This document shows positions 1-41,120 of a stretch of DNA of 41,120 nucleotides, piece by piece. Source of the stretch: a virus; IMG/VR virus record IMGVR_UViG_3300040751_002580, positions 1-41,120 of that record; one strand, written 5' to 3'. The translations under genes were made by a program, and so were the position numbers. The notes under the pieces were generated by a model that ran no database searches, was not told where the DNA came from, and worked only from the letters and a program-made list of their open reading frames with translations. The stretch's first letter is position 1; every line of letters starts with the position of its first letter.

Positions 1-528
1 GTTTATGCAGATAATTTCCAAGGTACAGCTACTAAAGCAACTACACTTGATGTAGGTGGTACAGGACGAAGTGCAAGTACAACTGCAACTGCTAATACTA
101 TTGCAGCAAGAGACAGCAGTGGAAATCTAACAGCAGTAATTTTTAGCGGTACCGCAACAAAAGCTCGTTATGCCGACCTTGCAGAAAAATACACAACTGA
201 TCAAGAATATCCAGTTGGAACTGTAATGGCAATAGCAGGAGCATCAGTTGATGCTGAAGCAAGAGCAGCAAAAAGCTCAGATATTGCTGTAGGTGTAATT
301 AGTGAAAACCCAGCATATTTAATGAATAGCGAAGCAGATGGTCAAGCAATTGCTCTCAAAGGTCGTGTGCCTGTAAGAATTAAAGAACCAGTGTCAAAAG
401 GACAGCCTGTTTATGCATGGGACGATGGTGTTGCAACAACAACAGCAACTAGAGCATTAGTAGGAATAGCATTAGAAACAAATACTGATCCTGCAGAGAA
501 ACTTGTAGAGTGTATTTTAAAGACATAA
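1..528 (+). CDS. Phage virion/tail-fibre-like protein, C-terminal part (5' truncated)
   Basis: The reading frame is open from base 1, so the gene starts before the window; 175 residues are visible. The visible part begins with Gly/Thr/Ala-rich stretches including GTATKATTLDVGGTG. It then carries GTATKARYADLAEKY near residues 52-66, a block I recognise from C-terminal regions of structural proteins in T4-like marine phages. The last 100 residues resemble a compact beta-rich capping domain (EYPVGTVMAIAGAS, then VGIALETN and a final VECILKT). An internal ATG at 226 is not a likely start because the homologous-looking block lies upstream of it. The neighbouring genes are also tail-type proteins, which supports a virion role. 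Exact position in the virion (tail fibre, baseplate or capsid decoration) cannot be told from this fragment. Confidence 0.75.
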   Translation, partial: VYADNFQGTATKATTLDVGGTGRSASTTATANTIAARDSSGNLTAVIFSGTATKARYADLAEKYTTDQEYPVGTVMAIAGASVDAEARAAKSSDIAVGVISENPAYLMNSEADGQAIALKGRVPVRIKEPVSKGQPVYAWDDGVATTTATRALVGIALETNTDPAEKLVECILKT

Positions 529-533
529 ATATA
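523..533 (+). promoter_or_regulatory. Candidate T4-like late promoter
   Basis: The sequence ACATAAATATA overlaps the stop codon of the preceding gene and lies 23 bases before the ATG of the next. It matches the T4-type late -10 box TATAAATA in seven of eight positions. No -35 box is expected for this class. The same 11-base string occurs again at 15016-15026, upstream of another gene. Confidence 0.5.
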
Positions 534-555
534 CGTAGTTAATTAAGGATTAAAT

Positions 556-1521
556 ATGGCCGTAAACGACATTATATCAGCTGCACGATACAATACAATT
601 CAAGGTAGAATTTCTGCTTTACTTGGAGTTGGTAGTGGCGATAAAGGTTATAATAATACAGTAGCAAGTTATGCTGTTCCGGTTAGTAGCGAAGTTACTG
701 CCGAACACATGGATAACTTAAAAACCGATTATACTAAAATTTATGTACATTTGTTTGGATCATTACCAGGAGGATTAATTTCTCAAGCAGTTAATACTCG
801 TGTTATAGGATCAGAAACTGGAATTGTATGGGATGACTTGTACGCAGAATACGAAACAAATATTTCAACTTTAGAATCAAATAGATTTTTAATAGATCCA
901 AATTATGTTGCATTAGAAAGTGCAGGTATTAACAGTACTAGAACCACAGTGTGGGGAGGCAGTGCATTACCTCAAAGCGTAACACACGAATTTACAGTAA
1001 CTTGGTCAAGTGCAAATGCTCGCAGAGGATTTTTTAATGCAGGCGGCGAAATACGTTTTAGCGGAAGTTTAACTCACAGTTTAGGTCCTACAGACCCCGA
1101 TTATCAAAAAACTGTAGATTGGTCGAGTATGTTAAGTGCAATGCAAACTGTAAAATTTAATTATACATCAACTGACAGTTATAACTTGAATAGCACCCCA
1201 GATGACGTTTCAGATGATAGTGTTAATGGAGCCGGTGTAGGAACTGCAATAGGCAATTTAGATTTAACAAGTTCGTATCAAACTATCTACACAAAAACCG
1301 GAAGCGGTGTGTATGTAGATAACGAATATACTATACAAGCAAAAAATGATTCAAGTAACAAAATAAGATTTTTAGTTACTTTTACAGATGATGCAAATGG
1401 CACCGGCGGAGCCGACGAAAGAGTAAATGGTACCCTTGTTAGTACTATTTCTCATCTAAGAGCCGATGGTGCGTATGTTACAAATCCTGCTCCTAGTTAT
1501 TCAACTGTTAGCAATCTTTAA
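556..1521 (+). CDS. Tail-fibre-like structural protein, paralogue 1 (321 aa)
   Basis: The protein starts MAVNDIISAARYNTI, and the next gene starts MAVNDPISSTEYNNI, so the two are paralogues. Both also share a central block: AGGEIRF here near residues 161-167 and AGGELRF in the partner, followed by a DW...ML/ILSAM motif. The composition is rich in Ser, Thr, Gly and Asn with no signal peptide or membrane segment, as in phage fibre proteins. The start is supported by AAGGA at 543-547, eight bases before the ATG. A late-type promoter lies just upstream, which fits a structural gene expressed late. Family membership is by pattern only; a precise virion location is not visible. Confidence 0.7.
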   Translation: MAVNDIISAARYNTIQGRISALLGVGSGDKGYNNTVASYAVPVSSEVTAEHMDNLKTDYTKIYVHLFGSLPGGLISQAVNTRVIGSETGIVWDDLYAEYETNISTLESNRFLIDPNYVALESAGINSTRTTVWGGSALPQSVTHEFTVTWSSANARRGFFNAGGEIRFSGSLTHSLGPTDPDYQKTVDWSSMLSAMQTVKFNYTSTDSYNLNSTPDDVSDDSVNGAGVGTAIGNLDLTSSYQTIYTKTGSGVYVDNEYTIQAKNDSSNKIRFLVTFTDDANGTGGADERVNGTLVSTISHLRADGAYVTNPAPSYSTVSNL

Positions 1522-1556
1522 TTGACAAAAGTTAAATTGTAATGTATAATAAATAC
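1522..1556 (+). promoter_or_regulatory. Perfect sigma70-type promoter overlapping a late-like box
   Basis: TTGACA at 1522-1527 and TATAAT at 1545-1550 are separated by 17 bases, an exact match to the bacterial housekeeping promoter consensus. The -10 hexamer runs into TAATAAATA (1548-1556), which resembles the T4-type late box. Expected start of transcription is near 1557, leaving about 20 bases of leader with GAGGA at 1566-1570 before the ATG at 1578. Confidence 0.75.
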
Positions 1557-1577
1557 ACTATAACTTGAGGAACAATT

Positions 1578-2672
1578 ATGGCTGTTAACGATCCAATTTC
1601 ATCTACAGAGTATAACAATATACGTCAAGCAATTGCTGCTCGTGTTGGCGATTTTGGAACATGGACTGAGCATAGTATTGCAACAAGTACTACTACTAGC
1701 GGATACGGAAGAAATTTTGTAAGTGATATTGTTGTCGGCGGCAGCACTCCTGGAGTTAGTGATAGAGTAACAAGTGCTCAAATGTTTGATTTATATCTTG
1801 ACCTACAAGCAGGATATGTTCATCAAACAGGTTCGCAGAATACTACAATTTTACCTCCAGCATTTGTAAATGATACAAGTGTTGAATTTGCTGATATAAC
1901 TGATTTTAACACAATAGCAAATGCAGTTACTTCTTTTAATCATTCGTCAACTGATTTTGATAGTTCGAGTTTTACTACATCGTTGTTAAGAACTACGTTA
2001 GGAGTTAGTTGCACTAGTACTAGAAATGGTACAACTAATCCCTGGGGAACAGGTGCTACTGCAACAATTACTCATCGTGTAACTGTAAATTTTGGAACAC
2101 ATAATGCACTTTTATACTTTATGAGCGCCGGAGGTGAACTTCGATTCGATGCAAGTCTAACAGGCGGCACAAGTGGAACTGCAAATACCAAAGATTGGGA
2201 CTGGGCACAAATTTTAAGCGCCATGGGAACAATACGATTTGGTAGAGTCGGTAGCAATTGGCGTACAGAAAGTGTCGGAGGAACAGGAACAGGGTCATTG
2301 GTTAGTGTTCTTAGTACCGGCGCAGTGCCAAGTACTGTTATCTTTACAAAACAAGGCGGTGTATCTACTGCGGCTGCACCAACTCTCACAGCAGTGTATG
2401 ATAATAACGCATACAGAATTAAAGCTAGTACAAATACTGCATTTGCAACTGCTACGCAGTTAATTTTCCAAATTGAATTTGATGATGCAGATCTCGGTTC
2501 CGGCAGTCAGTCAGAAGGTGTTAATGATCCTGTTGACGAACAAGTTACAGGTAACGTAACTAGCAATGTGTATACATATACGCCGTCGAGTGATTTTGTA
2601 ATTGATGCGGTTACCTATCCTGCAATACAATTGCCAACACCATCTGGCACAGTTAATTCTTCGCTAGTTTAA
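1578..2672 (+). CDS. Tail-fibre-like structural protein, paralogue 2 (364 aa)
   Basis: This is the paralogue of the preceding gene: same MAVND...IS...YN.I N-terminus and the same central AGGELRF and ILSAMGTIRF blocks near residues 190-220. The middle and C-terminus have diverged, with Ser/Thr/Gly-rich strands and no charged clusters or membrane segments. A strong promoter sits directly upstream and TTGAGGA precedes the ATG. Tandem duplication followed by divergence is typical of phage adhesion proteins, so a host-contact role is possible, but that is inference. No enzymatic motif is seen. Confidence 0.7.
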   Translation: MAVNDPISSTEYNNIRQAIAARVGDFGTWTEHSIATSTTTSGYGRNFVSDIVVGGSTPGVSDRVTSAQMFDLYLDLQAGYVHQTGSQNTTILPPAFVNDTSVEFADITDFNTIANAVTSFNHSSTDFDSSSFTTSLLRTTLGVSCTSTRNGTTNPWGTGATATITHRVTVNFGTHNALLYFMSAGGELRFDASLTGGTSGTANTKDWDWAQILSAMGTIRFGRVGSNWRTESVGGTGTGSLVSVLSTGAVPSTVIFTKQGGVSTAAAPTLTAVYDNNAYRIKASTNTAFATATQLIFQIEFDDADLGSGSQSEGVNDPVDEQVTGNVTSNVYTYTPSSDFVIDAVTYPAIQLPTPSGTVNSSLV

Positions 2673-2683
2673 CCAATCTTAGC

Positions 2684-2712
2684 TTGACTTTTAATTATAG
2701 AACGTATATACT
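2684..2712 (+). promoter_or_regulatory. Sigma70-type promoter
   Basis: TTGACT (2684-2689) and TATACT (2707-2712) are 17 bases apart, each one mismatch from consensus. It lies in the gap after the second structural gene and should start RNA near 2719, before GGAG at 2723 and the ATG at 2735. It would drive the run of overlapping genes from 2735 to 7607. Confidence 0.6.
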
Positions 2713-2734
2713 ATAACTCTAATGGAGATTTAGT

Positions 2735-3082
2735 ATGGATGAGCGTTTAGAAAAGGCGTTAGATATTAGTAACTATATGGTTACGCTGAACAATCAAAAA
2801 AGAATTTTAAAAGAACAATACCAAGAAAACTTAGTTCATTATTTTAATGGTGGACAGTTTACAGTTACACAGCAGTTGATTAGCTTTTGCCAAAGTTTGA
2901 TTAATATGCATCAAACTGGCACTATTTTAATTGATGATAATAATTTGCCTATTGAAGTTGACGATGTAGAAAAATTTGCAAGTGAAATTTACAGTAAGTA
3001 TTTTGAAGCAAGTAACAAATATATGGCAGAGTATAACAAACTAAAGAAAAGTAGATCAGTTGAAAGTATAATTGAAGTATGA
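2735..3082 (+). CDS. Small helical protein of unknown function (115 aa)
   Basis: I do not recognise a family. The protein is charged and mostly helical by residue pattern, beginning MDERLEKALDISNYMVTLNNQ and ending in a Lys/Ser/Glu-rich tail. No signal peptide, Cys cluster or membrane segment is present. The start has GGAG eight bases upstream of the ATG. Its stop overlaps the start of the glycosyltransferase-like gene as ATGA, so the two are probably translated together. In this position, between tail genes and glycosyltransferases, it could be a small structural or accessory protein. Confidence 0.65.
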   Translation: MDERLEKALDISNYMVTLNNQKRILKEQYQENLVHYFNGGQFTVTQQLISFCQSLINMHQTGTILIDDNNLPIEVDDVEKFASEIYSKYFEASNKYMAEYNKLKKSRSVESIIEV

Positions 3083-3921
3083 GTAGAGGTGTAGTACTCT
3101 TTGCTAGTAACAACAATATGATGAATTATGTAAAGCAAGCTAATTGGCTTGCATTACGTATTCGCAAGTATATGGACTTGCCCACTACATTAATAACTGA
3201 CGTAGACATAGAATCTAAATTTCCTAGTTATGTAAAAAACTTTGATCAAATTATAAACGTCAACAGTCTAAAGTTACAGTATGCTAACAAACGTTATCAT
3301 GATGGTAGTATTTCAAACAGAGTGCTATCGTTTAATAATGGAAATAGGGCAACTGCATATGAATTAAGTCCGTACGACGAAACAATTGTAATGGATACTG
3401 ATTTTGTAATTAATAATGATATTTTACTTAATTGTTTTTCGCAAAATAAAGATTTTTTAGTTTATGATCGAGCAGTACATTTAGGCGTATATACAGAAAC
3501 TTCTGAATTTAAAAACATCAGTGATACAAGTGTAAAGTTTTATTGGGCAACAGTTTTCTTTTTTAGAAAAACAGAAGAAAATAGAATTTTCTTTGATTTA
3601 ATAAATCATATACAAGAAAATTATTTGCATTATAGAAGTGTGTATCAATTTAAAAGTAATGTATTTAGAAATGATTTTGCATTTAGTATTGCAATACATA
3701 TAATGAATGGATATCAAAACGGAGATTTTGCAGGTAGATTGCCTGGTATACATTATTACTGCATTGACAAAGATGTATTACAAAGTGTAAAAAATAATAC
3801 ATTTACAATACTAGTTGAAAAACCAAATAGACTAGGCGAGTACACATTAGTAAAATTTAATGATAGTAATTTGCATGTTATGAACAAGTTTAGTTTGGAG
3901 AGAATAATTGACAACGAATAA
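3079..3921 (+). CDS. GT-A-like glycosyltransferase, DTD motif (280 aa)
   Basis: Residues 100-108 read DETIVMDTD: a hydrophobic strand ending in the D106-T-D108 metal-binding motif typical of GT-A-fold (GT8-like) transferases that use nucleotide-sugar donors. A conserved-looking N-terminal strand (VVLFASNNNMMNYVKQANWLA) resembles the start of the next gene's product (FTMLAQNSDFDYVRQACLAA), so the two are tandem paralogues. No transmembrane segment is seen, so the enzyme should be cytoplasmic. It may glycosylate phage proteins or surface glycan precursors. The acceptor and donor are not predictable. It overlaps its upstream neighbour by 4 bases and its downstream neighbour by 14. Confidence 0.65.
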   Translation: MSRGVVLFASNNNMMNYVKQANWLALRIRKYMDLPTTLITDVDIESKFPSYVKNFDQIINVNSLKLQYANKRYHDGSISNRVLSFNNGNRATAYELSPYDETIVMDTDFVINNDILLNCFSQNKDFLVYDRAVHLGVYTETSEFKNISDTSVKFYWATVFFFRKTEENRIFFDLINHIQENYLHYRSVYQFKSNVFRNDFAFSIAIHIMNGYQNGDFAGRLPGIHYYCIDKDVLQSVKNNTFTILVEKPNRLGEYTLVKFNDSNLHVMNKFSLERIIDNE

Positions 3922-4753
3922 TTTCACAATGCTGGCTCAAAACAGCGATTTTGATTATGTGCGTCAAGCATGCCTAGCTGCTATGAGTATTCGTGCAACA
4001 AACAATAATGTAAGCATATGTTTAATAACCAACGATCCTGTGCCTGCAAAATACAAACAGTTATTTGATCATATTGTAGAGATTCCTTGGGGAGATCACG
4101 CCGAACACGAAGATTGGAAAATTAGCAATCGTTGGAAAATATATCATGCCATTCCATATGACGAAACTGTTGTAATTGATACAGATATGTTAGTGTTACA
4201 AGATATCAGCAGTTGGTTTGACTTTCTGCGTAACTATGATTTATTTTATACAAGCAAAGTTTACACATACAGGGGCGAAGTTGTAAACAATAATTATTAT
4301 AGAAAAGCATTTACTAAATTTAATTTACCTAATCTATACAGCGGATTTCATTGGTTTAAAAAATCAGAATTACCTCATGAATTTTATACATGGCTAGAAA
4401 TGATAACAAACAATTGGCAGCAATTTTATAAAGCTCACGCTGGCGGAAAAACTTTTCAAAAAACTTGTAGTATGGATTTAAGTGCTGCTATTGCTGCAAA
4501 AATTATGAATATTGAAACTCAAATTACTAATCCAAATGTGATGTATCCAAGTTTTGTACACATGAAACCTAAAATACAAAATTGGAATCAAAACTTTGCC
4601 GATCGATGGCAAAGTAGAGTTGGTGTTTATTTGGGCGAAGATTTAAAATTAAAAATAGGAAATTTTTCTCAAAGTGGAGTATTTCATTATACCGAAAAAG
4701 ATTTTTTAAATAATCGCATTATTAATATTTACGAAAAACATTTAGGAATATAA
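3908..4753 (+). CDS. GT-A-like glycosyltransferase, DTD motif, paralogue (281 aa)
   Basis: The motif DETVVIDTD at residues 85-93 aligns with the motif of the preceding gene, with D91 and D93 as the likely metal ligands. Later elements include YSGFHWFKKSEL near 136-147 and VHMKPKIQNW near 217-226; a Gly/Phe-His pattern and a late His are usual in GT8-like enzymes. The start codon appears to be TTG at 3908, because GGAG at 3897-3900 lies seven bases upstream. The nearest ATG at 3929 has no ribosome-binding site. The gene overlaps the preceding one by 14 bases. Function as a sugar transferase is a family-level call; substrate unknown. Confidence 0.65.
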   Translation: MTTNNFTMLAQNSDFDYVRQACLAAMSIRATNNNVSICLITNDPVPAKYKQLFDHIVEIPWGDHAEHEDWKISNRWKIYHAIPYDETVVIDTDMLVLQDISSWFDFLRNYDLFYTSKVYTYRGEVVNNNYYRKAFTKFNLPNLYSGFHWFKKSELPHEFYTWLEMITNNWQQFYKAHAGGKTFQKTCSMDLSAAIAAKIMNIETQITNPNVMYPSFVHMKPKIQNWNQNFADRWQSRVGVYLGEDLKLKIGNFSQSGVFHYTEKDFLNNRIINIYEKHLGI

Positions 4754-4754
4754 T

Positions 4755-5318
4755 ATGCAAGTTACAATTATTACAGATAGATATGTGCATTTTGACAGCA
4801 ATGGTCAAATTACTAAAATATCAAGAGAACCTGACAACATTGACGAAAGTGTTAAAGTAGAGTTTGAAAAAGTAAAAGGGCTATTGCAGGGTAGAGAGTC
4901 GCTGGTCGACTATAGAGTTGAATACGATTTCTTAGAAAAGAAATACATTTTAAAACATGTAAACACTTGGAAAGAAGATCAACTCAAGGATGCATTTATG
5001 CTTGAAATACAAAACGATGTTAATCCAGATGTTACCATATTACAAGACAAAGTTAATAAAACATGGAAACTTGTGTTAGGAAACGATTTGCAAAAAGCTA
5101 TGAAAGAGCAAAATCTAATAATTGATCCAACTGTGCAATGTTATAGTGTAACAAAAAAATATGACCCTAATGTTTTATACAGACTTTTAAAATTTAAAAA
5201 ACAAGACAATGAATATGTAGTACCTTTTGAAAACGACTTTGAAGTTGACACACTTGAGTTATCAATATATACTACACGTAAGTTTTCTACATATTCATAT
5301 GAGGTAATTGATGACTAA
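4755..5318 (+). CDS. Unknown protein (187 aa)
   Basis: I do not recognise this protein. It begins with a short beta-strand pattern (MQVTIITDRYVHFDSNG) and continues as a charged soluble protein with Glu/Lys-rich segments. There are no Cys clusters, nucleotide-binding motifs or membrane segments. It starts one base after the stop of the glycosyltransferase gene and overlaps the next gene by 8 bases. It therefore belongs to the same transcription unit. Placement between two glycosyltransferase-type genes suggests an accessory role, which is only contextual. Confidence 0.6.
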   Translation: MQVTIITDRYVHFDSNGQITKISREPDNIDESVKVEFEKVKGLLQGRESLVDYRVEYDFLEKKYILKHVNTWKEDQLKDAFMLEIQNDVNPDVTILQDKVNKTWKLVLGNDLQKAMKEQNLIIDPTVQCYSVTKKYDPNVLYRLLKFKKQDNEYVVPFENDFEVDTLELSIYTTRKFSTYSYEVIDD

Positions 5319-6234
5319 AACATTTCGTGTAATTGACTATGACATAATTTATCTTAGTTACGACGAACCTAATGCAGAACAAAACTATGCAGATTTGTGC
5401 AGAAAGGTTCCGTGGGCAAAGCGTGTACACGGTGTAAAAGGCAGCGACAGCGCACATAAAGCAGCCGCACAACAAAGTGAAACTGATCGTTTTATTACTA
5501 TTGACGGCGATAATCGTATCCGTGACGACTTTTTAACACAGTCAATTGACTTTGACGAAAATGTTGATTTAACAAACAAAGTTATTAGTTGGACTGCTGA
5601 AAATGTAATTAACAAACTAAAGTATGGCAATGGTGGCATTAAATGCTGGCCCAAAGAGCATGTGTTGAACATGCGTACACACGAAAATGCTGATCCATCT
5701 AACCCTCACGCACAAGTAGATTTTTGTTGGGATACAGAATATGTTCAAATGAATGGAACATTTAGCGATATCTACAATAATGCTACGTCACAACAAGCAT
5801 GGCGAGCCGGCTTTCGTGAAGGTGTTAAAATGGCATTAGATCGCGGACTTCGTGTAAGTGTAGAAGACTTTCATAAAAATCATTGGAAGAATTTACATCG
5901 TTTGTATGTTTGGCTAATGGTAGGTGCAGATGTAGAAAACGGACGTTGGGCAATTTACGGTGCAAGAGAAGGTCTGTATAAAACAATGTGTACTGATTGG
6001 GATTTTGTAAATGTGCGTGATTTTGAATGGCTGAATAATTATTGGGATAGCAAAGATATAGACGAAGATCAAATGGAAGAAGACACTGTTGACTTTGGTT
6101 ACAAGTTAATTGAAGAACTCGATTTACCTATTGCTGCTGAACCTCTAGACGGTAATCAAAGTTTGTTTTTTAAGACAGTTTATCAAAACCCTGCACGTGA
6201 TAACAGCAAACAATTTTTGGATAGAGAACAATAA
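5311..6234 (+). CDS. Glycosyltransferase-like DGD-motif protein (307 aa)
   Basis: The N-terminal domain reads DIIYLSYDEPNAEQNY (11-26), then RVHGVKGSDSAHKAAA, then FITIDGDNRI with D65-G-D67 as probable metal ligands. The layout (first strand, helix, substrate loop, acidic DxD-type motif) matches a GT-A-like nucleotide-sugar domain. The same block occurs in the second half of the protein encoded at 10439-11473. The C-terminal half contains W-rich helical segments (AWRAGFREGVKMAL; FEWLNNYWDSKD). I chose the ATG at 5311, with GAGG at 5301-5304, over the in-frame TTG at 5308. Overlaps its upstream neighbour by 8 bases and shares one base (TAATG) with the radical SAM gene downstream. Catalytic activity is inferred. 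Confidence 0.55.
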   Translation: MTKTFRVIDYDIIYLSYDEPNAEQNYADLCRKVPWAKRVHGVKGSDSAHKAAAQQSETDRFITIDGDNRIRDDFLTQSIDFDENVDLTNKVISWTAENVINKLKYGNGGIKCWPKEHVLNMRTHENADPSNPHAQVDFCWDTEYVQMNGTFSDIYNNATSQQAWRAGFREGVKMALDRGLRVSVEDFHKNHWKNLHRLYVWLMVGADVENGRWAIYGAREGLYKTMCTDWDFVNVRDFEWLNNYWDSKDIDEDQMEEDTVDFGYKLIEELDLPIAAEPLDGNQSLFFKTVYQNPARDNSKQFLDREQ

Positions 6235-7607
6235 TGGAACGTAGCGAAAGCGAAGAAATCAAACGCATTGATGCTATAACACAAGAAATTTCTCCTACGT
6301 TTTGTTTTGCTAAATGGTATCATGCAAACATTTATTTTCAAACAGGCGAAACACACAGTTGTTATCATCCAGCACCTCACAAGATTGATACAGCACCATT
6401 GTTAAACAATCCTAGTGCTATACATAACACTGCACAAAAGAAACAAGAACGTGCTGCTATGATGAAAGGCGAACAGCCTAGCGGATGCAGCTATTGCTGG
6501 AAAATCGAAGCACTAGGAAAAGATTACGTTAGCGATCGTAAACAGCGCAACCAGACTATTTTCTTTAAAAACAGATTAGCCGCAGTTAAAGAAGGCGGCG
6601 CAGAATTTGATGTAAATCCAGAATATTTAGAAGTATCGTTTGGAAACGAATGTAACTTTCGTTGCGGGTATTGTCATCCTAAAGCAAGTAGCAGATACTA
6701 TCAAGAGATCAAACAGCATGGCCCGTATACAAATGTAAAAAATCACAGATGCGATATTGATTGGTTTCAAATATTTGAAGAAGAAAATAACCCGTATCTT
6801 GATGCATTTTGGCGTTGGTGGCCTGAACTTAGTAAAGAGCTACATATTCTGCGTATCACAGGCGGTGAGCCTACAATACAACAAAGCACATACAGATTGT
6901 TTGACATGCTAGATGCAGATCCTAAGCCTAACCTTGAATTAAACGTTAACAGCAACTTAGGCGGCAAACCAAAGCAATTAGAAAAGTTTACCAATCGTGT
7001 AAATGACTTGCTAACAAACAATAAAATTAGACGTTTTAAGTTGTTTACAAGCATTGATACTTGGGGATCTCGTGCAGAGTATATTCGTGATGGGTTGGAC
7101 ATTGAAGTGTTTGAGCGTAATCTAGATTATTGGATGCGTAACACAACTGCACCAATGACATTAATGATTACATTTAATATTTTTAGTGTAACTACGTTCC
7201 GTACACTACTTGAAAAAATACTCGAATGGCGGGCTAAGTACAACGATGTAGAAACATACCGCTGGCAGCGTTTAGGATTTGATACTCCGCATTTAAAAGA
7301 ACCATTGCAGTACGATATTAATATTTTGCCTAAAAATTATATGAGCTATATGCATGACCATTTGCAATTCATTAAAGAAAATGTAGATGACAATCGCAAA
7401 GATGCATTTAGTACTATTGAGTATGAAAAATTTCGTCGTGTAGTCGATTACATGAATACTACAGAATATCCATTAGAAAAAATTATTCAAGGACGTAGAG
7501 ATTTTTATAATTTCTTTACTGAACAAGATCGACGTAGAGGAAATGATTTCCAACAAACTTTTCCTGAAATGTCAGACTTTGTTAAGCTCTGCAAAGAATA
7601 CATCTAA
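6234..7607 (+). CDS. Radical SAM enzyme with N-terminal twitch-type domain (457 aa)
   Basis: The radical SAM cluster motif is C140-NFR-C144-GY-C147, followed by the TGGEP motif that contacts S-adenosylmethionine. An N-terminal domain carries four further cysteines: C24, C43 (TFCFAKW and HSCYHP) and the pair C85/C88 (GCSYCW). This order is what I know as the 'twitch domain-containing radical SAM protein' type, with an auxiliary iron-sulfur cluster placed before the core. It is the most upstream of nine such proteins in the window. The enzyme should cleave SAM to a 5'-deoxyadenosyl radical; substrate unknown. Its 3' end overlaps the convergent gene by 36 bases. Confidence 0.85.
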   Translation: MERSESEEIKRIDAITQEISPTFCFAKWYHANIYFQTGETHSCYHPAPHKIDTAPLLNNPSAIHNTAQKKQERAAMMKGEQPSGCSYCWKIEALGKDYVSDRKQRNQTIFFKNRLAAVKEGGAEFDVNPEYLEVSFGNECNFRCGYCHPKASSRYYQEIKQHGPYTNVKNHRCDIDWFQIFEEENNPYLDAFWRWWPELSKELHILRITGGEPTIQQSTYRLFDMLDADPKPNLELNVNSNLGGKPKQLEKFTNRVNDLLTNNKIRRFKLFTSIDTWGSRAEYIRDGLDIEVFERNLDYWMRNTTAPMTLMITFNIFSVTTFRTLLEKILEWRAKYNDVETYRWQRLGFDTPHLKEPLQYDINILPKNYMSYMHDHLQFIKENVDDNRKDAFSTIEYEKFRRVVDYMNTTEYPLEKIIQGRRDFYNFFTEQDRRRGNDFQQTFPEMSDFVKLCKEYI

Positions 7608-8192
7608 CGTTTCTTTGCTTTCGGGCCATTGTTGTTGTTGAAACGTTTCCCACCAATTTTCTATATTAACTTTCCAAAAGTATTGAAAGTGTCCGCGATA
7701 TTCTAGTTCTATAGGTTCGTCTAACAATCCAAGTTCTCTGAGTTTAGGACAATATTTTTGATGAACTATTTTTTGACTACCCACACTGCTAGGATGACTA
7801 CTAACGTACATTGGGATGTCTAACCCAACGTATTGCAATCCAACCGCATATAAAAATTGGTGATTAATATGATCGTGACAGTTTTCTGCATTCATACTTC
7901 TTAGTCCAGATATTTTTCTAGGACCTTCGATGCGATTGTTTATTACACACATACGAGCTGCAATTCTATAAGCGTCTTTGCCTAGTATTCCTAAACTGCG
8001 TAAACGATGTGTTACAAAATTACCAACTATATTATCATTATTGTAAAGAAGAAAAAGTGTTGCATCATCTTCCGATTGTAAGTAATCAATTAGCATTTCT
8101 TTACTGCTATTGTTGGTAAACTTTTTAGATTTAGCATCTCTGAACCACTGATCTAAATCTTGTGTTCCGTTATAAATTTCGAGCTTCCACAT
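7572..8192 (-). CDS. Unknown protein, possibly acetyltransferase-like (206 aa)
   Basis: I chose the ATG at 8192 (protein start MWKLEIYNGTQDLD) because AAGAGAAAAGAAA precedes it. An upstream ATG at 8234 would overlap the divergent desaturase gene. The segment LFLLYNNDNIVGNFVTHRL followed by an Arg-rich strand (YRIAARMCVINNR) looks like the central strands of GNAT acyltransferases. The acetyl-CoA-binding Q/RxxGxG/A loop is not evident, so this is a weak suggestion. A His-rich helix NCHDHINHQF lies near the middle. The gene is a lone leftward gene between rightward ones and overlaps the radical SAM gene by 36 bases at its 3' end. Confidence 0.5.
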   Translation of the reverse strand: MWKLEIYNGTQDLDQWFRDAKSKKFTNNSSKEMLIDYLQSEDDATLFLLYNNDNIVGNFVTHRLRSLGILGKDAYRIAARMCVINNRIEGPRKISGLRSMNAENCHDHINHQFLYAVGLQYVGLDIPMYVSSHPSSVGSQKIVHQKYCPKLRELGLLDEPIELEYRGHFQYFWKVNIENWWETFQQQQWPESKETLDVFFAELNKV

Positions 8193-8228
8193 TTTCTTTT
8201 CTCTTAAATACAGTATAATGGAGGTACC
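8193..8228. promoter_or_regulatory. Divergent intergenic region with extended -10
   Basis: The 36-base gap between divergent starts contains TATAAT at 8214-8219 for the rightward gene, followed by GGAGG at 8220-8224 just before the ATG at 8229. No good -35 box is visible 17 bases upstream. On the other strand, TATACT (8217-8212) could serve the leftward gene, also with a poor -35. A very short or absent leader is implied for the desaturase gene if the TATAAT is used. Confidence 0.35.
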
Positions 8229-8975
8229 ATGCATAATACATTAGTAAGGTCTACACAAATACTTAACCATCTACTATTTTTACTAGGTTTATATCTGGTT
8301 GTTTTTCAAAGCGTATCGGCAATGTATTTTTTATACAGTGTTTTGATATATTGGTTTATTGGAGTATTTGGTATAAACATTGGATATCATAGATTAATTT
8401 CTCATCGTAGCTTTAACACATACAAGCCTGTAGAATATTTTTTAGCATTTGTTGGATGTATTACAATGATCGGTAGTCCACTAGCATGGTCTGCTTTACA
8501 CAGACAACACCACGGACATGCAGAGACTGATAAAGATCCTCACAGTCCGTATCAGCTAGGATGGTTTCGTGCATGGTTTGGATTTTGGAATATAGATGTA
8601 ATCAATCCAAAATATATCAAAGATATTCGTAAAATACCATTTTACAAATACACACACAAATATTATTTTGCTATTAATATTATCTATGTTGTAGCACTTG
8701 GTTTAATTGATCCTTTGTGGATTGTATTTGGATATGCTATTCCAACAGTGTTTGTGTTACACAGCACAAGTGCAATTATTGTTATTGCACACATACACGG
8801 TTATAAAAATCATAAGATTAATGATGAAAGTAGAAACAGTTGGATTGCAAGTTTAATAACATTAGGCGAAGGGTGGCACAACAATCATCATGCTAACAGC
8901 AAGGCTTGGAACAATCAAGAAAACTGGTGGGAGTTTGACCCACCAGCATGGATTATACGTTTAATTAAGAATTAA
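8229..8975 (+). CDS. Membrane fatty acid desaturase, delta-9 type (248 aa)
   Basis: The three histidine boxes of membrane di-iron desaturases are all present: H54-RLIS-H59, H91-RQ-H94-H95, and H217-NN-H220-H221. Hydrophobic segments lie at about residues 13-30, 33-52, 70-88 and 145-190, as in acyl-CoA/acyl-lipid delta-9 desaturases. At 248 residues it is short but similar to bacterial forms. The protein should sit in the host inner membrane and introduce a double bond into acyl chains using O2 and electrons from a host ferredoxin-type donor. A strong GGAGG precedes the ATG. Its stop codon overlaps the convergent tail-fibre gene within a TTAA. It may alter host lipids or a lipid part of a glycan; this is inference. 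Confidence 0.9.
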   Translation: MHNTLVRSTQILNHLLFLLGLYLVVFQSVSAMYFLYSVLIYWFIGVFGINIGYHRLISHRSFNTYKPVEYFLAFVGCITMIGSPLAWSALHRQHHGHAETDKDPHSPYQLGWFRAWFGFWNIDVINPKYIKDIRKIPFYKYTHKYYFAINIIYVVALGLIDPLWIVFGYAIPTVFVLHSTSAIIVIAHIHGYKNHKINDESRNSWIASLITLGEGWHNNHHANSKAWNNQENWWEFDPPAWIIRLIKN

Positions 8976-10366
8976 CCTAAATCTACCCAAGCAGTGCCGT
9001 TAAAGCCTTGGAATTTTTTGTTACTGCTATTAAAGATAATAGTACCTGCTGTTGGTGTCATGCTATCTCTTTGAGCAAAACTAGTGCTGCCTAATTGTGC
9101 AACCGGCACTCTTAGTGTACCGCTGCTATCAAATATCAATGCTTTGCTTTCGTTAGCAGCAGGACCATTAACTCCGTCGGATAATGCAACACCAAAATAT
9201 GTTTTATATGCAGTATCGTTAATCGGTTCGTCTTCTACATAGATACCAAAACCGCCGCCTTGTCTCCACCCAGTACCGTCAAAGCCTTCTGCGTCAAATT
9301 GAAGTAATGCATCGTCTGGAAGTATAGCAGTTTTGTTATCCCACGATCCGTTAAAACTACGCACAGTTTGCGGCCCACGTACATTAAATGTAGCAGTATC
9401 GCCTACAAAGTTTAAACCACCAGTGCCGTTGTTTGCTTCTATTGACAAAACTCCGTATGATAGAAGATTAACTGTACCGCTGTCTGCATTGTAAGTAAGA
9501 AGTGACCTGTCGTCGCTTGTGTAATGATCGCCTTTTAGTTTTCCTGTAAATGCAGCCTTCCACGGCGATCCTCCAAGTACATCGAGCTGAACAACATTAG
9601 TTCCGTCGTAGTGTTGAACATGTGCTCTTAATGCACTATCGTCTCGAGTATTGCCTAATACTACAATAGGACCTCGTGCAATTGCGTCATCTGCAGGCTG
9701 TACAGGGTGTCCTAAGCCGCCTAACCAGTTATACTGGTTGTGCTCTTCATTTGGTGGAGCCATTAGCGAAGTATCTGCATCTGCCATTACTTCACCTATT
9801 AAGCTACCAGTAAGAACACCTGTAAAATTACCTGTTGCATCTCCGGTTAAATTACCTGTTACATCGCCTGTGATTGCACCGTAAAATTCTCCATAGTGGC
9901 TTCCGTTAAAGTCGCCACTAAAAGTACCAAACATTGTATTTTCAGTTGTAACGTTGCCAATTAAGTCACCGTAAAAGGTACCGTATACAGCATCAGCATC
10001 CACTGTTCTGTTAACAGCATCAACAACTAATCCGCCTACAGTATCTACAACGTTACCTTGTAAATTTGCATTTACTATTCCTAACGAAACATCAACAACA
10101 GTATTGCCTTCGTTGTCTAGTACACTTCCTACTAGGTCTGCTAATAGTGTTTTAGCCACACTGTCAAAAATAGTAGTACCGTCTATATCTTGAATATCGC
10201 CGATTAGCGGTCCAAAAACTTTTCCTGTGTCCACATCGACTTGTAACGTGCCGTCTTTTGCAACAACACTTGCCTTTACTTGACTAGTCCAACTGTCGAC
10301 TAGTACACTTTCATCTGCACCAACAACGTCTAATCTATATGCTTCACCGGGTATAAAATCTGCCAT
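8972..10366 (-). CDS. Phage tail-fibre-like protein with G-D/T repeats (464 aa)
   Basis: The start at 10366 (MADFIPGEAYRLDVV) has GGAGG seven bases upstream; an in-frame ATG nine codons further up lacks this. The N-terminal half is built from beta-type repeats such as LIGDIQDIDG and VDTGKVFGPL. A low-complexity block follows with alternating GD/GN-x-TG units (DVTGNLTGDATGNFTG) near residues 165-185. The end reads PTAGTIIFNSSNKKFQG...TAWVDLG, a tip motif I know from tail-fibre and structural proteins of T4-like marine phages. It is encoded opposite to the other fibre genes. Its placement beside a desaturase and glycan-type genes suggests a mobile adhesion module. No catalytic motif is seen. 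Confidence 0.75.
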   Translation of the reverse strand: MADFIPGEAYRLDVVGADESVLVDSWTSQVKASVVAKDGTLQVDVDTGKVFGPLIGDIQDIDGTTIFDSVAKTLLADLVGSVLDNEGNTVVDVSLGIVNANLQGNVVDTVGGLVVDAVNRTVDADAVYGTFYGDLIGNVTTENTMFGTFSGDFNGSHYGEFYGAITGDVTGNLTGDATGNFTGVLTGSLIGEVMADADTSLMAPPNEEHNQYNWLGGLGHPVQPADDAIARGPIVVLGNTRDDSALRAHVQHYDGTNVVQLDVLGGSPWKAAFTGKLKGDHYTSDDRSLLTYNADSGTVNLLSYGVLSIEANNGTGGLNFVGDTATFNVRGPQTVRSFNGSWDNKTAILPDDALLQFDAEGFDGTGWRQGGGFGIYVEDEPINDTAYKTYFGVALSDGVNGPAANESKALIFDSSGTLRVPVAQLGSTSFAQRDSMTPTAGTIIFNSSNKKFQGFNGTAWVDLG

Positions 10367-10382
10367 AGGAATTCCTCCAATA

Positions 10383-10393
10383 GTATTTATCAC
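10383..10393 (-). promoter_or_regulatory. Candidate T4-like late promoter (leftward)
   Basis: On the minus strand the sequence reads GTGATAAATAC, containing GATAAATA, a seven-of-eight match to the T4 late box. It lies about 17 bases upstream of the leftward fibre gene's ATG, with GGAGG between. This is where a late structural gene would be expected to carry its promoter. Confidence 0.5.
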
Positions 10394-10403
10394 TATTCTG
10401 ATC

Positions 10404-10432
10404 TTGACACATTTTAATTTTTATCATATAAT
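10404..10432 (+). promoter_or_regulatory. Perfect sigma70-type promoter abutting the start codon
   Basis: TTGACA (10404-10409), a 17-base spacer and TATAAT (10427-10432) match the consensus exactly. Only six bases separate the -10 box from the ATG at 10439, so transcription should begin at or within a base or two of the start codon. The mRNA would then be leaderless. Confidence 0.8.
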
Positions 10433-10438
10433 TACATT

Positions 10439-11473
10439 ATGTATGATATTTTCTTTATTGGATCTCCTGATCATAAAAATTACATTTCTTTAAAATCTAG
10501 ATTTCCTACGGCCAAGTGTGTAGAATCTGTAGGATCTGCAAAAACAAAATCCTTGACTAAATTTTTATGGATAGTTTATCCAGATCTGATTGTGCAAGAC
10601 GACTTTGAATTTGATTATGAAGTTGATCAGTGGAGTATAGATTACACACACGTTTTTCAAAATGGAGAATACTATGATGGCATAGCATTAATGCCTAAAC
10701 ATAGCCATCACGGTCCAGGAGAAATAAAGTCTAGATTTTATATTAATAAAAAATATGTAGAAGTTTTAGCAAGTGTACCGGCTGAACAAAACTATGATAT
10801 TGTGTTTATAAGCTATCAAGAACCCGATGCTGATGAAAATTATAGTTCTCTTCAAAAAAGATTTCCTTCTGCTATGAGAGTGCATGGAGTCAAAGGTATT
10901 CATCAAGCACATATTGCAGCAGCGTCTAAAGTTAGTACCGAAATGTTTTATGTAGTTGATGGCGATGCACACATACAGCAAGATTTTAATTTTAACTATA
11001 ATGTCGAGCATCATAATAAACAAGCGGTACATGTATGGCGTAGTTTAAATCCTATAAACGGATTAGTATACGGCTACGGAGGTGTAAAACTACTGCCTAC
11101 AGAAAAAACACTGTTAATGGATACTGATAAACCTGACATGACAACAAGTATTAGTGATAAATTTGTAGCTATGCCTACAATTTCAAATATCACAGCATTT
11201 AATACAGATCCTTTTAATGCATGGAAAAGTGCATTTAGAGAGTGTTGTAAACTAGCATCAAAAGTTATTGATAGACAAAAAGATGACGAAACTAATCAAC
11301 GTCTGCGAACATGGTGTACATACACATTAGACAATGTACCATTTTCTGAAAATGCACTAGCAGGTGCAAAATCTGGAACTGCATACGGAACTCGTAATAA
11401 AGGCGACTTAGAAGCACTTAAAAAAATAAATGATTTTGAATGGCTCGAGGAGAAGTTTAATGGAAATATATAA
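10439..11473 (+). CDS. Two-domain glycosyltransferase-like protein; first domain degenerate (344 aa)
   Basis: The protein is an internal duplication. Residues 2-70 (YDIFFIGSPDHKNY...) and residues 118-180 (YDIVFISYQEPDADENY... RVHGVKG... VVDGDAHI) follow the same pattern. The second copy aligns with the protein at 5311-6234 and keeps the acidic motif D174-G-D176. In the first copy the equivalent stretch reads IVYPDLIVQDDF, so the DGD motif is lost. The C-terminal third (AWKSAFRECCKLASK, then DFEWLEEKF) also matches the 5311-6234 protein. No ribosome-binding site precedes the ATG, consistent with a leaderless transcript. Activity as a GT-A-type transferase is plausible for the second domain only. 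Confidence 0.6.
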   Translation: MYDIFFIGSPDHKNYISLKSRFPTAKCVESVGSAKTKSLTKFLWIVYPDLIVQDDFEFDYEVDQWSIDYTHVFQNGEYYDGIALMPKHSHHGPGEIKSRFYINKKYVEVLASVPAEQNYDIVFISYQEPDADENYSSLQKRFPSAMRVHGVKGIHQAHIAAASKVSTEMFYVVDGDAHIQQDFNFNYNVEHHNKQAVHVWRSLNPINGLVYGYGGVKLLPTEKTLLMDTDKPDMTTSISDKFVAMPTISNITAFNTDPFNAWKSAFRECCKLASKVIDRQKDDETNQRLRTWCTYTLDNVPFSENALAGAKSGTAYGTRNKGDLEALKKINDFEWLEEKFNGNI

Positions 11474-12503
11474 ACTTTTGGACAGATTTGAATTGCTGAA
11501 TGATAACACAGAATACTTTTCAGATTTGCGTAGAGCATACATTGATAAAGATTTAAGTTCTATCTTAGCATTTGTAGATGATGAAGAATTACGCAAAGCT
11601 ATTTTAACAAAGAATATACACAGTATTTTTAGACTTGTTGACAACAAACGGTGCATTGGCGAATTAGAAGATCTGCGAAAATCAGTAGTTGAACAAAATT
11701 TACATAGTTTGTTTAGAATTCTTCCAGGCAACGACGATTTACGTAAAGCCGTTATTGAAGAAAATATGCATAGTATTTTTAGGTTGATTGAAAATGAAGA
11801 TTTAAAAAAAGTTGTACTTGATGATAATGTATGGAGTGCATACAGATTATTACAAGATAAAACTTCTACAAATTTTGTAGATGCTTTTAAATATTTTGAA
11901 ACAAACAATATAGAAATTGACGAAGATTGCTTTAGTAGAGGTCAATTAAAAAGTAAAAAATGGTTAATTGAAACAGTTGAAAGTTTAAATTTAGACTTGG
12001 GTGTTGTGTTCTTGTGTGCCGGCTGGTACGCTACATTAGCTGTAATGATATTTGAATCTAAAAAAATTACTGTAGATAAAATTGTTAGTTTTGACATCGA
12101 TCCTTCTGTTTGGAAAATTGCTGAAATATTTAATAAACCGTGGGTAACAGATAATTGGAAATTTAAAGCCAGTACTGAAGACATACACGAAATACGATTT
12201 GAAGAACACATATATGATGTTAATAAATCCGATGGCAACAAACAAAGACTTTGGGCAGTACCTAATACAGTTATTAATACAAGTTGTGAACATATTGAAG
12301 ATTTTACAGGATGGTATGAAGGAATTGTTCCTGGGCAACTAGTCATACTTCAAGGAAACAATTACTTTGAAATTGAAGAACATGTAAATTGTAGTAAAGA
12401 TTTGCAAGAATTTAGTAATAAAGCCCCTATGAGTAACGTATTATACGAAGGCGAACTTGAATTACCAGAATACAAAAGGTTTATGAAAATTGGATATAAA
12501 TGA
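11460..12503 (+). CDS. Methyltransferase-like protein with N-terminal helical repeats (347 aa)
   Basis: I place the start at 11460 (MEIYKLLDRFELL), with GAGGAG at 11447-11452. An in-frame ATG at 11430 lies before this site. Residues 23-134 hold five repeats of about 21 residues. The C-terminal part looks like a class I SAM-dependent methyltransferase: VVFLCAGWYATLAVMIF is a variant motif I glycine loop, KIVSFDIDP supplies the acidic residue of motif II, and later strands read VINTSCEHIEDF and LVILQGNNYF. The glycine loop is poor in Gly, so cofactor binding is not certain. It overlaps its neighbours by 14 bases at both ends. Possible roles are methylating the product of the adjacent radical SAM enzyme or a sugar. 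Confidence 0.55.
   Translation: MEIYKLLDRFELLNDNTEYFSDLRRAYIDKDLSSILAFVDDEELRKAILTKNIHSIFRLVDNKRCIGELEDLRKSVVEQNLHSLFRILPGNDDLRKAVIEENMHSIFRLIENEDLKKVVLDDNVWSAYRLLQDKTSTNFVDAFKYFETNNIEIDEDCFSRGQLKSKKWLIETVESLNLDLGVVFLCAGWYATLAVMIFESKKITVDKIVSFDIDPSVWKIAEIFNKPWVTDNWKFKASTEDIHEIRFEEHIYDVNKSDGNKQRLWAVPNTVINTSCEHIEDFTGWYEGIVPGQLVILQGNNYFEIEEHVNCSKDLQEFSNKAPMSNVLYEGELELPEYKRFMKIGYK
11526..11862 (+). repeat. Five tandem ~21-residue helical repeats inside the methyltransferase-like gene
   Basis: Repeats start at residues 23, 44, 72, 94 and 115 of the encoded protein, with the shared pattern L-R-K-A-[VI]-x3-N-[LI]-H-S-[LI]-F-R-L. The second unit contains about six extra residues. The pattern resembles a short alpha-solenoid. 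The DNA copies are diverged, so this is an old protein repeat and not a recent DNA duplication. Confidence 0.75.
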
Positions 12504-12714
12504 GCTAAGTTTGCGAGAATTACAAAAAGAAAGTGCAAGAGCATTATGTACTATGCAAGCAACAAACGATAATATTTGGCAGTTTAACAAACAAGCCCAT
12601 CACGATAGTCAAAAATGGTATAAGGCTGTTATAGAATGGTATGTAAAACAATATGGCGACTTGCCTAGCAAAGCCGGACCTGGACAAGATGTAAAGTTGG
12701 TATTAGATGTATAA
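12490..12714 (+). CDS. Small protein of unknown function, TTG start (74 aa)
   Basis: The frame begins with TTG at 12490, with AAAGG at 12475-12479 ten bases upstream; there is no ATG near the 5' end. The protein looks helical with one Cys (C20) and many aromatic and polar residues (NIWQFNKQAHHDSQKWY). It overlaps the methyltransferase gene by 14 bases and the radical SAM gene by 8, so it is translationally coupled to both. A small protein immediately before a radical SAM gene could be a precursor peptide or a partner, but no leader/core structure or known recognition motif can be seen. Treat the function as unknown. Confidence 0.5.
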   Translation: MDINELSLRELQKESARALCTMQATNDNIWQFNKQAHHDSQKWYKAVIEWYVKQYGDLPSKAGPGQDVKLVLDV

Positions 12715-13786
12715 GTATGAAAACATAAAAACCATACACTTGGAAAATACACAAAACTGCCAAGCAAGTTGTCCTATGTGCGATCGTAATCAAAACGGCG
12801 GAGCAGTAAACCCACATATTGATTTAAGTGAATTAACACTTGATGACGCAAAACGTATTTTCGAACCAGAGTTTATTGCACAATTAAAAACTATGTACAT
12901 GTGCGGCAACTTAGGCGATCCTATTGTTGCCCGTGACACACTTGAAATATTCAAATATTTTAGACAGCATAACAAAGACATGTGGCTTAGTATGAATACA
13001 AATGCAGGAGCAAAAAATGAAGCATGGTGGACTGAATTGGCACGAACGTTTGGTCGTATGGGTGCTGTTATTTTTAGTGTTGATGGCCTTAGTGATACTA
13101 ATCATATGTACCGTCAAGGTGTTCAATGGGACAATGTTTTTAAAGCAATGAAAGCGTTTATTGCTGCTGGTGGCAGAGCACGTTGGGATTTTTTGATATT
13201 CGAGCATAATCAGCACCAAGTTGAAGAAGCAGAACGTATTGCAAATGAAATGGGCTTTGAAAAATTTGTTGCTAAAAAGACAGGACGTTTTATAACTGCT
13301 ACTAGTGAAAAGAAAGAACAGCACCAAGCGGTTGATCGTAAAGGCAATAAAACAACTGAACTTAAAAAACCAGATGAAAAGTTTCAAAACTCTGCAATTA
13401 AACAATACGATAAAGTAAAAGAAAAACACGGCACTATGGATGCATATTATGATCGTGCAGAAATACATTGCAAAGTAAAAGACGAAGGCAATTTGTTTAT
13501 TACAGCAGAAGGATTAGCAATGCCATGTTGTTGGACTGCTGGTCGTATGTATAAGTGGTGGCACAAAGATCCAAAACAAGAACAAGTATGGGATTTTATT
13601 GATGCAGCAGGCGGCAAAGATGCTATTAGTGCAAAACAGCACGGACTTCGTGCAGTGTTTGATACTGGAATCTTTGATCGAATTGAAGAAAGTTGGACTA
13701 AAGCAAGTGTTGCAGAAGGCAAACTTAAAGTATGCAGCATGAAGTGCGGCAAAGAGTTTGATCCGTTTGGATCACAGTTTAAGTAA
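12707..13786 (+). CDS. Radical SAM enzyme with C-terminal twitch/SPASM-like domain (359 aa)
   Basis: The N-terminal radical SAM motif is C-QAS-C-PM-C (residues 18-25), followed by DRNQNGG. The C-terminal domain carries C255, the pair C274-C275 (MPCCW) and C343-SMK-C347, which should hold an auxiliary iron-sulfur cluster as in twitch/SPASM proteins. It belongs to a five-member paralogous set here (also 15046, 23250, 28881 and 35566), all starting with a strand, then (T/N)x(D/N/R/K)C and ending with a C-x3-C pair. The mid-protein segment 195-245 is Lys/Glu-rich and variable. It overlaps the convergent radical SAM gene by 15 bases. Reaction is SAM-radical chemistry on an unknown substrate. Confidence 0.85.
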   Translation: MYKYENIKTIHLENTQNCQASCPMCDRNQNGGAVNPHIDLSELTLDDAKRIFEPEFIAQLKTMYMCGNLGDPIVARDTLEIFKYFRQHNKDMWLSMNTNAGAKNEAWWTELARTFGRMGAVIFSVDGLSDTNHMYRQGVQWDNVFKAMKAFIAAGGRARWDFLIFEHNQHQVEEAERIANEMGFEKFVAKKTGRFITATSEKKEQHQAVDRKGNKTTELKKPDEKFQNSAIKQYDKVKEKHGTMDAYYDRAEIHCKVKDEGNLFITAEGLAMPCCWTAGRMYKWWHKDPKQEQVWDFIDAAGGKDAISAKQHGLRAVFDTGIFDRIEESWTKASVAEGKLKVCSMKCGKEFDPFGSQFK

Positions 13787-15019
13787 AACTTGCAATTCAG
13801 GAAATGTTTTTACAAAATCTGTTTTACGTAATTCGTCAAATTTAGCAATTCCTTTAATAAAATTTGTTGAACGTTCTTGTAAATCGTTTACAGGAGAATT
13901 TAAAAAACTAGCTAACATATTAATATCCCATCCTTGGTATTTTTGTTTTTCTAAGTTTTTAAGTTGCGTGTTTGCTTTGGATAATAAATCTTTGTTTATT
14001 TGTAGAAAGTTTGCAGTAAATGATGTAGGACCTTGCCACGGATTTATACTAATATTGTTTTTAATTTTTAAATTATCTAAATACCAATGATATAATTCTT
14101 CTAGCACAAGTGCATTAAACACACTATAACAGGTCTGTACATCAATTTGAATTCCTGTTTCATATAACCGATTGTATGTATCTAGCCATTTTTTCTGTTT
14201 TAAACCAAAACGTATATATTCTCCTCTATCACCGTGACAGTCGTGGCTCATAATTATATTACAGTCGGCTCTCCAGTGTTTTAGGTATTTGTCTATAATA
14301 TCAACACCTTTGTATGTAGTAATACTTCCGTTTGTGTGTGCCCATATTTTAATACGTTTGTGCAATTTGTGTTTTAATAAAACTTCTAGCAATTCGTAAA
14401 CGCCTTCTTGCATAAATGGTTCGCCACCGTTTAAATGTATTCTATCTATGGTATCTTGGTGTTTTAGTATATAATCAATTTTTGCATCATTGTTATTATG
14501 CCATTCGTTTGTTGGCATACTTCCTGGTTCTAAACCGTTTACAATTTCATAAGCACTATTATAATTTTGTCCAATTGTGCTGCTTAATGTGCTATTACAG
14601 CCCATACACGCAAAGTTACATTTATTTGTCCATAATAAATCTAACCATGCAGGTGTTTGTTTTATCATAGTGCCGTCTGCTTGTGTATTTTTTACAGCAG
14701 TGTGTATTTGTTTTTGACCAAACCTATTTACTTGTTCACGCACACCACTAATACGTCCGGTCATAGATTCCATTTTAGCACAACTATCACATTGTGCAGG
14801 AAATTTGTTATTTAAAAAATCTTTGCGTATGCTTTTTGCTTCATTGCTATTGACAATTTCTTCAAAAGATGTTATATTATTATTGTATCCAATTGGGTTA
14901 AGAGTTGCACAACAAGTACTAATACGATTAAACTGTCCTTCGTATAAACTTGTGAATGGCGCAGCACAAAAGTTTGAACCATATTTTTTGATAGGATCTT
15001 TATTGAATATACTAAACAT
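13772..15019 (-). CDS. Radical SAM enzyme with N-terminal twitch-type domain, leftward (415 aa)
   Basis: The N-terminal cluster domain has C18 (NFCAAPF), C36-C37 (ISTCCATL) and a C-x2-C pair (QCDSC). The core follows with CNFACMGC and NGGEPFM. This is the same architecture as the gene at 6234. Its start codon sits inside the palindrome at 15018-15031, with no recognisable ribosome-binding site. The gene is a single leftward gene inserted in a rightward series. Its 3' end overlaps the paralogous C-terminal-twitch enzyme by 15 bases, so members of the two subfamilies face each other. Confidence 0.83.
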   Translation of the reverse strand: MFSIFNKDPIKKYGSNFCAAPFTSLYEGQFNRISTCCATLNPIGYNNNITSFEEIVNSNEAKSIRKDFLNNKFPAQCDSCAKMESMTGRISGVREQVNRFGQKQIHTAVKNTQADGTMIKQTPAWLDLLWTNKCNFACMGCNSTLSSTIGQNYNSAYEIVNGLEPGSMPTNEWHNNNDAKIDYILKHQDTIDRIHLNGGEPFMQEGVYELLEVLLKHKLHKRIKIWAHTNGSITTYKGVDIIDKYLKHWRADCNIIMSHDCHGDRGEYIRFGLKQKKWLDTYNRLYETGIQIDVQTCYSVFNALVLEELYHWYLDNLKIKNNISINPWQGPTSFTANFLQINKDLLSKANTQLKNLEKQKYQGWDINMLASFLNSPVNDLQERSTNFIKGIAKFDELRKTDFVKTFPELQVLLKL

Positions 15020-15031
15020 AAATATATTTAT
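15016..15031. promoter_or_regulatory. Palindromic bidirectional late-promoter candidate
   Basis: ATAAATATATTTAT (15018-15031) is a perfect 14-base palindrome, so an ATAAATA late box is presented on both strands. Rightward, ACATAAATATA lies about 20 bases before the ATG at 15046. Leftward, TAATAAATAT directly precedes the ATG at 15019, and the palindrome covers that start codon. Confidence 0.5.
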
Positions 15032-15045
15032 TAACTGCGTAGATT

Positions 15046-16095
15046 ATGATTAAAAAAGTAGAACTAGAAATTACAAGCGATTGCAATGCAGCTTGTCCGG
15101 GTTGTGCAAGAACACTTAACAAAGAGTTGTTGCAAATAAATTCATTTACGTTTGAAGATTTAAAACGTATTTTTCCTGCTGGCAATTACGCAGGAGTAGA
15201 GTTTAAATTTTGCGGAGTTCTTGGAGATCCAATTGTAAATCCTGACTGTTTAAAGATGATAGAATGGCTAGTGTACAATGGCGGATATTGTGAAATAAGC
15301 ACCAACGGCGGATACAATACTACAGAATGGTGGTCGCGATTAGGACAGGTTGCAAGTGCATATCCTGGTAAAGTGTATATACACTTTTGCATTGACGGGC
15401 ATAAAGAAACAAACCATATCTATCGTGTTAATACAAAGTGGAACGTAATTGAACGTAACATTGCAGCATTTGCACAAACTGCACCTGCTCAAAGTGCTAG
15501 TTGGATATACATTGAATTTGATCACAACGAACACGAATTAGAAACAGCAAAAAAACACGCAGAAACTTTAGGATTTAGATTTGCTACTAGAACAGGTATG
15601 CGTAACAGCTACCATACTTGGATTGCAAAAATAGGTAAAAAGAATCAACAAGACGTTAAAAAAATTACAACTACTGGTACTAAAGAACACAGTAAAAAAG
15701 ATGTTGTAAAAGATTTAGACAAATTTATTGCAGAATACAAATCAAAAAAAGTAGACAAAGAAAAAACAACAGAAATTGTAAATAGCATAGTTTGCAAATA
15801 CATACACGAAGATGAAATTTTTATAGCAAGCAATCAGACAATGTGGCCATGTTGTTTTCTTTGGGATAGTGCATTTAAAAATAGTGAAAACATTGTTGAT
15901 AAATTAAACACATTTGAACCTAATTGGAATAGTTTAAGATATCATAGCATTGAAGAAATAAAACAGCATCCTTGGTTTGCTGAATTATTGGCTGCAAGTT
16001 GGGATCCATTGCACGAACTACATTTTGCTAGATGTATTAGAACCTGTGCAAAAAACAAAGCATACCATAACGAAATAAACTACGCAGTTAAATAG
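15046..16095 (+). CDS. Radical SAM enzyme with C-terminal twitch/SPASM-like domain (349 aa)
   Basis: The cluster motif is C13-NAA-C17-PG-C20 near the very N-terminus. The C-terminal domain shows VCKYIHED, WPCCF and RCIRTC, matching the auxiliary-cluster pattern of the five-member set. A Lys-rich stretch near residues 190-245 is variable among paralogues. It is the first gene of the long rightward block and is followed after 11 bases by an N-terminal-twitch enzyme; adjacent expression suggests the two types may cooperate. No strong ribosome-binding site is seen before the ATG. Confidence 0.85.
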   Translation: MIKKVELEITSDCNAACPGCARTLNKELLQINSFTFEDLKRIFPAGNYAGVEFKFCGVLGDPIVNPDCLKMIEWLVYNGGYCEISTNGGYNTTEWWSRLGQVASAYPGKVYIHFCIDGHKETNHIYRVNTKWNVIERNIAAFAQTAPAQSASWIYIEFDHNEHELETAKKHAETLGFRFATRTGMRNSYHTWIAKIGKKNQQDVKKITTTGTKEHSKKDVVKDLDKFIAEYKSKKVDKEKTTEIVNSIVCKYIHEDEIFIASNQTMWPCCFLWDSAFKNSENIVDKLNTFEPNWNSLRYHSIEEIKQHPWFAELLAASWDPLHELHFARCIRTCAKNKAYHNEINYAVK

Positions 16096-16106
16096 GTAAG
16101 TACAAT

Positions 16107-17510
16107 ATGAGTAAAGTATCCGATACATTTTGCATCCTTCCGTGGGTGCATCTAAGCACAAGACCAGATGGCAGTATGCGTGTATGCTGTACTGCTAATG
16201 CCAGTAGTGTTGGGCCAACAAATGACAAAGAACACGGCGGCCAAGTAGGTATACTAAAAGACGACGAAGGTCGTCCTAATAACCTAAATGTAAGTGACTT
16301 TGAAACAGCATGGAACAGCAAGTACATGAAGAATGTACGCAAACAAATGATGAATGGCGAAATGCCTCCAAGTTGTTTAAAGTGCTATAAAGAAGAAGCC
16401 GCTGGTCACAACAGCAAGCGTATGTGGGAAACTGCATACTGGAGTCAGCGTGTAAATGTTGACGAGTTAATTGCTAATACAGAAGAAGATGGCGAAGTAC
16501 CTCCACAGTTAGCATATATCGATTTGCGTTTTGGCACCAAGTGTCAGCTTGCTTGTGTAATGTGCAGTCCACATGATAGTAGCGGCTGGATTAAAGATTA
16601 CAAAAAGATTTTTCCAGCAGTTCAAAATGCAAGTTTAAAAGAAACTATGCAATGGGAAGACAAAGGCAGCACTAACGGCAGTAGTTATAACTGGCACAAA
16701 CAAAATCCTACGTTTTGGAAACAGTTTTATGAACAAATGCCTAGTATGCAGCAAATCTATTTTGCAGGTGGTGAAAGTTTAATCATTGAGGAACATTACG
16801 AAATACTTGAACACGCAATCAAAATGGGTTACGCAAAAGACCTTGAACTACGCTATAACTCAAACGGTGTAGAATGGCGCGATGACTTGTTTGAGTTATG
16901 GAAAGAATTTAAACTAGTACGTTTTCATTATAGTGTAGATAGTATACACGAAATGAACGACTACATACGTTACCCCTCAAAATGGAGTCGTACAGCAGAG
17001 GTCTTTCACATATTGGATAAAGAGACTAGCAACAATGTAGAAGTCACTGTAGCCTGTGCTGTACAAGCTCTAAACATATACTATTTGCCAGACTTCATTA
17101 AATGGAAACTAGAGCAAGGATTTAACAAGATCAATATGTGGCCATTTGGTGCAGGCGGCATCAACTATCATTTTGTGTATCATCCTCCCCATCTTAATGT
17201 TAAAGTGTTGCCAGAATGGTTCAAAGCCGAGGTACGTAAAAAATACGAAGAGTTCTATCCGTGGTGGGAAGCTAACTGGGAACTAGGTGTACCAAGCTGG
17301 CACAAAGGTAAAATTACCAAAGAACAATTTATGGATGCTGGGTACGGATTAAAAAGATTAGAAGGTATGTTAAACTTTATGGAAAGTGAAGATTGGAGTA
17401 GACGTTTGCCTGAAATGCAAGAATTTTTAAAATTATGCGATCAACAACGTGGTATAACTTTTGAAGATACCTTCCCTGCAATGAAAGGAATATTTGATGC
17501 AAACGTTTGA
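16107..17510 (+). CDS. Radical SAM enzyme with N-terminal twitch-type domain (467 aa)
   Basis: This is the clearest member of its type. Auxiliary-cluster cysteines are C9 (TFCILPW), C27-C28 (MRVCC) and C90/C93 (SCLKC); the radical SAM motif is C146-QLA-C150-VM-C153; and AGGESLI is the SAM-binding glycine motif. The sequence RPDGS between the first two Cys groups is a turn shared with other members. The C-terminal region ends with FEDTFPAMKGIF, echoed as QTFPEM, KTFPEL and ASYPQF in paralogues. The gene's base composition looks richer in GC than its neighbours. It overlaps the PP-loop gene by 14 bases. Confidence 0.88.
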   Translation: MSKVSDTFCILPWVHLSTRPDGSMRVCCTANASSVGPTNDKEHGGQVGILKDDEGRPNNLNVSDFETAWNSKYMKNVRKQMMNGEMPPSCLKCYKEEAAGHNSKRMWETAYWSQRVNVDELIANTEEDGEVPPQLAYIDLRFGTKCQLACVMCSPHDSSGWIKDYKKIFPAVQNASLKETMQWEDKGSTNGSSYNWHKQNPTFWKQFYEQMPSMQQIYFAGGESLIIEEHYEILEHAIKMGYAKDLELRYNSNGVEWRDDLFELWKEFKLVRFHYSVDSIHEMNDYIRYPSKWSRTAEVFHILDKETSNNVEVTVACAVQALNIYYLPDFIKWKLEQGFNKINMWPFGAGGINYHFVYHPPHLNVKVLPEWFKAEVRKKYEEFYPWWEANWELGVPSWHKGKITKEQFMDAGYGLKRLEGMLNFMESEDWSRRLPEMQEFLKLCDQQRGITFEDTFPAMKGIFDANV

Positions 17511-18342
17511 AGCATTAAAAGAAAAATACAACAGTCAAGATTATATTAAAAATTATGAAAACTATCACGGAAAGAAGTATCCTGATTTACATGATGTAAA
17601 TGGGTTACCTATACATTTTGATGAAAGTTTTAAAGATATTGGAATTAGCCTCAGCGGCGGCGCCGACAGTACTTTGTTATTTTATATACTTTGCGACCTT
17701 GCAGAAAAAACAGGCAGCAATGTAAAAATACATGCTACTACAATGGTTAGATTTTATGATAGCAAGCCGTGGTTAGAAAAACCAGCAAGAGATGTTTATG
17801 CATGGATGAAAAATCGTTTTCCTAACATTGTCGGGGAACATGATTGGGGATTTATTCCTCCTGAATTAGAAATTGTCAAGATGAAGAAACTAGGGTTGCG
17901 TCATCTAAACTCAATGTATGCAACTGATTTAATGTTTTGTGATGTGCTTTGCACTGTAACATATCAGCAGTATTTGATCAATCGCAAGAAATGGAGTTTT
18001 ATATACAGCGGGACAACAATGAATCCACCTGAAAACTTTGAAAATGCTCCGCAATTTAGAACTAAAGAAGTTTTAGAACAACATGGTATTGATCATGTAG
18101 TAAATGCAACAGTTATTAATCCATTTGCGTTGGTACAAAAAGATTGGGTAATGGCGCAATATGAAAATTTTCAATTAAATGAGTTGTTAGAATTAACAAG
18201 AAGTTGTGAAGCAGATGCTAAAATTCTTGGCGAAATGTGGATGCACATTGAAGATGAACAACCGCCTGCATGTGGATATTGTTTCTTCTGTAAAGAACGC
18301 CAGTGGGGTATTGACAACCAGGATAAGTTTTTAATCAAATGA
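17497..18342 (+). CDS. QueC-like PP-loop ATPase (281 aa)
   Basis: The ATP-binding PP-loop is S53-GGAD-S58. The C-terminus has C237 (TRSCEAD) and C259-GY-C262-FF-C265-KER, matching the zinc site of QueC, the 7-cyano-7-deazaguanine synthase, which adenylates a carboxylate for conversion to an amide and nitrile. QueC itself is usually about 220-230 residues and lacks the N-terminal 45 residues seen here. I chose ATG at 17497, with AAAGGA seven bases upstream, over TTG at 17494. It lies between two N-terminal-twitch radical SAM genes. Because four divergent copies occur here and no preQ0 pathway genes are seen, the substrate is probably not the usual one (inference). Confidence 0.8.
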   Translation: MQTFEALKEKYNSQDYIKNYENYHGKKYPDLHDVNGLPIHFDESFKDIGISLSGGADSTLLFYILCDLAEKTGSNVKIHATTMVRFYDSKPWLEKPARDVYAWMKNRFPNIVGEHDWGFIPPELEIVKMKKLGLRHLNSMYATDLMFCDVLCTVTYQQYLINRKKWSFIYSGTTMNPPENFENAPQFRTKEVLEQHGIDHVVNATVINPFALVQKDWVMAQYENFQLNELLELTRSCEADAKILGEMWMHIEDEQPPACGYCFFCKERQWGIDNQDKFLIK

Positions 18343-19598
18343 GTTTGCCATGCTATTATGCACTTGGAGGAATAAATTTTAAAAACGGATTTGTTACAAG
18401 TTGTCCACAGCAGAGTGATCAATTGGTAATACTCGATGATGAATATATTCCAAGTAAATTTATAAACAGTGAGAATTTTAGAGATCATCGCAAACAATTA
18501 ATGAGCGGAATCTTTCCTCGCGGTTGTGACATGTGCGAACGTGTTGAATGTGCTAATAGCGGCACTAGTATGCGTCAAGAAGAAACTGTAAAATTAAAAT
18601 ACTATCACGAAGATGGAAGTATAGACTTTGAAGGATTGCGTACAGCTGAGATACGTTTTAGTCATAGTTGTAATATGAGTTGCCTACATTGCAGTCAAGT
18701 GTTTAGCAGCGGATGGATGAGCAAACTCAAACGATATCAAAGCGACAACGAAGACCAACAACACCAACTGCATCAATTAACTGGAGCAATGCACAGAAAA
18801 TCAGCCGACGACGATTTAACTATGAGTATTAGTACAGAACGTGCTTTGGAAATAGTAGAAGATTTAAATCAAAACTTTCCTCGGTTAGAGCGTGTAGATT
18901 TTGCCGGCGGCGAAGTGTTGTATCAAAAGCAATTCTTTCCTACACTAGAAAAACTCAGCGAGCATCCTAATGCACGTTTTATGCTAGTAATGTTTCATAC
19001 TAACTTCAATGCTGATTTTGATCCAATTAAATTAAGTAATCTCTTGCAAAAATTTGGAATGAGTCGTATAATGATAAGTGTAGATGCAGGCCCAAGGCTG
19101 TATCCATACTTTAGGCAAGGCGATTGGCAAAAACTTAAAAATAATATTGAAGCATTTAGAAGTGTTAACAATCGAACAGAAGTAAACTTGGTGTGTACAA
19201 CAGGCGCATATCAAATAATGGAAATAAAAGATATATTCGAAGGGTTTTTAACATTGGATGCAAATCATATAGATAGTAGTATTATTTTTACACCTGATTA
19301 TTTAAACCCTGCATTAATGATGTTACATCATAAAGAGCAAACGTTAAACGACATTGAAGAAACAAAAAAATATATTAGAAACTTTGACGCATCTAAGATA
19401 CGAGAAAGTGCTCATCGTAGTGCTTTACAAGCAGTAGAAAATATTGAAAAATATATTTTAAATCATAAAGTGGATGAAAAACATTGGGATGCATTTAAAG
19501 TTTACATACGCAAAAGTGATAGTATATGGAAACAAAACTTTAATGACCATATACAAAATTATAAATTTATAAATGGAGAGGTAGTCAGAAATGTATAA
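18339..19598 (+). CDS. Radical SAM enzyme with N-terminal twitch-type domain (419 aa)
   Basis: The auxiliary Cys set is LPCYYAL, VTSCPQ (single Cys, no CC pair) and GCDMC. The core motif is C-NMS-C-LH-C in FSHSCNMSCLHC, and AGGEV is the glycine motif. The spacing matches its paralogues, but the second Cys of the usual CC is Pro, showing that only the first one is invariant. It overlaps the upstream ATPase gene by four bases (ATGA) and the next ATPase gene by eight, so it is flanked by two QueC-like partners. Confidence 0.85.
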   Translation: MSLPCYYALGGINFKNGFVTSCPQQSDQLVILDDEYIPSKFINSENFRDHRKQLMSGIFPRGCDMCERVECANSGTSMRQEETVKLKYYHEDGSIDFEGLRTAEIRFSHSCNMSCLHCSQVFSSGWMSKLKRYQSDNEDQQHQLHQLTGAMHRKSADDDLTMSISTERALEIVEDLNQNFPRLERVDFAGGEVLYQKQFFPTLEKLSEHPNARFMLVMFHTNFNADFDPIKLSNLLQKFGMSRIMISVDAGPRLYPYFRQGDWQKLKNNIEAFRSVNNRTEVNLVCTTGAYQIMEIKDIFEGFLTLDANHIDSSIIFTPDYLNPALMMLHHKEQTLNDIEETKKYIRNFDASKIRESAHRSALQAVENIEKYILNHKVDEKHWDAFKVYIRKSDSIWKQNFNDHIQNYKFINGEVVRNV

Positions 19599-20415
19599 AA
19601 CAAATAATAAATTTTATGAAGATCTTTCTAATGAAATCTTAATAACACAAGTTAGTCATCTTGATATTCCATTTGATCCAAATTGGAAACGTATTGGAGT
19701 AAATCTAAGCGGCGGCGCCGATAGTGCTTTGCTAACGTATCTATTATGTAAAATTATCAAGGACAACAATTTAAAAACACAAATTGATATTATTACCTAT
19801 CAGCGTTGTTGGGAAACTCGTCCGTGGCAAGGGCATGTAGCACAACAAGTTTTTATGTGGTTTATGAATAAGTTTGCAGGAATAATAAGCAAACGCCATT
19901 TGTGTTATATTCCTCCAGAATTAGAACACGGTGTTATAGGACCTATCATAGATGGTCGCAGCGGTGATCAGATTATTGTAGGAAGTTACAACAAATTTGC
20001 AGCTTGGAATTACAAACTTGATGCAGTGTTTAATGCTACTAGTAAAAATCCTGATGACTTGCGCGAAGACCGTATGAAAAACAGGGACAAGGATGCAGAA
20101 CAAGGACATCTAAGAGATCTTTGGACAGAAAGTAAAAAAACAAACAGTATATTTGTGCATCCTTTTAGATTTGTAAAAAAAGATTGGATAGTTGCACAAT
20201 ACCATATTCACAAAATTTTAGAATTGTACAATATAACTCGCAGTTGTGAAGGCGATATTAATCATCATGCTAACGTAAAAAATGCATGTGGGCATTTTAA
20301 AGATTACAAAGATGGTATGAAAATACCCGAATGTGGGCAGTGTTGGTGGTGCGAAGAACGTGCATGGGCAGAAAAAAGAGTTTTAGATACATTAAAGGAA
20401 ATCAATGAGCTTTGA
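19591..20415 (+). CDS. QueC-like PP-loop ATPase, second copy (274 aa)
   Basis: The PP-loop is S40-GGAD-S45, and the C-terminal zinc-type site is C219 (TRSCEGD), C248-GQ-C251-WW-C254-EER. Between the first Cys and the triplet there is an insertion with HH and another Cys (NACGHF). The block IPPELE after the PP-loop domain is shared exactly with the copy at 17497, so the two are paralogues, with DNA over the PP-loop nearly unchanged. GGAGAGG precedes the ATG. It overlaps both neighbours, the downstream one being a third-type radical SAM enzyme. Expected chemistry is ATP-dependent activation of an acid group. Confidence 0.8.
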   Translation: MYKTNNKFYEDLSNEILITQVSHLDIPFDPNWKRIGVNLSGGADSALLTYLLCKIIKDNNLKTQIDIITYQRCWETRPWQGHVAQQVFMWFMNKFAGIISKRHLCYIPPELEHGVIGPIIDGRSGDQIIVGSYNKFAAWNYKLDAVFNATSKNPDDLREDRMKNRDKDAEQGHLRDLWTESKKTNSIFVHPFRFVKKDWIVAQYHIHKILELYNITRSCEGDINHHANVKNACGHFKDYKDGMKIPECGQCWWCEERAWAEKRVLDTLKEINEL

Positions 20416-21583
20416 TACAATTGACCTGTTAAGTGGTAAAGTATTTCAAGTTACTTGGGATACTGGCAGACGCTGTAATTACGATTGCAGTTATTGCCCT
20501 GCACACCGACATGATAATTTTAGTAAACATGCTACACTTGAAGAGTTAAAAAAGAACGTTGATTTTTTATATGAGTATACTGATTTGTATATGCAGTATA
20601 GATCTCACAAAGTAGCAAACTTTGGTTTCACCGGCGGCGAACCTACAGTAAATCCGCACTTTATTCCGTTTGCACAATATCTCAAACAGCAATATGATGA
20701 AAAATATTCAACTCGTTGGGAAGCAGGGTTTGCACTAACCACTAACGGCGCTATGAGTGAAAAAATGGGCCAAGCAGTTATGGAAAACTTTGGCCACGCA
20801 ACAGTGAGCTATCACAGCGAAAGCGATAATAAACTCAAACAACAAGTTAAAGATAGAATACTACAGTTTCATTATCAAGGGCCGTTGCACGAATTTACTG
20901 TTAGTGTAAATGTAATGTTCCATGCAGAATATTTTGATGAGTGTGTTGAACTTTGTGAGTTTTTAAGATCGCATGAAGTAGATTTTGTACCAAGAGTTAT
21001 TGGAGAAGAGCCAGATAGTCGTCCTACTTTTGCTCACAAATATACTGAAGAACAGTTACAATGGTTTAAAGACTATTGGAAACGTAAAAATGAAGAAAAG
21101 CGTGAAGAAGAAACTACATGGGCGTTAAGTGCTGCTAGTGATAAAACTAAAAATAAAGAAAAGATTTTAGGAAATAACATTGGCAGACCGTGTTGTGGCA
21201 GCAGAGATATGCTACTCACATTGGGAAAAACCAGTAAGCGCAGTAACTTTGTCGATTTTAGACAGTTCCAAGGCTGGAGTTGCAGCGTTAACTGGTTTTT
21301 CCTGCATTTAGAACAGCAAACAGATAGTGTATACCACCATCAGACTTGTCAAGCTCGCTTTAATGGACGTAGAGGACCTATTGGAAAGCTCAGCGAAGGC
21401 GACAAAATCATTGCTGAACTAAAGGATATGTTAGAAAACAACCGTATGCCGGTAATTTCGTGTCCTAAGCATACATGCGGATGTGGATTATGCGCTCCAA
21501 AAAGTAAATTTGAAGATAAATTTTTAGAAACACTAAGCGGACATATAGATATAGGAGTTTTAGATGCTAATAACAGGAAATAA
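20405..21583 (+). CDS. Radical SAM enzyme, third type, Cys-rich C-terminus (392 aa)
   Basis: The radical SAM motif is C24-NYD-C28-SY-C31, followed by FTGGEP. The C-terminal part is unusually rich in Cys: RPCCGS, GWSCSV, QTC, and CPKHTCGCGLC near the end, enough for one or two extra iron-sulfur clusters or a zinc site. The only close relative in the window is at 37264-38388, which shares the CNY(D/R)CSYC start and the KGWNC/QGWSC block. A charged insertion (residues 220-240) is Glu/Lys-rich. AAGGA precedes the ATG; it overlaps the ATPase gene by 11 bases and the SDR gene by 20. Confidence 0.82.
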   Translation: MSFDTIDLLSGKVFQVTWDTGRRCNYDCSYCPAHRHDNFSKHATLEELKKNVDFLYEYTDLYMQYRSHKVANFGFTGGEPTVNPHFIPFAQYLKQQYDEKYSTRWEAGFALTTNGAMSEKMGQAVMENFGHATVSYHSESDNKLKQQVKDRILQFHYQGPLHEFTVSVNVMFHAEYFDECVELCEFLRSHEVDFVPRVIGEEPDSRPTFAHKYTEEQLQWFKDYWKRKNEEKREEETTWALSAASDKTKNKEKILGNNIGRPCCGSRDMLLTLGKTSKRSNFVDFRQFQGWSCSVNWFFLHLEQQTDSVYHHQTCQARFNGRRGPIGKLSEGDKIIAELKDMLENNRMPVISCPKHTCGCGLCAPKSKFEDKFLETLSGHIDIGVLDANNRK

Positions 21584-22124
21584 CACCAGTGGATTAGCAG
21601 GTGCATTAGCTAAGTTGTATCCTGATGCTGAATTTGTTAGTAAAACTACAGGGTTTGACCTAAGCACTAAAATAGACCAAGAGCGTTGTGCAGAACTTGT
21701 TTGCAATCACAATGTATTTGTTAATTGTGCAGCATTGTATAAATTTAATCAAACTACATTACTTAACATTGTTTACCATAAATGTATATTAGAAAAACAT
21801 AACTGCCATATTATTAACATAGGCAGTACAACAGACCGTGTGAAAAAAGGCGGCGCATGGTTGTACAATGCAGAAAAGAAAGCATTGCGTGATTATAGCA
21901 ATACTCTCGGACTTAACGGCGTTTGGGCTAATGGTCCAAAAGTTAGCTATATTAGTTTTGGTACACTTGATAACAATCAAGAAAAGCATCCTGATCGCAA
22001 AACGTTAAGTATTGATACAGCAGCAGAATATATCAAATGGATAGTAGATCAACCTGGTCATTTAAACATTAACGAATTAAGTATTGACCCAATGCAACCG
22101 GAGTTTTGGCATGTGGAAACATAG
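21564..22124 (+). CDS. Short-chain dehydrogenase/reductase-like protein (186 aa)
   Basis: The N-terminus MLITGNNTSGLAGALA has the TGxxxGLA nucleotide-binding turn of SDR enzymes. NIGSTTDR supplies the catalytic Ser region, and YNAEKKALRDYS contains the YxxxK catalytic pair. NCAALY stands where NNAG is usual. At 186 residues it is shorter than the typical 240-260, mainly at the C-terminus, so substrate binding may be reduced or shared. NAD(P)-dependent oxidation or reduction of an alcohol or ketone, for example on a sugar, is the family role. GGAG precedes the ATG; it overlaps both radical SAM neighbours. Confidence 0.75.
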   Translation: MLITGNNTSGLAGALAKLYPDAEFVSKTTGFDLSTKIDQERCAELVCNHNVFVNCAALYKFNQTTLLNIVYHKCILEKHNCHIINIGSTTDRVKKGGAWLYNAEKKALRDYSNTLGLNGVWANGPKVSYISFGTLDNNQEKHPDRKTLSIDTAAEYIKWIVDQPGHLNINELSIDPMQPEFWHVET

Positions 22125-23250
22125 ATGTGTACTACCGTTCCATCATATGGCTATACGTCCCGACGGCGGCATACGGCCGTGCTGTTATTTTCGTGAGGAA
22201 ACTGTACCAAACGATTTAAACACTGCACATCCTGATCCGTTTAATCATCCTTTTATGACAGATATACGCGAGCGTATGTTAAACGATGAATACATTGAAG
22301 GGTGCAGCAAATGCTATGCAGACGAAGCCGCTAGTGGCAAAAGTATGCGTACCGATATGAATTCTCCATTTACTGAGTTTGGATTACCAAAAGAGAACAG
22401 AGGCGAAGAAGCTAAACTAACAAACTTAGATTTTGCATTTAGCAATGTATGTAATAACAAATGCAGAATGTGCGGTCCAGAACTTAGCACACAATGGTAT
22501 AGTGATGCTAAAAAAATGCTTTATGGGTTTGAGCAAAGAGGTGTTCTTGCTCGAAATAGTATTATTGAAGATTACGATTTAAGCGATTTGCGTTTTATTA
22601 AAATGCTCGGAGGTGAGCCGTTAATGGAACAGGACAAGTTTATTAAGATGTTAAAGAAATGCAACCTTAAAGAACTTGTAATATTATTAGTTACTAATAC
22701 TACACAACGCCCAAATGAAGAATTAACAGAATTATTTAAGCAGTGTAAAAAAATGACTATTACATTTAGTATTGATAGTTATGGAAAGCTCAATGACTTT
22801 TTACGTAAAGGCAGCAATTGGCAACAAATTGAAGAAAACGTGAAATGGTATAAAGAAACGTTTGCAGGATATCCTATAGATTTAAGTGTACACAGTGTTG
22901 CAAGTTTTTATAATATCAATTTAATCGAAGATTTGATTATGTGGTGTTTAAAAAATAATCTCTATCATAATTACGTTGTTGTTGATGGCCCAAATTGGAT
23001 TATGCCAAGACATATTCCAGATCCTGTAAAAAAAGAATTAATACCTCAGCTCGAAGCTAGAGCAAAAAGTTATGGTAGAAATGGAAAAATATTTAAACTG
23101 TTGATTGACGAATTAGAACAACCAGGCGACTTTGGTATGTTTATACGTAACGATATTAGATTAAATGGTATACGCAACGAAAGTTGGGAAACTTTAAATC
23201 CTTGGCTTTGGAAACGTATTCAGTCGCATATTGTTCCGGAGATCTTGTAA
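22111..23250 (+). CDS. Radical SAM enzyme with N-terminal twitch-type domain (379 aa)
   Basis: I chose ATG at 22111 (MWKHRCVLPFHH), with CGGAG seven bases upstream, instead of the in-frame TTG at 22084. Auxiliary cysteines are C6, the pair in IRPCCYF, and GCSKC. The core motif is FSNVCNNKCRMC and the glycine motif LGGEPLM. The turn RPDGG between the first two Cys groups matches the 16107 protein. It is the shortest of its type because the C-terminal region after the core is reduced. It overlaps the SDR gene by 14 bases and shares one base with the next gene. Confidence 0.86.
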   Translation: MWKHRCVLPFHHMAIRPDGGIRPCCYFREETVPNDLNTAHPDPFNHPFMTDIRERMLNDEYIEGCSKCYADEAASGKSMRTDMNSPFTEFGLPKENRGEEAKLTNLDFAFSNVCNNKCRMCGPELSTQWYSDAKKMLYGFEQRGVLARNSIIEDYDLSDLRFIKMLGGEPLMEQDKFIKMLKKCNLKELVILLVTNTTQRPNEELTELFKQCKKMTITFSIDSYGKLNDFLRKGSNWQQIEENVKWYKETFAGYPIDLSVHSVASFYNINLIEDLIMWCLKNNLYHNYVVVDGPNWIMPRHIPDPVKKELIPQLEARAKSYGRNGKIFKLLIDELEQPGDFGMFIRNDIRLNGIRNESWETLNPWLWKRIQSHIVPEIL

Positions 23251-24308
23251 TGTATTTAGATTTAAAAAATATAAAAACAATACAACTAGATCATACTAGT
23301 CGCTGCAACTTAGGATGCCCTCAGTGTGCTAGAATGTGGAACGAAGGCAAAGACCTTAATCCTAAAATGCCAATAACTGATCTAACACTTGATGATTATA
23401 AAATATTATTAAAACCATTTAATAAAGATATTACATTATTTCATTGTGGTAATTACGGCGATGCATTAGCAAGTCCAACATTTGATGAAACGTTTGAATA
23501 TAGTTTACAGCATGTAAAAAAGATACGTATTGCTACAAATGGTAGTTTGCGTACTCCTTTGTGGTGGAAAGAACTAGCCGAAAAAAGTGGTGATAAACTT
23601 TATGTTATTTTTAGTATAGATGGGTTAACAGATACTAATCATCTATACAGAGTAGGAAGTAACTTTAAAAAAATTATGGAGAATGCTCATGCGTTTATAC
23701 AAGCAGGCGGAGAAGCAGAATGGGCATTTATTGAATTTGAACACAACTATCATCAAATAGAATCTGCTAGGCAAATTGCAACCGACATGGGTTTTAAAAA
23801 ATTTAGTGTAAAATATACAGCAAGATTTGCAGACAACAACGAAACGACAATAAAAACCAAAAAAGGTAATGTAGTAAAAGATAAAGTTAATCATAACACA
23901 GATGACAAACAACAAATATTAAAAACATATACCAATTTTGATGAATATGTAAACAATACAACTATAACTTGTAAATATCAGCAGTCTCAGACGTTATTTG
24001 TAGATATGTGTATGGGGCTATGGCCTTGTTGTTGGATGGGCGCACCTGCATATTTTAATCATAAAACTGCACAAACAAAAAGTTTTGAACATCTGTGGAA
24101 TCTTTACGGCAAAGATTTTAACAACATGCGTATACATGGCTGGGATGTGTTACAGCATGACTTTTTTCAAAATTATTTAGATAAATCCTGGAATGCACAA
24201 ACCGATAACTATAAACGCATATATACTTGTGGTAGGACCTGCGGAAACAAGTTTGAATTTAGCAGTGGCCACGGAAAAAACATTAAAAAAGAGAACATAA
24301 ATGAATAA
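23250..24308 (+). CDS. Radical SAM enzyme with C-terminal twitch/SPASM-like domain (352 aa)
   Basis: I place the start at 23250 (MYLDLKNIKTIQLD), overlapping the previous stop as TAATG, with CGGAG eight bases upstream; the frame is open further 5' but only inside the preceding gene. The cluster motif is RCNLGCPQC. The C-terminal auxiliary set is TCKYQQ, WPCCW and TCGRTCG. NGSLRTPLWWKELAE matches a WW-containing helix present in all five members (TNAGAKNEAWW, TNGGYNTTEWW). It sits between two N-terminal-twitch enzymes. Confidence 0.85.
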   Translation: MYLDLKNIKTIQLDHTSRCNLGCPQCARMWNEGKDLNPKMPITDLTLDDYKILLKPFNKDITLFHCGNYGDALASPTFDETFEYSLQHVKKIRIATNGSLRTPLWWKELAEKSGDKLYVIFSIDGLTDTNHLYRVGSNFKKIMENAHAFIQAGGEAEWAFIEFEHNYHQIESARQIATDMGFKKFSVKYTARFADNNETTIKTKKGNVVKDKVNHNTDDKQQILKTYTNFDEYVNNTTITCKYQQSQTLFVDMCMGLWPCCWMGAPAYFNHKTAQTKSFEHLWNLYGKDFNNMRIHGWDVLQHDFFQNYLDKSWNAQTDNYKRIYTCGRTCGNKFEFSSGHGKNIKKENINE

Positions 24309-25641
24309 AGCATGGTGTCCTTTACCTTGGATGGGATTAAACGTTAGAAACAACGGTGATGTACGGGTGTGCTGTAATGCTAACGTAAGCGTTAATCAAG
24401 GACTAGTATCTAAACCGGATGGCACAAATTATAATTTGGGTAAAGATAGCATCCAAGATTTTAGAAATGCTGATTTAATGAAAGAAATTAGACTTAGTAT
24501 GCTCAAAGGTGAGTACCACGACAGTTGCATACGGTGTAAACGTGAAGCAGAATCAGGCATGGAAAGTCGTGCAGATTGGGAACGTGCAATTTGGCATCAT
24601 AGAATCACAGAAAATCAAGCCAAGGAACTCACACAAGATGATGGTACAATAGATACTAATGAAAATCCTATAAAGTATATGGATTTAAGATTTGGTAACC
24701 TGTGTAATTTAAAATGTCGTATGTGTGGACCTACTGATAGCAATATGTGGTACGAAGATACTGTAAAGTTATGGGGTCCTCAATACACAGATAGTGGACA
24801 AAAAATTAAGTTAGTTAAAAATTCTAAAGGAAAACACCAGCCGGATGTTGATATTTACAGTTGGTATCAAAATCCGTTGTTTTGGAAAGACCTTGAAAAA
24901 GAAATACCAGTTGTAGAGCGTCTATATATTGTTGGCGGTGAACCGTTAATGATTGATCAGCATTATGAATTTTTACAAAAATGTGTTGATGCCGGCCGTG
25001 CTAATAAAATTGTTATTGAATATAACACAAACATTACCAACATACCAGAACGTGCATGGGCAATATGGAAACATTTTGAACGTGTACAGATTGGCATGAG
25101 TGTCGATGCTGTTGGTCCTATTAATGATTATATACGCAATCCAAGCAAGTGGTGGAAAATTGAAGAAAACATGCGTAAGCTAGACAATGCCGAAGGCGAA
25201 TTTAAAATTTGGTGGGCTGCAACAATACAAGCATATAACTTAATACATTTGCCTGAAACAATGATGTGGAAAATACAACAAAACTTTAAACGCATTAATG
25301 TTGATGTAAAACACAAAAGTGTAATTAGTCCGCATCCGTTGCATAACCCTAAATTTTTAAATATCAAAGTATTCCCAAAAGAAAGCAAGCAATGGATTGA
25401 ATCCTATTTTGAAGAATGGAAAGTTCGTGCAGAAACAGAAATTGATGATTCTTTAAATCGTAAACATTTTTGTAAAATATTAGATAGTTATATTAAGTAT
25501 ATGTGGGCTGATGATTACAGCGATGAATTAGAAAAGTTTTGGCATTATACAAAAACATTAGATGCTAGTAGAAATGAAAATTTAAAATCTGTTTCTCCTA
25601 AAACCTGGGAATTACTTCTTGGTGAAAAATATGGAATATAA
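24301..25641 (+). CDS. Radical SAM enzyme with N-terminal twitch-type domain (446 aa)
   Basis: Auxiliary cysteines: C6 (AWCPLPW), VRVCCNA and SCIRC. Core motif: FGNLCNLKCRMC, followed by VGGEPLM. It is closest in pattern to the 16107 protein; both carry a ~30-residue insertion with W-x-(K/Q)NP-x-FWK before the glycine motif. The C-terminus is long and helical, rich in Trp and Tyr. It overlaps the upstream C-terminal-twitch gene by 8 bases and the PLP-enzyme gene by 11. Confidence 0.87.
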   Translation: MNKAWCPLPWMGLNVRNNGDVRVCCNANVSVNQGLVSKPDGTNYNLGKDSIQDFRNADLMKEIRLSMLKGEYHDSCIRCKREAESGMESRADWERAIWHHRITENQAKELTQDDGTIDTNENPIKYMDLRFGNLCNLKCRMCGPTDSNMWYEDTVKLWGPQYTDSGQKIKLVKNSKGKHQPDVDIYSWYQNPLFWKDLEKEIPVVERLYIVGGEPLMIDQHYEFLQKCVDAGRANKIVIEYNTNITNIPERAWAIWKHFERVQIGMSVDAVGPINDYIRNPSKWWKIEENMRKLDNAEGEFKIWWAATIQAYNLIHLPETMMWKIQQNFKRINVDVKHKSVISPHPLHNPKFLNIKVFPKESKQWIESYFEEWKVRAETEIDDSLNRKHFCKILDSYIKYMWADDYSDELEKFWHYTKTLDASRNENLKSVSPKTWELLLGEKYGI

Positions 25642-26506
25642 AAACTTAGATAGAAAATGCTTTTCTACTGAACGTATACCTCCAATGATTGTTGGAAAAT
25701 TAATTGGTGAACGTAGCAGACTTGACATTGCATCCTATCCGCAAGACAGTTACAAATACACAACTGAATTTCTAAAAATTATTGATAGATGGATACAAAA
25801 TCATCAGTATAATAACTTTGTTGGATTTGATAGTTTCAATTATAAAGAAGCAATTTTAGGATGTACACAGCAATTAGACGAATTGCATTATAAGCACCAA
25901 AACAATTTAAAAATATTAGAAGGCGAATACGCATATCATTGGAGATTAAATCCTAGCATAGAGCGTGTAAAAGAAATCGATCAACTTAAAACAGGAGATG
26001 TATTAGTTGTTAGTTATCCGTTTGTTGGTACTACAGGCAATATAGAAAATATAACAGAAATATTAGATCATTGCACTAATCTTTCAATACCTGTACACAT
26101 AGACGGTGCATGGTTTGCACAATGTAAAGAAGTTGATTTAGATTTATCGCATCCTGCAATATACAGTTTTAGCGTAAGTTTAAGCAAAGCATTTTTTATG
26201 GGTAGTCAACGTATTGGAATACGTTATACTAAAAACAAAACAGACGGTCCTGTTCATATTATGAATAACTATGGTTATAATAATGTTAGTGATATGTGGA
26301 TCGGAACCCATATGATACAAAAATTTGGAATAGATTTTTGGTGGAAAAATTACAACCAAGAATATTATCAAGTTTGTAAAGATTTTGATTTAGTACCATC
26401 GAACGCAATTAATATTGCATACAGAGACGCCCAAGCAGTTAGTATACGCACTCCGTTGCGTTTGTTAATTGATAATAGATTTGATGCAAGAGGATATAAT
26501 GTCTGA
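25631..26506 (+). CDS. Fold-type I PLP-dependent enzyme, aminotransferase-like (291 aa)
   Basis: The motif VSLSKAFFMGSQRIG contains K186, the expected Schiff-base lysine for pyridoxal phosphate, with a following Arg-Ile-Gly as in class I/II aminotransferases. PVHIDGAW supplies D158 for the pyridine nitrogen, and YPFVGTTGN lies upstream near the usual cofactor loop. At 291 residues it lacks about 100 residues of a full aminotransferase, so it may be a minimal form or a different PLP reaction such as decarboxylation. I chose ATG at 25631 over the TTG/GTG codons at 25619-25624. It lies between two N-terminal-twitch radical SAM genes, which would suit conversion of a keto group to an amine. Confidence 0.72.
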   Translation: MEYKNLDRKCFSTERIPPMIVGKLIGERSRLDIASYPQDSYKYTTEFLKIIDRWIQNHQYNNFVGFDSFNYKEAILGCTQQLDELHYKHQNNLKILEGEYAYHWRLNPSIERVKEIDQLKTGDVLVVSYPFVGTTGNIENITEILDHCTNLSIPVHIDGAWFAQCKEVDLDLSHPAIYSFSVSLSKAFFMGSQRIGIRYTKNKTDGPVHIMNNYGYNNVSDMWIGTHMIQKFGIDFWWKNYNQEYYQVCKDFDLVPSNAINIAYRDAQAVSIRTPLRLLIDNRFDARGYNV

Positions 26507-27716
26507 TAAAGAATACCAATCACGTAGACCGTTAATGTGTAAAGCACCATGGAGTCAATTAAACATTGGTCCAATGGGCGATCTTAAAATGTGTACAGTT
26601 GGAAAAAAACACGGAGCATTTATATACGAAGTTGATAGTCTAACGGATTATTTTAACAGCGATGTTATAAATGATATTAGAAATAGTTTTATAAACAAAA
26701 AATGGCATAAAAGTTGTGTAACATGCGAATACAATCGAGACAATGGTATTCCTGCACATTTAGACAATGACCATTATACTCGATTACCGTGGACTGATGA
26801 AAACTTTAATGCAGAGCGTAAACAAATTTTAAGTTTAGAATATACTCCTAGCAATTTATGCAATCAAAGTTGCGCAATGTGTGGTAGCATTTACAGCAGC
26901 AAGTGGATAGGATATGATAAACAAGCTAAAGCAGAAGGATTAGAGTTTAGAGAAAATAGTGGATTAACAAATCTACATTCAAAAGCATTTCAAGCATCTG
27001 AACATGATCTTCAAAAAATATTAGAAATTTTACCTAATATTAAATTCCTTTTAATCAAAGGCGGAGAACCATTTGCAGATCCACGTAATATAAGAATACT
27101 AAAAGAAATTGTTGACAAAAAATACGAAATGGGTATATTAATAGTTTCTAACTGGGCAGTAATAACAGAAGAAATTTGGGATATTTTAGAACAGCTTAGT
27201 AAAAACCCAAACATATATTTACAAGTTACAGCTAGTATCGATGGCACTGATAAAGTTTATGAATGGATACGTAGTACGCCATATGAAAAGACTTTAGAAA
27301 ATATGGAAACATATTTAAGACGCACAGGTAACCGAGTAATGGTTAGTAGTACTGTTAGTTTATACACAATGTGGACATTAACAGAAACTGCAAATAAATT
27401 ATTAGATACAGGACTAATTGCTAATATAGCATATCAGTATGTGTTTTTACCTAAGTATTCTAGCTACGAAATGATTCCTCAGACGCAAATTGACGAATTA
27501 GTAAAAGGGTTTTTTAATAATCCTGCATATGTAAGTGATAGTAAATTCTTTGAAAGAACCGAACGTATGAAAGTAATTAAGCATACTGCTAACGCTAATG
27601 ATTATAGTAATGCTTTACGTTGGATTGATTATATGAATAAGCTCAGAGGATTTAATATTTACGATTATAATCCACGTCTAGCAGAATGGGCCGAACATGC
27701 AAAAACCGTTTTGTAA
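26499..27716 (+). CDS. Radical SAM enzyme with N-terminal twitch-type domain (405 aa)
   Basis: The start at 26499 (MSDKEYQSRRPLMC) has AGAGGA just upstream; an in-frame upstream start would lie inside the PLP gene. Auxiliary cysteines are LMCKAPW, LKMCTV (a single Cys) and SCVTC; the core is SNLCNQSCAMC, with IKGGEPF as glycine motif. A short C-terminal tail follows the core. It overlaps the PLP gene by 8 bases and the next radical SAM gene by 20. Confidence 0.85.
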   Translation: MSDKEYQSRRPLMCKAPWSQLNIGPMGDLKMCTVGKKHGAFIYEVDSLTDYFNSDVINDIRNSFINKKWHKSCVTCEYNRDNGIPAHLDNDHYTRLPWTDENFNAERKQILSLEYTPSNLCNQSCAMCGSIYSSKWIGYDKQAKAEGLEFRENSGLTNLHSKAFQASEHDLQKILEILPNIKFLLIKGGEPFADPRNIRILKEIVDKKYEMGILIVSNWAVITEEIWDILEQLSKNPNIYLQVTASIDGTDKVYEWIRSTPYEKTLENMETYLRRTGNRVMVSSTVSLYTMWTLTETANKLLDTGLIANIAYQYVFLPKYSSYEMIPQTQIDELVKGFFNNPAYVSDSKFFERTERMKVIKHTANANDYSNALRWIDYMNKLRGFNIYDYNPRLAEWAEHAKTVL

Positions 27717-28884
27717 AAGAGCTAACATAGAACGCATTTTTAGAAATCACGAAGGCGTCGAGGCTCTTTGCTGCAAAATGCTAGGAGATTTACCAATTGG
27801 TGAACCTAATATAAACAAAATACACAAGCGTTTACAAAAAGGTGCAACTCCGGCTGAATGCAATGTTTGTTGGAAAAGAGAAGCCAATGGGTTGCAAAGT
27901 TGGAGACAACAAGGCAATAAAATATATAAAAATACACATGTGTTTAAAAAAATAGAAATTATTTTTGATAACACCTGTGACAGTAGTTGTATATATTGTT
28001 CTGGTTTGTACAGCAGTCAATGGGAACAAGAAATAAAAAAATCTAACATACCTGCTCCTGACTATGCTTTAGCTACACACGCTACAAGTCGCAATGAAGA
28101 TAAAACTGAAAAAATATTAGAGTATCTAACACAAGTAGGAAAAGATACTCCCTTAAATAAATCAACTGAATTGATATTATTGGGCGGTGAACCGTTGTTA
28201 ACGTCGATTAATAAAAAGGGACTATTAGAAATCTGTATAGAAAAATTCTATGAAGGTACTACTAAAGATAAAAATTTATTAGTTGTTTTACAAACAAATT
28301 GTAATACTCCCGAACCCTTGCTAATTAAAACTATTAAAAAATTAAAAGAGTATAAAACTGTTTATCCTAATATACATATAGACATTTCTGTTAGCGGAGA
28401 AAGCGTTGGAAAAAACTATGAATATGTTAGATACGGAAGTAGTTATGAAAAATTTGTTAAAAATTTAAACATATGGATGCAAGAAGGATTTTATGTTACT
28501 TCGAACATGTCTATAAATTGTGTAACTTTAAATAATTTAAAAGATTACTTTGAATTATTTGTTGAACTGTGTAAGCAGAATAATACAACTACTGTTATTG
28601 ATGCTAATTTAGTTTTTGATCCAATTGAACTGTCAATAAATATATTAGACAAAACATTTGAAAAATATATTAAAGATGCTATAGTATATTTAAGATATAA
28701 TAGAGAGTATATAGAAAATTCAAAAAATATAATTGCAAACTTAAATGAATACAAAAAGTTTTTAGGTACTGAATGTAACAAAATTACGCAAACTAGAAAT
28801 ACTTTAAACTATTTTACATTGCAAAGAAACGTAAATATTAAAGATATTAATTTAGAATTATATGAGTATTTGACAAAACAATGA
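27697..28884 (+). CDS. Radical SAM enzyme with N-terminal twitch-type domain (395 aa)
   Basis: Auxiliary cysteines: PFCKRAN, ALCCKM and ECNVC. The core motif is FDNTCDSSCIYC, and LLGGEPLL is the SAM-binding glycine motif. The first Cys is at residue 5 and is not followed by the usual PW/PF, so this is one of the most divergent members. The coding DNA is notably AT-rich with runs of A and T, unlike the 16107 gene. It directly follows another enzyme of the same type, a tandem pair, and overlaps the next gene as ATGA. Confidence 0.82.
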   Translation: MQKPFCKRANIERIFRNHEGVEALCCKMLGDLPIGEPNINKIHKRLQKGATPAECNVCWKREANGLQSWRQQGNKIYKNTHVFKKIEIIFDNTCDSSCIYCSGLYSSQWEQEIKKSNIPAPDYALATHATSRNEDKTEKILEYLTQVGKDTPLNKSTELILLGGEPLLTSINKKGLLEICIEKFYEGTTKDKNLLVVLQTNCNTPEPLLIKTIKKLKEYKTVYPNIHIDISVSGESVGKNYEYVRYGSSYEKFVKNLNIWMQEGFYVTSNMSINCVTLNNLKDYFELFVELCKQNNTTTVIDANLVFDPIELSINILDKTFEKYIKDAIVYLRYNREYIENSKNIIANLNEYKKFLGTECNKITQTRNTLNYFTLQRNVNIKDINLELYEYLTKQ

Positions 28885-29978
28885 AAATCGGCATCTATCA
28901 AAACATTAAGGAAATACACTTTGAACCAACAAGTGATTGTAATGCACGTTGTCCACAATGTCCAAGAAATATACACACTAGTTTAGATACTAATCCTAAA
29001 TTAAAAATTGAAGAATGGTCTGCATCCGAACTTGAAACCACCTTAAATCATAGTTTCTTTAAAGATCTATATAGATTCCAAATTAATGGAAATTTTGGTG
29101 ATATTGTTATGCATAGTAATCCTAAGAGTATACTAGAAGTAATCTTTGCAAAAAAATACCAAAAGGTCGATATTAACACAAACGGCGGAGCTCAAAATAT
29201 TGAATTCTGGAAATGGCTTGGATCTCAAGGTGCTATAGTTAATTTTGCAATTGACGGACTAGAAGACACACATCATTTATATAGAAGAAATACTCGTTAT
29301 GATGTAGTATTAAAAAATGCAAAAGCATATATAGCAGCTGGCGGATATGCAGTTTGGACAACTACTCTCTTTAAACATAATCTTCATCAAGAAGTTGAAA
29401 TGAAACGTCTAAGCAAACTTTACGGATTTGCAGAATTCAAAAGTAGACACTCAACTAGATTTCAAGCAAAAAAATTGTCAGTTGTAGACAAGAATTACGA
29501 ACATGAGTATTATCTAGAGCCTGCAGACATATCATTACAAATAAGGAATATAAAGGAAGAAGATCGCCGCAATCCGTCTCATTATGAATTTTGGAAAGAT
29601 CCACCGATGCCTAAAATTCAACGACAGTCAAAAGCAGTTGAATGCTATGCACAAGAATATCAGACAGTATATTTGTCCTATGATAAAAGACTTTGGCCCT
29701 GCTGTCATATAGGAATAGGGTTTGACCTGTCAAAAAACTTTAAATGGTGGAATGATACACTGCTAGAAATATTTAAAAAAGATTTAAAAAAAGATGAAGA
29801 TTTTAACAATGTAATTAAACACGATATTGATCGTATTATTTACAAAACAAAATTATTTCAACGAATCGAAAATACATGGAATACTGACAATGTATGCACA
29901 AGTTGTGTTATGAATTGTTCAAAAAATTCACCTGTACAAAAAGAACTAAAAACTCATTCAAAAATATCGTTAAATTGA
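28881..29978 (+). CDS. Radical SAM enzyme with C-terminal twitch/SPASM-like domain (365 aa)
   Basis: The cluster motif is SDCNARCPQC, in the same position as in the other four members. The C-terminal auxiliary cysteines are ECYAQE, WPCCH and VCTSCVMNC, the last with one extra Cys. It is the last gene of the rightward block and runs 25 bases into the convergent radical SAM gene. No terminator hairpin lies between them. Confidence 0.85.
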   Translation: MKIGIYQNIKEIHFEPTSDCNARCPQCPRNIHTSLDTNPKLKIEEWSASELETTLNHSFFKDLYRFQINGNFGDIVMHSNPKSILEVIFAKKYQKVDINTNGGAQNIEFWKWLGSQGAIVNFAIDGLEDTHHLYRRNTRYDVVLKNAKAYIAAGGYAVWTTTLFKHNLHQEVEMKRLSKLYGFAEFKSRHSTRFQAKKLSVVDKNYEHEYYLEPADISLQIRNIKEEDRRNPSHYEFWKDPPMPKIQRQSKAVECYAQEYQTVYLSYDKRLWPCCHIGIGFDLSKNFKWWNDTLLEIFKKDLKKDEDFNNVIKHDIDRIIYKTKLFQRIENTWNTDNVCTSCVMNCSKNSPVQKELKTHSKISLN

Positions 29979-31126
29979 GGATAGCTTGCAAAAAAGTCTT
30001 GTCCTCTATATTTGTCTGTAGATTCTAAATAGTGTTTTAGATCTGGTAGCAAATGACTGTCGTCTTTGCTGTTCATAAAGTTTTTAATATAATCTAAACT
30101 TTCATTTATTTTCTTTACAGTACAATTTTTTTGATATTCGGTAAATTTGTCAGTAATACGTTGTTTTATATGTGCAGGTAACACAGTAACGCACAAGTTT
30201 TCAGGATATGTTAAATGTGTAGGATTCATTATTTTAACATTACCGGGGTCGTTCTCGTACCACCACTGCATACTTTCAGGCATGTGCCAAATATTTAATA
30301 AACTAATCGTACTGCGTAAAAATACATGAAATCCGTGGCTTTCTTTTAATTCTAAAAAGCGTTTTGTAACAGCTTCGGTAGTTTCATATTTTGCAGGCCA
30401 ACGTATGTATTCAGATTCTGCTGCATTAGCACTATCAAAACTTAATGCAAATTCTACTTGTTTAAACTGACTCCATTTTTCTATCCACGAGTCTTTGGGC
30501 ATAATAGTGCAATTGGTGCTGTAGTTTAACAATATGTCACTACAATCTCTTTCGTTTAACATTTTGTCTACTAATGCCCATTGGTCCTTGGTCATCAATG
30601 GTTCGCCGCCAGTAAATTTAATATGGACTAAATCATTGATAAACGGATATATGTTAGCAATATCACTTTTGCTTTTTTCAATTGTGTTTAGTGTTTTTCC
30701 ATATATAGCTTGTTCTTCCTTAAACCATTTCCATGCATACCGACTATCGCACATTCTACATGCTAAGTTACAATCATTGCTAATTGCAAGTTCAATCCAT
30801 CGTATAGTAGGATTGTCAATATCTACTAAGTCGTCAATTGGCAAATCTTTATTATCGTGGTAACGTTCTCTTAGACTCTTCTTGCCTGCTGCTTCTTCTT
30901 GATAGCAACGAACACACCCGTCTACTTGTTCGCCACGCATCATTTTATCACGAACGTCATTCATCCATTCGCCATAAAAAACATCACTTAGCGTTTTTTC
31001 TTTTAAATTGTTTTCGTTAGGTCTGAACTTTTCAGCAAACCTACAGCACGGTTTTACTCTTCCAGTAGGATCAATGAATTGATGATCCCATGCCATGCTA
31101 CAAAATGTTTTACTTGGAATTTGCAT
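29954..31126 (-). CDS. Radical SAM enzyme with N-terminal twitch-type domain, leftward (390 aa)
   Basis: I place the start at 31126 (MQIPSKTFCSMAW), because the first auxiliary Cys of this family usually lies within about 25 residues of the N-terminus. An upstream ATG at 31174 is inside the ATPase gene. Auxiliary cysteines: TFCSMAW, VKPCCRF and GCVRC. Core: SNDCNLACRMC, then TGGEPLM. It is the last gene of the leftward operon and overlaps the upstream QueC-like gene by 17 bases. Confidence 0.85.
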   Translation of the reverse strand: MQIPSKTFCSMAWDHQFIDPTGRVKPCCRFAEKFRPNENNLKEKTLSDVFYGEWMNDVRDKMMRGEQVDGCVRCYQEEAAGKKSLRERYHDNKDLPIDDLVDIDNPTIRWIELAISNDCNLACRMCDSRYAWKWFKEEQAIYGKTLNTIEKSKSDIANIYPFINDLVHIKFTGGEPLMTKDQWALVDKMLNERDCSDILLNYSTNCTIMPKDSWIEKWSQFKQVEFALSFDSANAAESEYIRWPAKYETTEAVTKRFLELKESHGFHVFLRSTISLLNIWHMPESMQWWYENDPGNVKIMNPTHLTYPENLCVTVLPAHIKQRITDKFTEYQKNCTVKKINESLDYIKNFMNSKDDSHLLPDLKHYLESTDKYRGQDFFASYPQFNDIFE

Positions 31127-31922
31127 ATGTACTAATAAAATCCTGTGGTCTATATTGTTCAAAACCCCAAGCACGTTCTCTACACCACCAGCAATGTTTT
31201 TCTACAGGCCTAACTGCAAAGCAGTCTTTTGTAAAATATTCTGTTTCGTGCATTTCTGCTTCGCAACTTCTAGTAATAGGAAACAAACTATCAAGTAAAT
31301 CAAATTTATTATAAAAATAAGAAACTGCACGTTTGTTACTAAACAAGAACGGGTATTGTACCCATTTGCTTTTTAATTTTTTAAGTATAACGTTTGCTTC
31401 GTCTCTTTCTTTACTGCTATCGCCATAATCGGTATCTCCTACTTCTGTTGTAGGAGGATTAGCAGTTAGTCCGTTAAACAGTGTTGCAAGTTCGTATTTT
31501 CTAAAATACGTATCAATATGCGAACTCATTATAACTTTTTTGTCTTCGTCGGTAATAGGTAATGCATGATTCGGCATTGGAAATATTAAATGCTGCTCAA
31601 ATTTAAAATCTAGCAGTTCTTCAATTTTTCTTAAATTTCCCCATGCATGTTTTATGTTGTAAGGACGAGCTAAAAATTCTGTAGTGATAGGAAATACAGG
31701 ATTGTTAGTTCCTAATTCTTTTATAGTTTTTACAACTAGATACGTGGTCATTGCACTATCAGGGCCGCCTGAAATAAACACAGACACTGGCTTTCCTGTT
31801 TTTTCTATACCTATTTCTATTTTATCTTGTTCTGTGTAAAAGTACTTTACAATTTCTAAATCATGCAATGATGCATTTGGTTCTGCGGTTGAATAATGTC
31901 TATTTAATTCTTCTACTAACAT
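31110..31922 (-). CDS. QueC-like PP-loop ATPase with altered zinc site (270 aa)
   Basis: The PP-loop is S51-GGPD-S56. The C-terminal site reads ITRSCEAE, then TKDCFAVRPVEKHCWWCRER. In the two rightward copies the last three Cys form CGxCxxC, but here the first of those is replaced by Glu, while another Cys (KDC) lies ten residues earlier. A four-Cys zinc site is still possible with changed spacing. AGGA lies seven bases from the ATG. It sits two bases after a 2OG-oxygenase-like gene and overlaps the downstream radical SAM gene, so all three are coupled. Confidence 0.75.
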   Translation of the reverse strand: MLVEELNRHYSTAEPNASLHDLEIVKYFYTEQDKIEIGIEKTGKPVSVFISGGPDSAMTTYLVVKTIKELGTNNPVFPITTEFLARPYNIKHAWGNLRKIEELLDFKFEQHLIFPMPNHALPITDEDKKVIMSSHIDTYFRKYELATLFNGLTANPPTTEVGDTDYGDSSKERDEANVILKKLKSKWVQYPFLFSNKRAVSYFYNKFDLLDSLFPITRSCEAEMHETEYFTKDCFAVRPVEKHCWWCRERAWGFEQYRPQDFISTYANSK

Positions 31923-31924
31923 CT

Positions 31925-32635
31925 TTATTTCCTATTTAAGATAAACAGTAATCCTGTTTTTTGAGTTATTCCCTTTTGTTCTAAGTTTGTTGCACAGTGT
32001 GCAAATTTGCTATCAAACAAAAAGATATCTCCTACGTTCCATTTGTATTCGCATTTAATACTAAATCCTTTATACGCTTCTTTCCAAAATTCCCAATGAT
32101 TAACCCAGTGTTTTTTTAAAGACTCTTCTGATATTTTATATTCATCACTCCATCCGCCAAAGTAATTAGGATCTCTAATAGGCTTGTTGTAAAATGGTTT
32201 ATAATCGTCTGGTTTATTATATACAGGAGAAATCCATTCTACGTTTTCTGTTGCAGTTTGATCAAAAATCACAGTGTGTGTATCTACTATTTCTGGTTCT
32301 ATTGATAGCGGTATTATACCTTGATAAAAGCTAACTGGGCTAGTATCGGTGTGCAATGCGTAAGGTACTTGCAGATCATAAAAGTTAACTCCATAAAATT
32401 CGTATTCGTCCTTGTCAAAAGGTAAAAACTTTGCTATCCAATCGAACATAGCGTCTTCGTGAAAAACAGTTTTGTTTGTTATATTATATACATTATTTGC
32501 TCGACCTGCCCTTGCCATTCTGGGTTTATGAGATTCGGGATCATTTTTAAGCTGATCTTTTACACTAAAAAGCCACGCTATGTCTTCTTTAGTTAATGCA
32601 TTTTCTAATGTTATAGTATCTTCATATGATTTCAT
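31925..32635 (-). CDS. 2-oxoglutarate/Fe(II) oxygenase-like protein (236 aa)
   Basis: The iron-ligand pattern is H95-T-D97 (ALHTDTS) and a distal H213 (KFAHCATN), followed by K226 in QKTGLLF, where an Arg or Lys usually binds 2-oxoglutarate. Strands around these motifs (DIFLFDSKFAH) fit the double-stranded beta-helix fold. The likely reaction is O2-dependent hydroxylation, substrate unknown. It overlaps the upstream QueC-like gene by 14 bases. A second oxygenase-like gene lies at 33389, so the operon alternates oxygenase and PP-loop ATPase. Confidence 0.65.
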   Translation of the reverse strand: MKSYEDTITLENALTKEDIAWLFSVKDQLKNDPESHKPRMARAGRANNVYNITNKTVFHEDAMFDWIAKFLPFDKDEYEFYGVNFYDLQVPYALHTDTSPVSFYQGIIPLSIEPEIVDTHTVIFDQTATENVEWISPVYNKPDDYKPFYNKPIRDPNYFGGWSDEYKISEESLKKHWVNHWEFWKEAYKGFSIKCEYKWNVGDIFLFDSKFAHCATNLEQKGITQKTGLLFILNRK

Positions 32636-33392
32636 TTTCTTTTAATCCCCATTCTCTTTCTTTACACCACCAGCAAACACCACACGGAATAGTCTGATCC
32701 TTTCCTGTAATAATGTCAGCGTCACAGCTACATGTTAACGGTAAAATTGTATCAATTAAATTGTATTTTTTATAAAGTTCAAAAACGCCTTTTTTATTTA
32801 TTAGTGCTAGTGGACTAGCACCGTGTGTTGAAAAGTAAACTGATGTTGCAGTTGATCTAGAGTTTTCAGATGTTAAAACTCCAAAATTATTCATTACCTC
32901 TGCCGGAGGATTATGTGTTAACCCGTTGTAATTAAATGTAGGATCTTTAAATTTTTTACTAGTATACTTTAATACTTCGAGTATTTTCTTTTCAGCATAC
33001 GGAACTTTAAACTTTGGATTGCACATTTCAACCGGAACATTGATTAATATTTGTTTTTTAAAAATGTTTAGTCCGGTTAATTCTTTAATTTTGTTTATAA
33101 TATCTTTTGTTAGTTGTCTATTATCGGCTTTTATTGGAAAGTAAAACGTAATAGGAACAATTTTAACATCTAAATCATATTTTTTAATTATATAGCATAA
33201 AATATATAAAGCTAATGCACTATCTGCACCTCCAGATAACTGAAAAACAATTGACTTAGAATTTTTAGATATAGGAAAAATTACATTGCCAACAGAAGTT
33301 TCAATAATTTCTTCAAAATCTGCAATTGTTTCGATTTCGGTAATCGTACGCTTGTTGTTTATAAATGTTTCTGTATATCGTTTCAACATCAA
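32622..33392 (-). CDS. QueC-like PP-loop ATPase (256 aa)
   Basis: The PP-loop is SGGADS within VFQLSGGADSALALYILC. The C-terminal site is complete: LTCSCDAD, then IPCGVCWWCKERE, matching the CGxCxxC zinc pattern of QueC. Two ATG codons lie at the start (33392 and 33389); the first makes an ATGA overlap with the upstream oxygenase-like gene. It is the shortest of the four copies and the closest in length to QueC. Its role is probably ATP activation of a carboxylate on the same unknown intermediate. Confidence 0.78.
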   Translation of the reverse strand: MMLKRYTETFINNKRTITEIETIADFEEIIETSVGNVIFPISKNSKSIVFQLSGGADSALALYILCYIIKKYDLDVKIVPITFYFPIKADNRQLTKDIINKIKELTGLNIFKKQILINVPVEMCNPKFKVPYAEKKILEVLKYTSKKFKDPTFNYNGLTHNPPAEVMNNFGVLTSENSRSTATSVYFSTHGASPLALINKKGVFELYKKYNLIDTILPLTCSCDADIITGKDQTIPCGVCWWCKEREWGLKENEII

Positions 33393-33994
33393 ATTTTACC
33401 TACAGTATAACCTAGACCGTTAATACTTAATTTATAACTGTCTTCGTTTTCTATAAAATTGCTACTACTGTGTATTTGACTAGCATCAAAAATAATGCAG
33501 GTGCCTTTTTTCCAAACCATGTCATCTACCAGTTTGCAGTCTTCAACGTTGAATTTAATATTTTCGTCTTCTACCATATTACGATCAACTAATTTAAAAA
33601 ACTCACCGTTGCGCCCGAGAACAACTTTATCGTCATACCATTGATTAAATGTTAGTGTGCTAGGATGTTTTCCGTTCCACTCTAATGGTAATATAAATCC
33701 ACGCTGACACTGCGTATTCCACTCTGGGTAATAATTTCTATCGTTGTGTTGCGGTACCGGATTTCTAGATAAAAAAACTTCAAACTCCCACTCTAGGTCG
33801 TTATTTTCAGGAAGTGATTGTATTATGTTGTTAACACTTTCTTTTATTTCTGTATTAATCTCTTTAAATATATTTCCGTTTCTATTTTTACCTGGATAGT
33901 TTTCGTCATCTTCTAGGACTTTTTTAGCCTGCTCTAATATAGCATTAATTTTATCTTCGCCTAAATCTAAATCATATATTCCTGGTTTTATCAT
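33389..33994 (-). CDS. 2-oxoglutarate/Fe(II) oxygenase-like protein (201 aa)
   Basis: H83-N-D85 (PQHNDRN) and H175 (SQIHSSSN) form the expected HxD...H iron triad, and K188 (YKLSING) stands where 2-oxoglutarate is usually bound. FILPLEW and CIIFDASQIH are the typical strands around the triad. It differs clearly in sequence from the second oxygenase-like gene, so the two probably act on different positions or substrates. It overlaps the upstream B12-type radical SAM gene by four bases and the QueC-like gene by four. Confidence 0.6.
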   Translation of the reverse strand: MIKPGIYDLDLGEDKINAILEQAKKVLEDDENYPGKNRNGNIFKEINTEIKESVNNIIQSLPENNDLEWEFEVFLSRNPVPQHNDRNYYPEWNTQCQRGFILPLEWNGKHPSTLTFNQWYDDKVVLGRNGEFFKLVDRNMVEDENIKFNVEDCKLVDDMVWKKGTCIIFDASQIHSSSNFIENEDSYKLSINGLGYTVGKI

Positions 33995-35505
33995 ACGCTA
34001 GGTCCCATTGCTCCTGCACCTTCGTTGTAGTGGTCGTATATATGTACTACTTCCTGTTTTTGTGCAGTAATTTTTTCTAATTCAGCTAACAAGTGATCGG
34101 TTGCTTTTTCCACTACTGGATAATTTAATTCTAAGCATTTTTCTTTTAAACGTAGCCATCGACGTATACGCACTTCTCTAGTATTATCTTTGTAAACCCA
34201 GTGATTGTTTTCATCCCAAGTAATGCCTAACTTTTCTTGATTCCAAAACAAAGGAGATCCTGGTACAATGTCTAATGTAGGACCTAATGCCACACTTCGT
34301 ATTAGTCCTGCTTCGTTTATCCAGTTATACTTTTCTAACATGTCTAAAGTTTTTTGGAATTCTTCTTCGGTTTCTGTAGGATATCCTACAAGCAATAACC
34401 ATGCCATTTCTATTTTATATTTTGCACACATACGGAAAGTAAAGTCCATAGCTTCGTCGTCGAACATTTTTTTCATGTCATCACGAACTTTTTCACTTCC
34501 GCTTTCTACACCGATACTAACAAATCGTAAACCTGCCTTAAACATTAAGTCATAGACTTCTTCGTTCATTTGGTGCTGCGGCCTAGCAATAAATTGTCCT
34601 TGCCATTTAACAGAATCCATTTTTCCTTGTTTTTTATAATCAATTAGTGTAGTGCAAATATCTTTGAGTTGTTTAACACTTCCATTTAACAAACTATCTG
34701 TAAACAAAAAACGTTTACTTCCATATGCATTATTTTGTGTACGCATCTCTTCGGCAACACTTTGCCCACTTCGATATCTAAATTTAGGCCAGACACTTTG
34801 GATATCACAGAATGTGCATTTACGAACACATCCTCTACTGCCAGTAATATACACGAATTCAGTGCCCATCTTTGATTCATCTTTTATGCGAGGATCAAAC
34901 CAAGTGCCCGGATATTTTTCCATTGGAAAGTCACTGTAATCAGGAATCGGAATAGTATCTAAATCGTCTATTTGTGCTGCTGGATTGCCATTAATTCCAG
35001 GTGCATCTAAATTTCCGTTTAAAATATTTACAATAGCTTCTTCACCTTCGCCGATTACGTATGCATCGGCTAATCCGTTTTTGTACAAGTTTGGACCTGT
35101 AAATTCACAAAACGGTCCGCCTGCAACAATTTTAATGTCAGGAAGTTCTTTTCTTAGCATTTTACATACACTAATACTAATCCATTTACTACGTTGACTA
35201 AAAATTGTAATTCCTACCCATTTAGGATTTTTATTTTTAATAGTTTCTATCCATTTTGGCACACATGGTTGAATATGTTCATTCCAAAACTCTTCGAATT
35301 TATCTTCATATCTAAAAGTTAAATCAGTGTCAAACCAAACATGTCCGTGTTTTTCAGTATCGATGCTGTGCCATAAATCTAAATTTAAGTCGTAGCAGTA
35401 GGCACTAAAGCCATGATTTTCTACCATAGCTTTTAGAATAGCCGGAGCAGTAATAGGTGCTCGTAATTCCAATCTCGGCAGTGTTAAAAACACAATATCT
35501 GTCAT
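33991..35505 (-). CDS. Cobalamin-binding-domain radical SAM enzyme (504 aa)
   Basis: Residues 1-165 form a Rossmann-like domain as in B12-binding radical SAM proteins (WVGITIFSQRSKW; IKIVAGGPFCE; YVIGEGEEAI). The usual DxHxxG base-off motif is not evident. The core motif is C226-VRK-C230-TF-C233, followed by FLFTDSLLNGS and FVSIGVESGSE, which are typical of the BchE/MiaB-like class. Such enzymes often methylate unactivated carbons or form rings. It is the first gene of the leftward operon, with AGAGAG upstream of the ATG. Confidence 0.85.
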   Translation of the reverse strand: MTDIVFLTLPRLELRAPITAPAILKAMVENHGFSAYCYDLNLDLWHSIDTEKHGHVWFDTDLTFRYEDKFEEFWNEHIQPCVPKWIETIKNKNPKWVGITIFSQRSKWISISVCKMLRKELPDIKIVAGGPFCEFTGPNLYKNGLADAYVIGEGEEAIVNILNGNLDAPGINGNPAAQIDDLDTIPIPDYSDFPMEKYPGTWFDPRIKDESKMGTEFVYITGSRGCVRKCTFCDIQSVWPKFRYRSGQSVAEEMRTQNNAYGSKRFLFTDSLLNGSVKQLKDICTTLIDYKKQGKMDSVKWQGQFIARPQHQMNEEVYDLMFKAGLRFVSIGVESGSEKVRDDMKKMFDDEAMDFTFRMCAKYKIEMAWLLLVGYPTETEEEFQKTLDMLEKYNWINEAGLIRSVALGPTLDIVPGSPLFWNQEKLGITWDENNHWVYKDNTREVRIRRWLRLKEKCLELNYPVVEKATDHLLAELEKITAQKQEVVHIYDHYNEGAGAMGPSV

Positions 35506-35541
35506 AAAATCTCTCTAGAATTTGGTATACTGTTAAATACA

Positions 35542-35553
35542 TTATATTTATTA
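35542..35553 (-). promoter_or_regulatory. Candidate late-type promoter for the leftward operon
   Basis: On the minus strand this reads TAATAAATATAA, containing AATAAATA, seven of eight positions of the T4 late box. It lies about 40 bases upstream of the ATG at 35505, in the 60-base gap between divergent genes. No sigma70-type pair with proper spacing is visible in this gap for either strand. Confidence 0.35.
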
Positions 35554-35565
35554 TAAGGTATGTTT

Positions 35566-36642
35566 ATGTTTCTGGAACCTGAGTCAATACAAGAATTGCA
35601 TGTTGAAATTACCAACAAATGCAATGCCGCCTGTCCTATGTGTGATAGAAATCAGTTTGGAGGACTGTTAAATCCTGGCAGAGGATTAAATGAATGGAAT
35701 TTAAATGATATTTCTAAAGCATTTGCAGATTTGCCCAATTTAAGATTTGTTTATTTTTGCGGTACACACGGCGATCCTATTGCAGCAAAGCATGTTTTTG
35801 AAGCAGTTAAAGCAGCTAAAGATGCAGGCGCTCAAATAGAAATGTTTACCAATGGTAGCTTAAAAACCGAAACCTGGTGGAAACGATTTGTTGATATACT
35901 TGACAGCGGCGATAGAATTACATTTGCTATTGATGGAGTTGAAACTAATCATTTATATAGACAAAATACAGATGTAAATAAAATTTTAAAACACCTAAAA
36001 ATTGTGTGCGATAGCCCTGTACAAACACGGTGGGATTATCTTGTATTCAAACACAATGAATACGAAATGGAAAGCAGTAAAAAATTAGCTAAACAAATGG
36101 GCGTAGACCATTTTAGATTTAGAAGAACTCCGCGATTTGATAGATTTAATCCGTACCCTGTATTAGATGCTAACGGAAATACTACACATTATTTAGAACC
36201 TCCTGTCGACACAGAATACAGACACCCAAGTTTAAAAGAAATGACTGATTTTCTCAAAGAGATAAAAACAGACCCTAAAGAAACACTAAACACATTACAA
36301 GATTTTAAATATGCCGACAAGCCGCTTCCTGATACAAACTGGAAGATAGAATGCATCTACAAAGAATCAAAAAAAATGTATATTAACAGCAGAATGGAAG
36401 TATTTCCATGTTGTTACATAAGCGATCAATATGAAACTTTTAAAACTGTGTCTAATGCAGAATTAAAATATCCATTTGGAGAGTTAGAACTCAAGGACAA
36501 AACATGGAAACAAATATTAGAACATGAGTTTTTTGAACAATTAATGTCTAGTTGGACACAAAGTAACGTTATTCCAAGATGCATACGTACCTGTGGTATA
36601 GTCAAAAGAGAAGCAGAACAGAATTTAAAGGTAAAATTATGA
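35566..36642 (+). CDS. Radical SAM enzyme with C-terminal twitch/SPASM-like domain (358 aa)
   Basis: I place the start at the ATG at 35566, with AAGG seven bases upstream; the ATG at 35560 would leave only one base to that site. The cluster motif is NKCNAACPMC followed by DRNQFGG, nearly the same as in the 12707 protein. The C-terminal set is ECIYKES, FPCCY and RCIRTC. It is the only member of its type with no N-terminal-twitch gene beside it. Instead it is coupled (ATGA) to a peroxiredoxin-like gene. Confidence 0.85.
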   Translation: MFLEPESIQELHVEITNKCNAACPMCDRNQFGGLLNPGRGLNEWNLNDISKAFADLPNLRFVYFCGTHGDPIAAKHVFEAVKAAKDAGAQIEMFTNGSLKTETWWKRFVDILDSGDRITFAIDGVETNHLYRQNTDVNKILKHLKIVCDSPVQTRWDYLVFKHNEYEMESSKKLAKQMGVDHFRFRRTPRFDRFNPYPVLDANGNTTHYLEPPVDTEYRHPSLKEMTDFLKEIKTDPKETLNTLQDFKYADKPLPDTNWKIECIYKESKKMYINSRMEVFPCCYISDQYETFKTVSNAELKYPFGELELKDKTWKQILEHEFFEQLMSSWTQSNVIPRCIRTCGIVKREAEQNLKVKL

Positions 36643-37232
36643 TACCTGAAAATAAGTATCCTCTGATATCTAACTGGATAACACACGATTCTTTGTTATT
36701 TAAAAATACTGTTATGGTAGGAATTTATGACGGAAGCGACATATGTAGCAGTTTTTTAAATACTGCTAATGTGCTTGATAAATTAACTTTCTACGAAAAC
36801 TTTTTTGATGGTAATGACGTAAAATTAAAAGAACTATACAAAATATGGCAAGATAAAATTCCTAGTCTTGATTTTAAATATCAAGACGGACATAATATTG
36901 AAGAATTTGCAGATTTTGTGTTTACTGATGCATATAACATTGATTACGAAACATACTTTTTAGATAAGAAATTTAAAAATACTTTGTTCTGTATTTGCGG
37001 ATATGGAGCAGAAATAAAAAGAACAGTTGATTTAAGTTGTGCAATAAAAAATAAAAAACTGTTTCCTGTTTTATTATACAAAGGATTTGTCTTTTTTGCA
37101 AATAACAAAGATCATTACAAAACGTGTTTTAAAAGTTTGAAACTGTATTTTGAAAAATATAACATTGATTATATAAATCGCGAAGGCTGTATAAAACCTA
37201 AAGGAATGTATCATGCATTGCTCGCAGCTTGA
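36639..37232 (+). CDS. Unknown protein, possibly a divergent peroxiredoxin-like protein (197 aa)
   Basis: The start at 36639 (MIPENKYPLISNW) has AAAGG upstream and overlaps the preceding stop. The segment ITHDSLLFKNTVMVGIYD recalls THDLFKNKKVLIVGVPG of the protein at 40326, which looks like a Prx5-type peroxiredoxin. A Cys (DGSDICSS) lies close to where the catalytic Cys would be, and CICGYG follows further on. The relationship is weak and no clear thiol-peroxidase motif (PxxxT/SxxC) remains. The gene is very AT-rich, about 27% GC in a hand count over 36841-36900. Confidence 0.5.
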   Translation: MIPENKYPLISNWITHDSLLFKNTVMVGIYDGSDICSSFLNTANVLDKLTFYENFFDGNDVKLKELYKIWQDKIPSLDFKYQDGHNIEEFADFVFTDAYNIDYETYFLDKKFKNTLFCICGYGAEIKRTVDLSCAIKNKKLFPVLLYKGFVFFANNKDHYKTCFKSLKLYFEKYNIDYINREGCIKPKGMYHALLAA

Positions 37233-37257
37233 CAAATCAAAAAAACGATAGTATAAT
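37229..37257 (+). promoter_or_regulatory. Perfect sigma70-type promoter abutting the start codon
   Basis: TTGACA (37229-37234), a 17-base spacer and TATAAT (37252-37257) match consensus exactly. The -35 box overlaps the stop codon of the upstream gene. Six bases separate TATAAT from the ATG at 37264, the same geometry as the promoter at 10404-10432, so the transcript should be leaderless. Confidence 0.8.
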
Positions 37258-37263
37258 ATAAAC

Positions 37264-38388
37264 ATGACAGAAGATTTAAAATGGTCAAACTATGACTTTA
37301 CAAAAATACCATTCGATGACATTGTTCAGGTTGGACAACGTACACTACTTTATCGTGACATTTTTACTGTTAGTTGGCTTCTTGGTCGCTTCTGTAACTA
37401 TCGTTGTAGTTATTGTTGGCCATATGCAAGATCGGATAGAAAAGATCATAGACCAACCGAACTCTGTCTTGCTACAATAGATGAAATAAAGAGGCAAGCC
37501 CGTGAAAATGGATTTAATAGTTATCATTTTAGTCTTAGTGGCGGGGAGCCTACTTTCCATCCTGGCTACTTGGACATTCTACAACATTTGGCTGATGACG
37601 TAAACAACACCAACTATACAAGTGTGCATATGACATCAAACTGTAGTCGTAACATGGCATGGTTTGAAAAGTATGTAGAAGCGGTTAAGCCATTCCACCG
37701 TGCTAGTATTACAGCTAGTTTACACACAGAGCATCTTAATACACGAGAAAAGATGCAAGACTTTGCAGACAAACTAATATTATGTCAGGAGAACGATGTA
37801 CAAGTTACAATCAACATGGTTATGGTTCCAGAATGGTTTGAAAAGGATTGGGAAAATGCCCTTTTCTTCCACGAGCAAGGAATCAACGTTACCCTTAAAC
37901 CACAGTCGGATCCGACTGCAAGCAGAGTGGTTGATGGGTACACAGACGACATGCTCAAGCGACTCCACAACGGAATGCCACAACGAGCCTACACAGAGAG
38001 CAAACGCAAGTGGGAAGGACGTCCTCGTCCTAACTTCCAAATACCGAGTGAAATAAATGGTAAAAATGATGCCAGCGTTCCTTGGCATATGCAGGTAGAA
38101 TTTAGAGATAAGCAAGGTAATCCTTGGTATATGGATCAAGCGGAGAGATTTAATGCGTTTAACTTCAATAAATTCAAAGGCTGGAATTGCAATGCTGGCT
38201 ATCAAGGTATTATTATTCGTGAGCCTGATGGCAGTGTTAAGCGAAGTTATAGTTGTCATGATGTACCTCTTGGTAATATAGAAACAGGTTTTAAACTGTT
38301 TGATAAACCTATGCCTTGCATAACAGAAAGTTGTGTAAGCAGTGCAGATAGTAAAATACCAAAGCGTAAAATAGTCGAAGATAAATAA
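37264..38388 (+). CDS. Radical SAM enzyme, third type, relative of 20405 (374 aa)
   Basis: The core motif is C44-NYR-C48-SY-C51, followed by LSGGEP. Later cysteines (GWNC, YSC, MPC, ESC) fit one auxiliary cluster; the Cys-dense end of the 20405 protein is replaced by a shorter tail. SVKRSYSCHDVPLGNI resembles the end of SPASM-type domains. The 37801-38040 part is about 48% GC by hand count, well above the ~27-35% around it, and it uses CGT, CTC and CCG-type codons more often. That suggests a separate origin or selection for high expression. It has no ribosome-binding site, as expected if it is translated from a leaderless mRNA. Confidence 0.82.
   Translation: MTEDLKWSNYDFTKIPFDDIVQVGQRTLLYRDIFTVSWLLGRFCNYRCSYCWPYARSDRKDHRPTELCLATIDEIKRQARENGFNSYHFSLSGGEPTFHPGYLDILQHLADDVNNTNYTSVHMTSNCSRNMAWFEKYVEAVKPFHRASITASLHTEHLNTREKMQDFADKLILCQENDVQVTINMVMVPEWFEKDWENALFFHEQGINVTLKPQSDPTASRVVDGYTDDMLKRLHNGMPQRAYTESKRKWEGRPRPNFQIPSEINGKNDASVPWHMQVEFRDKQGNPWYMDQAERFNAFNFNKFKGWNCNAGYQGIIIREPDGSVKRSYSCHDVPLGNIETGFKLFDKPMPCITESCVSSADSKIPKRKIVEDK
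38380..38387 (+). promoter_or_regulatory. Candidate T4-like late promoter
   Basis: GATAAATA overlaps the stop codon region of the upstream gene and matches seven of eight positions of the T4 late box. RNA would start near 38393, at the foot of the structured leader described next. Confidence 0.4.
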
Positions 38389-38392
38389 CATT

Positions 38393-38473
38393 GCTGCGGG
38401 AAACCGCGAACCTACTGGTTCCTCATACTACTGTCAACAAAGACCAGATTTCTGTGAACAAAGGAGTAGTATG
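38393..38473 (+). promoter_or_regulatory. Structured 5' leader with start-codon-hiding stem
   Basis: Three stems can be drawn. GCGG-GAAA-CCGC (38396-38407) carries a GNRA tetraloop. GAACC-TACT-GGTTC (38408-38421) follows directly. CATACTACT (38424-38432) is a perfect nine-base complement of AGTAGTATG (38465-38473), which includes the ATG and the end of the AAGGAG site. A repeated GT(C/G)AACAAAG lies inside the last loop (38433-38442 and 38454-38463). It matches no riboswitch I can name. It could be a translational operator or ligand switch. Confidence 0.55.
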
Positions 38474-40342
38474 AAAACCGTATATTTTGCACAAATTAAT
38501 AATGTTATAGCAGAGGCAATATTTTTACCTCTGAGTGCAGCCTATGTTTGGGAATATTGTAGAAGCCAAGCAGATATTTCTACTAATTGGAAATTAGGAA
38601 ACATTATATTTGAAAGAGATACAGTAGAAAATTATTTAGATCAAATACACGATCCGGATATATTTGCATTTAGTACATACGTCTGGAATTGGGAAATTAC
38701 CAAAAAGTTAGCACTTGCTATAAAACAAAAATATCCTAATTGTACCATTGTTATGGGCGGACCTCAAGTTCCATACAAACAAAGTTGGCTTAAAGAAAAT
38801 AGTGATATATGCGATATTATTGTTACATATGCAGGTGAAAAAACATTTGCCGAGATACTACGAGGAAACCTAACGCATCCTGGTATAATGACTATAGATA
38901 ATTATGTTACTCCAAGATCGGACAAAGAACTTAATGATATACCTAGCCCGTATTTAAGTGGGCTAATGGATAGCTTAATGAAACCAGGAAAACAATACAG
39001 TGCAATAATTGAAACAAATCGCGGTTGTCCGTATGCTTGTACATTCTGCGATCAAGAAGCATTGTACTATAATAAAATATCGCAGTTTGAATACAATAGA
39101 GTTATTGCAGAAATTAATTGGGTTGTTGATCATAATATAGATTTTTTATATTTTGCCGATAGCAATTTAGGTATTTTTGATCGTGATGTAGAATTTATAA
39201 AATATATAGCACATTGTAAAAAAATTACAGGATATCCTCGTAATATAGATTATGCAACAGCAAAACAACAGCCAAAACGAATCGTTGAATTAGGACGTAT
39301 ATTAAACCAGGACGCTAAAATTAAACGCGGTGTGACTATAGCATTGCAAAGTATGAATCCTAAAACTTTACAAGCTATTAAACGCATTAATATTGCTAAT
39401 AATAAATTAGAAGAAATTGTAAATGCCTATAATACCGAAGGAGTTGATAACTATTGTGAGTTGATTATTGGATTACCAGAAGAAACTGTAGAATCTTGGA
39501 TAAATGGTATCGGAAAAATACTTGAGTTAGGAAGTGATCATGCATTAACAGTGCATCCTTTAAGCGTAGTGCCTAACACACCGTTTTCGGACAGTGAATA
39601 CATAAACAAGTATGGATTAAAATATACACCAACTCCTGCACCTGCTGGAGGAAATACATATCCTGAAGATAGTCAAGGCGAAATAGATTATGTATGTTAT
39701 CAAAGTAATAGTTTTGACAAAGAACAATACATGGATATGTACTTCTTTGCAAAAGGAATAGTAATTCCGCATCACTATCATGGAGTTAGTCAAGTAGTTG
39801 CAACATATTTAAATAGGCTACATAACATACCGTTAATTGATTTTTATAAATTCTTGTTTGAATGGAGCAAATGTAGCAACGGTATTTTAAATGCAGAATA
39901 TAAATCTCATACTCAAAGTTTAAATGAAAGTTTATTTAATATGCAAACATGGGGTCGTCCTATAAATGATCTAGATAATTTTCATTTTCAAGACAACGCT
40001 GCTACAGCAGCATTTTTATATAACAACATAGACGAAGTTTACAAAGAACTAAAGAGTATAGTGTTTATTAAATACAATGTTGACATTAGTGAAGTTTTAA
40101 GTTATAATAAGCACATACTTGATCTTTATGACAAAAGCATATACAATACATCGTTTTCAAAAAATTGGCATTCTTGGTTTTTTGAAAACAAAGAATTAAA
40201 AGATGTGGAAGTTGTTATCGAAACACACCCAACACAATATACAAGTATAAATGATCATGCCAAGCATTTATTTTGGTATGGCCGTAAAAGCAAAAGATGC
40301 TTTTTAAAATGTAAGGAATTTGAATATGATACGCATTGCTGA
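38471..40342 (+). CDS. Cobalamin-binding-domain radical SAM enzyme (623 aa)
   Basis: Residues 1-140 form a B12-binding-type Rossmann domain (IFAFSTYVWNW; CTIVMGGPQVP; YAGEKTFAEIL) without an obvious DxHxxG. The core has C186-PYA-C190-TF-C193, then FADSNLGIF and ITIALQSMNPKTL-type strands (GVTIALQSMN near residue 290). YCELIIGLPEET is the usual late motif of this class. A 200-residue C-terminal extension is helical and unassigned. AAGGAG precedes the ATG but is partly paired in the leader. It overlaps the peroxiredoxin-like gene by 17 bases. Confidence 0.85.
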   Translation: MKTVYFAQINNVIAEAIFLPLSAAYVWEYCRSQADISTNWKLGNIIFERDTVENYLDQIHDPDIFAFSTYVWNWEITKKLALAIKQKYPNCTIVMGGPQVPYKQSWLKENSDICDIIVTYAGEKTFAEILRGNLTHPGIMTIDNYVTPRSDKELNDIPSPYLSGLMDSLMKPGKQYSAIIETNRGCPYACTFCDQEALYYNKISQFEYNRVIAEINWVVDHNIDFLYFADSNLGIFDRDVEFIKYIAHCKKITGYPRNIDYATAKQQPKRIVELGRILNQDAKIKRGVTIALQSMNPKTLQAIKRINIANNKLEEIVNAYNTEGVDNYCELIIGLPEETVESWINGIGKILELGSDHALTVHPLSVVPNTPFSDSEYINKYGLKYTPTPAPAGGNTYPEDSQGEIDYVCYQSNSFDKEQYMDMYFFAKGIVIPHHYHGVSQVVATYLNRLHNIPLIDFYKFLFEWSKCSNGILNAEYKSHTQSLNESLFNMQTWGRPINDLDNFHFQDNAATAAFLYNNIDEVYKELKSIVFIKYNVDISEVLSYNKHILDLYDKSIYNTSFSKNWHSWFFENKELKDVEVVIETHPTQYTSINDHAKHLFWYGRKSKRCFLKCKEFEYDTHC

Positions 40343-40895
40343 TATTATTCCTAATATAAAAACCATGCACAAGCGTGGAATTAATACAGAATGGTTAACA
40401 ACACACGATTTATTTAAAAATAAAAAGGTCTTAATTGTTGGTGTACCTGGGCCATTTTTAGTTGAGTATGCTGCAACACATATGCGTACATATGAATTTT
40501 GTTATAATCAAATACAGCAATTAGGTATTGATGAAATTTGGTTTACAAGTGTAGACGATTGTTATGTGCAAAATGCTTGGTTAAAAAACGAAGGTATAAA
40601 ACAGATTAAAAACTTGCCAGATCCTGCCGGCGAATGGGCAGATGCAATTGGTATGTTAGAAGATATGACCAAAGAAGGATTAGGAAAATATCGCAGTCAT
40701 AGATATGCTATGATTGTTGATAATTTAATTTGTAAAATTGTTAAGTATGAAGATTTTACACACAACCCTATGACATGCTTTCAAGTAAGTGATGCTAATA
40801 GCATGATACATTATTTAGAAAGTATTAAAACTACGTATGAAAGGTGGAATGATGACGCAAGAGATAAAGTTAGCGCCAATGGAACACGTAAGTGA
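40326..40895 (+). CDS. Prx5-type peroxiredoxin-like protein without the peroxidatic Cys (189 aa)
   Basis: The segment VLIVGVPGPFLVEYAATHMRTYE matches the catalytic loop of Prx5/AhpE-like peroxiredoxins (GVPGAFTPTCSxTHLP), but Y48 stands where the peroxidatic Cys should be. The following LGIDEIWFTSVDDCYVQNAWLK and RSHRYAMIVDN are also family blocks, and C151 (MTCFQ) occupies the position of the resolving Cys. The protein should therefore keep the thioredoxin fold but not reduce peroxides by the normal route. The start is ATG at 40326, with AAGGA eight bases upstream. A structural or binding role is likely; it may bind a radical SAM partner, since it is coupled to one. Confidence 0.65.
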   Translation: MIRIADIIPNIKTMHKRGINTEWLTTHDLFKNKKVLIVGVPGPFLVEYAATHMRTYEFCYNQIQQLGIDEIWFTSVDDCYVQNAWLKNEGIKQIKNLPDPAGEWADAIGMLEDMTKEGLGKYRSHRYAMIVDNLICKIVKYEDFTHNPMTCFQVSDANSMIHYLESIKTTYERWNDDARDKVSANGTRK

Positions 40896-41120
40896 ATACG
40901 CAATAGAACTGCCTACATTATGGTATGATAGAGAATTTTTATTAAATCATCTAAATAATTTTGATGAGGACAATTGGTATTTGTTTGATTGTGGTCACGT
41001 CCGTTGGACTGTACACGAGTCATATGAAAATAATCCAAGATTAGAATGTAAAAATTACATGTGGACAGAGTTCCATCAAGAACTTGCAGAATTATTCAAT
41101 CCTGCTATTATGCCTGATAC
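40849..41120 (+). CDS. Unknown protein, 3' truncated by the window end
   Basis: A frame starting at ATG 40849 (a second ATG follows at 40852) remains open to the last base, giving at least 90 residues. It overlaps the peroxiredoxin-like gene by 47 bases, with AAGGTGGA just upstream of the start. The visible part is acidic, rich in Trp, Tyr and His (LPTLWYDREFLLNH; NWYLFDCGHVRWTVHE), and has no motif I recognise. Confidence 0.5.
   Translation, partial: MMTQEIKLAPMEHVSEYAIELPTLWYDREFLLNHLNNFDEDNWYLFDCGHVRWTVHESYENNPRLECKNYMWTEFHQELAELFNPAIMPD

Follow-up and report, generated by a model that had tools for sequence, protein, structure and literature searches.

A radical SAM-rich island in uncultured T4-like marine phages as a candidate modular pathway for a glycan or glycoconjugate

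In the 41-kb linear virus contig IMGVR_UViG_3300040751_002580 from IMG/VR (41,120 nt, analysed whole and called the window here), positions 6234-40342 hold 18 radical SAM (rSAM) genes, every one an open frame. They fall into a core module, which recurs in nearly all related records, and variable cassettes, to which most of the non-core rSAMs belong. Our leading, still tentative reading is that this island is a modular biosynthesis locus for a glycan or glycoconjugate of the virion or host surface, carried by an extensive, uncultured clade of large T4-like marine phages. Radical SAM enzymes carry out chemistry within reach of few other enzymes, and this one phage group, present in hundreds of metagenome contigs, devotes 10-50 kb to them.

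Results

Organisation of the island. The window contains the island and its fibre-like edge only, and the island begins next to tail/baseplate and fibre-like genes (Table 1). Coding sequence occupies 98.7% of positions 6234-40342, with a single gap of more than 100 bp. A chimeric assembly is ruled out by the collinear gene order in independent contigs, and a recent gene amplification by the 22-34% identity among the rSAM paralogs of the window.

Table 1 Genes of the island and its edge, with positions in the window.
Gene	Position	Strand	Assignment	Evidence or remark
g02, g03	556..2672	+	tail-fibre-like, at island edge	family in 22/23 sister contigs
g05, g06	3079..4753	+	family-8-type glycosyltransferase look by sequence	mutually homologous; Pfam match none at E<=0.01
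g08	5308..6234	+	core GT-A-fold glycosyltransferase-like protein (predicted)	DGD invariant
g09	6234..7607	+	N-twitch rSAM	NF033640 311.7 bits
g11	8229..8975	+	fatty acid desaturase family	PF00487
g13	10439..11473	+	second core GT-A-like protein (predicted)	homolog of g08
g14	11430..12503	+	core protein; predicted class I SAM-methyltransferase fold	N-terminal helical repeats
g15	12707..13786	+	core C-twitch rSAM	PF04055 32.6 bits
g16	13772..15019	-	N-twitch rSAM	NF033640 252.2 bits
g17	15046..16095	+	C-twitch rSAM	
g18	16107..17510	+	core N-twitch rSAM	NF033640 421 bits; 84-91% identity over 80 viral contigs
g19	17494..18342	+	QueC-like PP-loop protein	
g20	18339..19598	+	N-twitch rSAM	NF033640 200.8 bits
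g21	19591..20415	+	QueC-like PP-loop protein	
g22	20405..21583	+	third-type rSAM	PF04055 38.3 bits
g23	21564..22124	+	short-chain dehydrogenase-like	PF00106 weak
g24	22084..23250	+	N-twitch rSAM	NF033640 249.2 bits
g25	23184..24308	+	C-twitch rSAM	ortholog adjoins B12 cassette in a Bdellovibrionota chromosome
g26	24301..25641	+	N-twitch rSAM	NF033640 364 bits
g27	25619..26506	+	PLP-decarboxylase-like	PF00282 weak
g28	26469..27716	+	N-twitch rSAM	NF033640 200 bits; close ortholog not found
g29	27697..28884	+	N-twitch rSAM	NF033640 146.2 bits, under cut-off; close ortholog not found
g30	28881..29978	+	C-twitch rSAM	close ortholog not found
g31	29954..31174	-	N-twitch rSAM in B12 cassette	NF033640 308 bits
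g32	31110..31922	-	QueC-like PP-loop protein	
g33	31925..32635	-	2OG-oxygenase-like by appearance	Pfam match none
g34	32622..33392	-	QueC-like PP-loop protein	PF06508 26.0 bits vs cut-off 22
g35	33389..33994	-	2OG-oxygenase-like by appearance	Pfam match none
g36	33991..35505	-	cobalamin-binding rSAM	PF02310 + PF04055; 65-69% identity to Bdellovibrionota orthologs
g37	35560..36642	+	C-twitch/SPASM rSAM in B12 cassette	
g39	37264..38388	+	core third-type rSAM	PF04055 59.4 bits; relatives at >=497 viral loci
g40	38471..40342	+	cobalamin-binding rSAM	distant KedN5 relative
g41	40320..40895	+	redoxin-family protein	PF08534

Classes of the rSAM proteins. All 18 proteins match the Pfam Radical_SAM family at E<=0.002 and all keep the cluster cysteines, with CxxxCxxC intact in 18/18, as an earlier sequence-only reading of this DNA had claimed. 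Fourteen score above the PF04055 gathering cut-off; g09 and g16 lie under it but pass the cut-off of NF033640, the N-terminal twitch rSAM model (170 bits, full length), while g17 and g30 are assigned by PF04055 E-values of 0.0018 and 2.4e-5 together with their alignment with g15, g25 and g37. The division that had been read from motifs (nine N-terminal twitch, five C-terminal twitch, two of a third type and two cobalamin-type) proved exact by profile matches and alignments. Eight of the nine N-twitch genes pass NF033640 over their full length, g29 being the exception, and four N-terminal auxiliary-cluster cysteines (C9, C27, C90, C93) are invariant in all nine. The five C-twitch proteins can be aligned over their whole length, their auxiliary cysteines are conserved, and they give weak TIGR04317-type matches of 27.5-84.8 bits, far from the 380 bits required of the tungsten-enzyme rSAM maturase. 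The B12-binding domain exceeds its cut-off in both cobalamin-type proteins.

Fourteen of the 18 have orthologs at 62-93% identity in sister phages, several of them also in bacterial chromosomes, whereas identity among the paralogs in the window is only 22-34%. The rSAMs are therefore not copies of one function, and the comparison of sequences supports well the view that they are ancient paralogs; the claim of diverged paralogs with several functions holds up on the same figures.

The core module. Core membership comprises three rSAMs (g15, g18 and g39), the two glycosyltransferase-like proteins g08 and g13, and g14. Both g15 and g18 occur in 23/23 sister contigs and each in 17/18 large records, g39 in 20-21 of the 23 contigs, and the g08 family in 23/24 records. 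For each core rSAM, the viral sequences form one clade. The glycosyltransferase-like assignment of g08 and g13 is a structural prediction. No Pfam match and no hit in a PDB sequence search were found for g08, and its AlphaFold2 model (pLDDT 92.3) has as PDB neighbours GT-A enzymes, which include the peptide glycosyltransferases SunS, ThuS and GalNAc-T as well as glycan glycosyltransferases; the best Foldseek match, SunS (7msp, E 8e-4), is remote, with a TM of about 0.33.

Cassettes and partner enzymes. Two cassette types are an N-twitch rSAM adjoining a QueC-like PP-loop gene and a B12-rSAM with C- and N-twitch rSAMs. The QueC-like proteins match QueC (2pg3) full length by profile (E 2.9e-4), and their SGG loop and four cysteines are invariant across 29 homologs; among those of the window, only g34 exceeds the PF06508 cut-off. 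As for the partner genes named in the sequence-only reading, the PP-loop, PLP-like, SDR-like and glycosyltransferase-type genes are present, but the "oxygenases" it listed, g33 and g35, have only the look of such enzymes. Representatives of the island clusters include an NDP-sugar epimerase, UDP-glucose/GDP-mannose dehydrogenase, DegT sugar aminotransferase, FkbM methyltransferase, Trp halogenase, AMP-ligase, QueC and Asn synthase; the halogenase family and an Asp/Arg hydroxylase family belong to the islands of sister phages.

Phage group. Similar sets, suggested earlier as something to look for in other marine phages, occur in 49 related records with 4-23 rSAMs apiece. The density that had been called extraordinary for phage DNA is so against cultured phages, since relatives of g39, g08 and g03 were not found in INPHARED, but it is normal within this widespread group of uncultured T4-like phages. 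Two Vibrio phages alone among cultured ones carry a g18 match, at 21% identity, and cultured relatives were not found for g34 or for a 728-aa protein of the sister record G031. This sister record encodes T4-type DNA polymerase, portal and baseplate proteins (phrog_262, phrog_213 and phrog_13211).

Bacterial counterpart. Most of the core is also present in some Bdellovibrionota chromosomes, where the loci are flanked by housekeeping genes and also contain family-2 glycosyltransferases; g39 was found in 17/291 genomes. The viral core sequences form a single clade nested within or beside the Bdellovibrionota ones. Some MAG contigs with the core (L181/L223) are viral contigs binned with bacteria, of 46,940 b, the same as an IMG/VR record. 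Relatives of g02/g03 are absent from most Bdellovibrionota core loci, and the core may have another role in these bacteria.

Discussion

We infer the substrates, reaction types, acceptor and benefit of the island as follows. A single glycan or glycoconjugate unit would be assembled and tailored by the core proteins. Of these, the glycosyltransferases would transfer a sugar onto an acceptor, and the rSAMs would act on the sugar or carrier by radical chemistry, to oxidise, epimerise or decarboxylate it or to form C-C bonds. The exchangeable cassettes (PP-loop/N-twitch, B12-rSAM, PLP and others, with halogenase and NDP-sugar enzymes in sister phages) would add extra groups that differ from phage to phage. 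The product would most likely sit on the phage's own tail fibres, for which g02/g03 are possible acceptors, or on the surface of the infected cell, and its variability would reflect a part in recognition or competition. This reading is consistent with the conservation of the core across contigs, the GT-A enzymes as best PDB matches of the g08 model, the predicted methyltransferase fold of g14, the sugar-nucleoside enzyme BlsE as best solved relative of the C-twitch profile, the fibre-gene neighbourhood, the sugar-enzyme families in the island clusters and the family-2 glycosyltransferases at the Bdellovibrionota loci. Against it stand the remoteness of the g08 match and the failure to identify a flippase, polymerase or other export/polymerisation gene in the island, and the halogenase, Asp/Arg hydroxylase and PP-loop proteins suit amino-acid or peptide chemistry just as well. 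The multi-step pathway proposed earlier gains indirect support, via the conserved core and the co-travelling cassettes.

Twitch/SPASM domains are best known in peptide maturases, which counts against the glycan reading and favours its strongest competitor, an unlikely one: the rSAMs would work directly on amino acids in proteins of the virion, for example g02/g03 or another fibre, and like RiPP maturases would introduce cross-links, epimerisations, thioethers or methylations, while the glycosyltransferases would add further decoration. The conserved auxiliary-cluster cysteines, weak rSAM matches to numerous peptide maturase models, the peptide glycosyltransferases among the structural neighbours of g08, the halogenase and hydroxylase families of the sister islands, and the co-occurrence of the g02/g03 family with the island in 22 contigs and one bacterial locus (G210) are all in line with it. 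However, every maturase equivalog cut-off is missed by a wide margin, none of the 18 rSAMs has a Pfam match for a RiPP recognition element (PqqD/RRE), and most bacterial core loci have no g02/g03 relative. A small precursor gene is absent from the densely coding island, and a classical RiPP cluster with such a gene is ruled out, there being no gap to hold one. Rather less probable is that the island remodels the envelope glycan of the infected cell to block competing phages (superinfection exclusion) and leaves the virion unchanged. This is how islands of pelagimyophages that combine glycosyltransferases with rSAM cassettes have been interpreted (PMC7029224), and the bacterial counterparts lie among family-2 glycosyltransferases; but the island adjoins the phage's own fibre genes, and no flippase, ligase or O-antigen gene of host type was identified in it. 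Envelope remodelling and the preferred glycan reading are inseparable from sequence alone.

We consider it improbable that infection is accompanied by production of a small molecule that diffuses, be it an antibiotic, a signal or an anti-defence nucleotide. The mix of halogenase, AMP-ligase, QueC and B12-rSAM resembles a natural-product cluster, but no gene for a carrier protein, for condensation or for export was identified there, and a viperin-type antiviral nucleotide is ruled out because no rSAM reaches the NF038283 cut-off of 180 bits (best g39, 41.8 bits). Hypermodification of phage DNA, of the 7-deazaguanine or pyrimidine type, appears very improbable: the QueC-like proteins would suit it, and PTPS/QueD-family genes occur in 6/18 large records, but these lie outside the rSAM cluster, PTPS was not found in the other 12 (some of them fragments), and the core also occurs in bacterial chromosomes alongside glycosyltransferases.

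Multi-rSAM T4-like marine viruses and rSAM cassettes are already noted. The uncultured T4-like marine virus TARA_ERS488813_N000010 has 12 rSAM genes and an A-type Fe-S carrier (Nishimura et al. 2017, PMC5332604); it resembles the island phages in being T4-like, uncultured and rich in rSAMs, and is set apart by description, not by sequence, since the passages of that report consulted here present the genes as Fe-S metabolism and mention neither a core module nor classes of rSAM, and likewise no partner enzymes and no bacterial counterpart. The host recognition cluster of pelagimyophages likewise is a variable island that adjoins tail fibres and holds both rSAM cassettes and glycosyltransferases (Zaragoza-Solas et al. 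2020, PMC7029224). As a difference, the portal of one sister phage is nearest, at 47-52% identity, to those of jumbo phages like Atu_ph07, PA5oct and CBB, and g39 and g08 occur in no INPHARED cultured phage. For the core module and for its bacterial counterpart, we found no previous description. It is conceivable, although we hold it with less confidence than the glycan reading as such, that an undescribed surface-modification system, built on the rSAM triad and two glycosyltransferases of GT-A type, was transferred a single time from Bdellovibrio-like bacteria into the ancestor of the phage clade, where the exchange of cassettes enlarged it to an exceptionally dense set of viral rSAMs that makes a new, strain-variable, radically tailored glycan or glycoprotein. 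Such a product would reveal what marine phages place on their own or their hosts' surfaces; the conserved core is a defined set of six genes that can be expressed and assayed, and the product might also be reached by way of the bacterial counterpart, which may be culturable.

The island proteins also depart from their nearest characterised relatives. BlsE, a cytosylglucuronate decarboxylase, is matched by the C-twitch profile at E 1.4e-8 over part of the chain, and g37 reaches about 32 bits against the TIGR04466 cut-off of 400. The B12-rSAM C-methyltransferase KedN5 is matched by g40 over about 365 residues (1.5e-60), but with 205 bits of the 700 required (NF033712). QueC and Cap9 share the SGG loop and four cysteines with the island proteins, which differ in being four diverged copies adjoining rSAM or oxygenase-like genes, with the preQ0 pathway absent from the window. 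NF033640, the family whose cut-off eight of the nine N-twitch proteins pass, has a name that gives no reaction, and overall the island adds many uncharacterised rSAM ortholog groups.

Radical SAM genes of the window

We translated the 42 main frames of the window (genes numbered g01, g02 and so on in order), an entire IMG/VR record of 41,120 b without end repeats, and found the CxxxCxxC motif of radical SAM (rSAM) enzymes in 18 of them. All 18 matched Pfam Radical_SAM (E ≤ 0.002), 14 of them above the gathering score. The sequence-only reading had divided these genes into nine with an N-terminal twitch, five with a C-terminal one, two of a third type and two with cobalamin domains, and this count proved exact: g09, g16, g18, g20, g24, g26, g28 and g31 exceeded the NF033640 (N-terminal twitch) cut-off, with g29 under it at 146 bits; alignment showed that g15, g17, g25, g30 and g37 have in common an auxiliary-cluster region at the C-terminus in which Cys are invariant; g22 and g39 formed the third type; and B12-binding domains were found in g36 and g40. 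The coding share of the island was 98.7%.

The claim that these genes are not copies of one function was also borne out. The best in-window paralog identity was 22-34% for each of the 16 twitch or third-type rSAMs, whereas 14 of the 18 had orthologs of 62-93% identity in other phage contigs; g28, g29, g30 and g40 had distant orthologs only (25-31%). For g36 and g40, no in-window paralog was found over more than half their length. Chimeric assembly of the window was ruled out by the order from g01 to g39, which is conserved in independent contigs, e.g. G005, G009, G010, G011 and G012.

Related phages

Scanning IMG/VR with g18 returned 197 relatives, the best 80 of which were 84-91% identical, and each of the 34 records then searched held 4-21 rSAM matches. 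With the g39 alignment, at least 497 relatives were recovered, on contigs as large as 381,886 b; 15 large records, which like all those counted may be incomplete, carried 8-23 rSAMs each, and the main clusters of 24 contigs reached 3.5-8.3 rSAMs per 10 kb. Genes in related contigs were called by a simple longest-frame script, and start codons are uncertain, e.g. for g24 and g25. The rSAM density is a property of a phage group, beyond this window.

The longest fetched contig, G031, encoded T4-type DNA polymerase, portal and baseplate proteins, and its portal was 47-52% identical to those of jumbo phages such as Atu_ph07. Islands were flanked by tail/fibre genes on one side and other genome genes on the opposite side. 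INPHARED yielded no matches to g39, g08 or the tail-fibre-like g03. A giant protein of ~4,600 aa lay between baseplate and fibre genes. Away from the island, PTPS/QueD-family genes and A-type Fe-S carrier genes each occurred in 6 of 18 large phage records, together in five and within ~4 kb in four of those five (records with one or both: G332, G333, G337, G338, G344, and G340, G335).

Nishimura et al. 2017 (PMC5332604) list 12 rSAM genes in a T4-like marine virus of 183 kb; for pelagimyophages, rSAM cassettes are mentioned as part of the hypervariable host recognition cluster (Zaragoza-Solas et al. 2020, PMC7029224), and rSAM enrichment was noted in Tasman Sea viromes (PMC7150976). In the literature searched, with most subscription papers and preprints outside it, neither the core module nor its glycosyltransferase partners nor the Bdellovibrionota counterpart was found described.

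Core genes and partner proteins

Among the fetched contigs, g15 and g18 were each present in 23 of 23, g08 in 22 and g39 in 20-21; since related records were picked for g18 or g39, conservation of the picked gene within its own set reflects that choice, and the values for g15, g08 and, in the g39-found set, g18 are unselected. Both g15 and g18 occurred in 17 of 18 large records (14 of these 18 found via g39), the g08 family in 23 of 24 records, and g14-like proteins in 21 phage contigs. Most remaining rSAMs were found in a subset of contigs only.

QueC-like PP-loop genes directly adjoin rSAMs (g18-g19, g20-g21, g31-g32); their profile matches QueC over its full length, and the SGG loop is invariant, as are four Cys. 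The homologous g08 and g13 have an invariant DGD in common, and the AlphaFold2 model of g08 (pLDDT 92.3) weakly matched GT-A enzymes in Foldseek (SunS, E 8e-4, TM 0.33; also WrtF and GalNAc-T). The g14 model adopts the fold of class I SAM methyltransferases; its N-terminus, modelled as helical at low confidence, carries DLRKAVxxxNxHSIFRLxxN-type repeats ahead of that fold. By profile search, the closest solved relatives were BlsE for the C-twitch group and anaerobic sulfatase maturase for g22/g39. The core-partner, BlsE and sulfatase-maturase likenesses count as leads and do not establish membership. A protein of nitroreductase-like sequence appearance lay near the islands of 16 phage contigs; the window is without one.

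Bacterial counterpart and phylogeny

The C-twitch alignment was scanned against 84,980 bacterial and archaeal genomes. Orthologs of g15, g18 and g39 were co-located in loci, mainly of Bdellovibrionales, Bacteriovoracaceae, Halobacteriovoraceae and Oligoflexia. g39 was found in 17 of 291 genomes of the Bdellovibrionota phylum, in single copy with one exception, split across two contigs, and in 1 of 399 genomes of the phylum of G050, namely G050. The smallest set (G035) comprised g08, g13, g18, g15 and g39 orthologs flanked by unrelated genes; in G042, 15 rSAMs were flanked by EF-Tu and secE/nusG/ribosomal protein genes, and in G041, 13 adjoined housekeeping genes. The g31, g36 and g37 (and g25) cassette with a PP-loop gene also occurred in Bdellovibrionota (g36 identity 65-69%), and family-2 glycosyltransferases were among the neighbours of these loci.

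Viral sequences formed a single clade for g39 (support 0.976, including one MAG contig that is viral), g18 (0.94) and g15 (0.925, together with three MAG contigs of doubtful status). This clade lay within the Bdellovibrionota sequences in the g18 and g39 trees and beside them in the g15 tree; the trees were rooted on distant paralogs, with some low inner supports and uncertain MAG binning. The pattern fits a single ancient transfer followed by vertical descent.

In G210, a g02/g03-g04-g05-g06-g08 block in phage order follows pheS-pheT, with g18 and g39, and represents either the remains of a phage or the module in a bacterial form. This Bdellovibrionota contig also encodes a double protein of g08/g13 type, and its copy of g18 branches as sister to the viral clade of that gene. 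Bdellovibrionota loci share a recurring pair of a multi-pass membrane protein and a ~140-170-aa partner; three proteins of such pairs had no Pfam matches. Two ~500-aa proteins carry CxxxCxxC close to the N-terminus (CRETCDFC, CSKACDFC); that of L196 has a family-2 glycosyltransferase domain, possibly as a fusion with a degenerate rSAM domain.

Table. Positions of features in the window and in related contigs and loci.
Feature	Position
Repeats ahead of g14 fold	window 11430-12000
Nitroreductase-like protein (example)	G023:12007-12663
Giant structural-region protein	G031:107141-121060 (L086-L087)
Giant structural-region protein	G012:78278-92056
Phage-order block of G210	L286-L287, G210:C21
Membrane protein/partner pair	L190:91-1381
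Membrane protein/partner pair	L231:11216-12578
Membrane protein/partner pair	L196:13689-14949
Membrane protein/partner pair	L247:5103-6552 and 8483-9917
Membrane protein/partner pair	L188:1017-2308
CxxxCxxC protein, ~500 aa	L196:8379-9917
CxxxCxxC protein, ~500 aa	L188:14195-15700

Possible function

Representatives of the sister-phage islands included sugar-related enzymes (NDP-sugar epimerase, UDP-glucose/GDP-mannose dehydrogenase, DegT), together with FkbM methyltransferase, Trp halogenase, AMP-ligase, aldehyde dehydrogenase, TauD, Asp/Arg hydroxylase, QueC, Asn synthase and AdoMet decarboxylase. On account of these families we rated highest, and hold tentatively, a putative modular glycan or glycoconjugate pathway for the virion or host surface. 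Of the other readings, maturation of a protein comes second, as a conceivable but doubtful explanation, remodelling of the host envelope alone appears unlikely, a diffusible metabolite is less probable still, and hypermodification of DNA we consider very improbable.
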